Shown here: positions 1-64,000 of the stretch, one piece after another
Layout: each line of letters starts with the position of its first letter
How positions within the stretch are numbered: position 1 is the stretch's first letter
From: Zygnema cylindricum
Taxonomy: Eukaryota > Streptophyta > Zygnematophyceae > Zygnematales > Zygnemataceae
Direction of reading: 5' to 3'
NCBI GenBank assembly: GCA_037447655.1
Contig: JBBHKE010000077.1
Coordinates: forward strand, 1-64,000
DNA: 64,000 nucleotides
Position numbers and translations under genes: made by a program
The notes under the pieces: model-generated
Told to the model about the DNA's origin: nothing
The model's input: the letters and a program-made list of their open reading frames with translations, nothing else
The model's database searches: none

Positions 1-17
1 GCGACGGGTAGGTTCGC

Positions 18-47
18 TCTCTCTCTGTCTCTCTCTCTGTGTCTCAC

Positions 48-82
<35 letters not shown>

Positions 83-123
83 TTCGGTTGCTCGGTGGCT
101 TACTCTCTTTCTCTCTCTTTCTC

Positions 124-174
<51 letters not shown>

Positions 175-219
175 TGCTCGCTCTCGCTCTCTTGTTATTT
201 TTAATCGTTATTGTTACCT

Positions 220-251
<32 letters not shown>

Positions 252-452
252 CCTCTCCCTCTCTCTCTCTCTTTTTCTCTCGCTCGCTCTCTCTCTTGTT
301 ATTTTTAATCATTTTTGTTATCTTTCATCACTGTTCTCTCTCTCCCTCTCCACCTCTCTCTCTGTGTGTCTTCCTGTCTATCTGAAAATCTATCCCCCTC
401 TCTCTCTCATCACTTTCTGATCATATTTCTTGTTCCCTGTGTCTCTTCCTGT

Positions 453-493
<41 letters not shown>

Positions 494-510
494 CCCCCTC
501 TCTCTCCATT
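18..510. repeat. Interrupted (CT)n pyrimidine satellite
   Basis: Long runs of CT dinucleotides broken by two related AT-rich spacers, each starting TTGTTATTTTTAATC (about 191-218 and 296-330). This suggests that a unit of roughly 105 bp containing a spacer plus flanking CT tract was duplicated. Serine/leucine-rich open frames across it are a by-product of the repeat. Confidence 0.95.
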
Positions 511-527
511 CTTTAGCACAGTTTTTT

Positions 528-720
528 TGAAGTAATAATCCTATAAAAACCCTACAAAACTCTGGACAACATTAAAATTAACCCTACAAATCCCTTAGAA
601 AAGCCCTCCTGAACCTTGGAAAAACCTTGAAAAAACCCTAAAAAACCCTTAAAAAAATCCCGATAAACCCCAAAATAACCTCAAGAAAAAATAAAAAAAA
701 AACCCAGGAAACCTCAGAAA
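528..720. repeat. A-rich tract with CCCTAAA-like words
   Basis: Many short words such as ACCCTAC, ACCCTAA and ACCCTTA separated by A-runs. They resemble decayed copies of the plant telomere unit CCCTAAA but are not in strict register. The tract lies just upstream of the first visible FREE1-like exon and probably in an intron. Confidence 0.5.
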
Positions 721-758
721 AAAACAAAAAATATGTCGTTTTTTGGTTGAAATTTCAG

Positions 759-869
759 CACCATTGCCGAAACTGTGGAGGGATTTATTGCGACAAATGT
801 ACTCGCGGTCGAACTCCTCTCACTTCTGAACCTCACGCTCCCTCGGTTCGAGTTTGCGACCATTGCTTG
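759..869 (+). CDS. FREE1: FREE1-like exon a: FYVE finger core
   Basis: 37 codons between a TTTCAG acceptor and a GGTAAGG donor. Holds HHCRNCGG, YCDKC and VRVCDHCL, six of the eight FYVE zinc ligands. The first CxxC pair must be on the preceding exon outside the window. Confidence 0.8.
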
Positions 870-3800
870 GTAAGGACTTTCTAATTTTTACGTAGTATTT
901 ACCTTTGATTTAGTTCTATATTATGTTGTATTACTACTTTAACTATGTTATATTACTATGTTCTCCTCTCACTTTGGAACCAAATGCTCCCTCGCTTCGA
1001 GTTTGCGACTATTGCTTGGTAAACACATTTTAAAATTTGAACTTTACTATTTTATAGTACTATTTTATGTTGTTTTACTCACGAATGTTACTGTTTGGTA
1101 ATCAGATAGCATTCTGACATAGTATTTAACTGTGTGAAATTATCGTGTTATGTTATTTTACTAATGTAACTATGTTATTATACTATGTTCTGGTCTTTGA
1201 CTAACATTTACCGTTTAGAAAGCAAATTTTAACATTTTAACACAGCCTTTAACTATGTCATGCTACTGTTTTGTGGTATTTAGCTAATGCTACTATAAAA
1301 TGTTACATAATGCTATGTAATGTTTTTCTTTATCATTCTCTTTTAACATTTTGTCGGTAAATTTTTGTAACATTTTTTTTAACATTTTATGGAATTTACG
1401 ACTTTTGGCAGTATGTAGACGAGAGTAGACAGAGTTTGACTTGAATCTGGATTAGGTTGGGAATGAATTGGAATTAAATTGACAAGGAATTTGGGTTGAT
1501 TTGGGAATAATTTAGAAAGTCAATGGGAATTAAACTAGGATTGAATTGTAAATGAATGGGGATTGAATTGGATATGGAATAGAATTGAATTCGAATCGTA
1601 AATCGGTAATGAATTGGAAATTATGTTGGGATTTTATTGAAATGAGATTGTAACAATTGTAATTAAAATGGAATGAATTGGGATTGAATTGGAAAAAAAT
1701 AGATCTAAATTGGGAATGAATTGGGGATAGGATTGTAATTGAATAAGTGTTGAATTTGAGATTGATTGGAATTGATTGGGACTAAATTGGGTTTAAATTA
1801 GGACTTAAATTGATATTGAATTATATTGATATCAAATAATAATTGAATCATAATTTAATGGGAATTTATTGAAAAAAACAAAAAGAATGTTGAACTCCAA
1901 TCGTGAATAGCGAATGTATGAAAAATTACTTTGAATTTGACTTGAGAAAGTGAGAGAAAGAAAAAAAGAGAAGGAATTAATAAACGAATTTTCCAGGAAT
2001 ATTGATTCTAGTAGTATACTTTTTACATATTTTGTGAAGTAGTATTTTATACGTGTTTTTTAGAGTATTTTTTTTTTGTGAAGTTTTTTTGTAAGTATGT
2101 TTCTGAGTTTGTTATTTTGAGTATGTTTTAATGTATCTTCTAATGCATATTTTAAGAAGGAGAGTGTTTTTAAGTATGCTTTAAAAGTTCTTTTTTAAAA
2201 CGTAGTTTAAGAAATGGAAAAGGGTTTTTTTTTGTGTGTTTGGGACAGGCGGAAGTGACTCAGAGACTGACAAATACTGTGGAGGGAGGAGGAGGAGGAG
2301 GGAGCCATGGATCCGTGCCTCGGCCTTCTTCTTCTCAAAGAACTCACGAAGATCTCGCAAAGAAATTGCAGGTAATATAATTCTCTTCTTCTTATTTTTA
2401 ACTTTTTATCATAGTTTCTGCATTTGTTAGAAGAGTATTCACCATTTTGAAATATTTCGGCAAAGTGATGTGATGGAGAGGGAGGGTGAAAAGAGTAAAA
2501 ATGGGGAAAAGAGTAAAAATGGGAGTGAAAATGGGGAAAAATGTGAAGAAATGGGCTTCGAGCTACACTACACCGTTTATTGCTATTATTGTTAGTAGCA
2601 CTAATTCCGGTCCCGGTTCTTTTTTATATCATTAATAATAATTTTTTTTCCTTAACGATAATTTCTTTTGCGGTTCACAACCGTCCTTATCATTCAGATC
2701 GGAAATAGAATTATAAATGCTAAAATAGTTCTCATACTAATTGTTAAATTTAAAGCAGACAATATTCTGATTTTTTGAGTTTAGTATAAAAGAATATCTA
2801 TGGAAGAAAGCAAAGGAAGAAATAAAAAAATTAGGTTACTTAAATTCTTATTTTAGTTTTCATTCAAAAGAAAGAAATAGGTAAACAAAAAGAGAAAAAA
2901 AATTATGCTAAAAACAATTTACGGTGTACTCTTCTATCGAAAGTTGGTCGAAGTTTTTGTACTATTGATATAGTAAAAAAGTACAATTGACATGTACCTT
3001 TTGGTACTGTACGGAAAGGAAAAAAAAGTTTCGTAACAGGTTCACCGTGATATTGTTTTGGTTTGCAAAAGGACAAAACTCTAAAGTTGCAGGAAATATA
3101 TCCCCGAATACTGTGGCTCGGGTTTTTGGATTTTTCTGTAAAGGGAGGCGTAAGGTTAGGTAATTAAAAGTAGGAGGGAGGGGTGGGGAGGGGGAGTGGG
3201 AGAGGATCTGCTTTTCATTTTTTTTTTCTTTATCCCCTTTAGCTCCTTTTTTCCTTGTATATACACAAAGATTGAGAGGAAAAACAATCATTGATTTTTT
3301 ATTTTTTATTTTTTATTTTTCGTAGGAGGAAATCGAGAGAAACGCTGCGAGAAAAAACAGTGCGGAAAATTTCCGCGGTCCCAAAAAATCTGAAAACGGA
3401 CAAAAAGATGAAAAGAATTCCTGGGTTTTGTCTTGTAGTGGATGTGGAAACGTGGCGATTGTGAGTGGAAACAGTACTTTTTGTCCTTCTTGCGGAAAAA
3501 ATTATTCGGGTTCCGGTTTTCCTGAGGGTAAAAATGGGGGAAATAATGGAGAAATACCTCAAGGACCCCCCCATTTGTGGGAGGAGGAGGCCCGAAGAGG
3601 GGTGGAGGGAAGCCATGGCCGGACTCTGAGGGAAGTCGCTTGTCCGACTTGTACTGTCCATCTTCAGGTAAAACTAAAAAAAGGAGGGAAAGAGGGAGAG
3701 GGAGAGGGAGAGAGGAGACGGAGAGAGGAGACGGAAAGAGAGGAGATAGGAGAGGGAAAGATAGAGGTGAGAGTAGAGAGAGAGGGAGGGAGGGAGGGAG

Positions 3801-4043
3801 AAATCGCTTTTAATTGACGACAAAATCGCAATATCGTCTGTAAACAAAAACATTTAAAAAGTGTTGAATAAGTATAATAAGCCCTTGTGCGGAAGTTAAA
3901 AAGTGCAAATTTTCTGTTTTTAGTATTATTAGAAAACGGCGAAAACATGTACAAAAGAAAAAAATCCATTTTTGTACTTTCTTTATGGTCACTTCTTGAT
4001 CGTAAAACCATACATATATACGGTATACATATGTATATATATG

Positions 4044-4092
<49 letters not shown>

Positions 4093-4500
4093 GTGTGTGT
4101 GTGTATGTATATATATATATATGTATGTGTGTGTATATATATGTGTATATACATATACGCTTGTGTCACATGGGACTTATACGGGTGTTATAAAGTACGA
4201 TTAATGGTTTTGTCGATTATTGCCGGCAAATTCAATAAAGACGATAATTATTGAAATCGAGCCCCTATCGATAACGATAGCTATCAATGTCACCATATGC
4301 ATCCACGACCTTTATCTCACTCCCTCCCTTTTTTTTTCCTTTTTGTCCTTTTGTCTTTTTTTTCCTTTTTATATTTTTTTCTTTTATTTATTTATTATTA
4401 TTTATTTGTTTATTTATTTTTATAGGTGGAGGTGCCCTCCGTCGGAACGGAGACGGTGGAGTGTGGAGTTTGCCGACACCCTTTTCTCGTAGCCGCCTAA
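759..4500 (+). CDS. FREE1: FREE1-like FYVE-domain protein, C-terminal exons (5' part outside window)
   Basis: Four exons (759-869, 2249-2371, 3326-3667, 4426-4500) join in phase 0 to 216 codons plus TAA. All three introns are GT-AG. The first exon holds the FYVE signature HHCRNCG with CDKC and RVCDHC, the zinc-binding, PI3P-binding fold. It is followed by AEVTQRL and HEDLAKKLQ, which runs across a splice into EEIERN, an amphipathic helix. The C-terminus has CPTC and CGVC pairs split between exons 3 and 4, a zinc-ribbon-like arrangement. This order, including the conserved tail, matches my recollection of plant FREE1/FYVE1. From family knowledge, FREE1 works with ESCRT-I at multivesicular endosomes in cargo sorting and vacuole biogenesis. 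The N-terminal half (about 380 residues in Arabidopsis) must lie upstream. Exon 3 carries an extra CSGC/CPSC pair and low-complexity linkers that I do not expect in the family. Confidence 0.75.
963..1022 (+). pseudogene. Duplicated 3' half of the FYVE exon inside intron 1
   Basis: About 60 bp nearly repeat 812-871, from CTCCTCTCACTT through GAGTTTGCGAC to the splice donor TTGGTAA, with about seven substitutions. The copy retains a donor-like GTAAAC but has no acceptor and lacks the HHCRNC half. It looks like a decayed partial exon duplication. Confidence 0.8.
1430..1870 (+). repeat. Intronic degenerate TTGAATTGG-type repeat
   Basis: Within intron 1, a 440-bp stretch is built from variants of GAATTGGGA and TTGAATTGGAA with no strict period. 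It is strongly G/A/T biased with few C on this strand. No coding signal. Confidence 0.7.
2249..2371 (+). CDS. FREE1: FREE1-like exon b: post-FYVE linker and helix
   Basis: 41 codons between GGGACAG and GGTAATA. Reads AEVTQRLTNTVE, then a glycine run encoded by GGAGGA repeats, then a serine-rich linker and HEDLAKKLQ. An ATG-initiated frame across it in another phase is spurious. Confidence 0.75.
3326..3667 (+). CDS. FREE1: FREE1-like exon c: helix, extra CxxC pair, start of C-terminal ribbon
   Basis: 114 codons between TCGTAG and CAGGTAAA. Begins EEIERNAARK, completing the helix from exon b. It then has CSGC-x12-CPSC, a possible extra zinc ribbon, a glycine/proline linker and REVACPTCTVHLQ. 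Confidence 0.75.
4051..4160. repeat. (CA)n-(TA)n-(TG)n compound microsatellite
   Basis: Within intron 3. A run of CA repeats (about 4050-4080), TA repeats, then TG and TA repeats. The CA and TG arms can pair as a hairpin. Confidence 0.95.
4426..4500 (+). CDS. FREE1: FREE1-like terminal exon
   Basis: 24 codons plus TAA after the TTTTATAG acceptor. Reads VEVPSVGTETVECGVCRHPF and ends LVAA. It supplies the second CxxC of the C-terminal ribbon. Confidence 0.78.
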   Translation: MEVPSVGTETVECGVCRHPFLVAA

Positions 4501-4527
4501 AAAAAGCAAAAAGAAAAAAAGAAGAAA

Positions 4528-4533
4528 AATAAA
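4528..4533 (+). promoter_or_regulatory. FREE1: Candidate polyadenylation signal AATAAA
   Basis: AATAAA lies 28 bp after the FREE1-like stop, inside an A-rich stretch followed by T-rich DNA. Position fits a 3' UTR signal, but A-rich context makes it weak. Confidence 0.4.
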
Positions 4534-4540
4534 TAAAGGA

Positions 4541-5477
4541 AATTAAAAAAAATGGAAGAAAAAATAGGGAGAGGAGGCGGTGTAAAATTACAATCTTGGA
4601 CCGTGTTTTTTTTTCTTTTTTTTTTGTACAGAGTTCTCAGAATGTTTTTGGGTTTTTGGAAAAGAAAATGACAACATTTGACAAAAGGAAATTTGGATGA
4701 GAAAAAACAAATTGAGAAAAAAAAAAATGGAAAGAAAACATTTTGATTCTGATATTCCCAAAAAACTAGTAGTATTATATCAAAAAATTTACAAACATTG
4801 TGTTTTTATTTTTTTTTTTACGTTTTTGAACTCTTTTTTTTTATTCCGGGGTTTACTTTGTATCAGTGTTTTTTTTACAGTCAGATTTTGAATTATAAAT
4901 ACCATTATTTTCTCTTTCGGATGAGAAAATATCTTAAACAAACCTTAAATAAACTTTTAAAAACTCAGAAAAACTTTTGAAAAAACATGTTATCATGACC
5001 TGAATTCATAGAAATCTATTGTTCCGATAAATTTTTTTTCTTCAAATTTCAAGTTTCAAAACATCAATTTAATATACAAACTTGTATATATTTTTTCCTT
5101 TCTTTTCGCTTTCTTTTGTATTTCACATTGGAAATTCGTATGAAATACAATATTTATTTGTTATTTTTTTTTTTGTTTTTTCTTTGTTTTTTGTTTTTTT
5201 TTTTTATGTTTTCAAAATCCTGTGCAGAATTACAAGTACGTATACAAGTTTATAGTACAAGTGAGAAAATAAAAGCAACAGTTACGCATACTATGACTTT
5301 TTGACAAAAAGTATAGGTATCTTTAACCGGTCTCTCTTCTCATATGGAGTATTTATAGCAAACATATAGCGATCCCGTCGACATGACATAGGTCCCATTC
5401 TCTATTTCGTATAACATTGGAATGCTCTTTTCGGTTGTTCTACGATACAAACAAAAATGCACAGTTGGTTGATATAG
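4541..5477. other. AT-rich intergenic spacer
   Basis: Poly-A and poly-T blocks dominate. Frames of about 60 codons here are phenylalanine/lysine low complexity. I see no gene or repeat boundary until the direct repeat at 5478. Confidence 0.6.
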
Positions 5478-5690
5478 GCTGTCGTGCAAGTGACAAAGGA
5501 GATGGTAAACATGCAACACAATCAGCTGAAAGATAAATGTTAAATAAATAAATAAGAAAGTCATGAACATATTGGAAAATCTGCGACACAAATTTGTATA
5601 GGCAACAAACAACAAACAAACATATCACAAGAGAAATAAAGGTAGGGTGAGAGAGGAAGCTATGAGGCTCAGTTTATCCCCAAAGGATAG
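5478..5690 (-). repeat. Direct repeat copy 1 (~210 bp)
   Basis: Matches 6834-7038 in the same orientation, with landmarks GTGACAAAGGAGATGG, CAACACAATCAGCTG and GCTCAGTTTATCCCC. On the minus strand it starts after GGGGATAAACTGAGCC and includes a pyrimidine-rich TTTATCTTTCAG, which resembles a splice acceptor. Possibly part of an LTR or untranslated leader of a minus-strand element. Confidence 0.7.
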
Positions 5691-6833
5691 CCACTAGGCT
5701 CCTTGGTCAGTTTATATTCCTTACAGGAGTTCGATTAATATAGATCTAACCTAAATGTCAACACACATAAGTTGGAAATCAACAAACTACAGGCGAATCT
5801 GAGATAACCAGATTCGGCCAAACCATGCAATACCCAAAGAAAGGTAACCCTAGTTCAGCAATCCCCAAGCGAACCACATTGGCAAACCCAAAACTAGCCA
5901 ATCACAATCCAAGGTTCAGCGACAGCCTGAGAGAGAAGGCCGAGCGGCAATCCACTTGATAGGACGAGGGAAGAAGTGAAGGGAAACCGGTTAGGTTTTG
6001 GCGTGAGCCGTGTAGAATAAATTGCAAGGTAGATTTAAAAAGAAAGAAAGTAAGAGGTAGGCAGCATAACGCTTAAAGGCCAGAAAAATAGCCAATAAAA
6101 CTATCTGACAATTTCCCAAGATAAGATTAAAAGCAAAGGTCAAATCTTCTAAAAGAATTCTTGGGCTCTTGAAATTGTGAGCACAAAATTCACCTAAAAT
6201 TTACTAAGTAAATAGTCTACAGCTGACCGTCTAACCTAAATTGTGTAAAGAAATCTATGTGGTTAACTGTGCCTAGTTTGAATTCTAGCCAATACGCGAC
6301 CAAAGTCACATGCCTTGCGTTACAGAATCTATAGCCTACAGATAAAAACCCTCCTTACACTACATGTGAATGAGTGAGACCTCCAAGGGTCCACGACTTA
6401 AAATGGACCAATCGCGTCGCCGTGTGCAGTCTGAATCAGGTTTCGTCCGTTTGTCTGCAACCTTTGTGGCCGTAGATTCGCATTTGTCTTTACATACTTT
6501 CAAGTTGACGTTTCGGTTCGCAAATAGTACGGACGGCAACTGAAATTAGTTCGCGGAAATCTCGGACGGCAACTTAAATTGGTTCGCGGATATTCCGGCG
6601 CCTAACGAATAGGCGTATTGAATTCAATATGTTCGCGTGTTCCACAGCGCTTGATGACTTCGCGTACAAAATCCAATCTGTCCGCGGGTTTCACAGCGTA
6701 TGTCGAGTTCACGTACAGACCTGTTACCACCAAACCGTACAAAAGTGCAAGTTAGTGTGGCGTAGGTCTTGAATGACCATCTCCATGCGATTTAATACAA
6801 TTAAAATGTGGCGACGTGATGCAGCATGACAGC
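5691..6833. other. Segment between the direct repeats, unidentified
   Basis: About 1.1 kb of moderate base composition with no convincing frame. The minus strand around 5800-6000 looks like transcribed leader sequence, but I recognise no domain. The right third (about 6420-6720) is rich in CG and TTCGCG words. Confidence 0.4.
6530..6595. repeat. 33-bp tandem repeat, two copies
   Basis: Units start CGGACGGCAACT at 6530 and 6563 and each ends around TTCGCGGA, with few differences. Confidence 0.85.
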
Positions 6834-7038
6834 TGTCGTGCATGTGACAAAGCAGATGGTAAACATGCAACACAATCAGCTGAAAGATAAATGTTAAATA
6901 AATAAACAAGAAAGTCATGAACATATTGGAAAATCTGCGACACAAATCTGTATAGGCAACAAGCAACAAAAAAACATTTCACAAGAAAAATAAAGGTAGG
7001 GTGAGAGAGGAAGCAAGGAGGCTCAGTTTATTCCCCCC
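6834..7038 (-). repeat. Direct repeat copy 2, adjoining a polypurine tract
   Basis: Second copy of the 5478-5690 repeat. On the minus strand it is preceded by GGAGGGGGGAA, a polypurine tract like those just upstream of 3' LTRs. It may therefore be the start of an LTR. Confidence 0.65.
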
Positions 7039-7089
7039 TCCAGCTCTTTAGCATGTCGAAGGGTTGGCCAATACGACTGGGAACTCTTG

Positions 7090-7542
7090 GCAGGCGTGAC
7101 AAAACGAATGGCCGTCTAGAACCGCTGTTAATGGAGGGAACAAACACTCCATGTGAAATCTTTGGTTGCAATGGTCGCATAGGAGCATAGATCTTTCTTC
7201 GTCAGCCCGATTGCAAAATGTGCATTATGTAGCCTTAGTGATAAGCATACGCATGGGGTCCATGTCCTAGGAGAGATCTCATAAATAACATGGGGCACAA
7301 TTCTTTGAATGCTCCTAGAAATTTTGCGTATCTGCACCTTGAAAGCCCTGCATGCCGTACGTGTCATCTTCCATAATACGGAGAATATGGGCTAAAACAT
7401 CGGTGTCTAAAGTGTCGAAGGATTCTCGCCGCAAATAGATAATCTCCCACACGGTAAGGCTTCTGCTGAGGCCGGTAACTGCCGCTGCGCGTTGTGGCAA
7501 AGCGCAAAGTATCTCAATGGTGGGTGATTTGTAGGTTGTCAA
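7090..7542 (-). pseudogene. Decayed reading frame ending in a PHD finger
   Basis: One minus-strand frame runs from 7542 to 7090 with four or five in-frame stops. Its last 45 codons (7224-7090) form a complete C4HC3 pattern: CTFC, then LLCDHC, FHMEC, PPL and FCHAC. Spacing is C-x2-C-x11-C-x2-C-x4-H-x2-C-x14-C-x2-C, typical of PHD fingers that read histone H3 tails. The upstream part (TVWEIIYLRRESFDTLDTDV) I do not recognise. A polypurine tract and a direct repeat follow within 60 bp, so a retrotransposon origin is more likely than a host gene. This is inferred. Confidence 0.65.
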
Positions 7543-7559
7543 AAGCCATGGGCACCTCT

Positions 7560-8558
7560 CTACAATTCTATGTCCCCCATTGGATCATAGAATTCAAAAA
7601 GCCTCTACATAGCTTTTAGCTAGCCCTCTTTCAATTTGGATCACTGCTACCCAAGCAGGTAAATAGACAATCTGGCTGCACCCTTGTGCAGTCTGGACTC
7701 CCCTGAGTCCATAGCAAAAGGAATCACTTAAAATGCCCAACAAGGCAATTAAATTATCAAGTGGCAAAGATGCCAATATTTATACAAGCTTTTTGGGAGA
7801 GAGGCGGCTACCTCCTCAATCCTCTAAGTTCCAAACCCTTCTCACAACCCCTATCTACTGAAGTACGAACCAATCAGAAGACTGTACAGTACAAAACGTA
7901 CTAGGGCCGATGTACTTTCTGTACGGCCTGTGTACGACAAGGCCATGGAGTGGACGTCTGTCTCCTCCAGACTTGCCCTCGTGCTCCCCGAGATTCTCGC
8001 TTCCCTATAATATCTTGCCACGTGTCGAAAGATCATGTCACGTCCGAAAACCGCCAAGGCGGCTATTCCGAGATCTCGGCGATGATGCGGTTATTCTGAT
8101 ACAAACCGGCTTTTAATATTCGCCGTCCAAAATAACAAATGTCTGGTACATTTGTTTCGTACGTACTAAAACTTAACTAGTTTCTATGTCCTCAATTTAT
8201 TATTCCGTTGAAAGAATTAATGGTCTTGCTAATGTTTAAATAGCTATCAAACCCTATGTATTCTAACGGACTACTACGACAGACCGGTAAGAGCTGACGA
8301 CTATGCCTCGCTCTGCGGGTCGGAGGTTCGAGTCCTGCCGGACTCAACCTTTTTGTTGGGAGTGACTTAGGTCACTCTTTAGTCTTGCCTATGGAGCTGA
8401 GGTAGCCATGGCTCCATCGCCCTCTCTCTCTTTCATTGACTACAACAAGTATGGGGGCTAGAGAGAGAAGGTGGAGGCAGGCTGCCTGTGCTTTTCTTTT
8501 AGTTATTTTACCTAATTAAGACCTAGAAAATACCTTCCCTAAATCAGTGATTTCAACA
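7560..8558 (-). mobile_element. Copia LTR, family I (3' LTR of a truncated minus element)
   Basis: On the minus strand it begins TGTTGAAATCACTG and ends near ACAGAATTGTA. It abuts a polypurine tract (AATAAGGGGAG on the minus strand) and the RNase H end of pol. It contains, in minus-strand order, the antisense tRNA-like block (8284-8354), a GTAC cluster (about 7880-7940), a TATA-like TATAAATA near 7777 and a U5 end related to elements E, G and J. Confidence 0.85.
8284..8354 (+). other. tRNA-like module in LTR (antisense to the element)
   Basis: D-loop-like CCGGTAAGAGCTG, then a box B GGTTCGAGTCC at 8325-8335 matching GGTTCRANNCC exactly, with a T-arm stem pairing in four of five positions. 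A TTTTT run at 8350-8354 fits a Pol III terminator. No acceptor stem. Confidence 0.55.
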
Positions 8559-8866
8559 CTCCCCTTATTTTCCAGTCAATTTTAGTTTCTCTTTTAAACC
8601 ACACTTTTCTCTACAGTATTTTATCTTGGGAGATGGCACAGGTTTTGTCATCATATCACCCACCATTTCCCCATCACCCCTATACACCAGATTCACAATT
8701 TTGTTATCAACTTTTTCCCTCACAAAACTCAATCTTATATCCATATGCTTAGCCTTGAAATGATGTTTTAGATTGGATGCAATTGCAATTGCAGCCTGAT
8801 TATCACAAAACACTTCATGCACCCCCAACTTCATATACCTCAGTTCTTGCAATAAGACTTGACTAA
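8559..8866 (-). pseudogene. Copia RNase H C-terminal fragment
   Basis: Carries VFCDNQAAIAIASN, HHFKAKHMDIRL and MMTKPVPSPK, the conserved end of copia RNase H. A one-base deletion near 8857 breaks the frame and homology stops about 8866, so only the 3' end of this element remains. Stop codon near 8565, followed by the polypurine tract and LTR. Confidence 0.9.
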
Positions 8867-8879
8867 TGATTTATGACAT

Positions 8880-9735
8880 ACCTTTAGGGTACGTCCATCA
8901 AATAAAAGTGCATGTGTCACGGGAAAAATTCAGAGATTGATGGGACAACAACCGATTTCTACCCTCAACAAGGAGGGAACCAAGTGCTTTCATGACTGAG
9001 AGACAAGCCTCAACCGATGACAAAAGGCTTACACCTTCGTTCGACAAATTCATTTACTCGCGGATTGTTTGTGATTTTTGGAATATGGTGCAAGAGGAAG
9101 AAAGGGAAAATTATGTTGTCACCGAAAATGGAGTGGAGAAAGAGGTGACTGAAAACGATTAACTTACCGTCAATTTTTCTTTTGACATATTGGTGAGTGA
9201 CAAAAACTTACAAAAAGAAGAGGTTACACAAGTAAGAGGAGTTGAAGGAAGTGAATGGCACCTGGAAGTGGAAGTGGAAAGGAATTGAAAAATTGTTCTC
9301 ACATAATATAGTGTGGGGAAAGAAAAGGGTGAAAAAGACTCGGTTTTAGTGACTCTTTCTTGTGATAGATTGTTGTGTGAAAATTACTTACAAGGGGATG
9401 AGATTTTGAAAGAAAGGGGAGTAAAAGGAATTGAAGTACACTTAAAATTGGATGCGGAAGATTCTTCAGATATAGATCATATTGAACTGAAAACAAAACT
9501 GAAAGAAGGGCCGAGAGAAGATGATAAGATTATTAGGGCAAGGGAGGAGAATGACGAGAGAGAAAATAGTGGATTGACACAAAATGGGGAAACAAAAATA
9601 GAAAATAGAAAGAGAATAGTGTCGTTGAAATGCAGAGGAATCAAAAGGAAAAACTTTAGGATAATAACTCTAAAGGGGAGTGATAAAACTACGGAAAAAG
9701 ACCAAAAAATTAGTGAGAATAATAACACTTTATAG
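8880..9735 (+). pseudogene. Unrecognised acidic/charged reading frame with several stops
   Basis: A single plus-strand frame stays coding-like for about 850 bp with about four stops. The last open part, 9313-9735, has 140 codons and is rich in E, K and D. I see no zinc finger, protease, RT or integrase motif. It could be an exon-derived pseudogene or a Gag-like region of an unknown element. It begins right after the truncated copia fragment. Confidence 0.35.
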
Positions 9736-10215
9736 AGGTAATGGGGAGGCAACCAATGGAAGAGGTACAAAGTCTATGTGGAGACCAGAATGTAGTAAGA
9801 AAAAAAGAAGAAGATACAGATTAAGGAAGACTAGCTGGAGAAGAAACTAGCTCCAAAGGCGACCACACAAAAGACCGAAAAAGCCATTTTTTAGGGGGAA
9901 AAACACACACATTCCATTGGAAAAATCATTCTTTAAACGGGAGAAAAATTGGAGCGGTTGGTATGGTGACTAAAAGTCTGACAAAGTCTTAGATTTGCCA
10001 ATTTATGAATGCTTAAAACCTACCAAATCCAAAACTTAGGAGTGTAGTTTTTGTAAAATTTTGGATGTTTAGTAGTTGAGGTTGTGAGAGGGAATCTCCA
10101 ACTCTAAATAATTTTCTAAGTCCTTGCTTTCTGTATGTACCTCCATTAGAGTAGAAAGGATCATGTACCTCCATTAGAGTAGAAAGATCTACAGACGGAG
10201 TGAAGTACAAAGTCT
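9736..10215. other. Non-coding, possible small element arms
   Basis: No gene seen. The block around 10066-10140 (TTAGTAG, GAGGTTGTGAG, TAAGTCCTTG) recurs in diverged form at 10255-10315. This suggests related LTR-like arms on either side of the polypurine tract at 10216. Confidence 0.35.
10135..10187. repeat. 28-bp tandem repeat, two copies
   Basis: ATGTACCTCCATTAGAGTAG occurs at 10135 and 10163. Confidence 0.9.
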
Positions 10216-10230
10216 AAAGCTTTAGGGGAG
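10216..10230 (+). other. Polypurine tract before an LTR start
   Basis: AAAGCTTTAGGGGAG followed by TGTTG at 10231. The same junction, TAAAGCTTTAGGGGAG then TGTTG, precedes the 3' LTR of elements C and C2. It marks the remnant of a family-IV-like element. Confidence 0.6.
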
Positions 10231-10576
10231 TGTTGAGTTTGAAAGCTTTAATCCTTAGTAGATGAGGTTGTGAGGGGAGATTTTAGGACTTATAATATTT
10301 TTTGTCTAAGTCCTTGTAATACTTACCTTAATTAGTCTGACAGTTGCCTTAGTATAGAAGAGTATTGTACTTCTACAAGGACACACGTCAACATATGGGG
10401 ACTGTACAGGTATTTCATAATGTCACCGATGCTCACATACACGTGTCGAATATCGAACGAGCAGACTCACAAAGTTAGACGAACGAAGTCTGAATCCGAC
10501 ATCTGGTAAAAGTACTGTACAAAATTTAATATGGAAAGTTGATCAAAATTTTTATCGAAAAATGAAAAAAAAATAA

Positions 10577-10577
<1 letters not shown>

Positions 10578-10665
<88 letters not shown>
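10578..10665. repeat. (AT)n microsatellite
   Basis: About 88 bp of nearly pure TA dinucleotides. Confidence 0.97.
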
Positions 10666-10668
<3 letters not shown>

Positions 10669-10855
10669 GAATTTTGAAATTTGGAAGGTATATGGCGGTA
10701 GCGGAAGCGAAGGTGGAACAAGGGGGAACTTGGTTGGAGGCAGTCTGCGGGTTCAGTATGAGGAGATAAATGGAGGAGACATGTAACAGCTGATGTCAAA
10801 TGTGACAGCTAGTGACGTGGCTCCATGGATGCACGAAACTAAATTTTCGGGGGAG

Positions 10856-12040
10856 TGTTGTTTTGGAAAAGCTAGTTTCGTGCGTACGCAAAGTTTCATG
10901 CGTACGAGAGGTTTTATGCGTACTCGACGCAAAATTTAGTTCGTAAGTACCCACAAAATGTAGCATGGAGGTTTGCATGGTTTCATTGATTGGGGAAGTA
11001 AATGTACGGATAAATTAAAGCGACGTAAAGAATAAATTGAGTGGCGCGGAATGTGATGGGAAATGGACGGTGAATCGCGAAGCGATTCGATGTGAAAAAT
11101 TTGAAGTGATTGAAAATGAACGCCGGCCGTACAAAACATATTTGCGACAGCCGCATTTATTGGGCCGGTCGTACGAAACATATTTGCGACAGCCGCATTT
11201 ATTACAAAGGACGCGGTTCCGGTATGGACAAGTTTTGGATGGTACGGTATCACTTCGACAAAGTAATTCATAATAAATTTGAAGTGCGGACAGCGTCTGC
11301 CAATATTTTTGTGGGTGCACACTATTTATGATGATGTTTTACCAAGTGGACCGTACGTATGTGATGTCGGTTTGCTACATGTACTTGTCGTCAAGTCATT
11401 AAACAAGTTGACGCTTAGTATGCGAAATTTGCCGAGGTGTCAGTGTAAATATTATATAAAATAAAGATTTGTCTTTTTGCTAATTAGTTTATTAGTGTAG
11501 ATTCATTCATTCTGGCATACCTCAAATTATTCGGGTATACTCACATTACTTTAAGTAGGTGGTAGATAGCGTACGATGGTATGCCTCCGTACATTCAGTA
11601 GTGAACTCTCTGAGTATAACTTGTAGGACTTAGACTATTTTTATTATCACAGCTGAGTTTATCAAAGACGTGGCAAACTGTTTTTTTGCAACTTTGACCT
11701 GTTAGGGTGATCACTCTCATTGCTATTTTGATGCGAAACAATGTGAATATATTTTATGATCTAGAAACTATATGTGTGTGTAGTTTCAGTCCGTTCTATT
11801 CTTTCTGTATAATTCTGTGAGGGAGTCTACCTGGTTCGTTTGGTAAGCTGTCAGATGTTTTTGAAAAACTCTGCAGCTCATATCATTCGGATGCCTTGGT
11901 GGATTTGGCTGTAACTGTGGGATTTTACAGTATCTAAGATATACTGCATGCTGGTGAAGTTTTAGCTGCTTTTGGTTATTGTGGAGTAGTCTGTGCTGTC
12001 TGAAACATAACTATTTTTGGGGGTAGTCTGTGGTGCTTCG
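10856..12040 (+). mobile_element. Probable LTR of an unassigned element (right limit uncertain)
   Basis: Starts TGTTGTTTTGGAAAAGC directly after a polypurine tract TTTTCGGGGGAG (10844-10855), the same start as the H-type LTR. It has repeated TGCGTACG words near 10880-10925 and a TATATAAAAT near 11450. The right boundary is set by the next LTR at 12041. No coding sequence. Confidence 0.45.
11125..11203. repeat. 42-bp-period tandem repeat, two copies
   Basis: CATATTTGCGACAGCCGCAT occurs twice, in units starting 11125 and 11167. Confidence 0.9.
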
Positions 12041-13350
12041 TGAAATTCTATGGGCTCCATTGCCACACAGAATTCACAGGTCCAAAGGAAACTAATATAG
12101 ATAGTGCCGACTCGAACTTGATATAAACCCAAATGATTGACCCCTTGGCAATCAGAACCCCATTACAGCTTCACCCATGTGAAATAAGACTTTATGTGTG
12201 CTCAGTTCCACCACAAAATGCAAAGTTAGAATATGAGATTTGGACACATTCACCCACTTTGACTTTCCCTTGGAAATGCGGCCACCCAGGCAGGCAAAGA
12301 CTCTGACTGACTACACCCTTGTGTAGCTTGGACTCCCCTGAGTCCGCAGCAAAAAGAATCACTGAAAATGGTGAACTAAATTGATAGTTATGGCTGGCCA
12401 AAGTTTGCCATTTATACAAGGTGCTCTCTGGGAGAGAGGTGGCTACCTACCCGAAATATTCTAAGTCCTAAACCCCTCTCTAAACCCTCTAATACTGAGG
12501 TACGGACCAATCACATTACTGTATAGTACATAAAGGTACAGATGCCGGTGTATCTTTTGTACAATCATCGTACGACATGGCTAAAAAGTCAACACATGTC
12601 CTATCCGGATTTGCTCTTATAATCTTCAGAATTCTTGCCTCCAAATCTTATCTCTCCACGTGGCGCCAGAACACGCCGCGTCAAAAAAGTGGTACCGTAA
12701 AAGAAAGTACAAGTGCCGGAGTACTTTTTGTACGTACATTGTACGATGTTGCCATTGTGCGACATTTGTCATTTCCAGATTTGTTTTTTGCCTTTCCAAA
12801 AATTCCCTAATTGCGTACGATGTTGCCACGTGTCATCCGGAGTGGCGGCGTCTACATACTGCCAAATTGTCTTTTCCGCGATGTTTGCGCTAACCACGGC
12901 CGTCCGATAAACATCGTCATTTAAACAGACCGTCGAAATAAATGTCCGTACTATTTATTTCGTCTGGTACTAAAAGTTCAGCTGTTTCTATGCCGTATAT
13001 ACCGTAATCCAGATAAATGGAAAACCCTACTTGTAATTATATAAATATCTACAAAACCCATTACGTCTTAGCACTAGGTCTAGACTAAACAGATAAGGCT
13101 AACGACTATTGGTTATTTGACAGACGGTAGGTACCAGGATCAATACCTGGTTCCGTCAAATTCCTTTTTGGTAAGTCTACCAAATCTACACCCTTCTCCA
13201 TAGAGAGCCTAGGCAGCCATAGCTCTAGCTCCCTGTCCAGCCTTCAGTGACTACAACAAGTGTGGGGGCTTGGAGAAGGGAGTTAGAGGCAGACTGCCTC
13301 TGCTCTTTTTCCTATACTAAAACAGACCTAGAAAATACTCAAATATCAAC
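12041..13350 (-). mobile_element. Copia LTR, ~1.3 kb, minus orientation
   Basis: Its left end TGAAATTCTATGGGCTCC is the complement of the U5 end seen in element A. Its right end reads as TGATATTTGAGTATTTTC on the minus strand, followed by a short remnant of polypurine tract and pol tail. It has TATA-like GCCATTTATAC complement near 12409, GTAC words near 12510-12560 and 12720-12745, and the tRNA-like block at 13090-13169. Its internal part is lost. Confidence 0.75.
13090..13169 (+). other. tRNA-like module in LTR (antisense to the element)
   Basis: A T-arm-like hairpin at 13134-13150: CCAGG, loop ATCAATA, CCTGG, a perfect 5-bp stem with 7-nt loop. AGATAAGGCT lies upstream in D-arm position and TTTTT at 13165-13169 downstream. 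Confidence 0.5.
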
Positions 13351-13369
13351 CCTCCGCTTATTTTCTAGT

Positions 13370-13935
13370 CTATTTTCCTTTCAACTCCCACAAACAAATA
13401 AACAAACATCCCCTCCCCTTTTTCTTTTTCTTTTTCTTTTTTCCTTTTCCTTTCATAAAACTTAAGAAAATACTCTCGTTTTTAACACAATGCATTAGAT
13501 GAATAGAAATAATAATTGCATCACACATTTTATTTAACATCCCACTTTTCATAAATCCGAGCAAAGATTTTATCCACCTCATCACTTTTCCATCCACACA
13601 CAAATCGATTTCCCTCTTGCGATCCAACCAACCAACCCCATCTCCAATCTGCAACATACACCCAGATGCTAACCCTTTTACAAGCACACCTTCATAAATG
13701 CCATCTCTCCATTTAGTGATGTCAAACCCATTACCCCCAAAAAATGAACTTTCCTCACTCTCTCCCATGGATTTCTTTCTACTCTCACTTTCTAAATTTA
13801 TTCCCAGTAAATATTTCTCCTCCCCTAAACCTTTCATTAAATATTCCTCTTCTCCCCTATCCTTTAAAACCCCTTCGAGTTTCACTTCTCCCCTTTCCTC
13901 GGAATCCGTTGAAGTCTCCCTTTCCGACCAGTTTT
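13370..13935 (-). CDS. Unrecognised 171+ codon reading frame
   Basis: Open on the minus strand from the edge of the H LTR to a lysine/phenylalanine-rich end at 13370. Reads through EVKLEGVLKDRGEEEYLMKG and FDITKWRDGIYEGVLVKG. The first third is acidic, the middle hydrophobic. Its upstream part is cut by the LTR of H. It resembles no family I know. The acidic style recalls the frame at 8880-9735, but I could not align them. Confidence 0.3.
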
Positions 13936-14959
13936 TGTGGATTTGAGGCAGCTGGTGCCCGTGAAGAAGAAGAAGAAGAAGCAGCAGCAGTTGCCATAGT
14001 CACAATCAAAGTACAAAGAGGAAACTCTCACGAATACCCACAAATGACCAACTTCACAATGAAGCTCCAAGCAAATCAGACACACACTACGTCTGCGAAT
14101 TTGCCACAATGAAGAAAATACACGAAAGAAAACACATGCAGAATTTCACACAATTCTGCCAAAAGATCACATTGATCTTATAATTCAAAAACCCAAAAAC
14201 TGCTTCGCAGTTTTTCATACAAAGAAAATCCTAACTTCCAAAATATTCTAAGTCCTACATATACAAGTAAACTTACAGCTGATCTAAACCGTACCACAAT
14301 TACCGTGGTCCACCGGTACACTAAATCTTTACCAAACCAATCCTTCGTCGTCTGCCGTACAAACTATTTACATCAATCTTTATATTATAAGTCCTACATA
14401 TATAAGTGAGCCTACAGCTGATCTAAACCGTACCACAATTACCGTGGTCCACTGATACACTAAATCTTTTCAAAACCAAACCTTCACCGTTTGCCGTACA
14501 AACTATTAACATCAATCTTTAACTCTAGCCGTTGCTAAAGTGTGCAGCAAAAAGTTCTTTCACCGAAATGACGACGCACTTCAATATTTCACTTTCAAAA
14601 ATGACAGCGATCTCCGTCTGCCGTCTACGGTGTACCAAGTGTGTGTACTCCCTTTGGAGTTACATACACACTAAATCTTGCTTACGACAGTATAGCTTTT
14701 ATACGAACTGCGATGGCTGCGGTGCTCTACCAGCGCAGCTGTAATGTTTAGAGCAGCGCAGCTGTTTACTCAAGCTTCTATGACTACGGTGTTTACTCAA
14801 GCTTCTATGACTCAGCTGCAACATTAGATCAACGCAGCATGGCAGCATAGCAACAAAGTATAGAGAGGATTACAGGGTTCCAACTGCGATGTCAGACTTA
14901 GCGCAGCATGGCAGTATAGCAAAGAGATATAGAGAGGACTGAAGGTTTCCAAAACAACA
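13936..14959 (-). mobile_element. 3' LTR of H
   Basis: 1024 bp, minus-strand TGTTGTTTTGGAAACC to CTCAAATCCACA. Compared with the other LTR it lacks a ~130-bp block near the U3 start and has its own 139-bp duplication, so the two LTRs have diverged in structure. Confidence 0.9.
14250..14521. repeat. 139-bp tandem duplication within H 3' LTR
   Basis: Units start AAGTCCTACATATA at 14250 and 14389. Both include ACCGTACCACAATTACCGTG. The 5' LTR of H has only one copy. Confidence 0.9.
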
Positions 14960-14982
14960 CTCCCCTAAACCTTTAGACTCTC

Positions 14983-16785
14983 TCAGTCATTAAGTCCACA
15001 TTCCTCTCTACAAAATTTTAATTTAGGTGCAGGTAAAGCCTTGGTCATCATATCTGCTACCATCATCTCATTCGGCAAATAACTAAGTTTCAAAATTTTG
15101 TTCATCACCTTCTATCTTACAAAATGCAGCTTGATATCAATGTGCTTGCTTTTGAAGTGATGACTTGGGTTAGATGCAATCGCTATAGCTGCTTGGATGT
15201 CACAGCACACTATTTGAGGTCAACATTGCATGAAATGAAGTTCTTCAAAGAGAGACTTTACCCAAAGTAACTCCTTGATAGCTGAACTGGCTGCCATGTA
15301 TTTAGCCTCCATTGTAGACTGAGTTGTGACTTTCTGAAACTTGCTGCTCCAGCAGCATGTTCCACTTCCAATCTTCAAATTGAATCCGGTAGTGGAGCGG
15401 CGCCTTGGCATGTCTCCGTAACTCGCATCGCTCCAAGTCTGAATCTTTACTTCACCTCCATCGAGAGCAAGTCAAAAATTCCGTGTCCTTGCAAGATACC
15501 AAAGAACCCTCTTTGTTGCGTCCCAATCCGATCTCCTCGGATTTTGTAAACTCCGGCTTAAAGCACCGACTGCTGCCGCAATATCCGGACGTGCGCAATT
15601 CATGAAGTAGATTAGCCTGCCGAAAAATATGACGATATGGAATGGCAGCTATAGAATCTGCCTCCCTTGATTCCAAGGTGTCATCAAAATGGAATCCTCC
15701 ATTGGTCTCCGTGCCTTCCACCTTTTGCTTAAATTCCATGGGAGTGGCACTTCGCTTTGCCTCTGCCATGCCAAACTTTTCAAGCATGTTCCCAATCGCT
15801 TCCCGCTACGTTATATAAATCATTCTCCAATGTCTATCCCTTTCTACTTGAATTTCAAGAATGTACTTTGCCTCCCCTAAATCTTTCATCTCAAATTTGG
15901 AATTCAAGGCAGCCTTTATTTTGTTAATCTCATTTAATGAGTTACTTAGTAGCAGCAAATCATTTACATACACCGCAATGTAAATAATCCCATCTTCCCC
16001 TTCCATAACATAGACTGATTGATCTGAACTAATCCTCACAAAGCCGAGACTAGTTAGAAACTCATCTAGTTTCAGATTCCACTGACGTGGAGCCTGCTTC
16101 AGTCCGTACAAGGATTTCAACAGCTTACAGACCAGATTTTCTTTTCCGGTCTATGCATACATTTCAGGCTGTTTCATATAGATCACTTCCTCTAAATCTC
16201 CATGCAAAAAGGTTGTCTTAACATCTATTTTTTGTAATTCCATATTCTCAATGGCTGCTAAAGACAACAAAATTCTAACAGTTGGAAATCTGACAACCGA
16301 TGAGAAAGTCTCTTCATAGTCAATTCCCTCTTTTTGACTATAGCCTTTTGCAACAAGCCTAGGCTTATATCTTTCAATTGAATTACCCGAATTCAGCTTA
16401 ACTTTAAAAACCCACTTACACCCGATGGCTTTCCGATCCGGTGGAAGCTCCACAAGCTCCTAAGTTTGAGCCTCCATAATCGATCTCATTTCATCATTCG
16501 TTGCGGAAATCCATTGATCCTTTTCCGGGGCTGAAAAGGTTTCCTGTATGGTGACCGGCTCCATTGTAGTGGCAAAAAATAGAGCATGCTCCACCTGTTC
16601 ACTTCGCAACTTCGCAGCTTCGCAGCGTCGTAGCAACATCGCAGCTTCGCAGCATCGCAGCTTCGCAACGTTGTAGTAGCTTCGCAACGTCGTAGTAGCT
16701 TCGCAGCTTCGCAGTTTCGCAGTTTTCATCTGGATCCAGCGTGCTGACAGAAAGTAGAGCAGCTTCGCAGTTCCGCAGCCTGTTG
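14983..16785 (-). pseudogene. H pol: reverse transcriptase and RNase H, broken
   Basis: RT begins with the region WELVELPPDRKAIGCKWVFK (about 16450, first W replaced by a stop) and continues through MKSLYGLKQAPRQWN to the catalytic box, which reads YVND instead of YVDD (about 15977). RNase H follows with STTGFNLKIGSGTCCWSSK and a stop at 14983. Several stops and frameshifts. The N-terminal RT linker (16600-16785) is filled with GCTTCGCAG repeats that give a spurious leucine/arginine/cysteine frame. Confidence 0.9.
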
Positions 16786-16930
16786 CTTTGTGTAGAAACT
16801 AATGGTTTTATTAGTATTTTCTAGGTCTGAAAAGAAATATAGAAGTCGAGGCAGTCTATCTCTAACTTCTCTCTCCAACTCTCAAACTTGTCGCAGTCAC
16901 TGAGAAATTGGAGAGGAGGAGGTGACCGAG
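16786..16930 (+). mobile_element. Family-II LTR 5' fragment inside H
   Basis: TGTGTAGAAACTAATGG followed by TATTTTCTAGGTCTGAAAAG and a CT-rich tract, as at the start of the LTRs at 50461 and 52385. Only about 145 bp. The 3' boundary is approximate. Confidence 0.7.
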
Positions 16931-18433
16931 TAGGTCCTACCGGCTGAATCACTAAAATGTCCGGAGATGATCCTCCGCCGACAGATGAGGAAGAACTTGT
17001 TGCAGATAGAAGAGGAACATTTTCAAAAGTTATATATTCTTGAATTTTGGCATTTTCTCAAAATCTGTCATGCCAAAAACATCAACCGAGTAACTCTCTT
17101 CCTTAACTTGAATATTCCTAGCAACTTGAAGAGTGTTTATATCCGTATTGTATACTCTATAGCCTACAAAGTCATCATCATATCCCATAAAAATTACGGG
17201 AACAGATTTGGGATGAAGCTTAAAAATAGGAAGATTATCTAAAATAAAGCATTTGCTACCAAAAAACCGGGAATGACTCACATTGGGTTTTCTTCCGGTC
17301 CATACTTCATATGGTGTTTTACCTTTTTCTACTCTGGTTTCTATTCTTTTCCTAATATAAGATGCACACGAGAAAGCTTCACCCCAAAATATAAAATCTA
17401 TCCCTTTATCTAACATCATAGATTTTGCACTTTCCGTTAAAGTTCTGTTAAGTCTTTCCGATACTCCGTTTTCCTCCGGAGTATAGGGAACTTTAAATTG
17501 ACGAGAGATGTCGTTTTCTTTTAAATAATCTGAAAATGCATTATAAATATATTCTTCTCCGTTGTCGGACCGAAGGGAGAGAATCGGCTTCTCGTGAAGT
17601 TTTTTCGCCCAAATCCGAAAGTGCTTGAAGTGAGTAAACACTTCACTTTTGTCCTTCATAAAGTAAACTTTGATGTATCGAGAGAAATCATCTGTAAAAG
17701 TGACTAAAAACCGGCTACCACTAAGTGAAGGGACTTTTCACGGTCCCCACACATCCGAATGAATTACTTGCAATAAGTTTGTGGCCCGGTTATCCGCGGT
17801 CTGAGGTAGGGGCAGCTTGTGAAGCTTTCCCAAAACACAGCCATCACTTACATGAGACTCTATTTGTCCTAATTTGACACCATCTATCATATTTTGCTTT
17901 ACCATTTTATCAAGCCTTTCATAATGAACATGACCGAGCCTCTTATGCCACAAAACATTTTCCGGAAGGACACTGGAGTATGCAAATTCAATTTCATTAG
18001 CCAAGTCCATCCGGTACAACAAGTTTGGGCCTCTAGTTCCTACCAAAGCTACTCTCCCATCTTTGCTTACTACCATTTTCCCATTCTTTTGCAAAATTTC
18101 AAAACCTTTCATTTCAGCTACTGAAATGGAAAACAATTTTTTCTTAAATTTTGGAAAATAGAGAACATTATGTAAGGTTCTCTTTACAATAAAACCATTG
18201 ATGTCACATGCTAACTCCACGCTTCCCTTTGCAGTAGCCTCCACACTGCTGTCATCCGCATAATAAATTCGACGAGTGGGAATTGGATTGAGGGTTTTGA
18301 AGTAAGGCCGGTTGCTGCACATGTGGGAAGAGCACCCGGAATCCATAATCCACCCGTTCTCTTGAGATCCTTCCATGAGATCTTTCGCAAGAGAAAATAA
18401 TTCATCGTCATCCGATTGCGGAAATCTGACCAT
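16931..18433 (-). pseudogene. H pol: protease, GAG-pre-integrase and integrase
   Basis: Protease active site WIMDSGCSSHMC (near 18345). GAG-pre-integrase zinc site WHKRLGHVH with a damaged second half, SDGC in place of CxxC. Integrase core D-D-35-E seen as HSDVWGP, LRSDNGEE and NGVSERLNR. One TGA after VWGP splits the integrase. C-terminal GKTPYEVWTGRKP and MGYDDDFVGYRVY are typical copia. Confidence 0.9.
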
Positions 18434-19368
18434 ATCGTCCTTTTATTTCGCGGGATTATCTTGCTCCATCTCGTCAATTGCAAAGAAAGCCGCATTTTTA
18501 ACCGGCAGTTTTGATGCCGAAATTTTGGTGATGAAGTCTCAGATCGCACCTTCCATCCCACATGATAAATTCTTGTTTCATATGCTTTAATAAATGCCGA
18601 AAACAGCCGGAAAATATGACCTTGATCAAAACAATAGACACATCTATCATATTGCTTATAATTCGGACTAGGAGAAAAATTCCTATTTCTTGAAAATCCA
18701 GTCGGCCTAAATGTCTGAGCATTGTAAACTACTGCTGAATGTCCTCCATTCAATGTTATGTTTTTTCCCTCTTCCTCTAGAATGTAATCTTCAACTACAG
18801 CTATATTCCATTTACTCTTCTCTAACCTCTTTAATTGTTCCGAGGCTCCTTTATATTCATTAGGAAGCCCTCTCATAAAAATCATTGCTTGATGATAGGG
18901 AGGAAAATTCCCCTCGGAGCATGCATTTTCCGACAACAAAAGTTTGTAACCACTACAATATGATTTCATATCAACCCCGGTATATTTATAATCCCAAATT
19001 TTTCCAGTAATTATAACCTCATTCTGCTCAGTAGCTATGACATGAGATTCTCTCAAAATTTTCCATAATTCAGATGCCGTAGTGATACGGATATACGTCA
19101 TGTTTAAGTCTTCCGACAAAATAAACTTGAGAACATGTAAAGCATCCTCATTTTTCTTTTCAAAATCTGGGTCCGTATCCAAAAGAACACCAAAGACAAT
19201 ATCATACAACTTTACTTGCTTAAGGTAAGATTTAGTCAAATCAGCCCAATGCATATATTTTTCCCCAATAAACAACGGGATCCGTGAGGGTGGGCCCATA
19301 ACCTCTGGATTTGAGGCAGTTGGTGCCTCTGAAGAAGAAGAAGAAGCAGCAGCAGCAGCAGATGCCAT
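18434..19368 (-). pseudogene. H gag with LTR-encoded N-terminus
   Basis: Start ATG at 19368 lies inside the 5' LTR. The N-terminus is alanine/serine rich (GCAGCA repeats), then NPEVMGPPSRIPLF, in which MGP is encoded by the primer-binding site. A UBN2-type Gag region follows (GKIWDYKYTG, MRGLPNEYKG). The CCHC knuckle CVYCFDQGHIFRLF has lost its last cysteine, and the frame shifts soon after. Confidence 0.85.
19291..19303 (-). other. H primer-binding site
   Basis: GGTTATGGGCCCA on the minus strand directly after the LTR. It matches the anticodon-arm region of initiator tRNA-Met, the internal half-tRNA priming mode known from Drosophila copia, not the 3' CCA end. Confidence 0.85.
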
Positions 19369-19512
19369 AATCACAATCAAAGTACAAATAGGAAACTCTC
19401 ACGAATACCCACACATGACCAACTTCACAATGAAGCTCCAAGCAAATCAGACACACACTAGGTCTGCGAATTTGCAATAATGAAGAAAATACACCAAAGA
19501 AAACACATGCAG

Positions 19513-20299
19513 TGTTGAATTTTGTAGGCCTCACTCATCATGAAACAATCTAGCTTCACAAAGCAAAAAATCTCTCACAGGTCACTCAAGAATCTTCCGA
19601 AGCCACAAAGAATTCACTCACAAAGTAAAAGCACACTTGCTCAAATTTTCCTCACAAGAAGAATCACTTTATTATCTCCAAGTTCTCTTTACAAGGCTTC
19701 ACTTATCTTTGTATCTCAACTCACACAGAGTTACAATGCTTTCTCACTATAGGGACTCTTACTATCTCTTCAGCTATGGTCACAACCAATTCTCCAATTG
19801 TATATATTTGTCTACTTCTCCTACTTCATATATACTCTTTTCTACTCTACCCTTCTAGACATTCTAGACATTTCTAGCTCTAACTTATTGACAAGTGTCC
19901 TTCTCGTGGCTCTCCACGTCACAAGAACCTACTAGACATGTCCCCGAAACTCGTGGCTCTCCACGTCACAAGAACCTACTAGACATGTCCCCGAAACTCC
20001 AAGGAAACACTTAGGAACCACCTCGGAAAAGTCCATACCGTTTCCTGTGGAACCTTCTAGAAGCTTCTGCTTTGCACGCCTGTAACTTTTGATCTACGGA
20101 TCCAAATCTTGCTCTCTATAGCTCGTTCGAAAGCTCTTTCTCTGTAGATAAAGATAGTCTGGTCGCGTGCTCAATTCTAATATTTAACAAGAAAGTAATT
20201 CCACTTTGCACTTCTGCACTGTGCTTCTCCATTGCGCCACTGCGCTCTCTCCCTTTAATGCACTATCTTCTGAACTAACTTAGGATTACTTTCTCAACA
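19513..20299 (-). mobile_element. Solo LTR (family VI) inside the H 5' LTR
   Basis: 787 bp, TGTTGA to CAACA, flanked by the 5-bp duplication TGCAG (19508-19512 and 20300-20304). The uninterrupted sequence ACATGCAGAATTTCACAC is present in the other H LTR. TG...CA termini allow either orientation, though TGTTGAG starts on the minus strand look family-like. No internal region, so it arose by LTR-LTR recombination. Confidence 0.92.
19903..19996. repeat. 47-bp tandem repeat in the solo LTR
   Basis: Two copies of a unit beginning CTCGTGGCTCTCCACGTCAC, at 19903 and 19950. Confidence 0.95.
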
Positions 20300-21092
20300 T
20301 GCAGAATTTCACACAATTCTACCAAAAGATCACAATGATCTTATAATTCAAAAACCCAAAAACTGCTTCGCAGTTTTTTATACAAAGAAAATCCCTTACT
20401 TCCAAAATATTATAAGTCCTACATATACAAGTGAGCTTACAGGTGATCTAAACCGTACCACAATTACCGTGGTCCACCGGTACACTAAATCTTTTCAAAA
20501 CCAAACCTTCGCCGTTTGCCGTACAAACTATTAACATCAATCTTTAACTCTAGCCGCTGCTAAAGTGTGCAACAAAAAGTTCTTTCACCGAAATAAAGGC
20601 GCACTTCAATATTTCACTTTCAAAAATGACGGCGAACTCCATCCGCCATCTACGCATTCGTTCCCACTGAAGATGAACCTCCACGTGTAAATCGAGTCAC
20701 CAAATGACTGCGTACTTCGTCGTCCAGATCAACCAACCTTACTACTCCCACATACCGACACGTGTGCCTGAGGTGTACCAAGTGTGTGTTCTCCCTTTGG
20801 AGTTACATACACACTAAATCTTGCCTAAGACAGTTTAGCTTTTATACGAACAGCTATGGCTGCGGTGCTCAACCAGCGCAACTTTAATGTTTAAAGCAGC
20901 GTAGCTGTTTACTGAAGCTGCTATGACAGCGGTGTTTTACGAGCGTAGCTGCGACATTAGAGCAGCGCAACATGGCAACATAGAAACAAAGTATAGAGAG
21001 GATTACACGTTTCCAGCTGCGATGTCAGACTTAGCGCAGCATGGCAGTATAGCAACGAGATATAGAGAGGATTGAAGGTTTCCAAAACAACA

Positions 21093-22348
21093 TAAATCCA
21101 CCAGATGGACATTAAGACAACTTTCCTTAATGGTGAGTTAGAGGAAGAAATTTTCATGAGGAAACCCGAGGGGTTCGTGGAAGAAGGAGAAGAGAGCAAA
21201 GTCTTCAGCTCATAAAATCCTTATTTAGACTAAAGCAGAATCCCGACAGTGGAATAAGAAACTAGATGAGATTCTCACCAAACTGGAATATATCCGTAAA
21301 AGCTCTGACCATTCTATCTATATGTTTGAAGATTAGAATGGTGTCATTTTTATTGCAATTTATGTGGATGATTTGCTTGTGTTGAGTAAGTATTAAAAGA
21401 AGATCAATAGGCTAAAGAAATATCTTAGGGGCAGATTTGATATGAAGGATTTAAGGGAGGCAAAATATATTTTGGGGATCCAAATGGAGAGAGATAGGGG
21501 GAAGAAGATTATCAGACTTACTTAGAAAGAAGCAATAGGTAATATGCTTGAGAAATTCCATATGGAAAATGCTAACAGTTGTACCACTCCCATGGACTTG
21601 AAAAAAGTAAGTGATGGGAGTGTAGAAGGAGTGATGATCTTAGATGATCAGATGAGTCCACAGGAGAGAGAGTTATGAAGTCTATTCCTTATAGACAAGT
21701 CATAGGAAGTTTAATCTATTTTATGAACTGTACCATGCCGGACATAGCGCAGCAGTTGGAGTACTCAGTAGGAGCCTTAATGATCCTAAGAAGAGAGACT
21801 AGGAGGAAGCCAAGAGAGTCATGAGATATCTGGATGGAACCAGAGAATTATGGTTGCATTTTGGAAGGGAGCACAGTGATATCACCACTTGAAGTGATGC
21901 CAGTTATGAGGATGCACCTATGAGAAGATGCACTTCTGGATATGTTTTGTATGTCGAGGAAGGTGCTTGCTGTTAGAGCAGTAAGCAACAAAAGGTGGTT
22001 GCTCAGTCTACTATGGAAGCTGAGTATATGGCGTCTTGTTCTACTGTAAAAGAATTAATGTGGGTGAAGTCATTCTTGCAAAAACTAGGATATATGAAAG
22101 AGGGAGTGCATGAAATATTTTGCGATAATCAAGCAGTTATCGCAATTGCAGCCAATCCAAAACACCATTTCAAAGCAAAACATATGGACAAAAGATGAAG
22201 TTTCGTAAGGGAAAAAGTTGAATATATAGTTTTAAATCTTGTGTATAGACTTGATGAAGAAATGGTGGCTGAAATGATGACCAAACCTGTGCACTCTCCT
22301 AAATTAATATATTGTCGGGAAAAGTGCGGGTTGAAAGAAAAATTATAA
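21093..22348 (+). pseudogene. G RT-RNase H remnant
   Basis: Encodes HQMDIKTTFLNGELEEEIFM-like RT start, YVDDLLVLSK at about 21360, MDLKKVSDG, and RNase H with VAQSTMEAEYMASC and EIFCDNQAVIAIAANP. Many stops and frameshifts. The reading frame ends at 22348, followed by AATAAGGGGAG and the LTR. Confidence 0.9.
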
Positions 22349-22370
22349 TTAGACTGGAAAATAAGGGGAG

Positions 22371-23404
22371 TATTAAAATTAATAGATTTTTAGAGTATTT
22401 TCTAGCTTCAAATATCTTACGATAAAAGAAAAGAAAAGGACACGCAGCCTGCCTCTACCTCCTCTCTCTAGCCCCCATACTTGTTGTAGTCACTGAAGGA
22501 TAGAGAGGATGGTCGATCTATGGCTGCCTTAGTTCAACAGGCAGTTTTTTTTAGGCTACTAAAAATATACCTGACGGACCCCGGATTTGATCCCAGTACC
22601 TACGGTTCGTCAAGTTGGGCGATAGCGGTCAGCTTTATCCTATTAGACTAAGACCAGTGTTAAGTGATATAGTATGGGATAGATATATATAAATTTAGAA
22701 AGGAACAAATCCATTTAACTAAAACTGTAAACGACATTCATAAATACAGTTTTATGAAAGTACGAAGTACGATTCTATTTCAAAACGGATATCACACATT
22801 TTGTTTCGATAGTGAAACAAATATCGCGCAAGTATTTATAATGGCTACGATTGTGTCTCGCTGCAAATCCAACGGCGCACATCATCGCCGAAAACCGAGA
22901 GTGGTCATTTTGGCGTTTTGTGACGTGGCATGACTTGGAGCCTCGTGGAGAGATGACATTCGGTAATGGGAATTTCGAGGAATGTACGGACGAGTGAAAA
23001 GAAGACACGAGTCCGCTAAATAGCTTTATCGTACATAGGTCGTACAAAAGGTACACCGACAGTAGTACTTTTTGGTACGGTACAGTAATCTGATTGGTCC
23101 GTACTTCATTAGATATAAGTTATTAGAGGGAATCAAGACTTAGAATATTTTGGTAGGTAGTCACCTCTCCCTTTGAGAGTTTGCACAAATTGGCAATTTT
23201 ACTACCTCATAACTTATACGATGGTTGGCCGTTTTCAGTGTTTTTTTTTGCTACAGACTCACGGACGTCCACGTTGCACAAGGGTGCAGTCAAACTATCA
23301 GTTTGCAGTTGTGGGCAGCAGTGGCTGTGGCTTAAAGTGGGCTAGTTATAAACTATCTAGAGGCTTCCTGTATTCTGTAGTCCAATGGAGGACACAAAAC
23401 TGCA
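22371..23404 (+). mobile_element. G 3' LTR
   Basis: 1034 bp. Start mutated to TATTAAAATT (TGTTGAAA in J), end GACACAAAACTGCA. GTAC words cluster at about 23025-23105. Confidence 0.88.
22561..22647 (-). other. tRNA-like module in G LTR (antisense)
   Basis: Minus strand: GGATAAAGCTGACC, box-B-like GGGATCAAATCC (one mismatch to GGTTCRANNCC), then TTTTT. Confidence 0.5.
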
Positions 23405-24045
23405 GCACTCTCTAGCTCCATGAATAGTGTAGCAAGCTCATTGCAAAAATCCAACATCTTCCCCCCTTTGTATACATACTCTTTAAATTTCTGATCAGCC
23501 AACTGTTGTTGCTGAATGGTACCACTTCGGTACATCTCTATGAGAGCCATATAAAGACAGGATGTCGTTTCTACCTGCAAATGAGGATTTGCAAGCCCTT
23601 GAGTAAGATGGCGGAGGATGAAGTGTTTTGCCGCCATATTGTTGAAGTCCCAGGTATCAGTATCATTCTTGTCGTTCCTCGGAATAGGTAGCACGAATGT
23701 TGAACTAGTTGCTATTAGTGAGGTCGTCTCCTTCTCCATTGCATTCTCCACCACCTCTCCTTTGTTTGTCTCTTTCGTTGTAGATGTATCTGCTTTCCTT
23801 GTGAATCTGCTTCCTCCCAACCCTGGAGGGACTCCAAGACTTGATAGACGCCCCACTCGTCCACTCACTATCCCCCAAAACCTTTTCTCGCATTGAGCTC
23901 CTGTCATCTGTTGAAAAGAGGTAATTAATAGTTCACTTCCCTATTTTAGTTTCGCTTTAAAGAAAGAGAGTGAGGACCAAAGGCGCGCCATGGCTGCCGC
24001 CATATTTAGAAAGTGGCAGTTTTTGCAGTTTAGGGTATTTTGGCT

Positions 24046-24121
24046 AAAATGATGCCTAGGTCTAGATTTGAACCTATGACCTCTAGATTCTTTATAGCCT
24101 TACGCCTTAACCATTAAGGCG
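24046..24121 (-). other. tRNA-like module in A 5' LTR (antisense)
   Basis: Minus strand: D-arm-like hairpin CGCCTTAATGGTTAAGGCG (24103-24121), box-B-like GGTTCAAATCT (24064-24074), TTTT (24046-24049). The D block matches tRNA-Leu/Ser-type D arms. No pairing acceptor stem was found. Confidence 0.6.
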
Positions 24122-24415
24122 TTACGAAACAATAGACGTGACGGGTTTCATAAATATATAAATATTAACGAAACAGCTAATTAACAGCAGACTAACCAAA
24201 ATGAGCAATTTCTGCATGTACGCGAATCTGAACCGTGTAAAATATGTTTTGATCGGACGGCCGGCATTATAGCCGCCACGCGAAGTGAGCTTTTTGGCGG
24301 CATACGGATATAGCGTCACGCGGTGCCACGTGGCGCCACATTATTTGATACCGGAGAAGATGGGAGGATGAACTATGGCTTCCGATATGACAGGTGTCAC
24401 CTTGTAGACCTTGTC

Positions 24416-24463
24416 GTACAATGGTTGTACAATAAGTACATCGCCCATTGTACCTTCTTGTAC
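24416..24463 (+). promoter_or_regulatory. Phased GTAC cluster in A 5' LTR
   Basis: Five GTAC cores at 24416, 24427, 24436, 24450 and 24460. GTAC is the core recognised by plant SBP-box (SPL) factors, and GTCGTACAA is close to TNCGTACAA. The first three keep 11- and 9-bp spacing shared with other families. Confidence 0.55.
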
Positions 24464-24779
24464 TTTATAGTGTTCCTATTGGACTAGGGTTTAATAGTAG
24501 GTAGTCGTGAGTAGGCAGACCGAGACTTAGTAATATTTAGGTACCTCTCTCTCTAAGAGAGCTTGTAACAATAAAGGTCATCTTTGACCAGCCATAACTT
24601 ACTGCTCGGGTGAGCAAATTCAGTGATTCTTTTTGCGTTTGACTCAGGGGAGTCTTGTCCTCACAAAGGTGAGAGTGGTCATAATATTTGTGTGCCTGGG
24701 CGGCGCTTATTCAGCGGGAAAGTAGAAGGGGCAAATATTATCCTAGAGGCTTTACATAGGCTGCTCATTCTGTGGGTCA

Positions 24780-27700
24780 ATGGAGACCACAGAATTTCAG
24801 GTTATGGGCCCACCCCTTAGGGTGCCAATATTTGATGGATCAGACTTTCTTTATTGGGAAATGATGATGGAGGGAGAACTATTTGAGAAGCATCTATGGG
24901 GCATAGTGTCTGGACAAATTCGATGCCCACCTCCACCTGGGTTTGGAGGGACAAGTTTTTCTGGCACCTCCGCCTCTACAGTTGGTAGAACAGCTGCCAC
25001 CATCACCGAGGATGAAGATGAGGAAGGAGAAGAGATTGTCATGGAAGGAGAAAAGGAAGGAGTTGCAACTCAAGTAACACCATTGCCGAAGGCAATACCG
25101 GCAGCAGCACCACCAGCAACAACGACAAGGGTTCAGACCGAAAGATCAGAGTATGAAAAGTGGAACTACAAAGACAAGGTTGCTAAGCTCTTAATTCTTA
25201 AAAGTGTAGCAAAGGGCATTGCCATTCCCCTTATGCATGTCAAATCTTCATCTCAGATTTGGATACACTAGTTAACAAATATAAGAGTGGATCATTGCAG
25301 CAGCAACAGTTGGCAGAAAATATGATTGCAGCTTATACTTATAAGGGAGGAAGTATAGATAAATATTGCAATGATTTAGGAGCATTGTTTGGAGAGTTAG
25401 AGAGTGCAGGTAACTCATGGTCTGAAAGACAAAGAGTGAACACATTAATGATGAAACTACCTGAAGAGTATGAGAATATCATTAACCGATTGCAGGACAT
25501 AGGAGATAGCAATTGGAATTGGGATGACACTGTGGGAATGATTTTAGTGAAAGAAAGCACCATAGAGCTTAGGAGAGGGAGTCCAAGTGTTCAAGCATTG
25601 TCTGCAGGAGCTGATTGGCGGAAGCGTGATGAGGAGAGAGGGAAAGATCCCTATCGAAACTTTGGTGGAAGAGGACAAGGAGGTGGCAGATTTGATAGAC
25701 AGGGGAGAGGAACTTCTCGAGGAGGATTATGTCACTTCTGCAAGAAACCGGGACACTATATGGCAGATTGTGTCAAACTTGCAGATCTTCGACTGAAAGA
25801 TGGTCAAGGAACCTCAAAGGACGGAGGAAAGAAAAAGACTTTCCTGACTCAAGTTCTTGATGAGGAAGTGGAAGAAAAAACTGAACCTGAAGAGGAGCTT
25901 GAGGAGCTTCTCCTTAATCCGAAAAACACTGAAAAGCATGTCGACATTCCACGGAGACAAAAGTGTGCTTTCGGAGGTAAGAGGGATCCACCCGAGGATG
26001 GGTGGATCATAGACTCAGGGGCTTCAATGCATATGTGCAAAGATAAGCGGTGGTTCACTAAACTGAGAAAGATCCCAACAGTTGAGATAGAGTACGGAGA
26101 TGGTGGAGTAGAAACCACAAGTCTTGTTGGAACTGTTGACTTGAAGGTTCTAGTTGATGGAAAGGCCTCAATTGTAACACTCTCAGACGTTCTTTACATT
26201 CCACAACTTAGCAAGAACCTAGTCTCAACAGCTGTCCTAGATGAAAAGGAGTTTGAAAGAGGAACTAGGAAAGGAATCTTCACAGCAAGCTTTGATAATG
26301 AGGTTTATTTCATAGCTGAGAAGGGCAGTCAAGGAATGTTCAGAATTGTACTTTGCAATGAAAAGAGTGTTCTCTACTCGTGTGCAAGTGAGATGATGCT
26401 TTGGCATAAAAGGTTGGGGCATGTGCATCTAGAGAGATTAAAGAAAATGAAGAAAAAGGGAATAGTGGAGGGTATTACTTTTGAAGATGATGAGACCTTT
26501 GATGATTGTAGTGGATGTGCCCAAGGGAAGATTCATAGACTTCCATTTCCAAAGGCAACCACATTTAGGAGAGAGAAAGTATTAGATCTAGTTCACACTG
26601 ATGTTTGGGGACCTGCTAGGTATGCTTCACATGGGGGGAAGAGATGGATGTTAACTATCACAGATGATTGGTCTAGATACACGAAGGTATACTTTCTCAG
26701 ACATAAGTCAGAGGTATTAAGATGTTTCAAAGAGTATAAAGTATGGAGTGAAAAGCTACATGAAACCTCAATAAAAGAGATAAGAAGTGATAATGGGAAA
26801 GAATACACCTCAAGGGATTTTGAAGAATATCTTAAAGAAGAAGGAATTCATCATGAGAAAACTGTTCCCTATAATCCGGAACAAAATGGAGTAGCAGAAA
26901 GAGTGAATAGAACTTTAGGAGATATGTCTAGAAGTATGTTAAGTGATAAGAGGATAGGGCTGCAGTTTTGGGCTGAGTCTATGAACTATGCTAATTTCAT
27001 CAAAAATAGAGTCCTAACTTCAACAAATAAGGAGGAAACTCCGTATGAGAGGTGGATAGGAAGAAAGCCTGATTTGTCTAGTTTGAGAGTGTTCGGAAGT
27101 CAAGTCTACAGTTTGGATTCCGATAAGACTAAATGGAAGTTAGAGGGAAGAGGGAAACCAGGATATCTTGAAGGATATGATGAGAGCACAAAAGGATACC
27201 GAGTGTATGACTTGAAAAAGAGAGATATAATTTTTGTAAAACACATAGTGGTGATGAATGAAGAGAAGTCCATTGATCCATTCAAATATAATAAGGAAGT
27301 CAAAATCAGATTTGAAACGGATCAATTTTCTGACTTTGACTTTGAAAATGAAGAGAAGGAAGAGGGAGAAAAAGAAAAATATGTAGATCTACCAAAGGAG
27401 AAGGAGGAAAGGACAACATCCGAGGCAACGCCACAATACGAAGTGGAAACCGATGAGGAACTTGATGAGACACCGGAATTGGAAGATAGGGAAGCTGAAT
27501 ATCTCCCAAAACGAAACCCAAAGATGCCATCCATACCGGCGTCCGATTTTGAAAGGGGAAGAAGAAGTAGTAAACGACTTCAAGAAAGACAAGTAAATAA
27601 CCAACTCACAAAGATGTCTCACCCAGATGAACCTCAAACATACTTAGAGGCCATAAACACTCCAGAAAGTAGCCGGTGGATCACAGCTATAAATGAAGAA

Positions 27701-29215
27701 ATGGCCTCTATCATGGAAGCCAATACATGGGAGTTGGTAGATTGTCCACCAGACCGAAAACCGATCGGATGTAAGTGGGTGTTTAAACTTAAATTAAACC
27801 CGGATAATACCATTGAGAGGTACAAAGCTAGGTTAGTTGCAAAAGGTTATACTCAGAAATAGGGGATAGACTACGAAGAAACCTTTGCACCTGTAGTCAG
27901 ATTTCCTTGTGTTAGAATCCTTTTAAGTATAGCCGCAGCGGAGGATTTGGAAATCCACCAGATGGATATTAAAACTGCCTTTTTGCACGGAGAGTTGGAA
28001 GAAGAAATTTACATGAGGCAACAGGAAGGATTCGTAGAAAGTGGGGAAGAAAACAAAGTTTGCAAACTGATAAAATCACTCTATGGGTTTAAGCAAGCCC
28101 CGCGACAGTGGAATATAAAGCTCGACGAATTTCTGACCGGTTTGGGGTATATCAGAATTAGTTCAGATCACTCTATATATTTATTTGAGGATGAGAATGG
28201 AGTGATATTTATTGCTATTTATTTGGATGATTTGTTAGTCTTAAGCAAGTCCTTAGATAAAATTAACAAACTAAAACGGGATCTTAAAAGAAGTTTTGAT
28301 ATGAAAGATCTTGGCGAAGCAAAGTACATTTTGGGAATTCAAATGGAGAGAGATAAAGGGAATAGAATTATAAGACTCACTCAAAAAGAAGCAATCGGTA
28401 ATATGCTAGAAAAATTTCAAATGGAGAAAGCAAACGGATGTACTACTCCCATGGATTTGAAGAAAGTGAGTGAGGGGAGAGAAGAGGGAGGAATATTCAT
28501 CATTAATGATGAGATGGACGAGATAGAAAGAAAATTTATGGAAAATATCCCTTATCGGCAGATTGTAGGCAGTTTAATTTATTTTATGAACTGTACCCGT
28601 CCGGATATAGCTGTAGCTGTAGGTGCCCTTAGTAGAAATCTAAATGAACCAAGAAAGAGAGATTGGGAGGCTGCCAAAAAGGTGATGAGGTATCTGGTGG
28701 GGACAAGGGAATTATGGTTGCATTTGGGAGGGGAGCACACTGAGATCACCACTTGGAGTGATGCCAGTTATGGAGATGTGCCTTTAAGGAGGTGTACGAC
28801 TAGATATGTGTTGCAAATTGGATCCGGTGCATGTTGTTGGAGTAGCAAGCAACAAAAAGTAGTTGCTCAATCCACTATGGAGGCTGAATACATGGCTTCC
28901 TGTGCTGCCACCAAAGAATTAATGTGGGTTAAATCTCTTCTTGAAGAACTTGGGTTCATGAAGTCTGGAACTCAACATGTTTTTTGTGATAATCAAGCTG
29001 CTATCTCGATTGCAGCTAATCCGAAACATCACTTCAAAGCTAAGCATATGGATATTAGACTAAGCTTTGTCAGAGAGAAGGTAGAAAATAAAATTATTAA
29101 ACTGGTTCATAAAACTGATAAAGAAATGATCGCAGACATGATGACAAAAGCAGTGCCTTCCCCTAAGTTGATTTATTGCAGAGAAAACTGTGGATTAAAA
29201 TTGAAAAGTGACTAG
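24780..29215 (+). pseudogene. A gag-pol polyprotein (one frameshift, one stop)
   Basis: Starts in the LTR: METTEFQVMGPPLRVPIFDG. Gag runs 24780 to about 25260, where a one-base change shifts frame. The second part (25259-27862) has CCHC knuckle CHFCKKPGHYMADC (about 25730), protease WIIDSGASMHMC (about 26005), GAG-pre-integrase WHKRLGHVH with CSGC, integrase HTDVWGP, RSDNGKEYT and NGVAERVNR, and the RT N-terminus to a TAG at 27860. The rest (to 29215) has YGFKQAPRQWN, catalytic YLDD, and RNase H with TMEAEYMASC, FCDNQAAISIAANPKHHF and MMTKAVPSPK. All catalytic residues seen are present. The order PR-IN-RT-RH defines Ty1/copia. Confidence 0.95.
24800..24812 (+). other. A primer-binding site
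   Basis: GGTTATGGGCCCA immediately after the LTR CA. Internal initiator tRNA-Met type. Confidence 0.85.
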
Positions 29216-29219
29216 GAAT

Positions 29220-29228
29220 TAAGGGGAG
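29220..29228 (+). other. A polypurine tract
   Basis: TAAGGGGAG-type purine run directly before the 3' LTR, the plus-strand primer site. Confidence 0.8.
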
Positions 29229-30119
29229 TGTTGAAAAGAGGTAATTAATAGTTCACTTCCCTATTTTAGTTTCGCTTTAAAGAAAGAGAGTGAGGACCAA
29301 AGGCGCGCCATGGCTGCCGCCATTTTTAGAAAGTGGCAGTTTTTGCAGTTTAGGGTATTTTGGCTAAAATGTTGCCTAGGTCTAGATTTGAACCTATGAC
29401 CTCTAGATTCTTTATAGCCTTACGCCTTAACCATTAAGGCGTTACGAAACAATAGACGTGACGGGTTTCATAAATACATAAATATTGACAAAACAGCTAA
29501 TTAACAGCAGACTAACCAAAAGGAGCAATTTCTGCATGTACGCGAATCTGAACCGTGTAAAATATGTTTTGATCGGACGGCCGGCATTATAGCCGCCACG
29601 CGAAGTGAGATTTTTGGCGGCATACGGATATAGCGTCACGCGGTGCCACGTGGCGCCACATTATTTGATACCGAAGAAGATGGGAGGAGGAACCATGGCT
29701 TCCAATATGACAGGTGTCACCTTGTAGACCTTGTCGTACAATGGTTGTACAATAAGTACATCGCCCATTGTACCTTCTTGTACTTTATAGTGTTCCTATT
29801 GGACTAGGGTTTAATAGTAGGTAGTCGTGAGTAGGCAGACCGAGACTTAGTAATATTTAGGTACCTCTCTCTCTAAGAGAGCTTGTAACAATAAAGGTCA
29901 TCTTTGACCAGCCATAACTTACTGCTCAGGTGAGCAAATTCAGTGATTCTTTTTGCGTTTGACTCAAGGAAGTCTTGTCCTCACAAGGGTGAGAGTGGTT
30001 AGAATATTTGTGTGCCTGGGAGGCGCTTATTCAGCGGGAAAGTAGAAGGGGCAAATATTATCCTAGAGGCTTTACATAGGCTGCTCATTCTATGAGTCAA
30101 TGGAGACCACAGAATTTCA
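29229..30119 (+). mobile_element. A 3' LTR
   Basis: 891 bp, same length as the 5' LTR. tRNA-like block at 29366-29441 and GTAC cluster at 29736-29783 are preserved without indels. Confidence 0.95.
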
Positions 30120-30190
30120 TCATCATACTTTCCCATTATATGAAGCCCGTTCCATTAAAGATGGGTACCCGAGAGGGTGGGCCCATAACG

Positions 30191-31256
30191 TAAAACTCTG
30201 AGACCTCCATATGTTCTCAAAGTGGACAGCTTCCAATAAGCTTTTAAGATTACCTTGACCCCTTTGTGTTTCAGCAAGAATAACTGCCACCCTGGCAAAC
30301 AAAAACTCTAACCACCTTCACCCCTGTGAAGGCAATACTCTTTTGAGTCGATAGTAAAAAGAATCTCTGAATTTGCTCCCCTGAGCAGTAAGTTATGGAG
30401 GGTCAAATTCCACCTTTTATATAGAAGCTCTAAGGGAGAGAGGGTCCTATCTACCAATATTTCTAAGTCCTATCTCTCTCACATACTCTATCTACTGACG
30501 TACAGAGCTAATCATATTACATCTCCGTACACAAAAGTACAGTTGCCGGTGTACTTTCTGTACGGATATTGTACGACATGGCCTAAAAGTTGACACATGT
30601 CATATCCGGATTTTGTCCTGTAATTCTCAAAGATGCCGCGATCCAACGCAATTTCAACACGTGTCATCCAATATGCGATGACCAGAAACCGCCGAGATTC
30701 TCTTCCGCGATCTTGGCTTTCTTCTGGCCGTCCGATTGAATGCAGATTTCAATCACAGCCGTCATAAATACTTGCTTGGTATTTATTTCGTTTAAAGAAA
30801 CAAATGCGCGGTACTTGTTTGGTATTCGTACCGTAATCCGTACTTCTACATAAGTGACTCTATGTATTCCGTAAGTGGTTGTCGTTAAATGAAATATCCT
30901 ACGTGACCATGTTTAAATAAATATCAAACCTTATACTATGCATCGTAACATCTAGACTTCACAGTTAAGGCTACCAGCTACTCGCGTCTGACGATCGGCA
31001 GGTACCAGGATCAAATCATGGTTGCATCACTAATCCTTTTAGTAAATAAACTACCATTCAAAAAATCAACTAATCTATTTCTTCTAAACCTCTAAATAGC
31101 CTAGGTAGCCATGACTCTAGCTTCCTCTCCAACTTCTTAGTGATTGCAACAAGTGTGGAGTTGGAGAGAGAAGTTAGGGATAGACTGCCCCGGCTTCTTT
31201 GTGTATTTCTATTTAGACCTAGAAAATACTTAAAAAAAGGACCATCAATTTCTACA
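30191..31256 (-). mobile_element. F 5' LTR (family II)
   Basis: Minus-strand TGTAGAAATTGATGG to CTCAGAGTTTTA. Followed by PBS GTTATGGGCCCA. The TATA-like ATATAAAAGG complement lies near 30418. tRNA-like block 30966-31040 has box-B-like GGATCAAATC and TTTT. Its right edge abuts RNase H of element E. Confidence 0.85.
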
Positions 31257-31774
31257 TCATGAGATATCTGGTAGGAACCAAAGAGTTATGGTTACATTTA
31301 GGAGGAGAGCACACTGATATCACTACTTCGAGTGATGCCAGTTTTGGGGATGTACCTATGACAAGATGCACTTTTGGGTATGTGTTGTATGTTGGGGAAG
31401 GTGCTCTTTTTTGGAGCAGTAAACAACAAAAGGTGGTTGCTCAGTCTAATATGGAGGCTTAGTATATGGCCTTTTGTTCGGCTGTGAAAGAGCTGATGTG
31501 GGTCAACCTTCTGCAAGAACTGGGTATGAAATAGGAGGCATGAAGTTTTTCATAATCAGGCTGCCATTGCCATTGGAGCCAATCCAAAACATAATTTCAA
31601 GGCTAAAAATATGGACTAAGATTGAGCTTTATGAGGGAAAAAGTTGAAAATAAAACTGTAAATCTTGTGTATAAATCCGACGAAGAATTGGTGGCTAACA
31701 TCATGACCAAACCTGTGCCCTCTCTAAAGTTAAAATATTGTAGGGAAAAATCTATATTAAAAGAAAAGTTATAA
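31257..31774 (+). pseudogene. E RNase H remnant
   Basis: MRYLVGTKELWLHLGGEHTD, then FWSSKQQKVVAQSNMEA followed by a stop, and a frameshifted HNQAAIAIGAN. Ends at TAA 31774 before the AAGGGGAG tract. Confidence 0.85.
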
Positions 31775-31796
31775 TTAGACTAGAAAATAAGGGGAG

Positions 31797-32790
31797 TGGT
31801 GAAATAAGTAGTTTTTGGTATTTCCAAGGTCTAAAATAATTAGATAAAGAAAATGTAGGGAGCCTGCCTCCATCTCTTCTCTCTTGCCCCATACTTGTTG
31901 TAATCGCTGAAGGAGAGAGAGTGCCATGGAGCCATGGCTGCCTCAGCTTCATAGGTAGGACTAAAGAGTGACTAAAGTCACTCTCAACAAAACGTTAAGT
32001 CCGGCAGGACTCAAACCCCCGACCGGCATAACGCGTCGTAGCTGTTAGCTCTAACCAGTCTGTCGTAGAAGTCCGTTAGGAGATATAGGGTTTGATAAGT
32101 ATTTAAACTATTGTATAATACTGAAACCATTTAAGTGAAATATGGACAAATGAACAAAGAATTTGTTAGGGTTTAGATCGAACATCATTTCCCACAAAAC
32201 AAATGAATCGGCCATTTGTTTTAACGGTCGACATTTAATGTCGGATTTAATCCGACGCCGCACATCATCGCCGAGATTACGGAATGGTCACTTTGGCTTT
32301 TATGGACGTGGCGTGACCTAGCGCCGCATGGAAAGATGACATTCGGTCGCGGGAATTCTGGAGAATATACGAACGAGTGGAAAAGTGACACGCGTCCACT
32401 CGATAGCCTTGTCATACACCGGCCGTACAAAAAGTAAATCGGTTGTAGTACCTTTTTTGTACTTTACTGTTATATGATTAGTTCGTACTTCAGTAGATAG
32501 GGGTTGTGAGAGAGGGTTAGGACTTAGGAAATTTTGGTAGATAGTCACCTCTCTCTATAAGAGAGCCTTGTATAAATCGGCAATCTTTGCAATCTCATAA
32601 CTTATCGGATGGTTGGCCTTTTTCAATGATTCTATTTGCTACGTACTTAAAGGAGTCCAATCTCACAAGGTGGAGTCAAATTGTCATTTTGCCTCCCTGG
32701 ACAGCAATGGTTTTTGCTTGAAGTGGGTTATTTCAATACTATCTAGAGGCTTCCTGTATTCAGTGGTCCAATAGAGGACACAGAATTGCA
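31797..32790 (+). mobile_element. E 3' LTR
   Basis: 994 bp, TGGTGAAATAAG to ACACAGAATTGCA. TATAAAT at 32571-32577. Antisense tRNA-like block at 31989-32054 (TTTT, GGTTTGAGTCC, CTGGTTAGAGCTAAC on the minus strand). Confidence 0.85.
32571..32577 (+). promoter_or_regulatory. TATA box of E LTR
   Basis: TATAAAT preceded by the conserved GAGAGCCTTG and followed about 25 bp later by CATAACTTATCGG, the same arrangement in the other family I-III LTRs. Confidence 0.6.
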
Positions 32791-33445
32791 AATTAGAATC
32801 CCATAATAGCTTCAACCTTGTGTCCTCAGTTCCACCACAAGATGCAAAGTTAGAATATGACTTTTGGATATTTTCCTCTCTTTAAATTTCCTTTAGAAAT
32901 GCAGTCACCCTGGCAGGCAAACACTCTGACCAACTAAATCCTTTTGTAGCCAAGACTCCCTTGAGTTCTCAGCGAAAACAATCACTGAAAATGGTCTACT
33001 GAGTGAGTGTTAACTAAATGGCAAAGTTTACCTATTTATATAGATGCTCTCTGCGAGAGAGGCAGCTACGTACGAAAAATATTCTAAGTCCTCAAACCCC
33101 TCTCTAAGCTCCTTAGTATTGAGGAACGGTCCAATCATAAGACTGTAGCGTACAAGAAAGTATAGGTATCGTCGTACTTTCTGTACAGTCCATGTACGAT
33201 ATCACCACAAGGTGACATTTGTCACATCCGGACTTATTATCTCTCATTCCAAAATTCCCACAATCCTCTTGGATCCTGCCACATGTCATCCAGAGCGGCT
33301 GTGCTCAAAAACGCCAAGTTGTCCACTCGAGAATCTCGGCTCGCACCACGACCATTCGATGAAGAAAGACATTTAATATTGGTCGTAAAACAAAATGTTG
33401 TTTCGTTAATTCCGTGCGGTCTAGAATTCGTGCGGTTTATCTCAA
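32791..33445 (-). mobile_element. Partial LTR related to 12041-13350
   Basis: Shares TCAGTTCCACCACA and AAAGTTAGAATATGA with 12200-12240, plus ATTTATATAG (TATA complement) and GTAC words near 33150-33205. The left edge is cut by E, the right edge by the LTR of C2. Confidence 0.75.
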
Positions 33446-34251
33446 TGTTGTTCTACGACCATCAGTCCAGGTGGAGGAGCAGCAGTAGTAGTAGAGGTAG
33501 ACATGATACACTCTCAGAAGCTATCAAGAATCCTACCAAACAGCTGTTTACAAGTGCTCACCAAATTCTATACACGCATCCAAACTTCACAAAGCTCTAT
33601 CAAAGTATAAAGCAGCATAAACAGTGACAACTCCCAAAGTTTCAGTACAATTGACTCGACAACACTCAAGATATAATACTCAAAAGTTTCCCAAAAACTG
33701 TCTGCAGTTTTACTACTTGGAAGTCTGGATACATAATATGTTCTGAGTCCTAAGTCTTATACTTGTGTTGAACTGGCAACACCTGTGTACTTCAGAGGTA
33801 CGTTAAACCACTAAGCAACCACTAATCTATCAAGCTACCACTAGGCTATCACTAAGCTACCACTGAGCTATCACTAAGCTACCACTGAGTTACCCACTAA
33901 GTTACCACTGAGTTACCCACTAAGTTGACTAGAATCGTATCTATCGCAATTGCTCTATGCTGTACAGAATCACATTAAGAATATAAGACGCTGCGTTGTC
34001 CGTACGGACCATATAAAATATAATCCTGGTTGCGTTGTTCTGTCTGTGTTCTAGCATCGCTGTTGCGCTGCTCTGCTGCTGCGTTGCTGCCTTGCTTTGC
34101 TGCTGCGCTCTTGCGCTGCTCTGTCAGTATAGCAGCTGCGTTGCTGTGTCTGTATAGCAGCTGTGCTGCTCAGTCTGTATAGCAGCTGCTTTGCTTTGTC
34201 TGTATAGCAGCTGCGCTGGTTTGTGACTAAAAGCTTTCCAAAAAGACAACA
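33446..34251 (-). mobile_element. C2 3' LTR
   Basis: 806 bp. Minus strand TGTTGTCTTTTTGGAAAGC to the end GAACAACA. Contains CAGCTG repeats (34045-34215), more copies than element C, and GCTACCACT(A/G)AGCTA microrepeats (33825-33925). Confidence 0.9.
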
Positions 34252-34934
34252 CTCCCCTAACGCTTTAGACTCAGTATACTGGCGCAGCTGCGGTGATAAA
34301 CAAGCGCAGCATCGCAGCATAACAATATAGCAATTAGCAAGTCACCCACTTCCACTACATCTCAATGGTGGATTTATCGTAGAGTGGTAGTATAGCAGTG
34401 CAGCAATTCAAAGATTCACTTAATCCCATTGAGTCCTTACAATACTTCAGCTTAGGAGCAAGAAGAGCTTTAGTGAGGATATCAGCAATCATTTTTGCAT
34501 CTGGCAAATAACATAATTCAATCACTCTAGAGAACACTTTTTCTCTTACAAAGTGTAATCGTACATCCATGTGCTTGCTTTTGAAGTGATGACTCGGGTT
34601 AGAAGCAATGGCGATGGCAGCCTGGTTATCACACCAGATCACCTGTGGACCAACTTGCATGTATCCTAGTTCTTGTAACATGGATTTTACCCATAAGAGT
34701 TCTTTGAGGGCTAAGTTTGCTGCCATATATTGCGACTCTATTGTCGATTGTGCTGTAACATTTTGAAGTTTGCTGCTGCAGCAGCAAGTACCGTTCCCAA
34801 TTTGTAGAACGAATCCGTGGTGGATTTCCGGCTTGGTATGTCGCCAAAGCTTGCATCACTCCATGTTTGCAGCTTGACTTCTCCTCCGCCTAGAGTTAGT
34901 TTGATATCTTTAGTTCGGCCAAATATCTTAAGAC
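34252..34934 (-). pseudogene. C2 RNase H
   Basis: Reads MAANLALKELLWVKSMLQEL, WCDNQAAIAIASNPSHHF, KHMDVRLHFVREKV and DILTKALLAPKLKYC. The upstream part is in another frame. Confidence 0.88.
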
Positions 34935-35324
34935 TCTACCCAAATAAGCTATTGGACCTTATAGGGTTATTGGACTAATAGAGAATAACAAAAATAGGAG
35001 CTATACAACACTGATACAATGGGTGAAAGGACTTCAAGACTCATATAAAAGGCAATTATCCATAAAAAGAGGAGGGGTGAAAACCTTAGAGATAACAATA
35101 TCATCCAAAAACTTTTACAGGGGTCTCAAAAAAATACATCAAATCAAAAGTAAAATAAGACCGCCAAGAAGTCATACGAGAAGCATATTCTCTTGAATGT
35201 TACAAAGGGTTTTCAACATTTTGGTTGGAGTTGGCTGAAGGAAAGCACAAAGAAAAAAATTTGGGGATGGAACCATACACCAACTGTAACTCGGTTACAA
35301 GGACTTAGTGGGTTGAGGGTAAAA
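34935..35324 (+). other. Unidentified segment with coding-like stretch
   Basis: The frame from about 34953 reads GPYRVIGLIENNKNR and on to IRPPRSHTRS with no stop for about 80 codons, then breaks. I do not recognise it. It may be a fragment of a non-LTR element or other repeat. Confidence 0.25.
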
Positions 35325-35424
35325 TAGAGCAGCTGCTATAACTGTGGTGTTCAACAACGTAGCTGTTATGTCAGAGAAGCGCAGCTGCAATGTTGGAGTA
35401 GCCCAGCATGGCAGCATAGCAACG
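35325..35424 (-). mobile_element. Fragment of H-type LTR
   Basis: CAGCTGCTATAACTGTGG and AGCATGGCAGCATAGCAACG match 20885-21060. About 100 bp. Confidence 0.65.
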
Positions 35425-35722
35425 CAACAGAATGTGATTGATGTAGTACTTCTAGAACCTAGTGTGGTTAGGACACGAGAGACCGAGGGCTACCACATGT
35501 ACATAGTGGAAAAGTTGTAGTGCTGAGCTGTTTAGCGGCTAGCTAGTCTAAATGACTGTAGATGAAAAGGGGGGCTCTTTAAGGGGGCCTCTTGTTTTCT
35601 CTTCTTCTGAACTAATAAACTCTTAAGCTCTTCCTTCTAGATGCCATGTGCCTTATTAATTCTACGATTGGTTCCTATAAGCATTCCGCTGTGCACTATA
35701 GTGTCGTTTTACCCCTTTTACA
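35425..35722 (+). mobile_element. Y 5' LTR (left edge approximate)
   Basis: From about TGTGATTGATGTAGTAC to CCCCTTTTACA. Has the leader-like GCCTCTTGTTTTCTCTTC and AATAAACTC typical of plant gypsy R-U5. Confidence 0.6.
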
Positions 35723-35723
35723 T

Positions 35724-35736
35724 TGGTATCGGAGCT
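35724..35736 (+). other. Y primer-binding site
   Basis: TGGTATCGGAGCT, one mismatch from TGGTATCAGAGC, complementary to the 3' end of initiator tRNA-Met. Confidence 0.75.
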
Positions 35737-35756
35737 ACCCCTCGTGACCCGATAGT

Positions 35757-36524
35757 ATGGAAGACCATGGCGTATCTATGGCTGATATGTTCGAGCGAGT
35801 TCTTCGAGAGTTGGAGAATGGTCGGCTTCACAACGCTTCAGTGAGCGATATTCTCACCACCTTCGAATCTCTTCTCGATGATAGAGCATATGGAAGCATA
35901 GAGAGGAACGTGAAGAGGCCTAAGTTGAAGACCCCTGATAAGTTTGACCCAGCCAAGCACAAAAAGCTTGATGCGTGGTTGTTTTTCGATAGCGAATTAC
36001 CTTTAGAGTTTTCCCACCTTGTCTGATTGTGATAAAGTTTACTACACGAGAGGCCTACTGAAACGAGCGTGTGGGTGGGGTGGAGAGTAATGGTGGAAAA
36101 CTGAAAAGTACCTGCTGTTTGGACTCTCTTCGTTCAAACTCTTCGTGACTATTGGCAACCCTAGAACATAGTCAAGGCCGCTAGGGACACGATCTTGTGC
36201 TTTACAACGCACTTATATCTTGGAGTACGCAATAGTTCGTAGAATGGGGTTCAAATCCTAACAATGATTGAGGATAAGTCGTTGATCGATATGTTAAAGA
36301 CTTAAAGCTTCGATTGGAGATAAAATGGCTCGCGCGGGACACGATAACTCCTAGTCTTTCGGCAATCATCTAATTTGCACAACGGACCGATTGGACTTCA
36401 CTCTTCGGAAATCCTACCACTATAGATCGAGCAGTGGTGGTGGAGGGCAAAGAGACAATAATACGACCCCCATGGAGTAACGAGCTATTAAGAAGGATGC
36501 GGACGTGGTCAATGCGTTTAAGAA
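35757..36524 (+). pseudogene. Y gag N-terminal part
   Basis: The first 90 codons are open: MEDHGVSMADMFERVLRELE and KTPDKFDPAKHKKLDAWL, a gypsy Gag style (retrotransposon capsid). Stops and shifts follow until the B insertion. Confidence 0.7.
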
Positions 36525-37424
36525 TGAAATTATGTGGTCTCCATTAAACAGCAGAATGAACAGCCTATGTAAAGCCTCTAGGATAATGTTTGACCCTTTC
36601 ACTTTCCCACTCAATAATTGCCGCCCAGGCACACAAATATTATGACAACACTCACCCTTGTGAGGACAAGACTCCCTTGAGTCAAAGGCAAAAAGAATCA
36701 CTAAATTTGCTCCCTTGAGCCATAAGTTATGGCTGGCCAAAGAAGGCCAATAAATACAAAAGGTCACCTGGAGAGAGGCGCCTCAAACACGCTAAGTCCC
36801 TTAAATCCTACTCAAAACTACTTACTACTCTACCTTCGTCCAATCAAAAGGGTGTATAGTAAAAAAAGGTACAGTGGCCAATTGTACTTCTTGTACGGCC
36901 ATTGTTCTGGTTGACACTTGTCAACATGGGAGCCATAATTCCTCCTCCCATCCTTTCCGGCGTCCAATGATGTGGCACCACGTGGCACAGCAAGCCGCTA
37001 CGTTAAAAAGCCGCCAAAGATTCATTCGGGTTTGGCGGGGGCAACGACGTCTGTTCGATCATGTATTTTACACGGTTAGATTTGCGTCCGCGAGCGTTGT
37101 TTTACTATTGATGCCGTTTTGTCAATTTTGGTCTGTTTTAATGAAAGTGACGTTTTGCGTAATACTTTAAATACATAGCAAACTGAATACGTGTATTGTT
37201 TCGCTAACGCTTTAATGGTTAAGGCGTTCTTCATGTAATACTATTTAAACCTAGGTTCAAATTTCGTTTAGGGCATCATTTGGCAATTTATCAATCTGTT
37301 TGCGTGTCTCTTGTTTCTTTCTGTCTATGGCGGCAGCCATTGTGAGTCTCTCTCTCTCTCTCTCCCTCTCTCTTCACTTTGGAGTTTAAGTTAAGAAGTG
37401 AATATTAATTACTTCTTTTCAACA
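36525..37424 (-). mobile_element. B 3' LTR
   Basis: 900 bp, minus-strand TGTTGAAAAGAAGTAATT to ACCACATAATTTCA. tRNA-like block on the plus strand at 37208-37281: CGCTTTAATGGTTAAGGCG, GGTTCAAATTT, TTT. Confidence 0.93.
37208..37281 (+). other. tRNA-like module in B 3' LTR (antisense)
   Basis: D-arm-like hairpin (37208-37226) and box-B-like GGTTCAAATTT (37254-37264). The terminator run is reduced to TTT in this copy. Confidence 0.5.
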
Positions 37425-37445
37425 CTCCCCTTAATTCTTAGTCAA

Positions 37446-40400
37446 ATTTTAATTAAGTCCATAATTTTCACTGAAGAATTTTAACTTAGGAGAAGGTACC
37501 GGTTTTGTCATCATGTCTGCAATCATATCTTTATCACTTTTATGAACCAGATTAATTTTTTTATTCTCAACCTTCTCTGTGATAAATCTTAGTCTTATAT
37601 CTATATGTTTAGCTTTGAAATAGTGTTTTGGATTAGATGCGATAGAGATAGCAGCTTGATTATCACAAAAGACATTTTGAGTCCTAGATTTCATGAACCT
37701 AAGTTCTCCGAGTAGAGATTTTACCCACATTAATTCTTTAGTCGCAATACATGAAGCCATGTATTCAGCCTCCATAGTGGACTGAGCAACTACTTTCTGC
37801 TGTTTGCTACTCCATCAACATGTACCAGACCCAATTTGCAACACATATCCAGTTGTACATCGTCTTAAAGGCACATCCCCATAACTAGCATCACGCGAAG
37901 TGGTGATGTCAGTGTGCTTCCCTCCCAATTGCAACCATAATTCCCTTGTTCCCACCAAATATCTCATCACTCTTTTGGGTGCTTCCTAGTCTCTTTTCTT
38001 AGGTTCATGTAGACTTCTATTGAGAACTCCTACAGCCGCAGCTATGTTCGGACGTGTAGAATTCATAAAGTAAAATAAACTGCCTACAATTTGCCTATAA
38101 GGAATTGCTTCCTTAAACCTCTTTTCCTCTCATCCATCTTATCATTCAAAATCAATATCCCTCCCTCTTGACCCCCCTCCGATACTTTCTTTAGATCCAT
38201 GGGAGTGGTACGTCCATTTGCTTTCTCTATCTGAAACATTTTTAGCATATTACCAATAGCTTCTTTCTGAGTGAGTCTTATAATTCTATTCCCTCTATCC
38301 CTCTCTTTTTGAATCCCCAAAATGTATTTTGCTTCGCCGAGATCTTTCATGTCAAACCAGCTTTTCAGGTCTTGTTTCAGATTGTTGATTTTATTTAAAG
38401 ACTTACTTAAGACTAACAAAGTATCAACAAAAATAGCAACAAATATCACTCCATTTTCATCCTCATATATATATATATATAGAGTGATCTGAACTTATTT
38501 TAATGTATCCCATACTTGTCAAAAATATGTCCAATTTTAAGGTCCATTGCCGCGGGGCTTGCTTAAGGCTATAAAGTGATTTTATCAGTTTACACACCTT
38601 GTTTTGTTCTCCACTTTTCACGAATCCTTCTAGTTGCCTCATGTAGATTTATTTTTCACTCTCTTCATGTAAGAATGCGGTCTTAATATCCATCTGGTGT
38701 ATTTCCATATCCTCAGCTGCGGCTAAACTTAAGAGGATTCTGACAGAAGGGAATCTGACTACGGGTGCAAAGTTTTCTTCATAATCTATTTCTTCTTTCT
38801 GAGTATAACCTTTAGCTACCAACGTAGCATTACATCTTTCAATTGTATTATCTGGGTGTATTTAAAGCTTAAATACCCACTTACACCCAATCGGTTTTTA
38901 TGTCCGATGGACAATTTACCAACTCCCATGCATAGGCTTCTATGATAGAGGCCATTTTTTCATTGATGGCAATGATCCACCGGCTGCTTTCTGGGGTATT
39001 TATGGCATCGAAGTATGTCTGAGGTTCTTCTGGGTGAGACATCTTTGTGAGTTTGTTATTTACATGTCTTTCTAAAAGCTGTTTACTACTTATTTTTCCT
39101 CCTTCAAAATTTGACGCCGGTATGGAAGGCATCCTCGGGTTTCGTTTAGGAAGATTTTCATCTCCCCTATCTTCCAATTCCGGTGATTGATCAAGTTCCA
39201 CGCCGTTTTCCATTTCGTATTGTGGTGTTACCTCGGATGTTGTCTTTTCCTCTTTCTCCTTTGGTACATCTGCAATATTTCCTTCTCCCCGAATCCTTCT
39301 CTTTATTTCCCAGGTCGAAGTCAAAATAATCACCCGATTCAAATCTGATTTTGACTTCTTTGTTATATTTGAATGGATCAATAGACTTTACTTCATTCAT
39401 CATCAATATGTGTTTTACCAAGATGGTATCTCTCTTTTTCAAGTCATACACTTTATATCCTTTTGTGCTTTCATCATATCCTACAAGATATCCTAGTTTC
39501 CCTCTTCCCTCTAACTTCGATTTAGTCTTATCGCAATCCAAACTTTAGACTTGACTTACGAACACTCCCAAACTAGACAAATCTGGTTTTTTTCTTGTCC
39601 ACCTTTCATATGGAGTTTCCTCCTTATTTGACGAAGTTAGCACTCTATTTTTGATGAAGTTAGCATAGTTCATAAACTCAACCCAAAACTACAATCTTAT
39701 TTTTTTATCAGTTAGCATAATTCTGGACATACCTTCGAAAGTTATATTCACTCTTTGTGCTACTCCATTTTGTTCCGGATTATAAGAAACAATTTTCTCA
39801 TGATGGATTCCTTCTTCTTTAAGAAATTCTTCAAACTCCTTTGAGGTGTATTCTTTCCCATTATCACTTCTTATTTTTTTTATTGAGGTTTCATGTAAGT
39901 TTTCAATCCATACTATGTATTCTTTGAAACATCTTAGTACCTCTGACTTATGTCTAAGAAAATATACCTTAGTGTATCTAGACAATCACCAGTAATAGTT
40001 AGCATCCATCTTTTCCCCCCATGTGAAATATACCTAGCTGGTCCCCAAACATGAGTGTGAACTAGATCTAACACTTCCTCTCTTCTAAATGTGGATGCCT
40101 TTGGAAATAGAAACCTATGAATCTTCCCTTGGGCACATCCACTACAATCATCTGAGGTCTCATCATCTCTAAACTCAATTCCATCCACTATTCTGTTTTT
40201 CTTCATTTTCTTTAATCTATCTAGATTCACATGCCCCAACCTCTTGTGCCAAAACATCATATCACTTCCACACGAGTAGAGCACACCGTTTTCATTGCAA
40301 AGTAAAATTCTGAACATTCATTGACTGCCCTTCTCAGCTATGAAATAAACCTCATTATCAAAGCTAGCTGTGAAGATTCCTTTCTTAGTTCCTGTTTCGA

Positions 40401-40800
40401 ACTCTTTTTCATCTAGAATAGCTATAGAGACTAGATTCTTGATAAGTTGTGGAATGTAAAGAACATTTGAGAGTGTGACAATTGAAGCCTTTCCATCAAC
40501 AAGAACTTTTAAATCGACCGATCCAACAAAAATTGTGGTTTCTACTCTACCATCTCCATACTCTATCTCATATGTTGGAATTTTTCTTAATTTAGTAAAC
40601 CACATCTTGTCTTTGCACATATGCATTGAGGCCCTTAAGACTATGATCCACCCATCTTCAGGTTGATCCCTCTTACCTCCAAAAGCACACTTTTTTCTCC
40701 ATAGAATGTCTACATGCTTCTCAATGGTTTTTGGTTTAAGAAGAAGCTCCTCAAGCTCCTCTTCCAGTTCGGTTACGTCATCTTCTTCCTTGTCATGAAC
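37446..40800 (-). pseudogene. B pol
   Basis: RNase H (CDNQAAISIASNPKHYF), RT with catalytic box FVDT instead of YVDD (about 38425), integrase with RSDNGKEYT and NGVAQRVN, GAG-pre-integrase WHKRLGHVN with CSGC. The protease site reads WIIVLRAS where element A has WIIDSGAS, so the catalytic Asp is lost (about 40640). A short TA repeat lies at 38466-38481. Many stops. Confidence 0.9.
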
Positions 40801-41837
40801 TTGAGTTAGAAATGCTTTTTACTTTCCTCCATTTTTTGAGGAACCTTGTCCATCTTTCAGTCGGAGATCTGCAAGCTTGACAAAATCTGCCATATAATGT
40901 CCCGATTTCTTGCAGAATTGACATAATTCACCTCGAGGAGCTCCTCTCCCCTGTCGATCAAATCTGCCACCTCCTTGTCTTTTTCCTCCAAAGTTTTGAT
41001 AGGGATCCTTTCCCTTTTCCTCATCACGCTTCTGCCAATCAGATTCTGCAGCCAATGCTTAAAGACCCAGACTTCCTCACCTAAGTTTTATGGTACTCTC
41101 TTTCACTTAAATCATCCCCACTATATCATCCCAATTCCAATTGGTATCCCCTATATCTTGCAACCGATTGATGATATTGTCATACTCTTCAGTTAGTTTC
41201 ATTATCAGTGTATTTACTCTTTGTCTCTTAGACCATGAGTTACCTGCGCTCTCTATTTCTCCAAATAAAGCTCCTAAGTCATTGCAATAGTCATTTATAC
41301 TTCCTCCTTTGTAAGTATTAGCTGAAATCTTATTTTCTGCCAGCTGTTGCTGCTGCAATGACCCACTTTTATATTTGTTTACAAGAGATACCCAAATCTG
41401 ATAAGAAGATTTAACATGCATAAGAGGAATGGCAATACCCTTCACTACACTTTTGAGAATTAAGAGCTTAGCCACCTTGTCCTTATAGTTCCAATTTTCA
41501 TATTCTGACCCATCGGTCTGACTCTTTGTCACCATTGCTGGAGGTGTTGCTGCCGGTATCGTCCTTGACAATGGAGTCCCTTGAGAAGCAACTCCTCCTT
41601 TTTTCTCCTTCCATGATTATCTCCTCCCGTTCCTCGTCATTGTTCGTGATAGCGGATGTGGTGGTGGAGGCGCCTGAAAAACGTGTTACTCTAAACCCAA
41701 GTGGAGGTGGACATCGAATTTGCCCGGACACTATGCCCCATAGGTGCTTCTCAAAAGGTTCTCCGTCGATCATCATTTCCCAATAAAAAAAGTCAAATCT
41801 ATAAAATATGGGTACCCTAGAGGGTGGGCCCATAACT
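40801..41837 (-). pseudogene. B gag, main copy
   Basis: MGPPSRVPIFYRFDFFYWEM through QQLAENKISANTYKGGS to the knuckle CQFCKKSGHYMADF, with the last Cys replaced by Phe. The PBS sequence lies at 41825-41837. The LTR-encoded start is ATA here. Confidence 0.88.
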
Positions 41838-42031
41838 TGAAATTCCGTGGTCTCTATTAACCCACAAAATTAGCAGCCTATGTAAAGCATCTAGGATAAC
41901 ATTTGCCCCTTTCACTTTCTCACTCAATAAGTGTCGCCCAGGCACACAAATATTTTGACCACCCTCACCCCTGTGAGGACAAGACTTCGCTGAGTCAAAC
42001 GCAAAAATAATCACTGAATTTGCTCCATTGA
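41838..42031 (-). mobile_element. R-U5 fragment between two gag copies in B
   Basis: Matches 42813 to about 43001 of the 5' LTR, so only the last ~190 bp of the LTR. Its upstream end falls about 36-43 bp after the LTR TATA box, i.e. near the expected transcript start. Confidence 0.85.
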
Positions 42032-42812
42032 GACTTCCTCTTCAAGTTTTATGGTAATCTCTTTCACTAAATTCATCCCCACTGTATCATCCCAATTCCA
42101 ATTGCTATCACCTAGATATTGCAACCGATTAATGATATTTTCATACTCTTCAGGTAGTTTCATAATCAGTGTATTTCCTTTTTGTATCTCTGACCATGAG
42201 TTACCTGTAATCTCTAGTTCTCCAAATAATGCTCCTAAGTCATTGCAATAATCATTCAAACTTTCTCCCTTGTAAGTAAAAGGGGAAATCTTTTTTTTTG
42301 CCAGCTATTGCTACTCCAATGACCCACTTTTATATTTATCTACTAGAGATACCCAAATATGAGAGGAAAGTCTAACATGCATAAGGGGAATGGCAATGCC
42401 CTTCACTACACTTTTGAGAATTAAGAGCTTAGCCACCTTGTCCTTATAGTTATAATTTTCATATTCTGAATGTTCGGTCTGACTCCTTGTCACCATTGCT
42501 GGTGGTGCTGCTGCCGATATCATCCTTGACAATGGAGTCTCTCGAGAAGCAACTCATCCCTTTTATCCTTCCATGATTATTTCCTTCCCTTCCTTGTCAT
42601 TGTTCGTGATGGTGGTTGATGTTTTAATAGCTGTTGTGAGGGAGGTGCCAGAAAAACGTGTTCCTCAAAACCTAGGTGGAGGTGGGCATCGAATTTGCGC
42701 GGAAACTATACCCCATCGGTGCTTCTCAAAAAGTTCTCCCTCCATCATCATTTCCCAATGAAGAAAGTCTGATCCATTAAATATAGGCACCTTATAGGGT
42801 GGGCCCATTACA
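42032..42812 (-). pseudogene. B gag, second partial copy with PBS
   Basis: Repeats the first part of gag (CEKH-type N-terminus to NWNWDDTVGMNLVKE) and stops where the other copy reads AGACTTCCTC, also present at the junction. PBS at 42800-42812, with ATTAC in place of ATAAC. Confidence 0.88.
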
Positions 42813-43710
42813 TGAATTTATGTGGTCTCCATAAACCCTCAAAATTAGCAGCCTATGTAAAGCCTCTACGATAATATTTGACTGTTTCACTTTCCCACAG
42901 AATAAGTGCCTTCCACGCATACAAATATTCAGACAACCCTCACCATGGTGAGGAAAAGACTCCCCTGAGTCAAACGCCTAAAGAATCACTGAATTTGCTC
43001 CCCTAGGGCGTAAGTTATGGCTGGCCAAAGATGGCTTATAAATAAAAAAGGTCACCTGGAGAGAGGCGCCTCAAACACGCTAAGTCCCTTAACTCCTACT
43101 CACAACTACTTACTACTTTATCCTCGGCCAATCAAAAGGGTGTATAGTAAAAGAAGGTATAGTGGCCGATTGTACTTTTTATACGTCCATTGTACAACAT
43201 GGCCTCTGGTTGACACTTGTCAACATGGGAGCCATAATTCCTCCTCCCATCCTTTCCGGTGTCCAATGATGTGGCACCACATGGCAGAGCGTGCCGCTAT
43301 GTTTGAAAGCCGCCAAAGATTCATTCGGGTTTGGCGGGGGCAACGATGTCCGTCCGATCATGTATTTTACACTGTTAGATTTGTTTCCGCGAGGGTTGTT
43401 TTACTATAGATGCTGTTTTGTCAATTCTGGTATGTTTTAATGAAAGTGACGTTTTGCGTAACACTTTAAATGCATAGCAAACTGAATACGTGTGGCGTTT
43501 TGTTAATGCCTTAATGGTTAAGGCGTTTTTCATGTAATACTATGTAGACCCAGGTTCAAATCTCGTTCGAGCATCATTTTGGCAATCTATCAATCTCGCT
43601 GCTTGGTTGCCTGTTTCTTACTGTCTATGGGGGCAACCATGGTGAATTTCTCCCCCTCTTCACTCTAGAGTCTTAATTAAGAAGTGAATATTAATTACTT
43701 CTTTTCAACA
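42813..43710 (-). mobile_element. B 5' LTR
   Basis: 898 bp. TATA complement near 43036-43044. tRNA-like block at 43508-43580: GCCTTAATGGTTAAGGC, GGTTCAAATCT and TTTT on the plus strand. Confidence 0.93.
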
Positions 43711-43715
43711 AAGAA

Positions 43716-44361
43716 AAAAAAATTCTGCTAAAAACCAACGACATGTCCCTTGAGGAACTTTTACCCAGGAGACAGAACGGTTTGTTCTTCTAATGCGGTT
43801 CTCCAGATCATATGGCCAGAGAATGCCCAAAAAAAAAAGTCCCCTAGAAAGGCAAACTTAACGTCATGAGGTTAGTTGTGGTAGGCAGTGACCAAATAGA
43901 TTTCAAAGGCAAAATTAGGGGAAGTGCAACCAACTTCATAGTAGACTCCGGTGCGTTGAGGAATTTCTTCAACGAAAAAACGACGAAGAAGTTGAAGCTT
44001 CCTCTAGTGGGTGTTCACGACAACCAGTTAGGTCAATTGGCTAATGGCAGTTCTCTTCCGATCCCCCATTGTACACCAAGGTTGCATGTTAGTTTGGGGA
44101 TGTTTAAATGGTACGCGATGCTCCATGTATTAACCCTCGGAGACCATGAGGTAATCCTGGGGAAGCCATGGCTCTAGGATTGGAACCCAACAATTGATTG
44201 GAGGACTAACAGTACGAGACTGAAGAAATGTGAAAAGTAGTTTTCGGTAAACGGAAGAGTGAGTGGTAAAGACGTGGAAGAGGGAAGCCTGCTTTTAGCT
44301 TTACAGCTGAAGAGGGCACTCAGGAAATGGGAAACAATTACAATTGTTGTCGTGCGACCTA
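43716..44361 (+). pseudogene. Y gag knuckle and aspartic protease
   Basis: CCHC remnant CGSPDHMARECP about 43791 (its first Cys is lost to a stop). From 43866 an open frame reads IRGSATNFIVDSGALRNFF, with catalytic DSG, then VILGKPWL and, after one stop, NPTIDWRT, which is typical of gypsy PR. Interrupted by element C at the TGGAG duplication. Confidence 0.85.
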
Positions 44362-44366
44362 TGGAG

Positions 44367-45057
44367 TGTTGTTCTACAACCACCGGTGCAGGTGGAGGAG
44401 CAGCAGTAGTAGTAGAAGTAGACATGATACACTCTCAGAAGCTATCAAGAATCCTACCAAACAGCTGTTCTCAAGTGCTCACCAATTTTTATACAAGCAT
44501 CCAATCCTCACAAAACTCTATCAGAATATAGAGTAGCATAAACACTAATAACTCCCAAAGTTACAACACAATTGACCCGACAACACTCAAGATATAATAC
44601 TCAGAAGTTTCCCAAAAACTGGATGCAGTTTTACTACTTGGAAGTCTGGATACATAATATGCTATGAGTTCTAAAGTCTTATACTTGTGTTGAACTGGCA
44701 ACACCATTATACTTGAGAGGTACATCAAACCACCAAGCTACCACTAATCTGTCAAGCTACCATTGAGCTATCACTAAGCTACCACTGAGCTATCACTAAG
44801 CTAACTAGAATCATATCTATCGCAGTTGCTCTATCTTGTACAGAATCACATTAAGAATATTAAATGTTGTGTTGTCCGTACGGACCATATCAACCATAAT
44901 CATGGTTGCCTTATCCTGTCTGTGTTGAAGCTTTGCTGCTGCGTTGCTCTGCTGCTGCGCTGCTCTGTTGTATAGCAGCTGCTCTGCTGTATAGCAGCTG
45001 CGCTGCTGTATAGCAGCTGCGCTGCTATGAGACTGAAAGCTTTCCAAAAAGACAACA
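44367..45057 (-). mobile_element. C 3' LTR
   Basis: Minus strand TGTTGTCTTTTTGGAAAGC to GAACAACA. No tRNA-like block seen. Has GAGCTATCACTAAGCTACCA repeats (44750-44805). Confidence 0.93.
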
Positions 45058-45216
45058 CTCCCCTAAAGCTTTAGACTCAGTATCCCGACGCAACTGCGGT
45101 GATAAACTAGCGCAGCATCGCAGCATAGCAATATAGCAATTAGCAAGTCACCCAGTCCCACTACCTCACAATGGTGGAATTATTGCAGAGTGTCAGTAAA
45201 CAGTGCATCAATTCAA

Positions 45217-48200
45217 CTATTCACTTAATCCCACTGCGTCTCTACAATACTTCAGCTTAGGAGCAGGAAGGGCTTTAGTGAGCATATCAGCAATCATTTT
45301 TGCATCTGGCAGATAACATAATTTAATCACTCTAGAGAACACCTTTTCTCTTACAAAGTGTAATCGTACATCCATGTGCTTGCTTTTGAAGTGATGACTC
45401 GGGTTAGAAGCAATGGCAATGGCAGCCTGGTTATCACACCAGATTACCTGTGGACCAACTTGCATGTATCCTAGTTCTTGTAACATGGATTTTACCCATA
45501 AGAGTTCTTTGAGGGCCGAGCTTGCTGCCATATATTCTGACTCCATTGTCAACTGTGCTGTAACCTTTTGGAGTTTGCTGCTCCAGCAGCAAGTACCGTT
45601 CCCAATTTGTAGAACGAATCCCGTGGTGGATTTCCGGCTTGGCATGTCGCCATAGCTTGCATCACTCCATGTTTGCAGCTTGACTTCTCCTCCGCCTAGA
45701 GTGAGTTTGAGATCTTTAGTTCCTGCCAAATATCTTAAGACTCTCTTTTATGCATCAAGATCAGATTTTCTTGGATTTTCTAGACTCCTGCTCAGTACCC
45801 CGACTGCTGCAGCAATGTCAGGACGGGAAAAGTTCATGAAATATATTAAGCTTCCCACTATGTGTCTATAAGGTATTATTGTCATAGGATCATTCTCCCT
45901 TGACTCTAAATACTCGCTAACAATGACACCTGGTTCTGTCTCTTCTCCCTCTAACTTCTACCGAAACTCCATTGGAGTTAAACATCCCTTTGCCCCCCGC
46001 ATTCCGTACTCATCTAACATGTTTCCAATAGCCTCTTTTTGAGTCAATTTTATAATTTTATTATTTCTGTCCCTCTCTACCTGGATACCCAAAATATTTT
46101 TTGCCTCACCGAGGTCTTTCATCTCGAACCGTGAGTTTAGAGCAGTTTTGATTTTGTTAATTTCAGCCATTGATTTGCTAATTAATAGTAAATCATCTAC
46201 ATATACTGCTATATACACTATCCCATTTTCACCCTTTAGAACGTAGACAGAGTGATTAGAACTTATCCTTTGAAATCCTAGACTAGTCAAGAATTCATCA
46301 AGCTTTATATTCCACTGTCTGGGGGCCTGTTTTAGGCCGTACAAAGATTTTAGCAACTTGCATACTAAGTGCTCTTTTCCTGGTTACACATACTTTTCAG
46401 GCTGCTGCATGTAAATGGTCTCTTCTAGTTCTCCGTGCAAAAAGGCCGTTTTTACATCCATCTGATGAATTTCCATATCTTCAATAGCAGCTAGGGACAG
46501 CAAAATCCTAACTGTTGGAAATCTTACAACCGGAGAAAAAGTTTCTTCAAAGTCGATTCCTTCCTTTTGATTGTACCCCTTCGCCACAAGTCTGGCCTTA
46601 TAGCGTTCAATGGTGTTATCGGGATTTAACTTCACCTTGAATACCCATTTGCTGCCGATCGCTTTTCGTTCTGGAGGAAGGTCCACAAGCTCCCATGTTT
46701 GAGCCTCCATGATCGACTTCATTTCGTCGTTTGCCGCCTCAATCCAGTGATTCCGCTCTGGTGATGAGAAGGCCTCTTGGATGGTCAAGGGCTCCCCTGA
46801 GATTGCCGAGTAGGCAAAGTGAGAGCTTACTTGCAGGCGGCTGCTTGATCTTCTTCCCCCCGGAAATTCTGAGGCTGAGATCGTCGGATGCCGCGCATTG
46901 CGCTGATTGCGCTGATTGTGGTGGTTGCTATCCTTGTGTTCTTGATTGCGCTGGTTGCGATCCGTGTGTATTGACTGCTGTTGGTCAGTCTGGACCCGAA
47001 GTTCGTGAGGGACTTGGAGAGAGTCTGACTCCGGAGTCATAACCGGAGGTTGTGGAATCTGCGGGACAATTTCCTGCATGCAATCAAAAATGACATACTC
47101 CTGTACTTTTTGTTGCTTTTGCTGCTCTGTCATTTGAAATAAATCTATGGAGTCTAGTTCATCTTTAACAATGATGTTTCTAGCTACAACTATTTTCTGC
47201 TTTTCAAACACAAAGACTCTATAACCTTTTGAGTGATCATCATATCCTAACAGAATACCCGGTAATCTTTTCGGTTCCATTTTCCATCTATCTGTAGATG
47301 TATCCAATATAAAGCATTGACTTCCAAAGACCTTGAAATGGCTAACATCGGGTTTACTACTTGTCCAGATCTCGTAAGGAGTAGTTTCCACCGATCTTGA
47401 TCCTATCCTATTTTTAATATAAACTGCACAATTTAGAGCCTTAGCCTAGAATTTCGGATCCACACTTTTATCTGCGAGCATAGACCTAGAGCTTTCCGTG
47501 AGAGTTCTATTCAGTCGTTCCGACACCCCATTTTGTTCCGGTGAATATGGAACAGTCAATAGATGACTAATGCCTTCCTCGAGTAAAAAGGTTTCAAATT
47601 CTTTCGATGTAAATTCACCACCATTGTCCGATCTGAACTGTAAAATAGATGAATTATGAAGTTTTTCAGCCCATGCTTTATAGTGTTTAAAGTGACCAAA
47701 CACTTCACTCTTCTCCTTCATGAAGTAAACTTTTGTAAACCTGGAGAAATCATCTGTGAAGGTGACCATATATTTCATCCCTCCGGCAGATGGAACCTTC
47801 GCCGGACCAAGGACATCCGAATAAATTTGTTGTAAAATTTTCGTTGACCGATGCTCAGACTCCTTAGGAAATGGCAATCTGTGGATTTTGCCTAAAGCGC
47901 AACCATCGCAAGTTTTGACCGGCCCATTTGTGATTGATACACACTCTATTTTTCCATCAATGACCATTTTTTTCAAACTATCATAATTTACATGGCCTAA
48001 TCTTTTGTGCCACAACTCATCTGAGTGCAAAACACCGGAGTACAAAACATCATTCTCCTTGGTATTAGCCATATCCATGCGATACATCTTGCTACTATCT
48101 CTAGTACCTGTAACCGCAACCTTGCCATTTTTGCTAACAACTTGCCGACCATTTTTCAAATTAACCTCGAAGCCTTTGCTCTCTACCAACGACGTAGAAA

Positions 48201-49412
48201 ACAGATTTTTCTTAAAGTCATGCACAAATAAGACATTGTGAAGAGTCCTTTCAATTGCTTTTCCTTCTACATCAACTAGTAAGGACACATCACCCACAGC
48301 ACGAGTTTGGACACTCATTCCACAAGCATAATAAATATTTTTCTCCGGCGTTGCTTTCAGATTTTTGAAGATAGCCTTGTTCTAGCACATGTGGGCTGAC
48401 GCTCCTGTATCCATTATCCATCCGGGGTCCTTCGTGCCCTCCATTGCAGCCGCCATAGCGAAAAGATCCGTATCGTCCTCCGTAGAAATCGTCAAAGTCT
48501 CGTCTTGAAGAGAAGAAGAAGCCGAAAATAGTGCATTTCCACGAGGTGTAGCCCCCGTGAAGCCTTTGTAAAACTGGCTTTGTTGCCATCCCGGCCGGTA
48601 TAAACCTGTATCGTTAGCTTTTTTAAGCTTAGGACAAAATTTGTATCCATGACCTCTCTCACTACAATAAAAACATGCATTGTTGAATTGTCTATTTCCT
48701 CCTTGATTAAAATGTCTAACCGGATTATATTGATTTCTTTGCTGATTAAACTGTCATTTTCTCTCAAAGTCTGAATTAAAAGCCTCTACTTGCTCAACAT
48801 TGAGAATAATAGATGTAGCTTCCTCCTCTAGTAAAATATTGATGGCTAACTGTAAGGTCCAATTAGCTTTATCTTTTTGTTTGAGCATGTCAAATGCTCC
48901 TTTCATACTACGAGGGAGACCCCTCATGAGCAATGCCGCCTGTTGAAAAGGAGGAAACACCCCACCTGCACAAGCATGTGCATTTACAAGGATACGAAAT
49001 TTGTTAGAATATTGAGCCATTGTACTGCCAGTGTACTTATAGTCCCAAATTTTTCCAGCCAATAGAAGCTCTTCCTGGACATTGGCCTTTTCATAATCAC
49101 TTTTAAGAGATTTCCAGATATCAATTGCTTTTTTCATCTTATCCTAGACATAGCTAAGTCCTCAGATATACAAAATTTCAGAATAGAACGAGCTTGCGTA
49201 TTTTTCTTAGACCATGACGGATCAGATTCATCCAGCGAACCATCTAATATATCCAAAAGATTTACATTTTCAAAATGTGTTTCCACCATATCAGCCCAGT
49301 AAACATACTTATCCCCGGAAAAGATAGGAATTCTTGATGACAGGCCCATAACCTGTTGTTCTACAACCACCGGTGCAGGTGGAGGAGCAGCAGTAGTAGT
49401 AGAAGTAGACAT
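45217..49412 (-). pseudogene. C gag-pol, lightly damaged
   Basis: Gag starts in the LTR: MSTSTTTAAPPPAPVVVEQQ then VMGLSSRIPIFSGDKYVYW. CCHC knuckle CFYCSERGHGYKFC (about 48690). Protease WIMDTGASAHMC (about 48410). GAG-pre-integrase WHKRLGHVN and CDGCALGK. Integrase YSDVLGP, RSDNGGEFT, NGVSERLNR. RT with GLKQAPRQWN and intact YVDD (about 46195). RNase H with WCDNQAAIAIASN to 45217. Broken by a handful of stops and shifts (near 47445, 46381, 45957 and 48590-48760). Confidence 0.93.
49342..49353 (-). other. C primer-binding site
   Basis: GGTTATGGGCCT on the minus strand, one change from the usual GGTTATGGGCCC. It encodes VMGL instead of VMGP. Confidence 0.75.
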
Positions 49413-50068
49413 GATACACTCTCAGAAGCTATCAAGAATCCTACCAAACAGCTGTTCTCAAGTGCTCACCAATTCTTATACAAGCATCCAATCCTCACAA
49501 AACTCTATCAGAATATAGAGTAGCATAAACACTAATAACTCCCAAAGTTATAGCACAATTGACCCGACAACACTCAAGATATAATACTCAGAAGTTTCCC
49601 AAAAACTGGATGCAGTTTTACTACTTGGAAGTCTGGATACATAATATGCTATGAGTTCTAAGTCTTATACTTGTGTTGAACTGGCAACACCATTGTACTT
49701 GAGAGGTACATCAAACCACCAAGCTACCACTAATCTGTCAAGCTACCATTGAGCTATCACTAAGCTACCACTGAGCTATCACTAAGCTAACTAGAATCAT
49801 ATCTATCGCAGTTGCTCTATCCTGTACAGAATCACATTAAGAATATTAAATGTTGCGTTGTCCGTACGGACCATATCAACCATAATCATGGTTGCCTTAT
49901 CCTGTCTGTGTTGAAGCTTTGCTGCTGCGTTGCTCTGCTGCTGCGCTGCTCTGCTGTATAGCAGCTGCTCTGCTGTATAGCAGCTGCGCTGCTGTATAGC
50001 AGCTGCGCTGCTTTGTCTGTAAAGCAGCTGCGCTGCTCTGAGACTGAAAGCTTTCCAAAAAGACAACA
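49354..50068 (-). mobile_element. C 5' LTR
   Basis: 715 bp, nearly identical to the 3' LTR apart from extra CAGCTGCGCTGCT units at 49925-50040. Confidence 0.93.
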
Positions 50069-50073
50069 TGGAG

Positions 50074-50460
50074 GAGGTAAAGGAGAGGATCCTAGAAGAC
50101 TGGTCGAAAAAAGATCCCAACTTAAACGCCAAACGAGGTGGTGACAATGGAGAGGCTTCCGTTGAGGCCGCGAAAGTCTTTGCAAAGCTTCTTGACGAGT
50201 ATGTTGATGTTTTTCCACCAAAGCTCCCGGAAGGTTTACCTCCGAAACGCGACGTGGACCACAAGATCGAGCTTGTTCTCGGAGCTGTAACTTCCGCCAA
50301 CAAGATGTATAAAATGAGCTACACCGAGTTGGATGAGCTCAAGAAGCAGCGTTGGTAGAGGCCGGAGCTATTGAGCCGAGCAAGTCACCGTATGGAGCCC
50401 CTGTCCTCTTTGTGACCAAAAAATATGGGAGCCTATATATGTGTGTGGATTACAAAGCGT
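50074..50460 (+). pseudogene. Y reverse transcriptase start
   Basis: LLDEYVDVFPPKLPEGLPPK and RDVDHKIELVLGA, then [13 protein letters not shown] frameshift follows, and then [19 protein letters not shown] and CVDYKAL. This is the canonical gypsy RT N-terminus. Cut by the D1 LTR before the catalytic box. Confidence 0.9.
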
Positions 50461-51500
50461 TGTGTAGAAACTAAAGGTTCTTTTTCGTATTTTCTAGATA
50501 AAAGGCAGAAAAGAAGCAGAGGTCGTCTGCCTCTAACTCCTCTCTGTCAACTCCCACACTTGTCGCAGTCACTCAAGGTTGTACAGGGAGCTAGAGCCAT
50601 GGCTGCCTATGTTGTCCAGAAAGAGACAAGTAGCAATTTGGTAGGTTTACTAAATAGGCACTTAACGAACACAAGATTTGATCATAGTACTCACGTCCGT
50701 CAAGTCCTTGATAGCCGGTAGCTTTATCCTATTAGTGTAGGATCAGTGTTGATAGATACAGGGTTTGATAACTATTTAAAGAGGTATATGTAACAAATTC
50801 GTTTTACGGCGCGAACAAATTTTTAGACATAGACATAGTTTTGTCTAGTACGTTGTACAAAACTCTACGAAACAAATATCGCGCATTTGTTTCGACCGCA
50901 AAACTAATACCACGCAATTCATTTCGACGGCTAGAGTCAAAAAAGGATATAGATTGAACGGCCGCGAAAGATGCCAAGATCGCGAAATTGGCGCTTTGGC
51001 AGTTTTCGGTTATCGCCACGTCAAATGATACGTGGCACAATCACATTGGCTTGCGGCATCTCCGAAGAATGCTGGAACCAATCTGAATAACGCACGCGTC
51101 GACATTTTTACCATGTTGTACGATGGCCGAGTAGAAAGTACATCGGTACCAGTACTTTTTTGTACAACGCAGTAGTCATATTGGTGTCGTACTTTACTAG
51201 TATAGGGTTTAAAGAGGGATAAGACTTAGAAAATTTGGTAGGTAGACCACTCTCTCCTAGAGAGCTCTTGTACAAAAGGATAACTTTGACCCTTCATAAC
51301 TTACTGCTCGATGAGCAAATTCAGAGATTCATTTTGCTATCGACTAAGGGGAATCTTGTCTTCACATGGGTGAAGTTGGTGAATCTTTTTATCTGTCAAG
51401 GTGGCAGTTATTCTTGTGGAAACTCAAAGGGGTCTAGGTTATCCTAGGGGCTTTAAGTGAGCTGCCCACTATGAGGACCAATGGAGGTCTCAGAGTTCTT
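50461..51500 (+). mobile_element. D1 5' LTR (family II)
   Basis: 1040 bp, TGTGTAGAAACTAAAGG to TCTCAGAGTTCTT, followed by PBS GGTTATGGGCCCA (51501-51513). GTAC cores at 51118, 51138, 51146, 51152 and 51162. The 20-bp gap equals 11+9 with the middle core decayed. Confidence 0.88.
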
Positions 51501-52384
51501 GGTTATGGGCCCACCCTCTAGGGTGCCCATATTTAATGGAACACGCTTCATATATTGGGAAAGTATGATGACAAGAGCTTTATGTGAAAAGAGGTTTTGG
51601 GGGATAGTAAGTGGGCGAGTGAGGCATCAATCTAGTTCAGCCATTCCTCTAAGGTTTAGGGGAAGCAGGATTACCAAAATTGAAGATCCAGCTCCACCGG
51701 AGGATTTAGAGGACGGGTAGAGCATTGTGATGGAAAAAGGGAAAAAAAAGGAGACAATTACACTGATAACAACACCTATTGCAACCAGTTCAACGTTGAT
51801 GTCATCTATTTCGAGAAATGTGGAGAATTGTGGTGATACTTGGGACTATAACAGTATGGCGGCAAAACAATTCATTCTCCGCCATCTTACTCAAAGACTT
51901 GCATCTCCTCATTTACAAGTGGAAAGGGCATCCGATTCATAGATTGCCCTCATTAAGAGGTAAAAGAGTGGTACCATTTAGCAACAACAATTAGCTGATC
52001 TAAAGATAGATGCATTTGCATACAAAGAGGTAAAGATGTTAGACTTTTGTAATGAGCTTTCAACCCTTTTCATGGAACTAGAGAGTGTTGTTCAGGTAGA
52101 AACAGAAAAGATGAAGGTTTACTGTCTGCTCATGAAGTTACAAAATAACTATGAAAACATAGTCAACCGTGTGAAAGATTTGCCGGACTCGAAGTGGATT
52201 TGTAATTCTCTGGTAGAGATTATTTTTGTCCGAGAGAATACAATAGAGATTCGGAGAGAACGGAAGATTGGACAAGCTTTGGCAAGAAGAACTGATTGGA
52301 GAAGCAAAGATCCCAGAAAATCAGGAAGAACTATGGAGGAGGAAGACAAGAAACACAATCTTTATGAATCCGGACCAAGGGTCT
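51481..52384 (+). pseudogene. D1 gag
   Basis: MEVSEFLVMGPPSRVPIFNG from an LTR start codon, CEKRFWGIVSGRVRH, FILRHLTQRLASPHLQVE, MLDFCNELSTLFMELE and ENIVNRVKDLPDSKW. Two stops. Truncated before the knuckle by the D2 LTR. Confidence 0.85.
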
Positions 52385-53431
52385 TGTAGAAATTAATGGG
52401 TCTTTTACTATTTTCTAGGTCTAAAATGAAACGGAGAAAAGAAGCCGAGGCAGTCCGCCTCTAACTCCTCTCTTCACCTCCCACAATTGTCGTATTAACT
52501 GAATTAAAGAGAGAGCTAGAGCCATGGCTGCCTGTGTTGTCCAGATAGAGACAAGTTGTTGATTTTAGTAGGTTTAATAAAAAGATACTTGACGGACCTA
52601 GGATTTGATCCTGATACCTGACGTCCATCAAGTTAGTCGGTAGGGGTTTGCTTTATCCTAGAAGTCTAAGACCAATGGTAGAGTATATAAGGTTTGACAA
52701 ATATTTAAATAGTTAGACGTGAACTAATTCATTTAACGAAAACTATATACGTCATGCATAGAGACAATTTTGTAAAGTAAGGAGTACAGTACAGTTCGAA
52801 AACGAATACCGCGCATTTTATTTTGACAACGAAACAAATTTTGCGCAAGTATTTATGATGGCTACGATTGAAACCAGGTTTTGATCAGACGATCGCGAAT
52901 GATGCTGAGATTGTGGAATAGGATTTTGACGGTTTGCGGTCACCCAAACATTGATTGACGGGTGTCAAAACCACATTGGATTACACCATCTCTGGGGAAT
53001 ACAAAAATGAATCTAAATATGACACGTGTCGATTTGTTGACCATGTCGTACAATAAACGTACAGAAAGTACACCACCACGTGTATCTTTCTGTACGACAC
53101 AATATTATGATTGGTGTTGTACTTTAATAGATAAGGTTTTTGAGAGAGATAGGACTTAGAAAAATTTGGTAGATAGGACCCTCTCTCCGGAGAGCATCTG
53201 TACAAAAGGTCATCTTTGACCACTTCTAACTTATTGCTCATGAGAGAAAATTCAGCATTTTTTTTTGCTATCGACTCAAAGGAGTCTTGCCTTTATAAAG
53301 TTGACCATGGTGAGATTTATTGTGTGCCAGGGTGGTAGTTATTCTTGCTAAAACACAAAGGGGTCAGGGTTATCCTAGAGGCTTCGTGTGAGCTGCCTAC
53401 TCTGAGGACCTATGGAGGTCTCACAGTTGCA
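52385..53431 (+). mobile_element. D2 5' LTR (family II)
   Basis: 1047 bp, TGTAGAAATTAATGGG to TCACAGTTGCA, then PBS GGATATGGGCCCA. Antisense tRNA-like: AAAAA 52579-52583, GGATTTGATCC (52601-52611, complement GGATCAAATCC). Confidence 0.88.
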
Positions 53432-53665
53432 GGATATGGGCCCAACCTCTAGGGTGCCCATCTTCAATGGAACTGGCTTCATATACTAAGAAAACATGAT
53501 GACAGCAGCTATATGTGAGAAAAGGTTTTGGGGAATGATGAGTGGATGGGTCAGGCGTCCATCCAATCTTGGGATCCCTCAAGGGTTTATAGGAAGCGGA
53601 TTCACCAGAGATAATGATCTATCTCTAACAGAGAAGACAAATGAAGGGGAGGTGGTGGACAAAGG
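53432..53665 (+). pseudogene. D2 gag, first 78 codons
   Basis: DMGPNL-like start from the PBS, CEKRFWGMMSGWVRR and FTRDNDLSLTEKTNEGEVV, cut by the D3 LTR. Confidence 0.8.
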
Positions 53666-54050
53666 TGTAGAAATGTATGTATTTTCTAGGTCTAAATATA
53701 GGAAAATTGGTAAGAGGAAGTCAACAAAGTCACCCTGCCTCTTGCTCCACTCTCCAAACCCCCACACTTGTCATAGTCACTAAAGGTTGGAGAGACAGCT
53801 AGAGCCATGGTTGCCAATGGTGCCACTGAAAGAGACAGACTGAAGTTTCTGGTAGGTGTACCAAAATGGTCTTGACGCACTCAAGATTTGATCCTGGTAC
53901 CTGCCTTCTGTCAAGAATCCTTTAGTCGGTAGCTTTATCCTATAGTTTAGGATTAGTGCTAGAGCATATAGGGTACGATAGTTATATAAATGTGAACGAC
54001 GCAATATATTTCATTTAGCTGCTTACAAACAGACTGTACACGGTATTGAG
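53666..54050 (+). mobile_element. D3 LTR fragment (family II)
   Basis: TGTAGAAATGTATGTATTTT, then CCATGGTTGCC and a tRNA-like remnant. Ends at the K LTR. Only the U3 part remains. Confidence 0.8.
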
Positions 54051-54811
54051 TGTTGTCTAATTGGAAAGCTTTCAGTCTCAGAGCAGCGCAGCTACTCTAC
54101 AGACAAAGCAGCGCAGCTGCTATATAGACAGAGCAGTGCAGCTGCTATACAGACATAGCAGCGCAGCTGCTATACTGACAGAGCAGCGCAGCTGCGCAAC
54201 AGCGAAGCTGCAACACAGACAGGACAACGCAACCACGATTATATTTGATATGGTCCGTACGGACAACGCAGCGTCTGATATTCTTAATGTGATTCTTACA
54301 GGATAAGCAACTACGATAGATCACGATTCTAGTCAACTTAGTGGGTAACTCTGGTAACTTAGTGGTAACTCCGGGGTAGCTTAGTGATAGCCCTGGTGGT
54401 AAGAAGTGATAGCTCGCTGGTAGCTTGACAGTTAGTGGTAGCTTGGTGGTTTGACATACCTCTGAAGTACACTGGTGTTGCCTGTTCAACACAAGTATAA
54501 GGCTTATGACTCAGAACATGTTATGTATCCACACTTCCAAGTAGTATAATTGTAGACAATTTTTGGGAAACTTCTGAGTATTATATCTTGAGTGATGTCG
54601 AGTCAATTGTACTCAAACTTTGGGAGTTGTCAGTGTTTATGCAGCTCTATACTTTGATAGAGCTTTGTGAAGTTTGGATGCGTGTATAAGATTTGGTGAG
54701 CACCTGTAAACATCTGTTTGGTAGGATTCTTGATAGCTTCTGAGAGTATATCATGTCTACTTCTACTACTACTACTGCTCCTCCACTTGCACCGAAGGTC
54801 GTAGAACAACA
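54051..54811 (+). mobile_element. K 5' LTR
   Basis: 761 bp, TGTTGTCTAATTGGAAAGC to GAACAACA, followed by GGTTATGGGCATG as a degenerate PBS. Confidence 0.9.
54075..54200. repeat. CAGCTG-bearing tandem units at the U3 start of K
   Basis: About five units of roughly 27-30 bp around AGCAGCGCAGCTGCTATA, with the palindrome GCAGCTGC in each. The same array varies in copy number in C and C2. Confidence 0.85.
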
Positions 54812-57716
54812 GGTTATGGGCATGTCATCTAGAATTCCTATCTTTTCCGGGGATAAGTATGTTTACTGGGCGGATATGGTGGAGACACATTTTGAGAATG
54901 TCAATCTTTTGGATATAATGGATGGTTCGCTAGATGAACCTGATCTGTCATGGTCTAAGAAAATACGCAAGCTCGTTCTTTTCTGAAATTTTGTATATCT
55001 GAGGACTTAGCTATGTCTCGGATAAAATTGAAAAAAACAATTGATATCTGGAATGGCGGCTGCAATGGAGGGCGTGAAGGACCCTGTATGGATAATGGAT
55101 ATAGGAGCGTCAGCCCACATGTGTTGTAACAAGGCCATCTTCAAAAATCTGAAAGCAACGCCGGAGAAAAAAATTTATTATGCTTGTGGAATGAGTGTCC
55201 AGATTCGTGCTGTGGGTGATGTGTCATAACTAGTTGATATAGAAGGACAAGCAATTGAAAGGACTCTTCACAATGTCTTATTTGTGCCTGACTTTAAGAT
55301 AAATATGTTTTCTACGTTGTTGTTAGAGAGTAAAGGCTTTGAGGTTAATTTGAAAAATGGTCTGCAGGTTGTTAGCAAAAATGGCAAGGTTGCGGTTACA
55401 GGTACTAGAGATAGTAGCAAGATGTATCGCATGGATATGGCTAATACCAAGGAGAATGATGTTTTGTACTCCGGTGTTTTGCACTCAGATAAGTTGTGGC
55501 ATAAAAGATTAGGCCATATAAACTATGATAGTTTAAGGAAAATGGTCATTCCTGGAAAAATAGAAGGTGTATCAGTCACAGATGAGCCGGTCAAAACTTG
55601 TGACGGTAAGGCTTTAGGCAAAATCCATAGATTGCCATTTCCTAAAGAGTCTGAGCATCGGTAAACGAAACTTTTACAGCAAATTTTTTGGATGTCTTTG
55701 GTCTGGCGAAGGTTCCATCTGCCGGGGGATGAAATATATGCTCACCTTCACAGATGATTTCTCCAAGTTTACAAAAGTTTACTTTATGAAGGAGAAGAGT
55801 GAAGTGTTTGGTCACTTCAAACACTATAAAACATGGGCTGAAAAATTTCATAATTCACCCATTTTGCAGCTCAGATCGGACAATGGTGGTGAATATACAT
55901 CGAAAGAATTTGAAACCTTTTTACTCGAGGAAGATATTGATCATCTATTGACTGTTCCATATTCAACGGAACAAAATGGGGTGTCGGAAAGACTGAATAG
56001 AACTCTCAAGGAGAGCTCTAGGTTGATGCTCGCAGATAAAAATGTGGATCCGAAATTCTGGGCTGAGGCTCTAAATTGTGTAGTTCATATTAAGAATAGG
56101 ATAGGATCAAGATCGGTAGAAACTACTCCTTACGAGATTTGGACAGGTAGCAAACCAGATGTTAGCCATTTCAAGGTCTTTGGAAGTCAATGCTTTATAT
56201 TGGATACGTCTACAGATAGGTGGAAAATGGAACCGAATGGATTACCGGGTATTCTGTTAGGATATGATGATCACTCAAAAAGTTATAGAGTCTTTATGTT
56301 TAAAAGGCAGAAAATAGTTGTAGCAAGGAACATCATTGTTAAAGATGAACTAGACTCCATAGGTTTATTTCAAATGACAAAGCAACAAAAGCTACAAAAG
56401 GTATAGGAATATGTCATTTTAGATTGTATGCAAGAAATTTTCCTGCAGATTCCACAAACTTTGGTGGTGACATGGAGTCAGACTCCCTCCAAGTTCCTCA
56501 ACAACTTCGGGTCAAGACGGACTAACAGCGGTCAGAACACACAGATCGCAACCAACGCAATCAGCGCAATGCACGGCATCCGACGATCTCAGCCTCAGAA
56601 TTTCTAAGGGAAGAAGATCAAGCAGCCGCTTGCAAGCAAGCTCTCACTTTGCCTACTCAGCAGCCTCAAGGGAGCCTTTGACCATTCAAAAGGCCTTCTC
56701 ATCAACAGAACGGAATCACTGGATCGAGGCAGCAAACGACAAAATGAAGTCCATCATGGAGGCTCAAACATGGGAGCTTATGGACCTTCCTCTTGACCGA
56801 AAAGCGATCGGCAGCAAATGGGTATTCAAGGTGAAGTTAAATCGTGATAACACCATTGAACGCTATAAGGCCAGACTTGTGGCAAAGGGGAATAATCAAA
56901 AGTAAGGAATCGATTTTGAAGAAACATTTTCTCCGGTTGTAAGATTTCAGACAGTTAGGATTTTGTTGTCCATAGCTGCTATATAAGATATGGAAATTCA
57001 TCAGATGGATGTAATGAAAGCCTTTTTTCACGGAGAACTAGAGGAGACCATTTATATACAACAGCTTGAAAAGTATGTGGAACTAGGAAAAGAGCACTTA
57101 ATATGCAAGTTGCTAAAATCTTTGTACGGCCTAATATTGGATCCCAGTTAGTGGAATCTAAAGCTTCATGAATTCTTGACTAGCCTAGGATTTCAAAGGA
57201 TAAGTTCTGATCACTATGTCTACGTTCTAAAGGGTGAAAATGGGATAGTGTATATAGCAGTATATGTAGATGATTTGGTATTAATTTGCAAATCAATGGC
57301 TGAAATTAACAAAATCAAAATTGCTCTAAACTCACGGTTCGAGATGAAAGACCTCGGTGAGGCAAAATATATTTTGGGTATCCAGGTAAAGAGGGACAGA
57401 AATAAGAAAATAATAAAATTGACTCAAAAAGAGGCTATTGGAAACATGTTAGATGAGTACAGAATGCGGGGGGCAAAGGGATGTTTAACTCCAATGGAGT
57501 TTCGGCACAAGTTAGAGGGAGAAGAGACAGAACTTGGAATCATTGTTAGCGAGTATTTAGAGTCAAGGGGGAATGATCCTATGACAATAATACCTTATAG
57601 ACACATAGTGGGAAGCTTAATATATTTCATGGACTGTACCCGTCTTGACATTGCTGCAGCAGTTGGGGTACTGAGCAGGAGTCTAGAGAATCCAAGAAAA
57701 TCTGATCTTGATGCAG
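54753..57716 (+). pseudogene. K gag-pol with internal gag deletion
   Basis: LTR-start MSTSTTTTAPPLAP and VMGMSSRIPIFSGDKYVYW. A deletion at about 55050 fuses the Gag region KKTIDIW directly to the sequence before protease, removing about 660 bp including the knuckle. Protease reads DIGAS (DTGAS in C). Integrase RSDNGGEYT and NGVSERLNR. RT N-part ends at TAA 56903. RT catalytic YVDD intact (about 57265). Confidence 0.9.
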
Positions 57717-58139
57717 CAAGACCCTTGTGCACTCAAAAAGATTTCAATCCCATATAAACTAACTTGATAAGCTTGTGTTGTGTTTGGGTTACGTTGATTT
57801 TATGTATATCAGATGATTCGTGCTAGATCAGACACCCTATATTGTGAGGGAATTTTTATTCTTATTTTGCTATTGTCATCTTCTAAATGAACATTATTTT
57901 GACAGTTTCCAAATGCGAGCCTTGAGACAATACTCATAAAATTTGGAAAATTCCCTTACGCTAAAAAAACATTGAAAAGAAAAAAATTATGAAGAAAAAA
58001 AAAAAAATTAAAAGAAAATAATAAGACAAACCTTAAAATATTTAATTTAAAAGAGTTGAGATGAAAGAAAAACATGTAAAGGAATAAATAAGATGAAAAA
58101 AATAAGAAAAAGAAAGCAAAAATGAAAATACAAAACTAT
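57717..58139. other. Unassigned, partly A-rich spacer
   Basis: No gene seen. 57955-58130 is A-rich (AAGAAAAAA words). This is the only stretch right of 12 kb without clear element sequence. Confidence 0.5.
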
Positions 58140-58250
58140 AAGTTTAGGGTAAGGTTGTAAGATTTAAGGTCAGGTTGTACGATTTAGGGTTACGTTGTAG
58201 GATTTAGGGTTAGGCTGTATGATTTAGGGTTAACTTGTACGATTTGTTGA
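58140..58250 (+). repeat. 20-bp minisatellite with TTTAGGG core
   Basis: About five units of GATTTAGGGTTAGGTTGTAC type. TTTAGGGTTA includes the plant telomere heptamer. Ends four bases before the J LTR. Confidence 0.9.
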
Positions 58251-58425
58251 AATAATTAGTTTTATTGTATTTTCTAGGTCTAAATTAATTAGTGGAAAAC
58301 ATACAAAAGAAAATGTAGGCAGCTTGCCTCCATCTCTTCTCTCTTGTCCCCATACTTGTTGTAGTCACTGAAGGAGAGAGAGAGCGATGGAGCCATGGCT
58401 GCCTCAGCTCCATGGGAAGGACTAA

Positions 58426-58445
58426 AGAGTGACTTAAGTCACTCT
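58426..58445. repeat. 20-bp perfect palindrome in J LTR
   Basis: AGAGTGACTTAAGTCACTCT, repeated at 63813-63832 and imperfectly at 31965-31984 and about 8370. It contains TGACTTAAGTCA, bZIP-like half-sites. Confidence 0.9.
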
Positions 58446-58449
58446 CAAC

Positions 58450-58519
58450 AAAAGGTTGAGTCCGGCAGGACTCGAATCCCTGATCGGTAGAGCGCGGCGT
58501 AGCCGTTAGCTCTAACCAG
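58450..58519 (-). other. tRNA-like module in J 5' LTR (antisense)
   Basis: Minus strand: CTGGTTAGAGCTAAC (58505-58519), GATTCGAGTCC (58468-58478), TTTT (58450-58453). Confidence 0.55.
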
Positions 58520-58905
58520 TCTGTCCTAGAAGTGCGTTAGGAGATATAGGGTTTGATTAGTATTTAAACTATTCTACTATACAGAAATCGTTTATTTGTA
58601 AATCTTTACGGCTTGCATAGATAAAGTTTGATAAAGTACAAAGTACTATACTAATTGGAAACGCATATCGCACATTTTGTTTCGACATCGAAACGAATAT
58701 CGCGCAAGTATTTATTACGGCTGAAATTACATTTCGCGTTAAATCTGACAGGCACATCATCGCCGAAATCTCGAAATGGTAACTTTGGCATTTAGTGACG
58801 TGGCATGACTTAGCGCCACGTGGAGAGACGACATTTGGTCGCAAGAATTCCGAAGAACGTACGCACGAGTGGAAAATGGACACGCGTCCGCCTAATGGCC
58901 TTGTC

Positions 58906-58979
58906 GTACAGAGGCCGTACAGAAAGTACATCGGCAGTAGTGCTTTCTGGTACTGTACAGTGTTCTGATTGGTTCGTAC
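58906..58979 (+). promoter_or_regulatory. Phased GTAC cluster in J 5' LTR
   Basis: Six GTAC cores at 58906, 58917, 58926, 58950, 58955 and 58976. The first three have the same 11- and 9-bp spacing as in element A of another family. Confidence 0.55.
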
Positions 58980-59259
58980 ATGCAGTAAATAGAGGCTGTG
59001 AGAGGAACTAGGAAAAACTAGGACTTAGGAAAAATCAGGAAGATAGACCTCTCTCTCTTTGAGAGTTTGAATAAATTAACATCTTTGCCAACATATAACT
59101 TATCGCCTGGTTGGGCGTTTTCAGACATTTCTTTTTCTACAAACTCAAGGGAGTCCATGCTGCACAAAAGTGCAATCAGATTGTCTGCTTGTCTGCTTGG
59201 GTAGCAGTGGTTGCCATTGAAAGTGGGTTAGTTAATAACTATCTAGAGGCTTCTTGTAT

Positions 59260-60380
59260 TCTGTAATTAAATAGAGGACACAGAATTGCAGGATATGGGC
59301 CCACCCTCTAGGGTGCCCACCTTCAATGGATCAAGGTTCATCTATTGGGAAGCCATGATGATGGGAGCTTTGTGCAAAAAATGATACTGGGGTATCGTCA
59401 GTGGACAAGTGAATCGTCCACCTTCAAAAACTCCACCAAGATTTAGAGGAGTAAGGTTTCCTATAGCTACGACTTCCTCAGCGGAGGAGGCAGATGATAG
59501 GGACAGCAGTGTGTCCGAAAAGGGGAAAGGGAAGGAGACACCCCTCACTCCTATTGCCACAGTATCGGTAGTGGCGACCGTGAAGACTGTGGATAACGAT
59601 ACTCAAGTGTGGGAGGATGTAAACATGGCTGCCAAGAACTTCATTCTGAGGCACCTCACTCAAGCTTTGGCCACCCCTCATCTTCACATTTACAATGCCG
59701 AGGAGTTGTGGATGAGTTTGGTGGAGATCTATAGAGCACGAACTATTCAGGAGCTCCAGTTGGCTAAGCAAAAACTAGTGAGTTACACTTACAAAGGAGG
59801 AAAGATGTTAGATTACTGTAATGATCTTTCTTATTTGCATATGGAGATGGAAAGTAATGGGTGGACAAGCACAATGAAAATGAAAGTTATCATTCTTATC
59901 ATGAAGTTAGCAAATGAGTTTGAGAACATAGTGTACCGAGTACACGAAATGCTTGATAGTTCATGGAAATGGAACACAGTGGTTAAAATGATACTTGTGC
60001 AGGAAACCACAATGGAGATTAGGAGAGGAGGAAAGAGCATTCAAGCTCTAACAATAGGAGGGGACCGATGGGGGAAGGAACCAAAGAAACCTTATAGAGG
60101 GGAAAGAGATAATTCTAGGGGACTGAGGCCCCCAAAGGGTCTTTGTCATTTTTGCAAAAAGTCGGGACACTTCATCGCAGATTGTGTTAAGCTGTCGGAG
60201 CTGAGGCTTTAAGAGAACCATGGAGTGGGTTCTTCCGGAGGGAAGAAAAAGGCATTTGTGGTTACTAAAGTGACAGGAGAAAGCGAGGATGAGTCCTCTA
60301 AGGAGGATGGGGAGCTTCTTCTTGACGAGAGTATGGAGGAGAAAGAGATTCCTCAGAGACAGAAGTGTGAGCTTTGAGCA
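59260..60380 (+). pseudogene. J gag
   Basis: LTR-derived EDTELQDMGPPSRVPTFNG (start codon now ATA), a stop after GALCKK, then open 59409-60212: FILRHLTQALATPHLHIY, MLDYCNDLSYLHMEMES and knuckle CHFCKKSGHFIADC (about 60148). Stops at 60210 and beyond. Confidence 0.88.
59291..59303 (+). other. J primer-binding site
   Basis: GGATATGGGCCCA, one base off GGTTATGGGCCCA. Confidence 0.8.
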
Positions 60381-63300
60381 ATTTGGGAAGCTCCACAAGA
60401 AGGATGGATCATCGACTCAGGTGCATCCATGCATATGTGTCGTGATAAAGAACTCTTCACTAAGCTAAGAAAGATCCCTACTGTAGAGATAGAGTATGGG
60501 GATGGGAGAGTAGTTACTACAGATCTAGTGGGATCAATAGATCTGTAAGTCTTAGTGGAGGGTAAGACTTCTATACTTACATTCTCAGAGGTACTCTACA
60601 TTCCTCAGCTGAGTAAAAATCTTGTCTCTACGTCTGTGTTAGATGACAAAGAGTTTGATACCTTCACCAGAAAAGGAGACTTTACAGCTAAGTATGGGGA
60701 TGAAGTTTACTTCACGGCAAATAAGGGTAGCCAAGGAATGTTCAGGCTTAACCTGAGTAATGAAAAGAAGAATGCTTACTATGTTGGTCTTCCTAAGGTG
60801 ATGATTTGGCATAAGCGGTTGGGGCATGTGCATTTTGAAAGGTTGAGGGAAATGAAAAAGCTTGGGGTAGTAGATGGCATTCAGTTTGGGGATAATTAAA
60901 TGATGGATGATTGTAGTGGTTGTGCTTAAGGTCAGGCTCACAGACTTCCCTTTCCCAAAGCCGCCATATATAGAGGTGAGAAAGTGTTAGATTTGGTCCA
61001 CACAGATATTTGGGGACCCGCAAAAGTACCTTCAATTGGAGGAAAGAGGCTTATCATGACAATAACCGATGACTTGTCTAGATACTTTAGAGTCTTCTTT
61101 CTGAAAGCAAAGTCTTAAGCATGAATTTACTTCAAAGAATATAAAGCTTGGAGTGAGAAGTTGCATGAAACCCCCATTAAGAGGATAAGGAGTGATAATA
61201 GGGGGGAATATACCTCTAACCAGTTTGAGGAATATCAAAGAGATGAGGGAGTGCAGCACCAGAAAACTGTACCATATAACCCGAAACAAAATAGGGTAGC
61301 TGAGAGGTTTAATCGAACACTAGGAGATAGTGTATGCAGTATGTTGGCAAATAAGAAAATAGGAAAGAGATTTTGGGCAGAAGCAATGAACTGTGCCAAC
61401 AACATTTAAAATAGAGTCCTTCCATCAGTTGTAAAGGGAGTGACACCTTATAAGAGATGGGTTGGAAGGAAACCAGATATCTCACACCTTAAAGTATTCG
61501 GTAGCCAAGTTTACAGTCTTGACACGGATAGGAAAAACTGGAAACTAGATGCTAAGGGAAAACCTGGATACTTTGTGGGATATGATCAGGATGTTAAAGG
61601 ATATAGAGTCTATGACTTAGCAAAGAAATATAGCATTCTGGTTAAACACTTAGTTGTCATGGATGAAGGAAAGTCATTAGACCCCTTCAAATATACAAAG
61701 AAGATAAGAATCAGATTTGAGTCCAAAAGTGAGGAGAACTCTGTCGTTTCGAAAGGGACATGAGCGAAACCGTGATTACAGATTCAAGGGAGATCCAAGA
61801 TACAGGAGACTCACCGGAAACCTCACATACTCCTATGGACTTCGAGGAGAAAGAAGAAGCAGGAAAAGAACCGGTTTCCATGGACAGTGGAGCAGATGGA
61901 ACAGTGAGAAGAAATCCAAGACTTCCATCCATTCCAGCTTCAGAGATTGAGGGAGGAAAGAGGAGCTGCAAAAGATTAGAGGAAAAACAAGTCACTCATA
62001 AGGGAACTAAGGTATCTCACCTTGATGAGCCTCAGTCTTACTCGGAGGCAGTGAATAGTCCAGAGAAAAAAAGATGGATTAGAGCCATAAATGATGAGAT
62101 GGCTTCAATCATGGAACGAAATACTAGGGAACTAGCGGATTGTCCTCTAGACAAAAATCCTATTGGGTGTAAATGGGTATTTAAACTAAAATTGAACCCA
62201 GATAATACCATTGAGAGATATAAGGCTCGATTGGTAGCGAAAGAGTTCACCCAAAAGGAGGGGATTGACTTTGAGGAGACCTTTGCTCCAGTTTTTCGGT
62301 TCCCATCACTAAAGATTCTCCTCAATCTGGCAGCAGCGGAAGACATGGAAATACACCAGATGGACATTAAGACTGCTTTTCTTAATGGTGAGTTAGAGGA
62401 AGAAATTTTCATGATACAACCCGAGGTGTTCGTGGAAGAAGGAGAAGAGAGCAAAGTCTGTAGGCTCATAAAGTCCTTATATGGACTGAAGCAGGCTCTC
62501 CGACAGTGGAATAAGAAACTAGATGAGTTTCTTACCGGTTTGGGATATATTTGTATCAGCTCTGACCATTCTATCTATATGTTTGAAGATGAGAATGGTG
62601 TCATTTTTATTGCAATTTATGTGGATGATTTGCTTATGTTGAGTAAATCTTTCGAAAAGATCAATAAGTTAAAGAAAGATCTTAGAAGCTGATTTGATAT
62701 GAAGGATTTAGGGAAGGCAAGATATATTTTGGGGATTCAAATGGAGAGAGATAGGGGGAAAAGGATTATCAGACTTACTCAGAAAGAAGCAATAGGTAAT
62801 ATGCTTGAGAAATTCAAGATGGAAAATGCTAACAGTTGTACGACTCCCATGGACTTGAAAAAGTAAGTGATGGGAGTGTAGAAGGAGGAGTGATGATCTT
62901 AGATGATCAGATGAGTCCAGATGAGAGAGAATTTATGAAGTCTATTCCTTATAGATAGGTCGTAGAAAGTTTAATCCATTTTATTAATTGTACCAAGCCG
63001 GACATAGCGGCTGCAGTTGGAGTACTCAGTAGGATTCTTAATGATCTTAGGAAGAGAGACTGGGAGGCAGCCAAGTGAGTCATGAGATATTTGGTGGGAA
63101 CTAGAGAGTTATGGTTGCATTTAGGAGAGGAGCACACTGACGTCACTACTTGGAGTGACGCGGGTTATGGGGACGCACCTTTGAGACGATGCACTTCTGG
63201 GTATGTGTTGTATGTTGGGGAAGGTGCATTGCTGTTGGAGCAGTAAGCAACAAAAGGTGGTTGCTCAGTCCACTATGGAGGCTGAGTACATGGCCTCTTG

Positions 63301-63618
63301 TTCTGCTGTGAAAGAGATGATGTGGGTCAAGTCCTTGCTGCAAGAATTGGGGTATATAAAGGAGGGAGTGCATGAAGTGTTTTGTGATAATCAAGCGGCC
63401 ATAGCAATTGCAGCCAATCCAAAAAATCATTTTAAGGATAAACATATGGACATAAGATTAAGTTTTGTAAGAGTTTTATAAAGAATAAAATAGTGAATCT
63501 TGTATATAGATCTAATGAGGAAATTGCGGCTGACATGATGACCAAACCTGTGCCCTCTCCAAAGTTAAGATATTGCAGAGAAAAGTGTGGATTAAAAGAA
63601 AAGTTAAAATTAGACTAG
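60381..63618 (+). pseudogene. J pol
   Basis: Protease WIIDSGASMHMC (about 60405). GAG-pre-integrase WHKRLGHVHFERL. Integrase HTDIWGP, RSDNRGEYT, NRVAERFNR. RT HQMDIKTAFLNGELEEEIFM and intact YVDD (about 62620). RNase H VAQSTMEAEYMASC and FCDNQAAIAIAANP to TAG at 63618. Numerous stops and shifts. Confidence 0.92.
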
Positions 63619-63631
63619 AAAATAAGGGGAG

Positions 63632-64000
63632 TGTTGAAATAATTAGTTTTATTGTATTTTCTAGGTTTAAATTAATTAGTGGAAAACATACAAAAGAAAA
63701 TGTAGGCAGCTTGCCTCCATCTCTTCTCTCTCGCCCCCATACTTGTTGTAGTCACTGAAGGAGAGAGAGAGCGATGGAGCCATGGTTGCCTCAGCTCCAT
63801 GGGAAGGACTAAAGAGTGACTTAAGTCACTCTCAACAAAAGGTTGAGTCCAGCAGGACTCGAACCCGCGACCGATAGAGCGCGGCGTAGCCGTTAGCTCT
63901 AACTAGTGAGTCCTAGAAGTGCGTTAGGAGATATAGGGTTTGATTAGTATTTAAACTATTCTACTATACAGAAATCATTTAATTGTAAATCTTTACGGCT
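63632..64000 (+). mobile_element. J 3' LTR, cut by the window end
   Basis: First 369 bp of the LTR after AAATAAGGGGAG. Confidence 0.93.
63837..63905 (-). other. tRNA-like module in J 3' LTR (antisense), best copy
   Basis: Minus strand: AGTTAGAGCTAACGG, then GCGGG-TTCGAGT-CCTGC, a complete 5-bp T-stem (one G-T wobble) with 7-nt loop. It includes GGTTCGAGTCC, an exact box B. TTTT at 63837-63840. D-stem CTC/GAG is possible. Confidence 0.6.

Follow-up and report, generated by a model that had tools for sequence, protein, structure and literature searches.

The LTRs of the copia elements in this window (the whole 64-kb stretch of DNA analysed) carry a tRNA-like module on the strand opposite to the element, and the question they raise is whether this likeness is accidental, a relic, or a signal that serves the element. 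Our answer is that the module is probably, though far from certainly, a conserved antisense type-2 (tRNA-style) RNA polymerase III (Pol III) transcription unit within U3, a reading drawn from comparison of sequences.

The hosts are protein-coding retrotransposons. Element A (23909-30119) encodes gag, integrase and RT domains, each in a different reading frame, in the Pfam order PF14223, PF00665, PF07727. The PBS-like GGTTATGGGCCC at 24800, which we take to be an iMet-type primer site, adjoins its 5′ LTR, and the PPT-like AAGGGGAGTG at 29221 stands ahead of its 3′ LTR. With gag, integrase before RVT_2, PBS, PPT and LTR ends of the form TG...CA, the element matches Ty1/copia. RT identity is at most 46% among the best 120 of 1848 matches, the named ones being mostly from flowering plants, and a similarity search with gag gave no matches. 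The host LTRs are about 0.9 kb or more in length. The preliminary description had divided them among three separate copia families; the LTR groups are instead homologous along their full length, and hence represent one lineage with one ancestral module.

In all 12 LTRs of this lineage that could be delimited in the window, the opposite strand of U3 holds a TATA-like site, a box A/D-arm and a box B/T-arm, usually with a T-run downstream of box B. A profile search of the window returned 14 module matches, every one antisense to its own LTR (Table 1). These data bear out the order D-arm, box B and T-run, the antisense strand and the U3 location first described, as well as the exact GGTTCRANNCC matches at 8325 (+) and 63855 (−); a third exact match, at 36248, falls outside the modules. 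Other details required amendment. Modules do lie within the interval originally given, 23909..64000, but their extent is greater, with further copies at 8228-8376, 13032-13187 and 22543-22698. The distance from D-arm to box B, put at 35-45 bp, is 45-57 bp when measured between the starts of the two boxes, A and B. A T-run of TTTT or more is usual, as had been said of most copies, but those at 37159-37309 and 50623-50786 lack TTTT past box B. Two features had gone unremarked: a TATA-like site conserved some 41 bp ahead of box A, and a covarying hairpin surrounding box B.

Table 1. LTRs of element A and antisense modules; E-values are those of module profile matches within the 64-kb window.
Feature	Position	Strand	Details
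LTR A, 5′ copy	23909..24799	+	97.8% identity to 29229-30119
LTR A, 3′ copy	29229..30119	+	97.8% identity to 23909-24799
Module, A 5′ LTR	24041..24169	−	E 1.9e-25
Parts of 24041..24169	TATA-like 24155-24162; box A/D-arm 24111-24122; box B 24064-24074; T-run 24046-24049	−	sequence
Module, A 3′ LTR	29359..29490	−	E 6.9e-25; box B 29384-29394
Module, B 3′ LTR (36525-37424, minus)	37159..37309	+	E 2.5e-19; without TTTT past box B
Module, B 5′ LTR (42812-43710, minus)	43458..43607	+	E 1.0e-22; box B 43553-43563
Module, minus LTR 7563-8559	8228..8376	+	E 5.5e-30; exact box B 8325-8335; T-run 8350-8354
Module, minus LTR ending at 12041	13032..13187	+	E 4.2e-30
Parts of 13032..13187	TATA-like 13040-13047; box A 13081-13092; box B 13137-13147; hairpin 13116-13160; T-run 13165-13169	+	
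Module, LTR about 22369-23404	22543..22698	−	E 5.8e-30; box B 22583-22593
Module, partly decayed, minus LTR about 30191-31256	30906..31056	+	E 3.8e-27
Module, LTR 31796-32790	31967..32113	−	E 7.4e-31; box B 32007-32017
Module, LTR about 50463-51500	50623..50786	−	E 1.9e-29; broken T-run (TATTT)
Module, LTR about 52385-53431	52558..52715	−	E 1.2e-29; box B 52601-52611
Module, LTR fragment near 53735-53990	53843..53991	−	E 1.1e-19
Module, LTR 58245-59290	58425..58574	−	E 8.6e-30; box B 58468-58478; T-run 58450-58453
Module, LTR starting at 63632	63812..63961	−	E 1.4e-30; exact box B 63855-63865

The module stands above chance by its position and conservation, not by motif frequency. The window holds three exact GGTTCRANNCC matches versus 0.78 expected (at least three in 6 of 100 shuffles) and 15 one-mismatch matches versus 19.4 expected; motif-count enrichment was dropped as proof, since box B counts in the window are near chance. 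When 13 LTRs were scored singly for box A, box B and T4, each against 150 shuffles, p was ≤0.05 in 7; E2, K, J and C3 gave values between 0.07 and 0.14, E1 gave 0.65 and B3 0.91. In several LTRs a site other than the homologous one scored best as box A or as box B. What places the module beyond chance is that all 14 matches are antisense, the spacing is stiff, and conservation exceeds that of the surrounding U3.

Conservation between subfamilies was assessed in 31 representatives, clustered at about 85% identity, from copies collected by a profile that itself contains the sites and so favours copies that keep them. The TATA-like site lies 41 bp from box A in 27 of the 31, and the first TTTT 24-29 bp past the box B start in 28. 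By our own assignment of tRNA position numbers, A58 and R57 of the T-loop occur in all 31 (position 57 being restricted to A or G), G53 in 30, and T55, C56 and C61 in 29 each, with T-arm positions 52, 54, 59 and 62 more variable; in the D-loop, A14 and G18 are found in 26, G19 in 28 and A21 in 30. Box B residues with a T-run close behind them are what a putative type-2 Pol III unit would display. Taken together, the columns of the TATA-like site, both boxes and T4 outscore 237 of 237 circular shifts within the region, and in a wider test the single tie among 327 shifts was the identity shift itself. The 12 columns of box A are matched by 30% of windows, the consensus being loose and its conservation ordinary; those of box B are matched by only 2.5%. 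Between the sites, column identity is down to 0.36-0.46 in some stretches and 0.51-0.62 in others, and the 11 window LTRs used for the profile likewise show conservation peaking at the sites. Further LTR blocks, for example GCCATGGCTGCC, are equally conserved. Box positions thus exceed the flanking U3 in conservation between subfamilies, which counters one of the two refuting outcomes set out in the preliminary description, but within young A and D copies the difference is not seen. Among 30 copies of the A family, variation reached 0.037 in the bin that holds box B and 0.055 in the bin that follows, versus an LTR mean of 0.0139, and among 30 D copies it was 0.068 in the box B bin versus a mean of 0.0430; reduced variation in the module was not seen in either set, the values being equal to or above the LTR mean. 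We read this pattern as the decay of dead copies, and it lends no support to constraint inside young families.

That the module is not a working tRNA, as had been surmised, is likely because the sequences searched gave no tRNA covariance match, the other of those refuting outcomes: RF00005 found nothing at gathering or at E≤10 in the window and three pieces of 171-211 bp. ARAGORN (bacterial code) predicted no tRNA in the window or in 19 of 66 loci. Weak covariance matches to mascRNA (tRNA-related; 14.1 bits) and tmRNA (6.4 bits) lie far under their gathering scores. The lack of an acceptor stem was also correctly recognized: none of 10 modules folded one by one closes as a cloverleaf, and the tRNA gene was rejected on these results. 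A Pol III promoter can exist without a tRNA fold. Around box B, 11 of 15 hairpin pairs in 23 diverged modules have changes on both sides, a value reached by 0 of 500 shuffles, and slid controls score less than half as high. RNAalifold retained only the 5 outer pairs in the 23-row alignment, and a shared hairpin was not seen among A/B-type modules. A three-pair hairpin on the D side was rejected, covariation being absent. Counts of GU versus AC wobbles (14 to 8, p 0.14; in a second count 21 to 16, p 0.26) do not identify the antisense strand as the RNA.

If the module is an antisense Pol III unit, TFIIIC would occupy box A and box B, and TFIIIB/TBP the TATA-like site. Transcription would start some 10-15 bp ahead of box A and end at the T-run, yielding an RNA of about 100 nt whose 3′ half, in the largest subgroup, would form the hairpin with box B in its loop. 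Plant tRNA genes have an upstream CAA in 78-82% of cases, an upstream TATA in only 22-32% and a downstream poly(T) in 67-73% (PMC11700998). The predicted antisense RNA would end within the LTR and be fully complementary to U3 of the element's own genomic RNA; the element may, in other words, produce a short RNA against itself. What job such an RNA would do is speculative: it could dampen or protect the element's own transcripts, or take part in reverse transcription. The fuller proposal is that a protein-coding copia lineage encodes in U3 an antisense non-coding RNA of its own, transcribed by Pol III: a hairpin RNA complementary to genomic RNA that is selected across deeply split subfamilies and controls or aids replication. 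This we advance tentatively, as a possibility that we rate short of even.

Several alternatives must be weighed against an antisense Pol III unit. The boxes could serve as a TFIIIC-binding chromatin element that anchors a barrier or holds the LTR open and is transcribed little if at all. Such a role would suit box B columns matched by only 2.5% of windows and resembles the Pol III-dependent heterochromatin barrier reported in fission yeast (PMC2040200). However, a pure TFIIIC site has no use for a T-run at a set distance (28/31), a TATA-like site at 41 bp (27/31) or a covarying hairpin, and we consider it unlikely. Other regulatory sites, such as a sense Pol II enhancer or palindromes bound by proteins, with a chance likeness to tRNA boxes, would fit motif counts at chance level and blocks such as GCCATGGCTGCC conserved to the same degree. 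Yet the conserved and variable positions coincide with the tRNA T-loop pattern, including a position 57 that is only A or G, and the T-run and TATA-like spacing fits Pol III; this explanation is decidedly improbable. A tRNA or SINE head captured long ago, inherited only and without function today, is consistent with the single ancestor common to the LTRs, with a module in young copies that shows no extra constraint, and with Kojima's origin for Helenus by SINE insertion into an LTR (PMC10886601). It is disfavoured, and in our estimate has little chance of being correct, given that the sites persist between subfamilies where intervening stretches drop to 0.36-0.46 identity and that the hairpin carries compensatory changes.

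A role on the sense strand would have U3 of the genomic RNA, folded or complementary to tRNA, aid annealing of the primer tRNA, as in the bipartite primer site of Ty3. The primer site GGTTATGGGCCC in these elements is presumably of iMet type, and module T-arms such as CCAGG-ATCAAAT-CCTGG resemble the plant initiator T-arm; A54 is found in plant tRNA-Ala too. In Ty3, the 3′ part of the primer site lies in U3 and pairs with the T-psi-C arm of tRNAiMet, whose D arm also makes contact with U3 (PMC5371799). Here, however, it is the anticodon arm that the primer site matches, and such priming (Ty5, copia) is inferred to use a cleaved tRNA without its T-arm. T-arms also differ in other subfamilies, pairing to one fixed tRNA would be broken by the compensatory stem changes, and the TATA-like site and T-run are left without explanation, so that we give a sense-strand role only a slim chance. 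The module might finally attract the element's own integrase to LTRs, making nested insertions safe. A module does lie within 1.5 kb at 22 of 66 outer flanks, with the insertion on the module start side in 17 of these 22 (near-duplicate loci included in both counts), but just 2 of the 22 are closer than 200 bp, versus 3.3 expected if uniform, and no fixed distance is seen, whereas dictyostelid targeting of tRNA genes operates at about 4-100 bp (PMC5006619). Self-targeting is therefore very improbable.

Pol III promoters in LTRs are already known from tiny non-autonomous elements and a few animal retroviruses. If the antisense Pol III unit is real, a plant-type retrotransposon would possess a small RNA gene directed at itself, which would offer a direct way into the question of how such elements set their copy number or evade silencing. 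The Ty3 bipartite primer site is not known to carry Pol III signals. The likeness lies in a U3 segment related to the D and T-psi-C arms of tRNA, which works through sense RNA pairing with tRNAiMet (PMC5371799). The preliminary description had taken a tRNA-like counterpart in autonomous copia LTRs to be new; tRNA-like sequence is known in the LTRs of Helenus TRIMs, which are, however, non-autonomous; these also retain box A and box B residues, mostly without a working tRNA, and fungal Helenus families resemble the present elements in having anticodon-loop primer sites (PMC10886601). Helenus elements measure 311-1263 bp and presumably use their Pol III promoter to transcribe Helenus itself, whereas the present module is antisense and sits in LTRs of protein-coding copia; thus the tRNA-like LTR sequence of Helenus/TRIMp3 is present, though antisense, but not their short non-autonomous form, LTR A enclosing gag, integrase and RT frames. 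Cassandra, a 5S-bearing TRIM, likewise holds a Pol III promoter and terminator in its LTR (PMC10886601), but that promoter is of 5S type, drives Cassandra itself and belongs to a non-autonomous element. Heads of tRNA-derived SINEs share box A and box B, whereas the present module belongs to a whole LTR lineage. The foamy-virus U3 miRNA cassette and the reported BLV Pol III miRNAs are similar as short Pol III units giving hairpin RNAs, but they belong to animal retroviruses and are in sense orientation. Relative to these closest known systems, the antisense orientation and the protein-coding copia hosts are new.

The antisense module in these LTRs, a block of U3 holding a TATA-like site, a box A/D-arm, a box B/T-arm and a T-run, is, judged by sequence comparison, a single ancestral module conserved between subfamilies. 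The preliminary description had assigned it to separate LTR families, a view that falls because the LTRs are homologous over their whole length; its antisense orientation holds, all 14 module matches in the window lying opposite to their own LTR. A profile built from 11 window modules returned 110 matches at E ≤ 0.01 from the window plus the 66 loci compared alongside it, a count that includes repeats since some loci contain the window's own copies again. Comparison of the module and LTR match sets in L061–L066 showed all 11 matches there to be antisense to the LTR.

LTR 3′ halves were also counted independently of the module and then checked for a module upstream. One was present at 12 of 14 halves in the window, the other two being a short piece and an apparently truncated LTR, at 9 of 13 in L061–L066, with the remaining four too close to a fragment edge, and at 78 of 84 in L001–L060, with four close to an edge and two without module. 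For nine of the 110 matches no LTR 3′ half lay close by; three of these nine were at fragment edges. The other copia LTR family of the window (33446, 44367, 49354 and 54048) shows no module, since the profile search found no weaker match in the window to E 10. An 11-bp unit (TAGCTCAGTGG and its variants) is tandemly repeated in LTRs of this second family; several of the repeats match the box A pattern exactly. In L001–L060 without L036, near-duplicates counted, 22 of 66 outer flanks had a module within 1.5 kb; in 17 of these the element was inserted on the module's start side, with no distance peak.

Coordinates of features in and around the LTRs of the window
Feature	Position	Strand	Remark
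Element A (copia)	23909–30119	+	its LTRs 97.8% identical
11-bp tandem repeats, second copia LTR family	33807–33924, 44729–44803, 49715–49789, 54335–54386	LTR sense strand	no module match
LTR 3′-half piece	41838–42025		188 bp, no module
Apparently truncated LTR	32819–33199		no module
GCCATGGCTGCC block	23987–23998, 58392–58403		
Modules with A at T-loop position 54	22543–22698, 52558–52715, 13032–13187		stems near CCAGG/CCTGG
Perfect palindromic hairpin GAGTGACTTAAGTCACTC, C/D-type LTRs	58427–58444, 63814–63831	antisense	directly beyond T-run
20-bp repeat, five copies	58139–58245		TTTAGGG-like core, abuts LTR start

The assembly comprises 352.8 Mb in 2689 contigs; in the window, bases 1–64000 of one of these contigs, copia elements lie nested. 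In element A, GGTTATGGGCCC directly follows the 5′ LTR, a purine tract directly precedes the 3′ LTR, and the domains for gag, integrase and RVT_2 keep the copia order, split among three reading frames. Its RT was compared with a scored set of the 7998 candidates sharing most words; identity was at most 46% among the best 120 of 1848 protein matches, the named ones mostly from flowering plants. The primer site GGTTATGGGCCC fits the anticodon arm of initiator tRNA. The three A54 modules, with their CCAGG/CCTGG-like stems, resemble plant initiator tRNA, the tRNA to whose anticodon arm the elements' primer site corresponds. For Ty5 and copia, two papers give the anticodon loop as priming site (PMC10886601, PMC5371799). 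The 20-bp repeat at one LTR start is reminiscent of plant telomere repeats; this and the RT matches make it likely that the host is a plant or plant-like.

For alignment, 105 of the 110 matches were retained (score at least 24, sufficient flank, free of N runs); a cut at 85% identity reduced them to 31 representatives. The TATA-like site lies 41 bp from box A in 27 of the 31, 40 bp in two and 37 bp in two; box A and box B are 45–57 bp apart, and the first TTTT follows box B at 24–29 bp in 28, at 14 bp in one and is absent in two. The T-loop residues kept are those invariant in tRNA T-loops, position 57 being only A or G. Mean conservation of the four sites jointly (0.748 versus 0.552 for the region) exceeded that of every one of the 237 circular shifts made inside the region, and the one tie among 327 wider shifts was the identity shift itself. 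Taken by itself, box A is unremarkable: 30% of windows are equally high. The gathering profile contains the sites and so favors copies retaining them, a bias limited by the independent count of LTR 3′ halves. In young copies of LTR groups A and D, variation in the module is at least the LTR mean, which counts against conservation. Across the 5′ part of U3 in 11 window LTRs, conservation peaks at box B (0.70), the D-arm (0.64–0.67) and a CAAACC/TTTAAA block (0.68–0.76) over a background of about 0.33–0.55; GCCATGGCTGCC close to the module scores higher, at 0.86, and some stretches of the LTR 3′ half reach 0.6–0.8, and thus the module is one among several kept blocks. No other U3 block near the module is as well conserved as GCCATGGCTGCC, which in many copies lies inside the palindrome AGCCATGGCT.

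In 23 modules belonging to the largest subgroup, a 10-bp outer stem surrounds a T-arm-like stem whose loop contains box B. Two-sided changes affect 8 of 15 pairs in 14 sequences, a count reached by 4 of 500 shuffles, and 11 of 15 in 23 sequences, reached by none of 500. No shuffle among 500 matched the covariation score in either alignment, and slid versions scored less than half. RNAalifold recovered 13 pairs on the 14-sequence alignment and 5 on the 23-sequence alignment, and single folds of 10 modules gave z-scores of −0.32 to −4.28. The hairpin forms in RNA of either strand. GU versus AC cells, from which the strand could be read, number 14 versus 8 (p 0.14) and 21 versus 16 (p 0.26) and do not tell the two strands apart. 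A further, palindromic hairpin is seen in C/D-type LTRs.

The conserved antisense module is most likely a Pol III unit, as far as its sequence indicates. Together, the TATA-like site, the two boxes and the T-run have the layout of a type-2 Pol III gene directed against the element. The predicted product of ~100 nt would be complementary to the U3 portion of the genomic RNA and may dampen sense RNA, act as a silencing decoy or take part in reverse transcription. The TATA-to-box A distance of 41 bp is in line with plant tRNA genes. Exact box B patterns do occur at 8325 and 63855, as earlier described; box pattern counts in the window are close to chance expectation, and a score combining box A, box B and T4 reached 0.05 in 7 of 13 LTRs. 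Overall, the original observation survives, its interpretation only in part. In angiosperm tRNA genes, a published survey reports CAA within 50 bases upstream in 78–82%, an upstream TATA box in only 22–32% and downstream poly(T) in 67–73% (PMC11700998).

Searches of open-access literature turned up no report of a tRNA-type unit lying antisense in the LTRs of coding copia elements, which faintly hints at novelty. The Helenus paper (PMC10886601) describes non-autonomous TRIMs whose LTRs carry tRNA-like promoters, one Selaginella family included. It holds that the autonomous partners require promoters of the Pol II type and are unlikely to have any long stretch of LTR in common with these TRIMs; its main text nowhere uses the word "antisense". 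In function, the closest parallel to the module is the cassette of Pol III miRNAs that bovine foamy virus carries in its U3 (PMC7693620).
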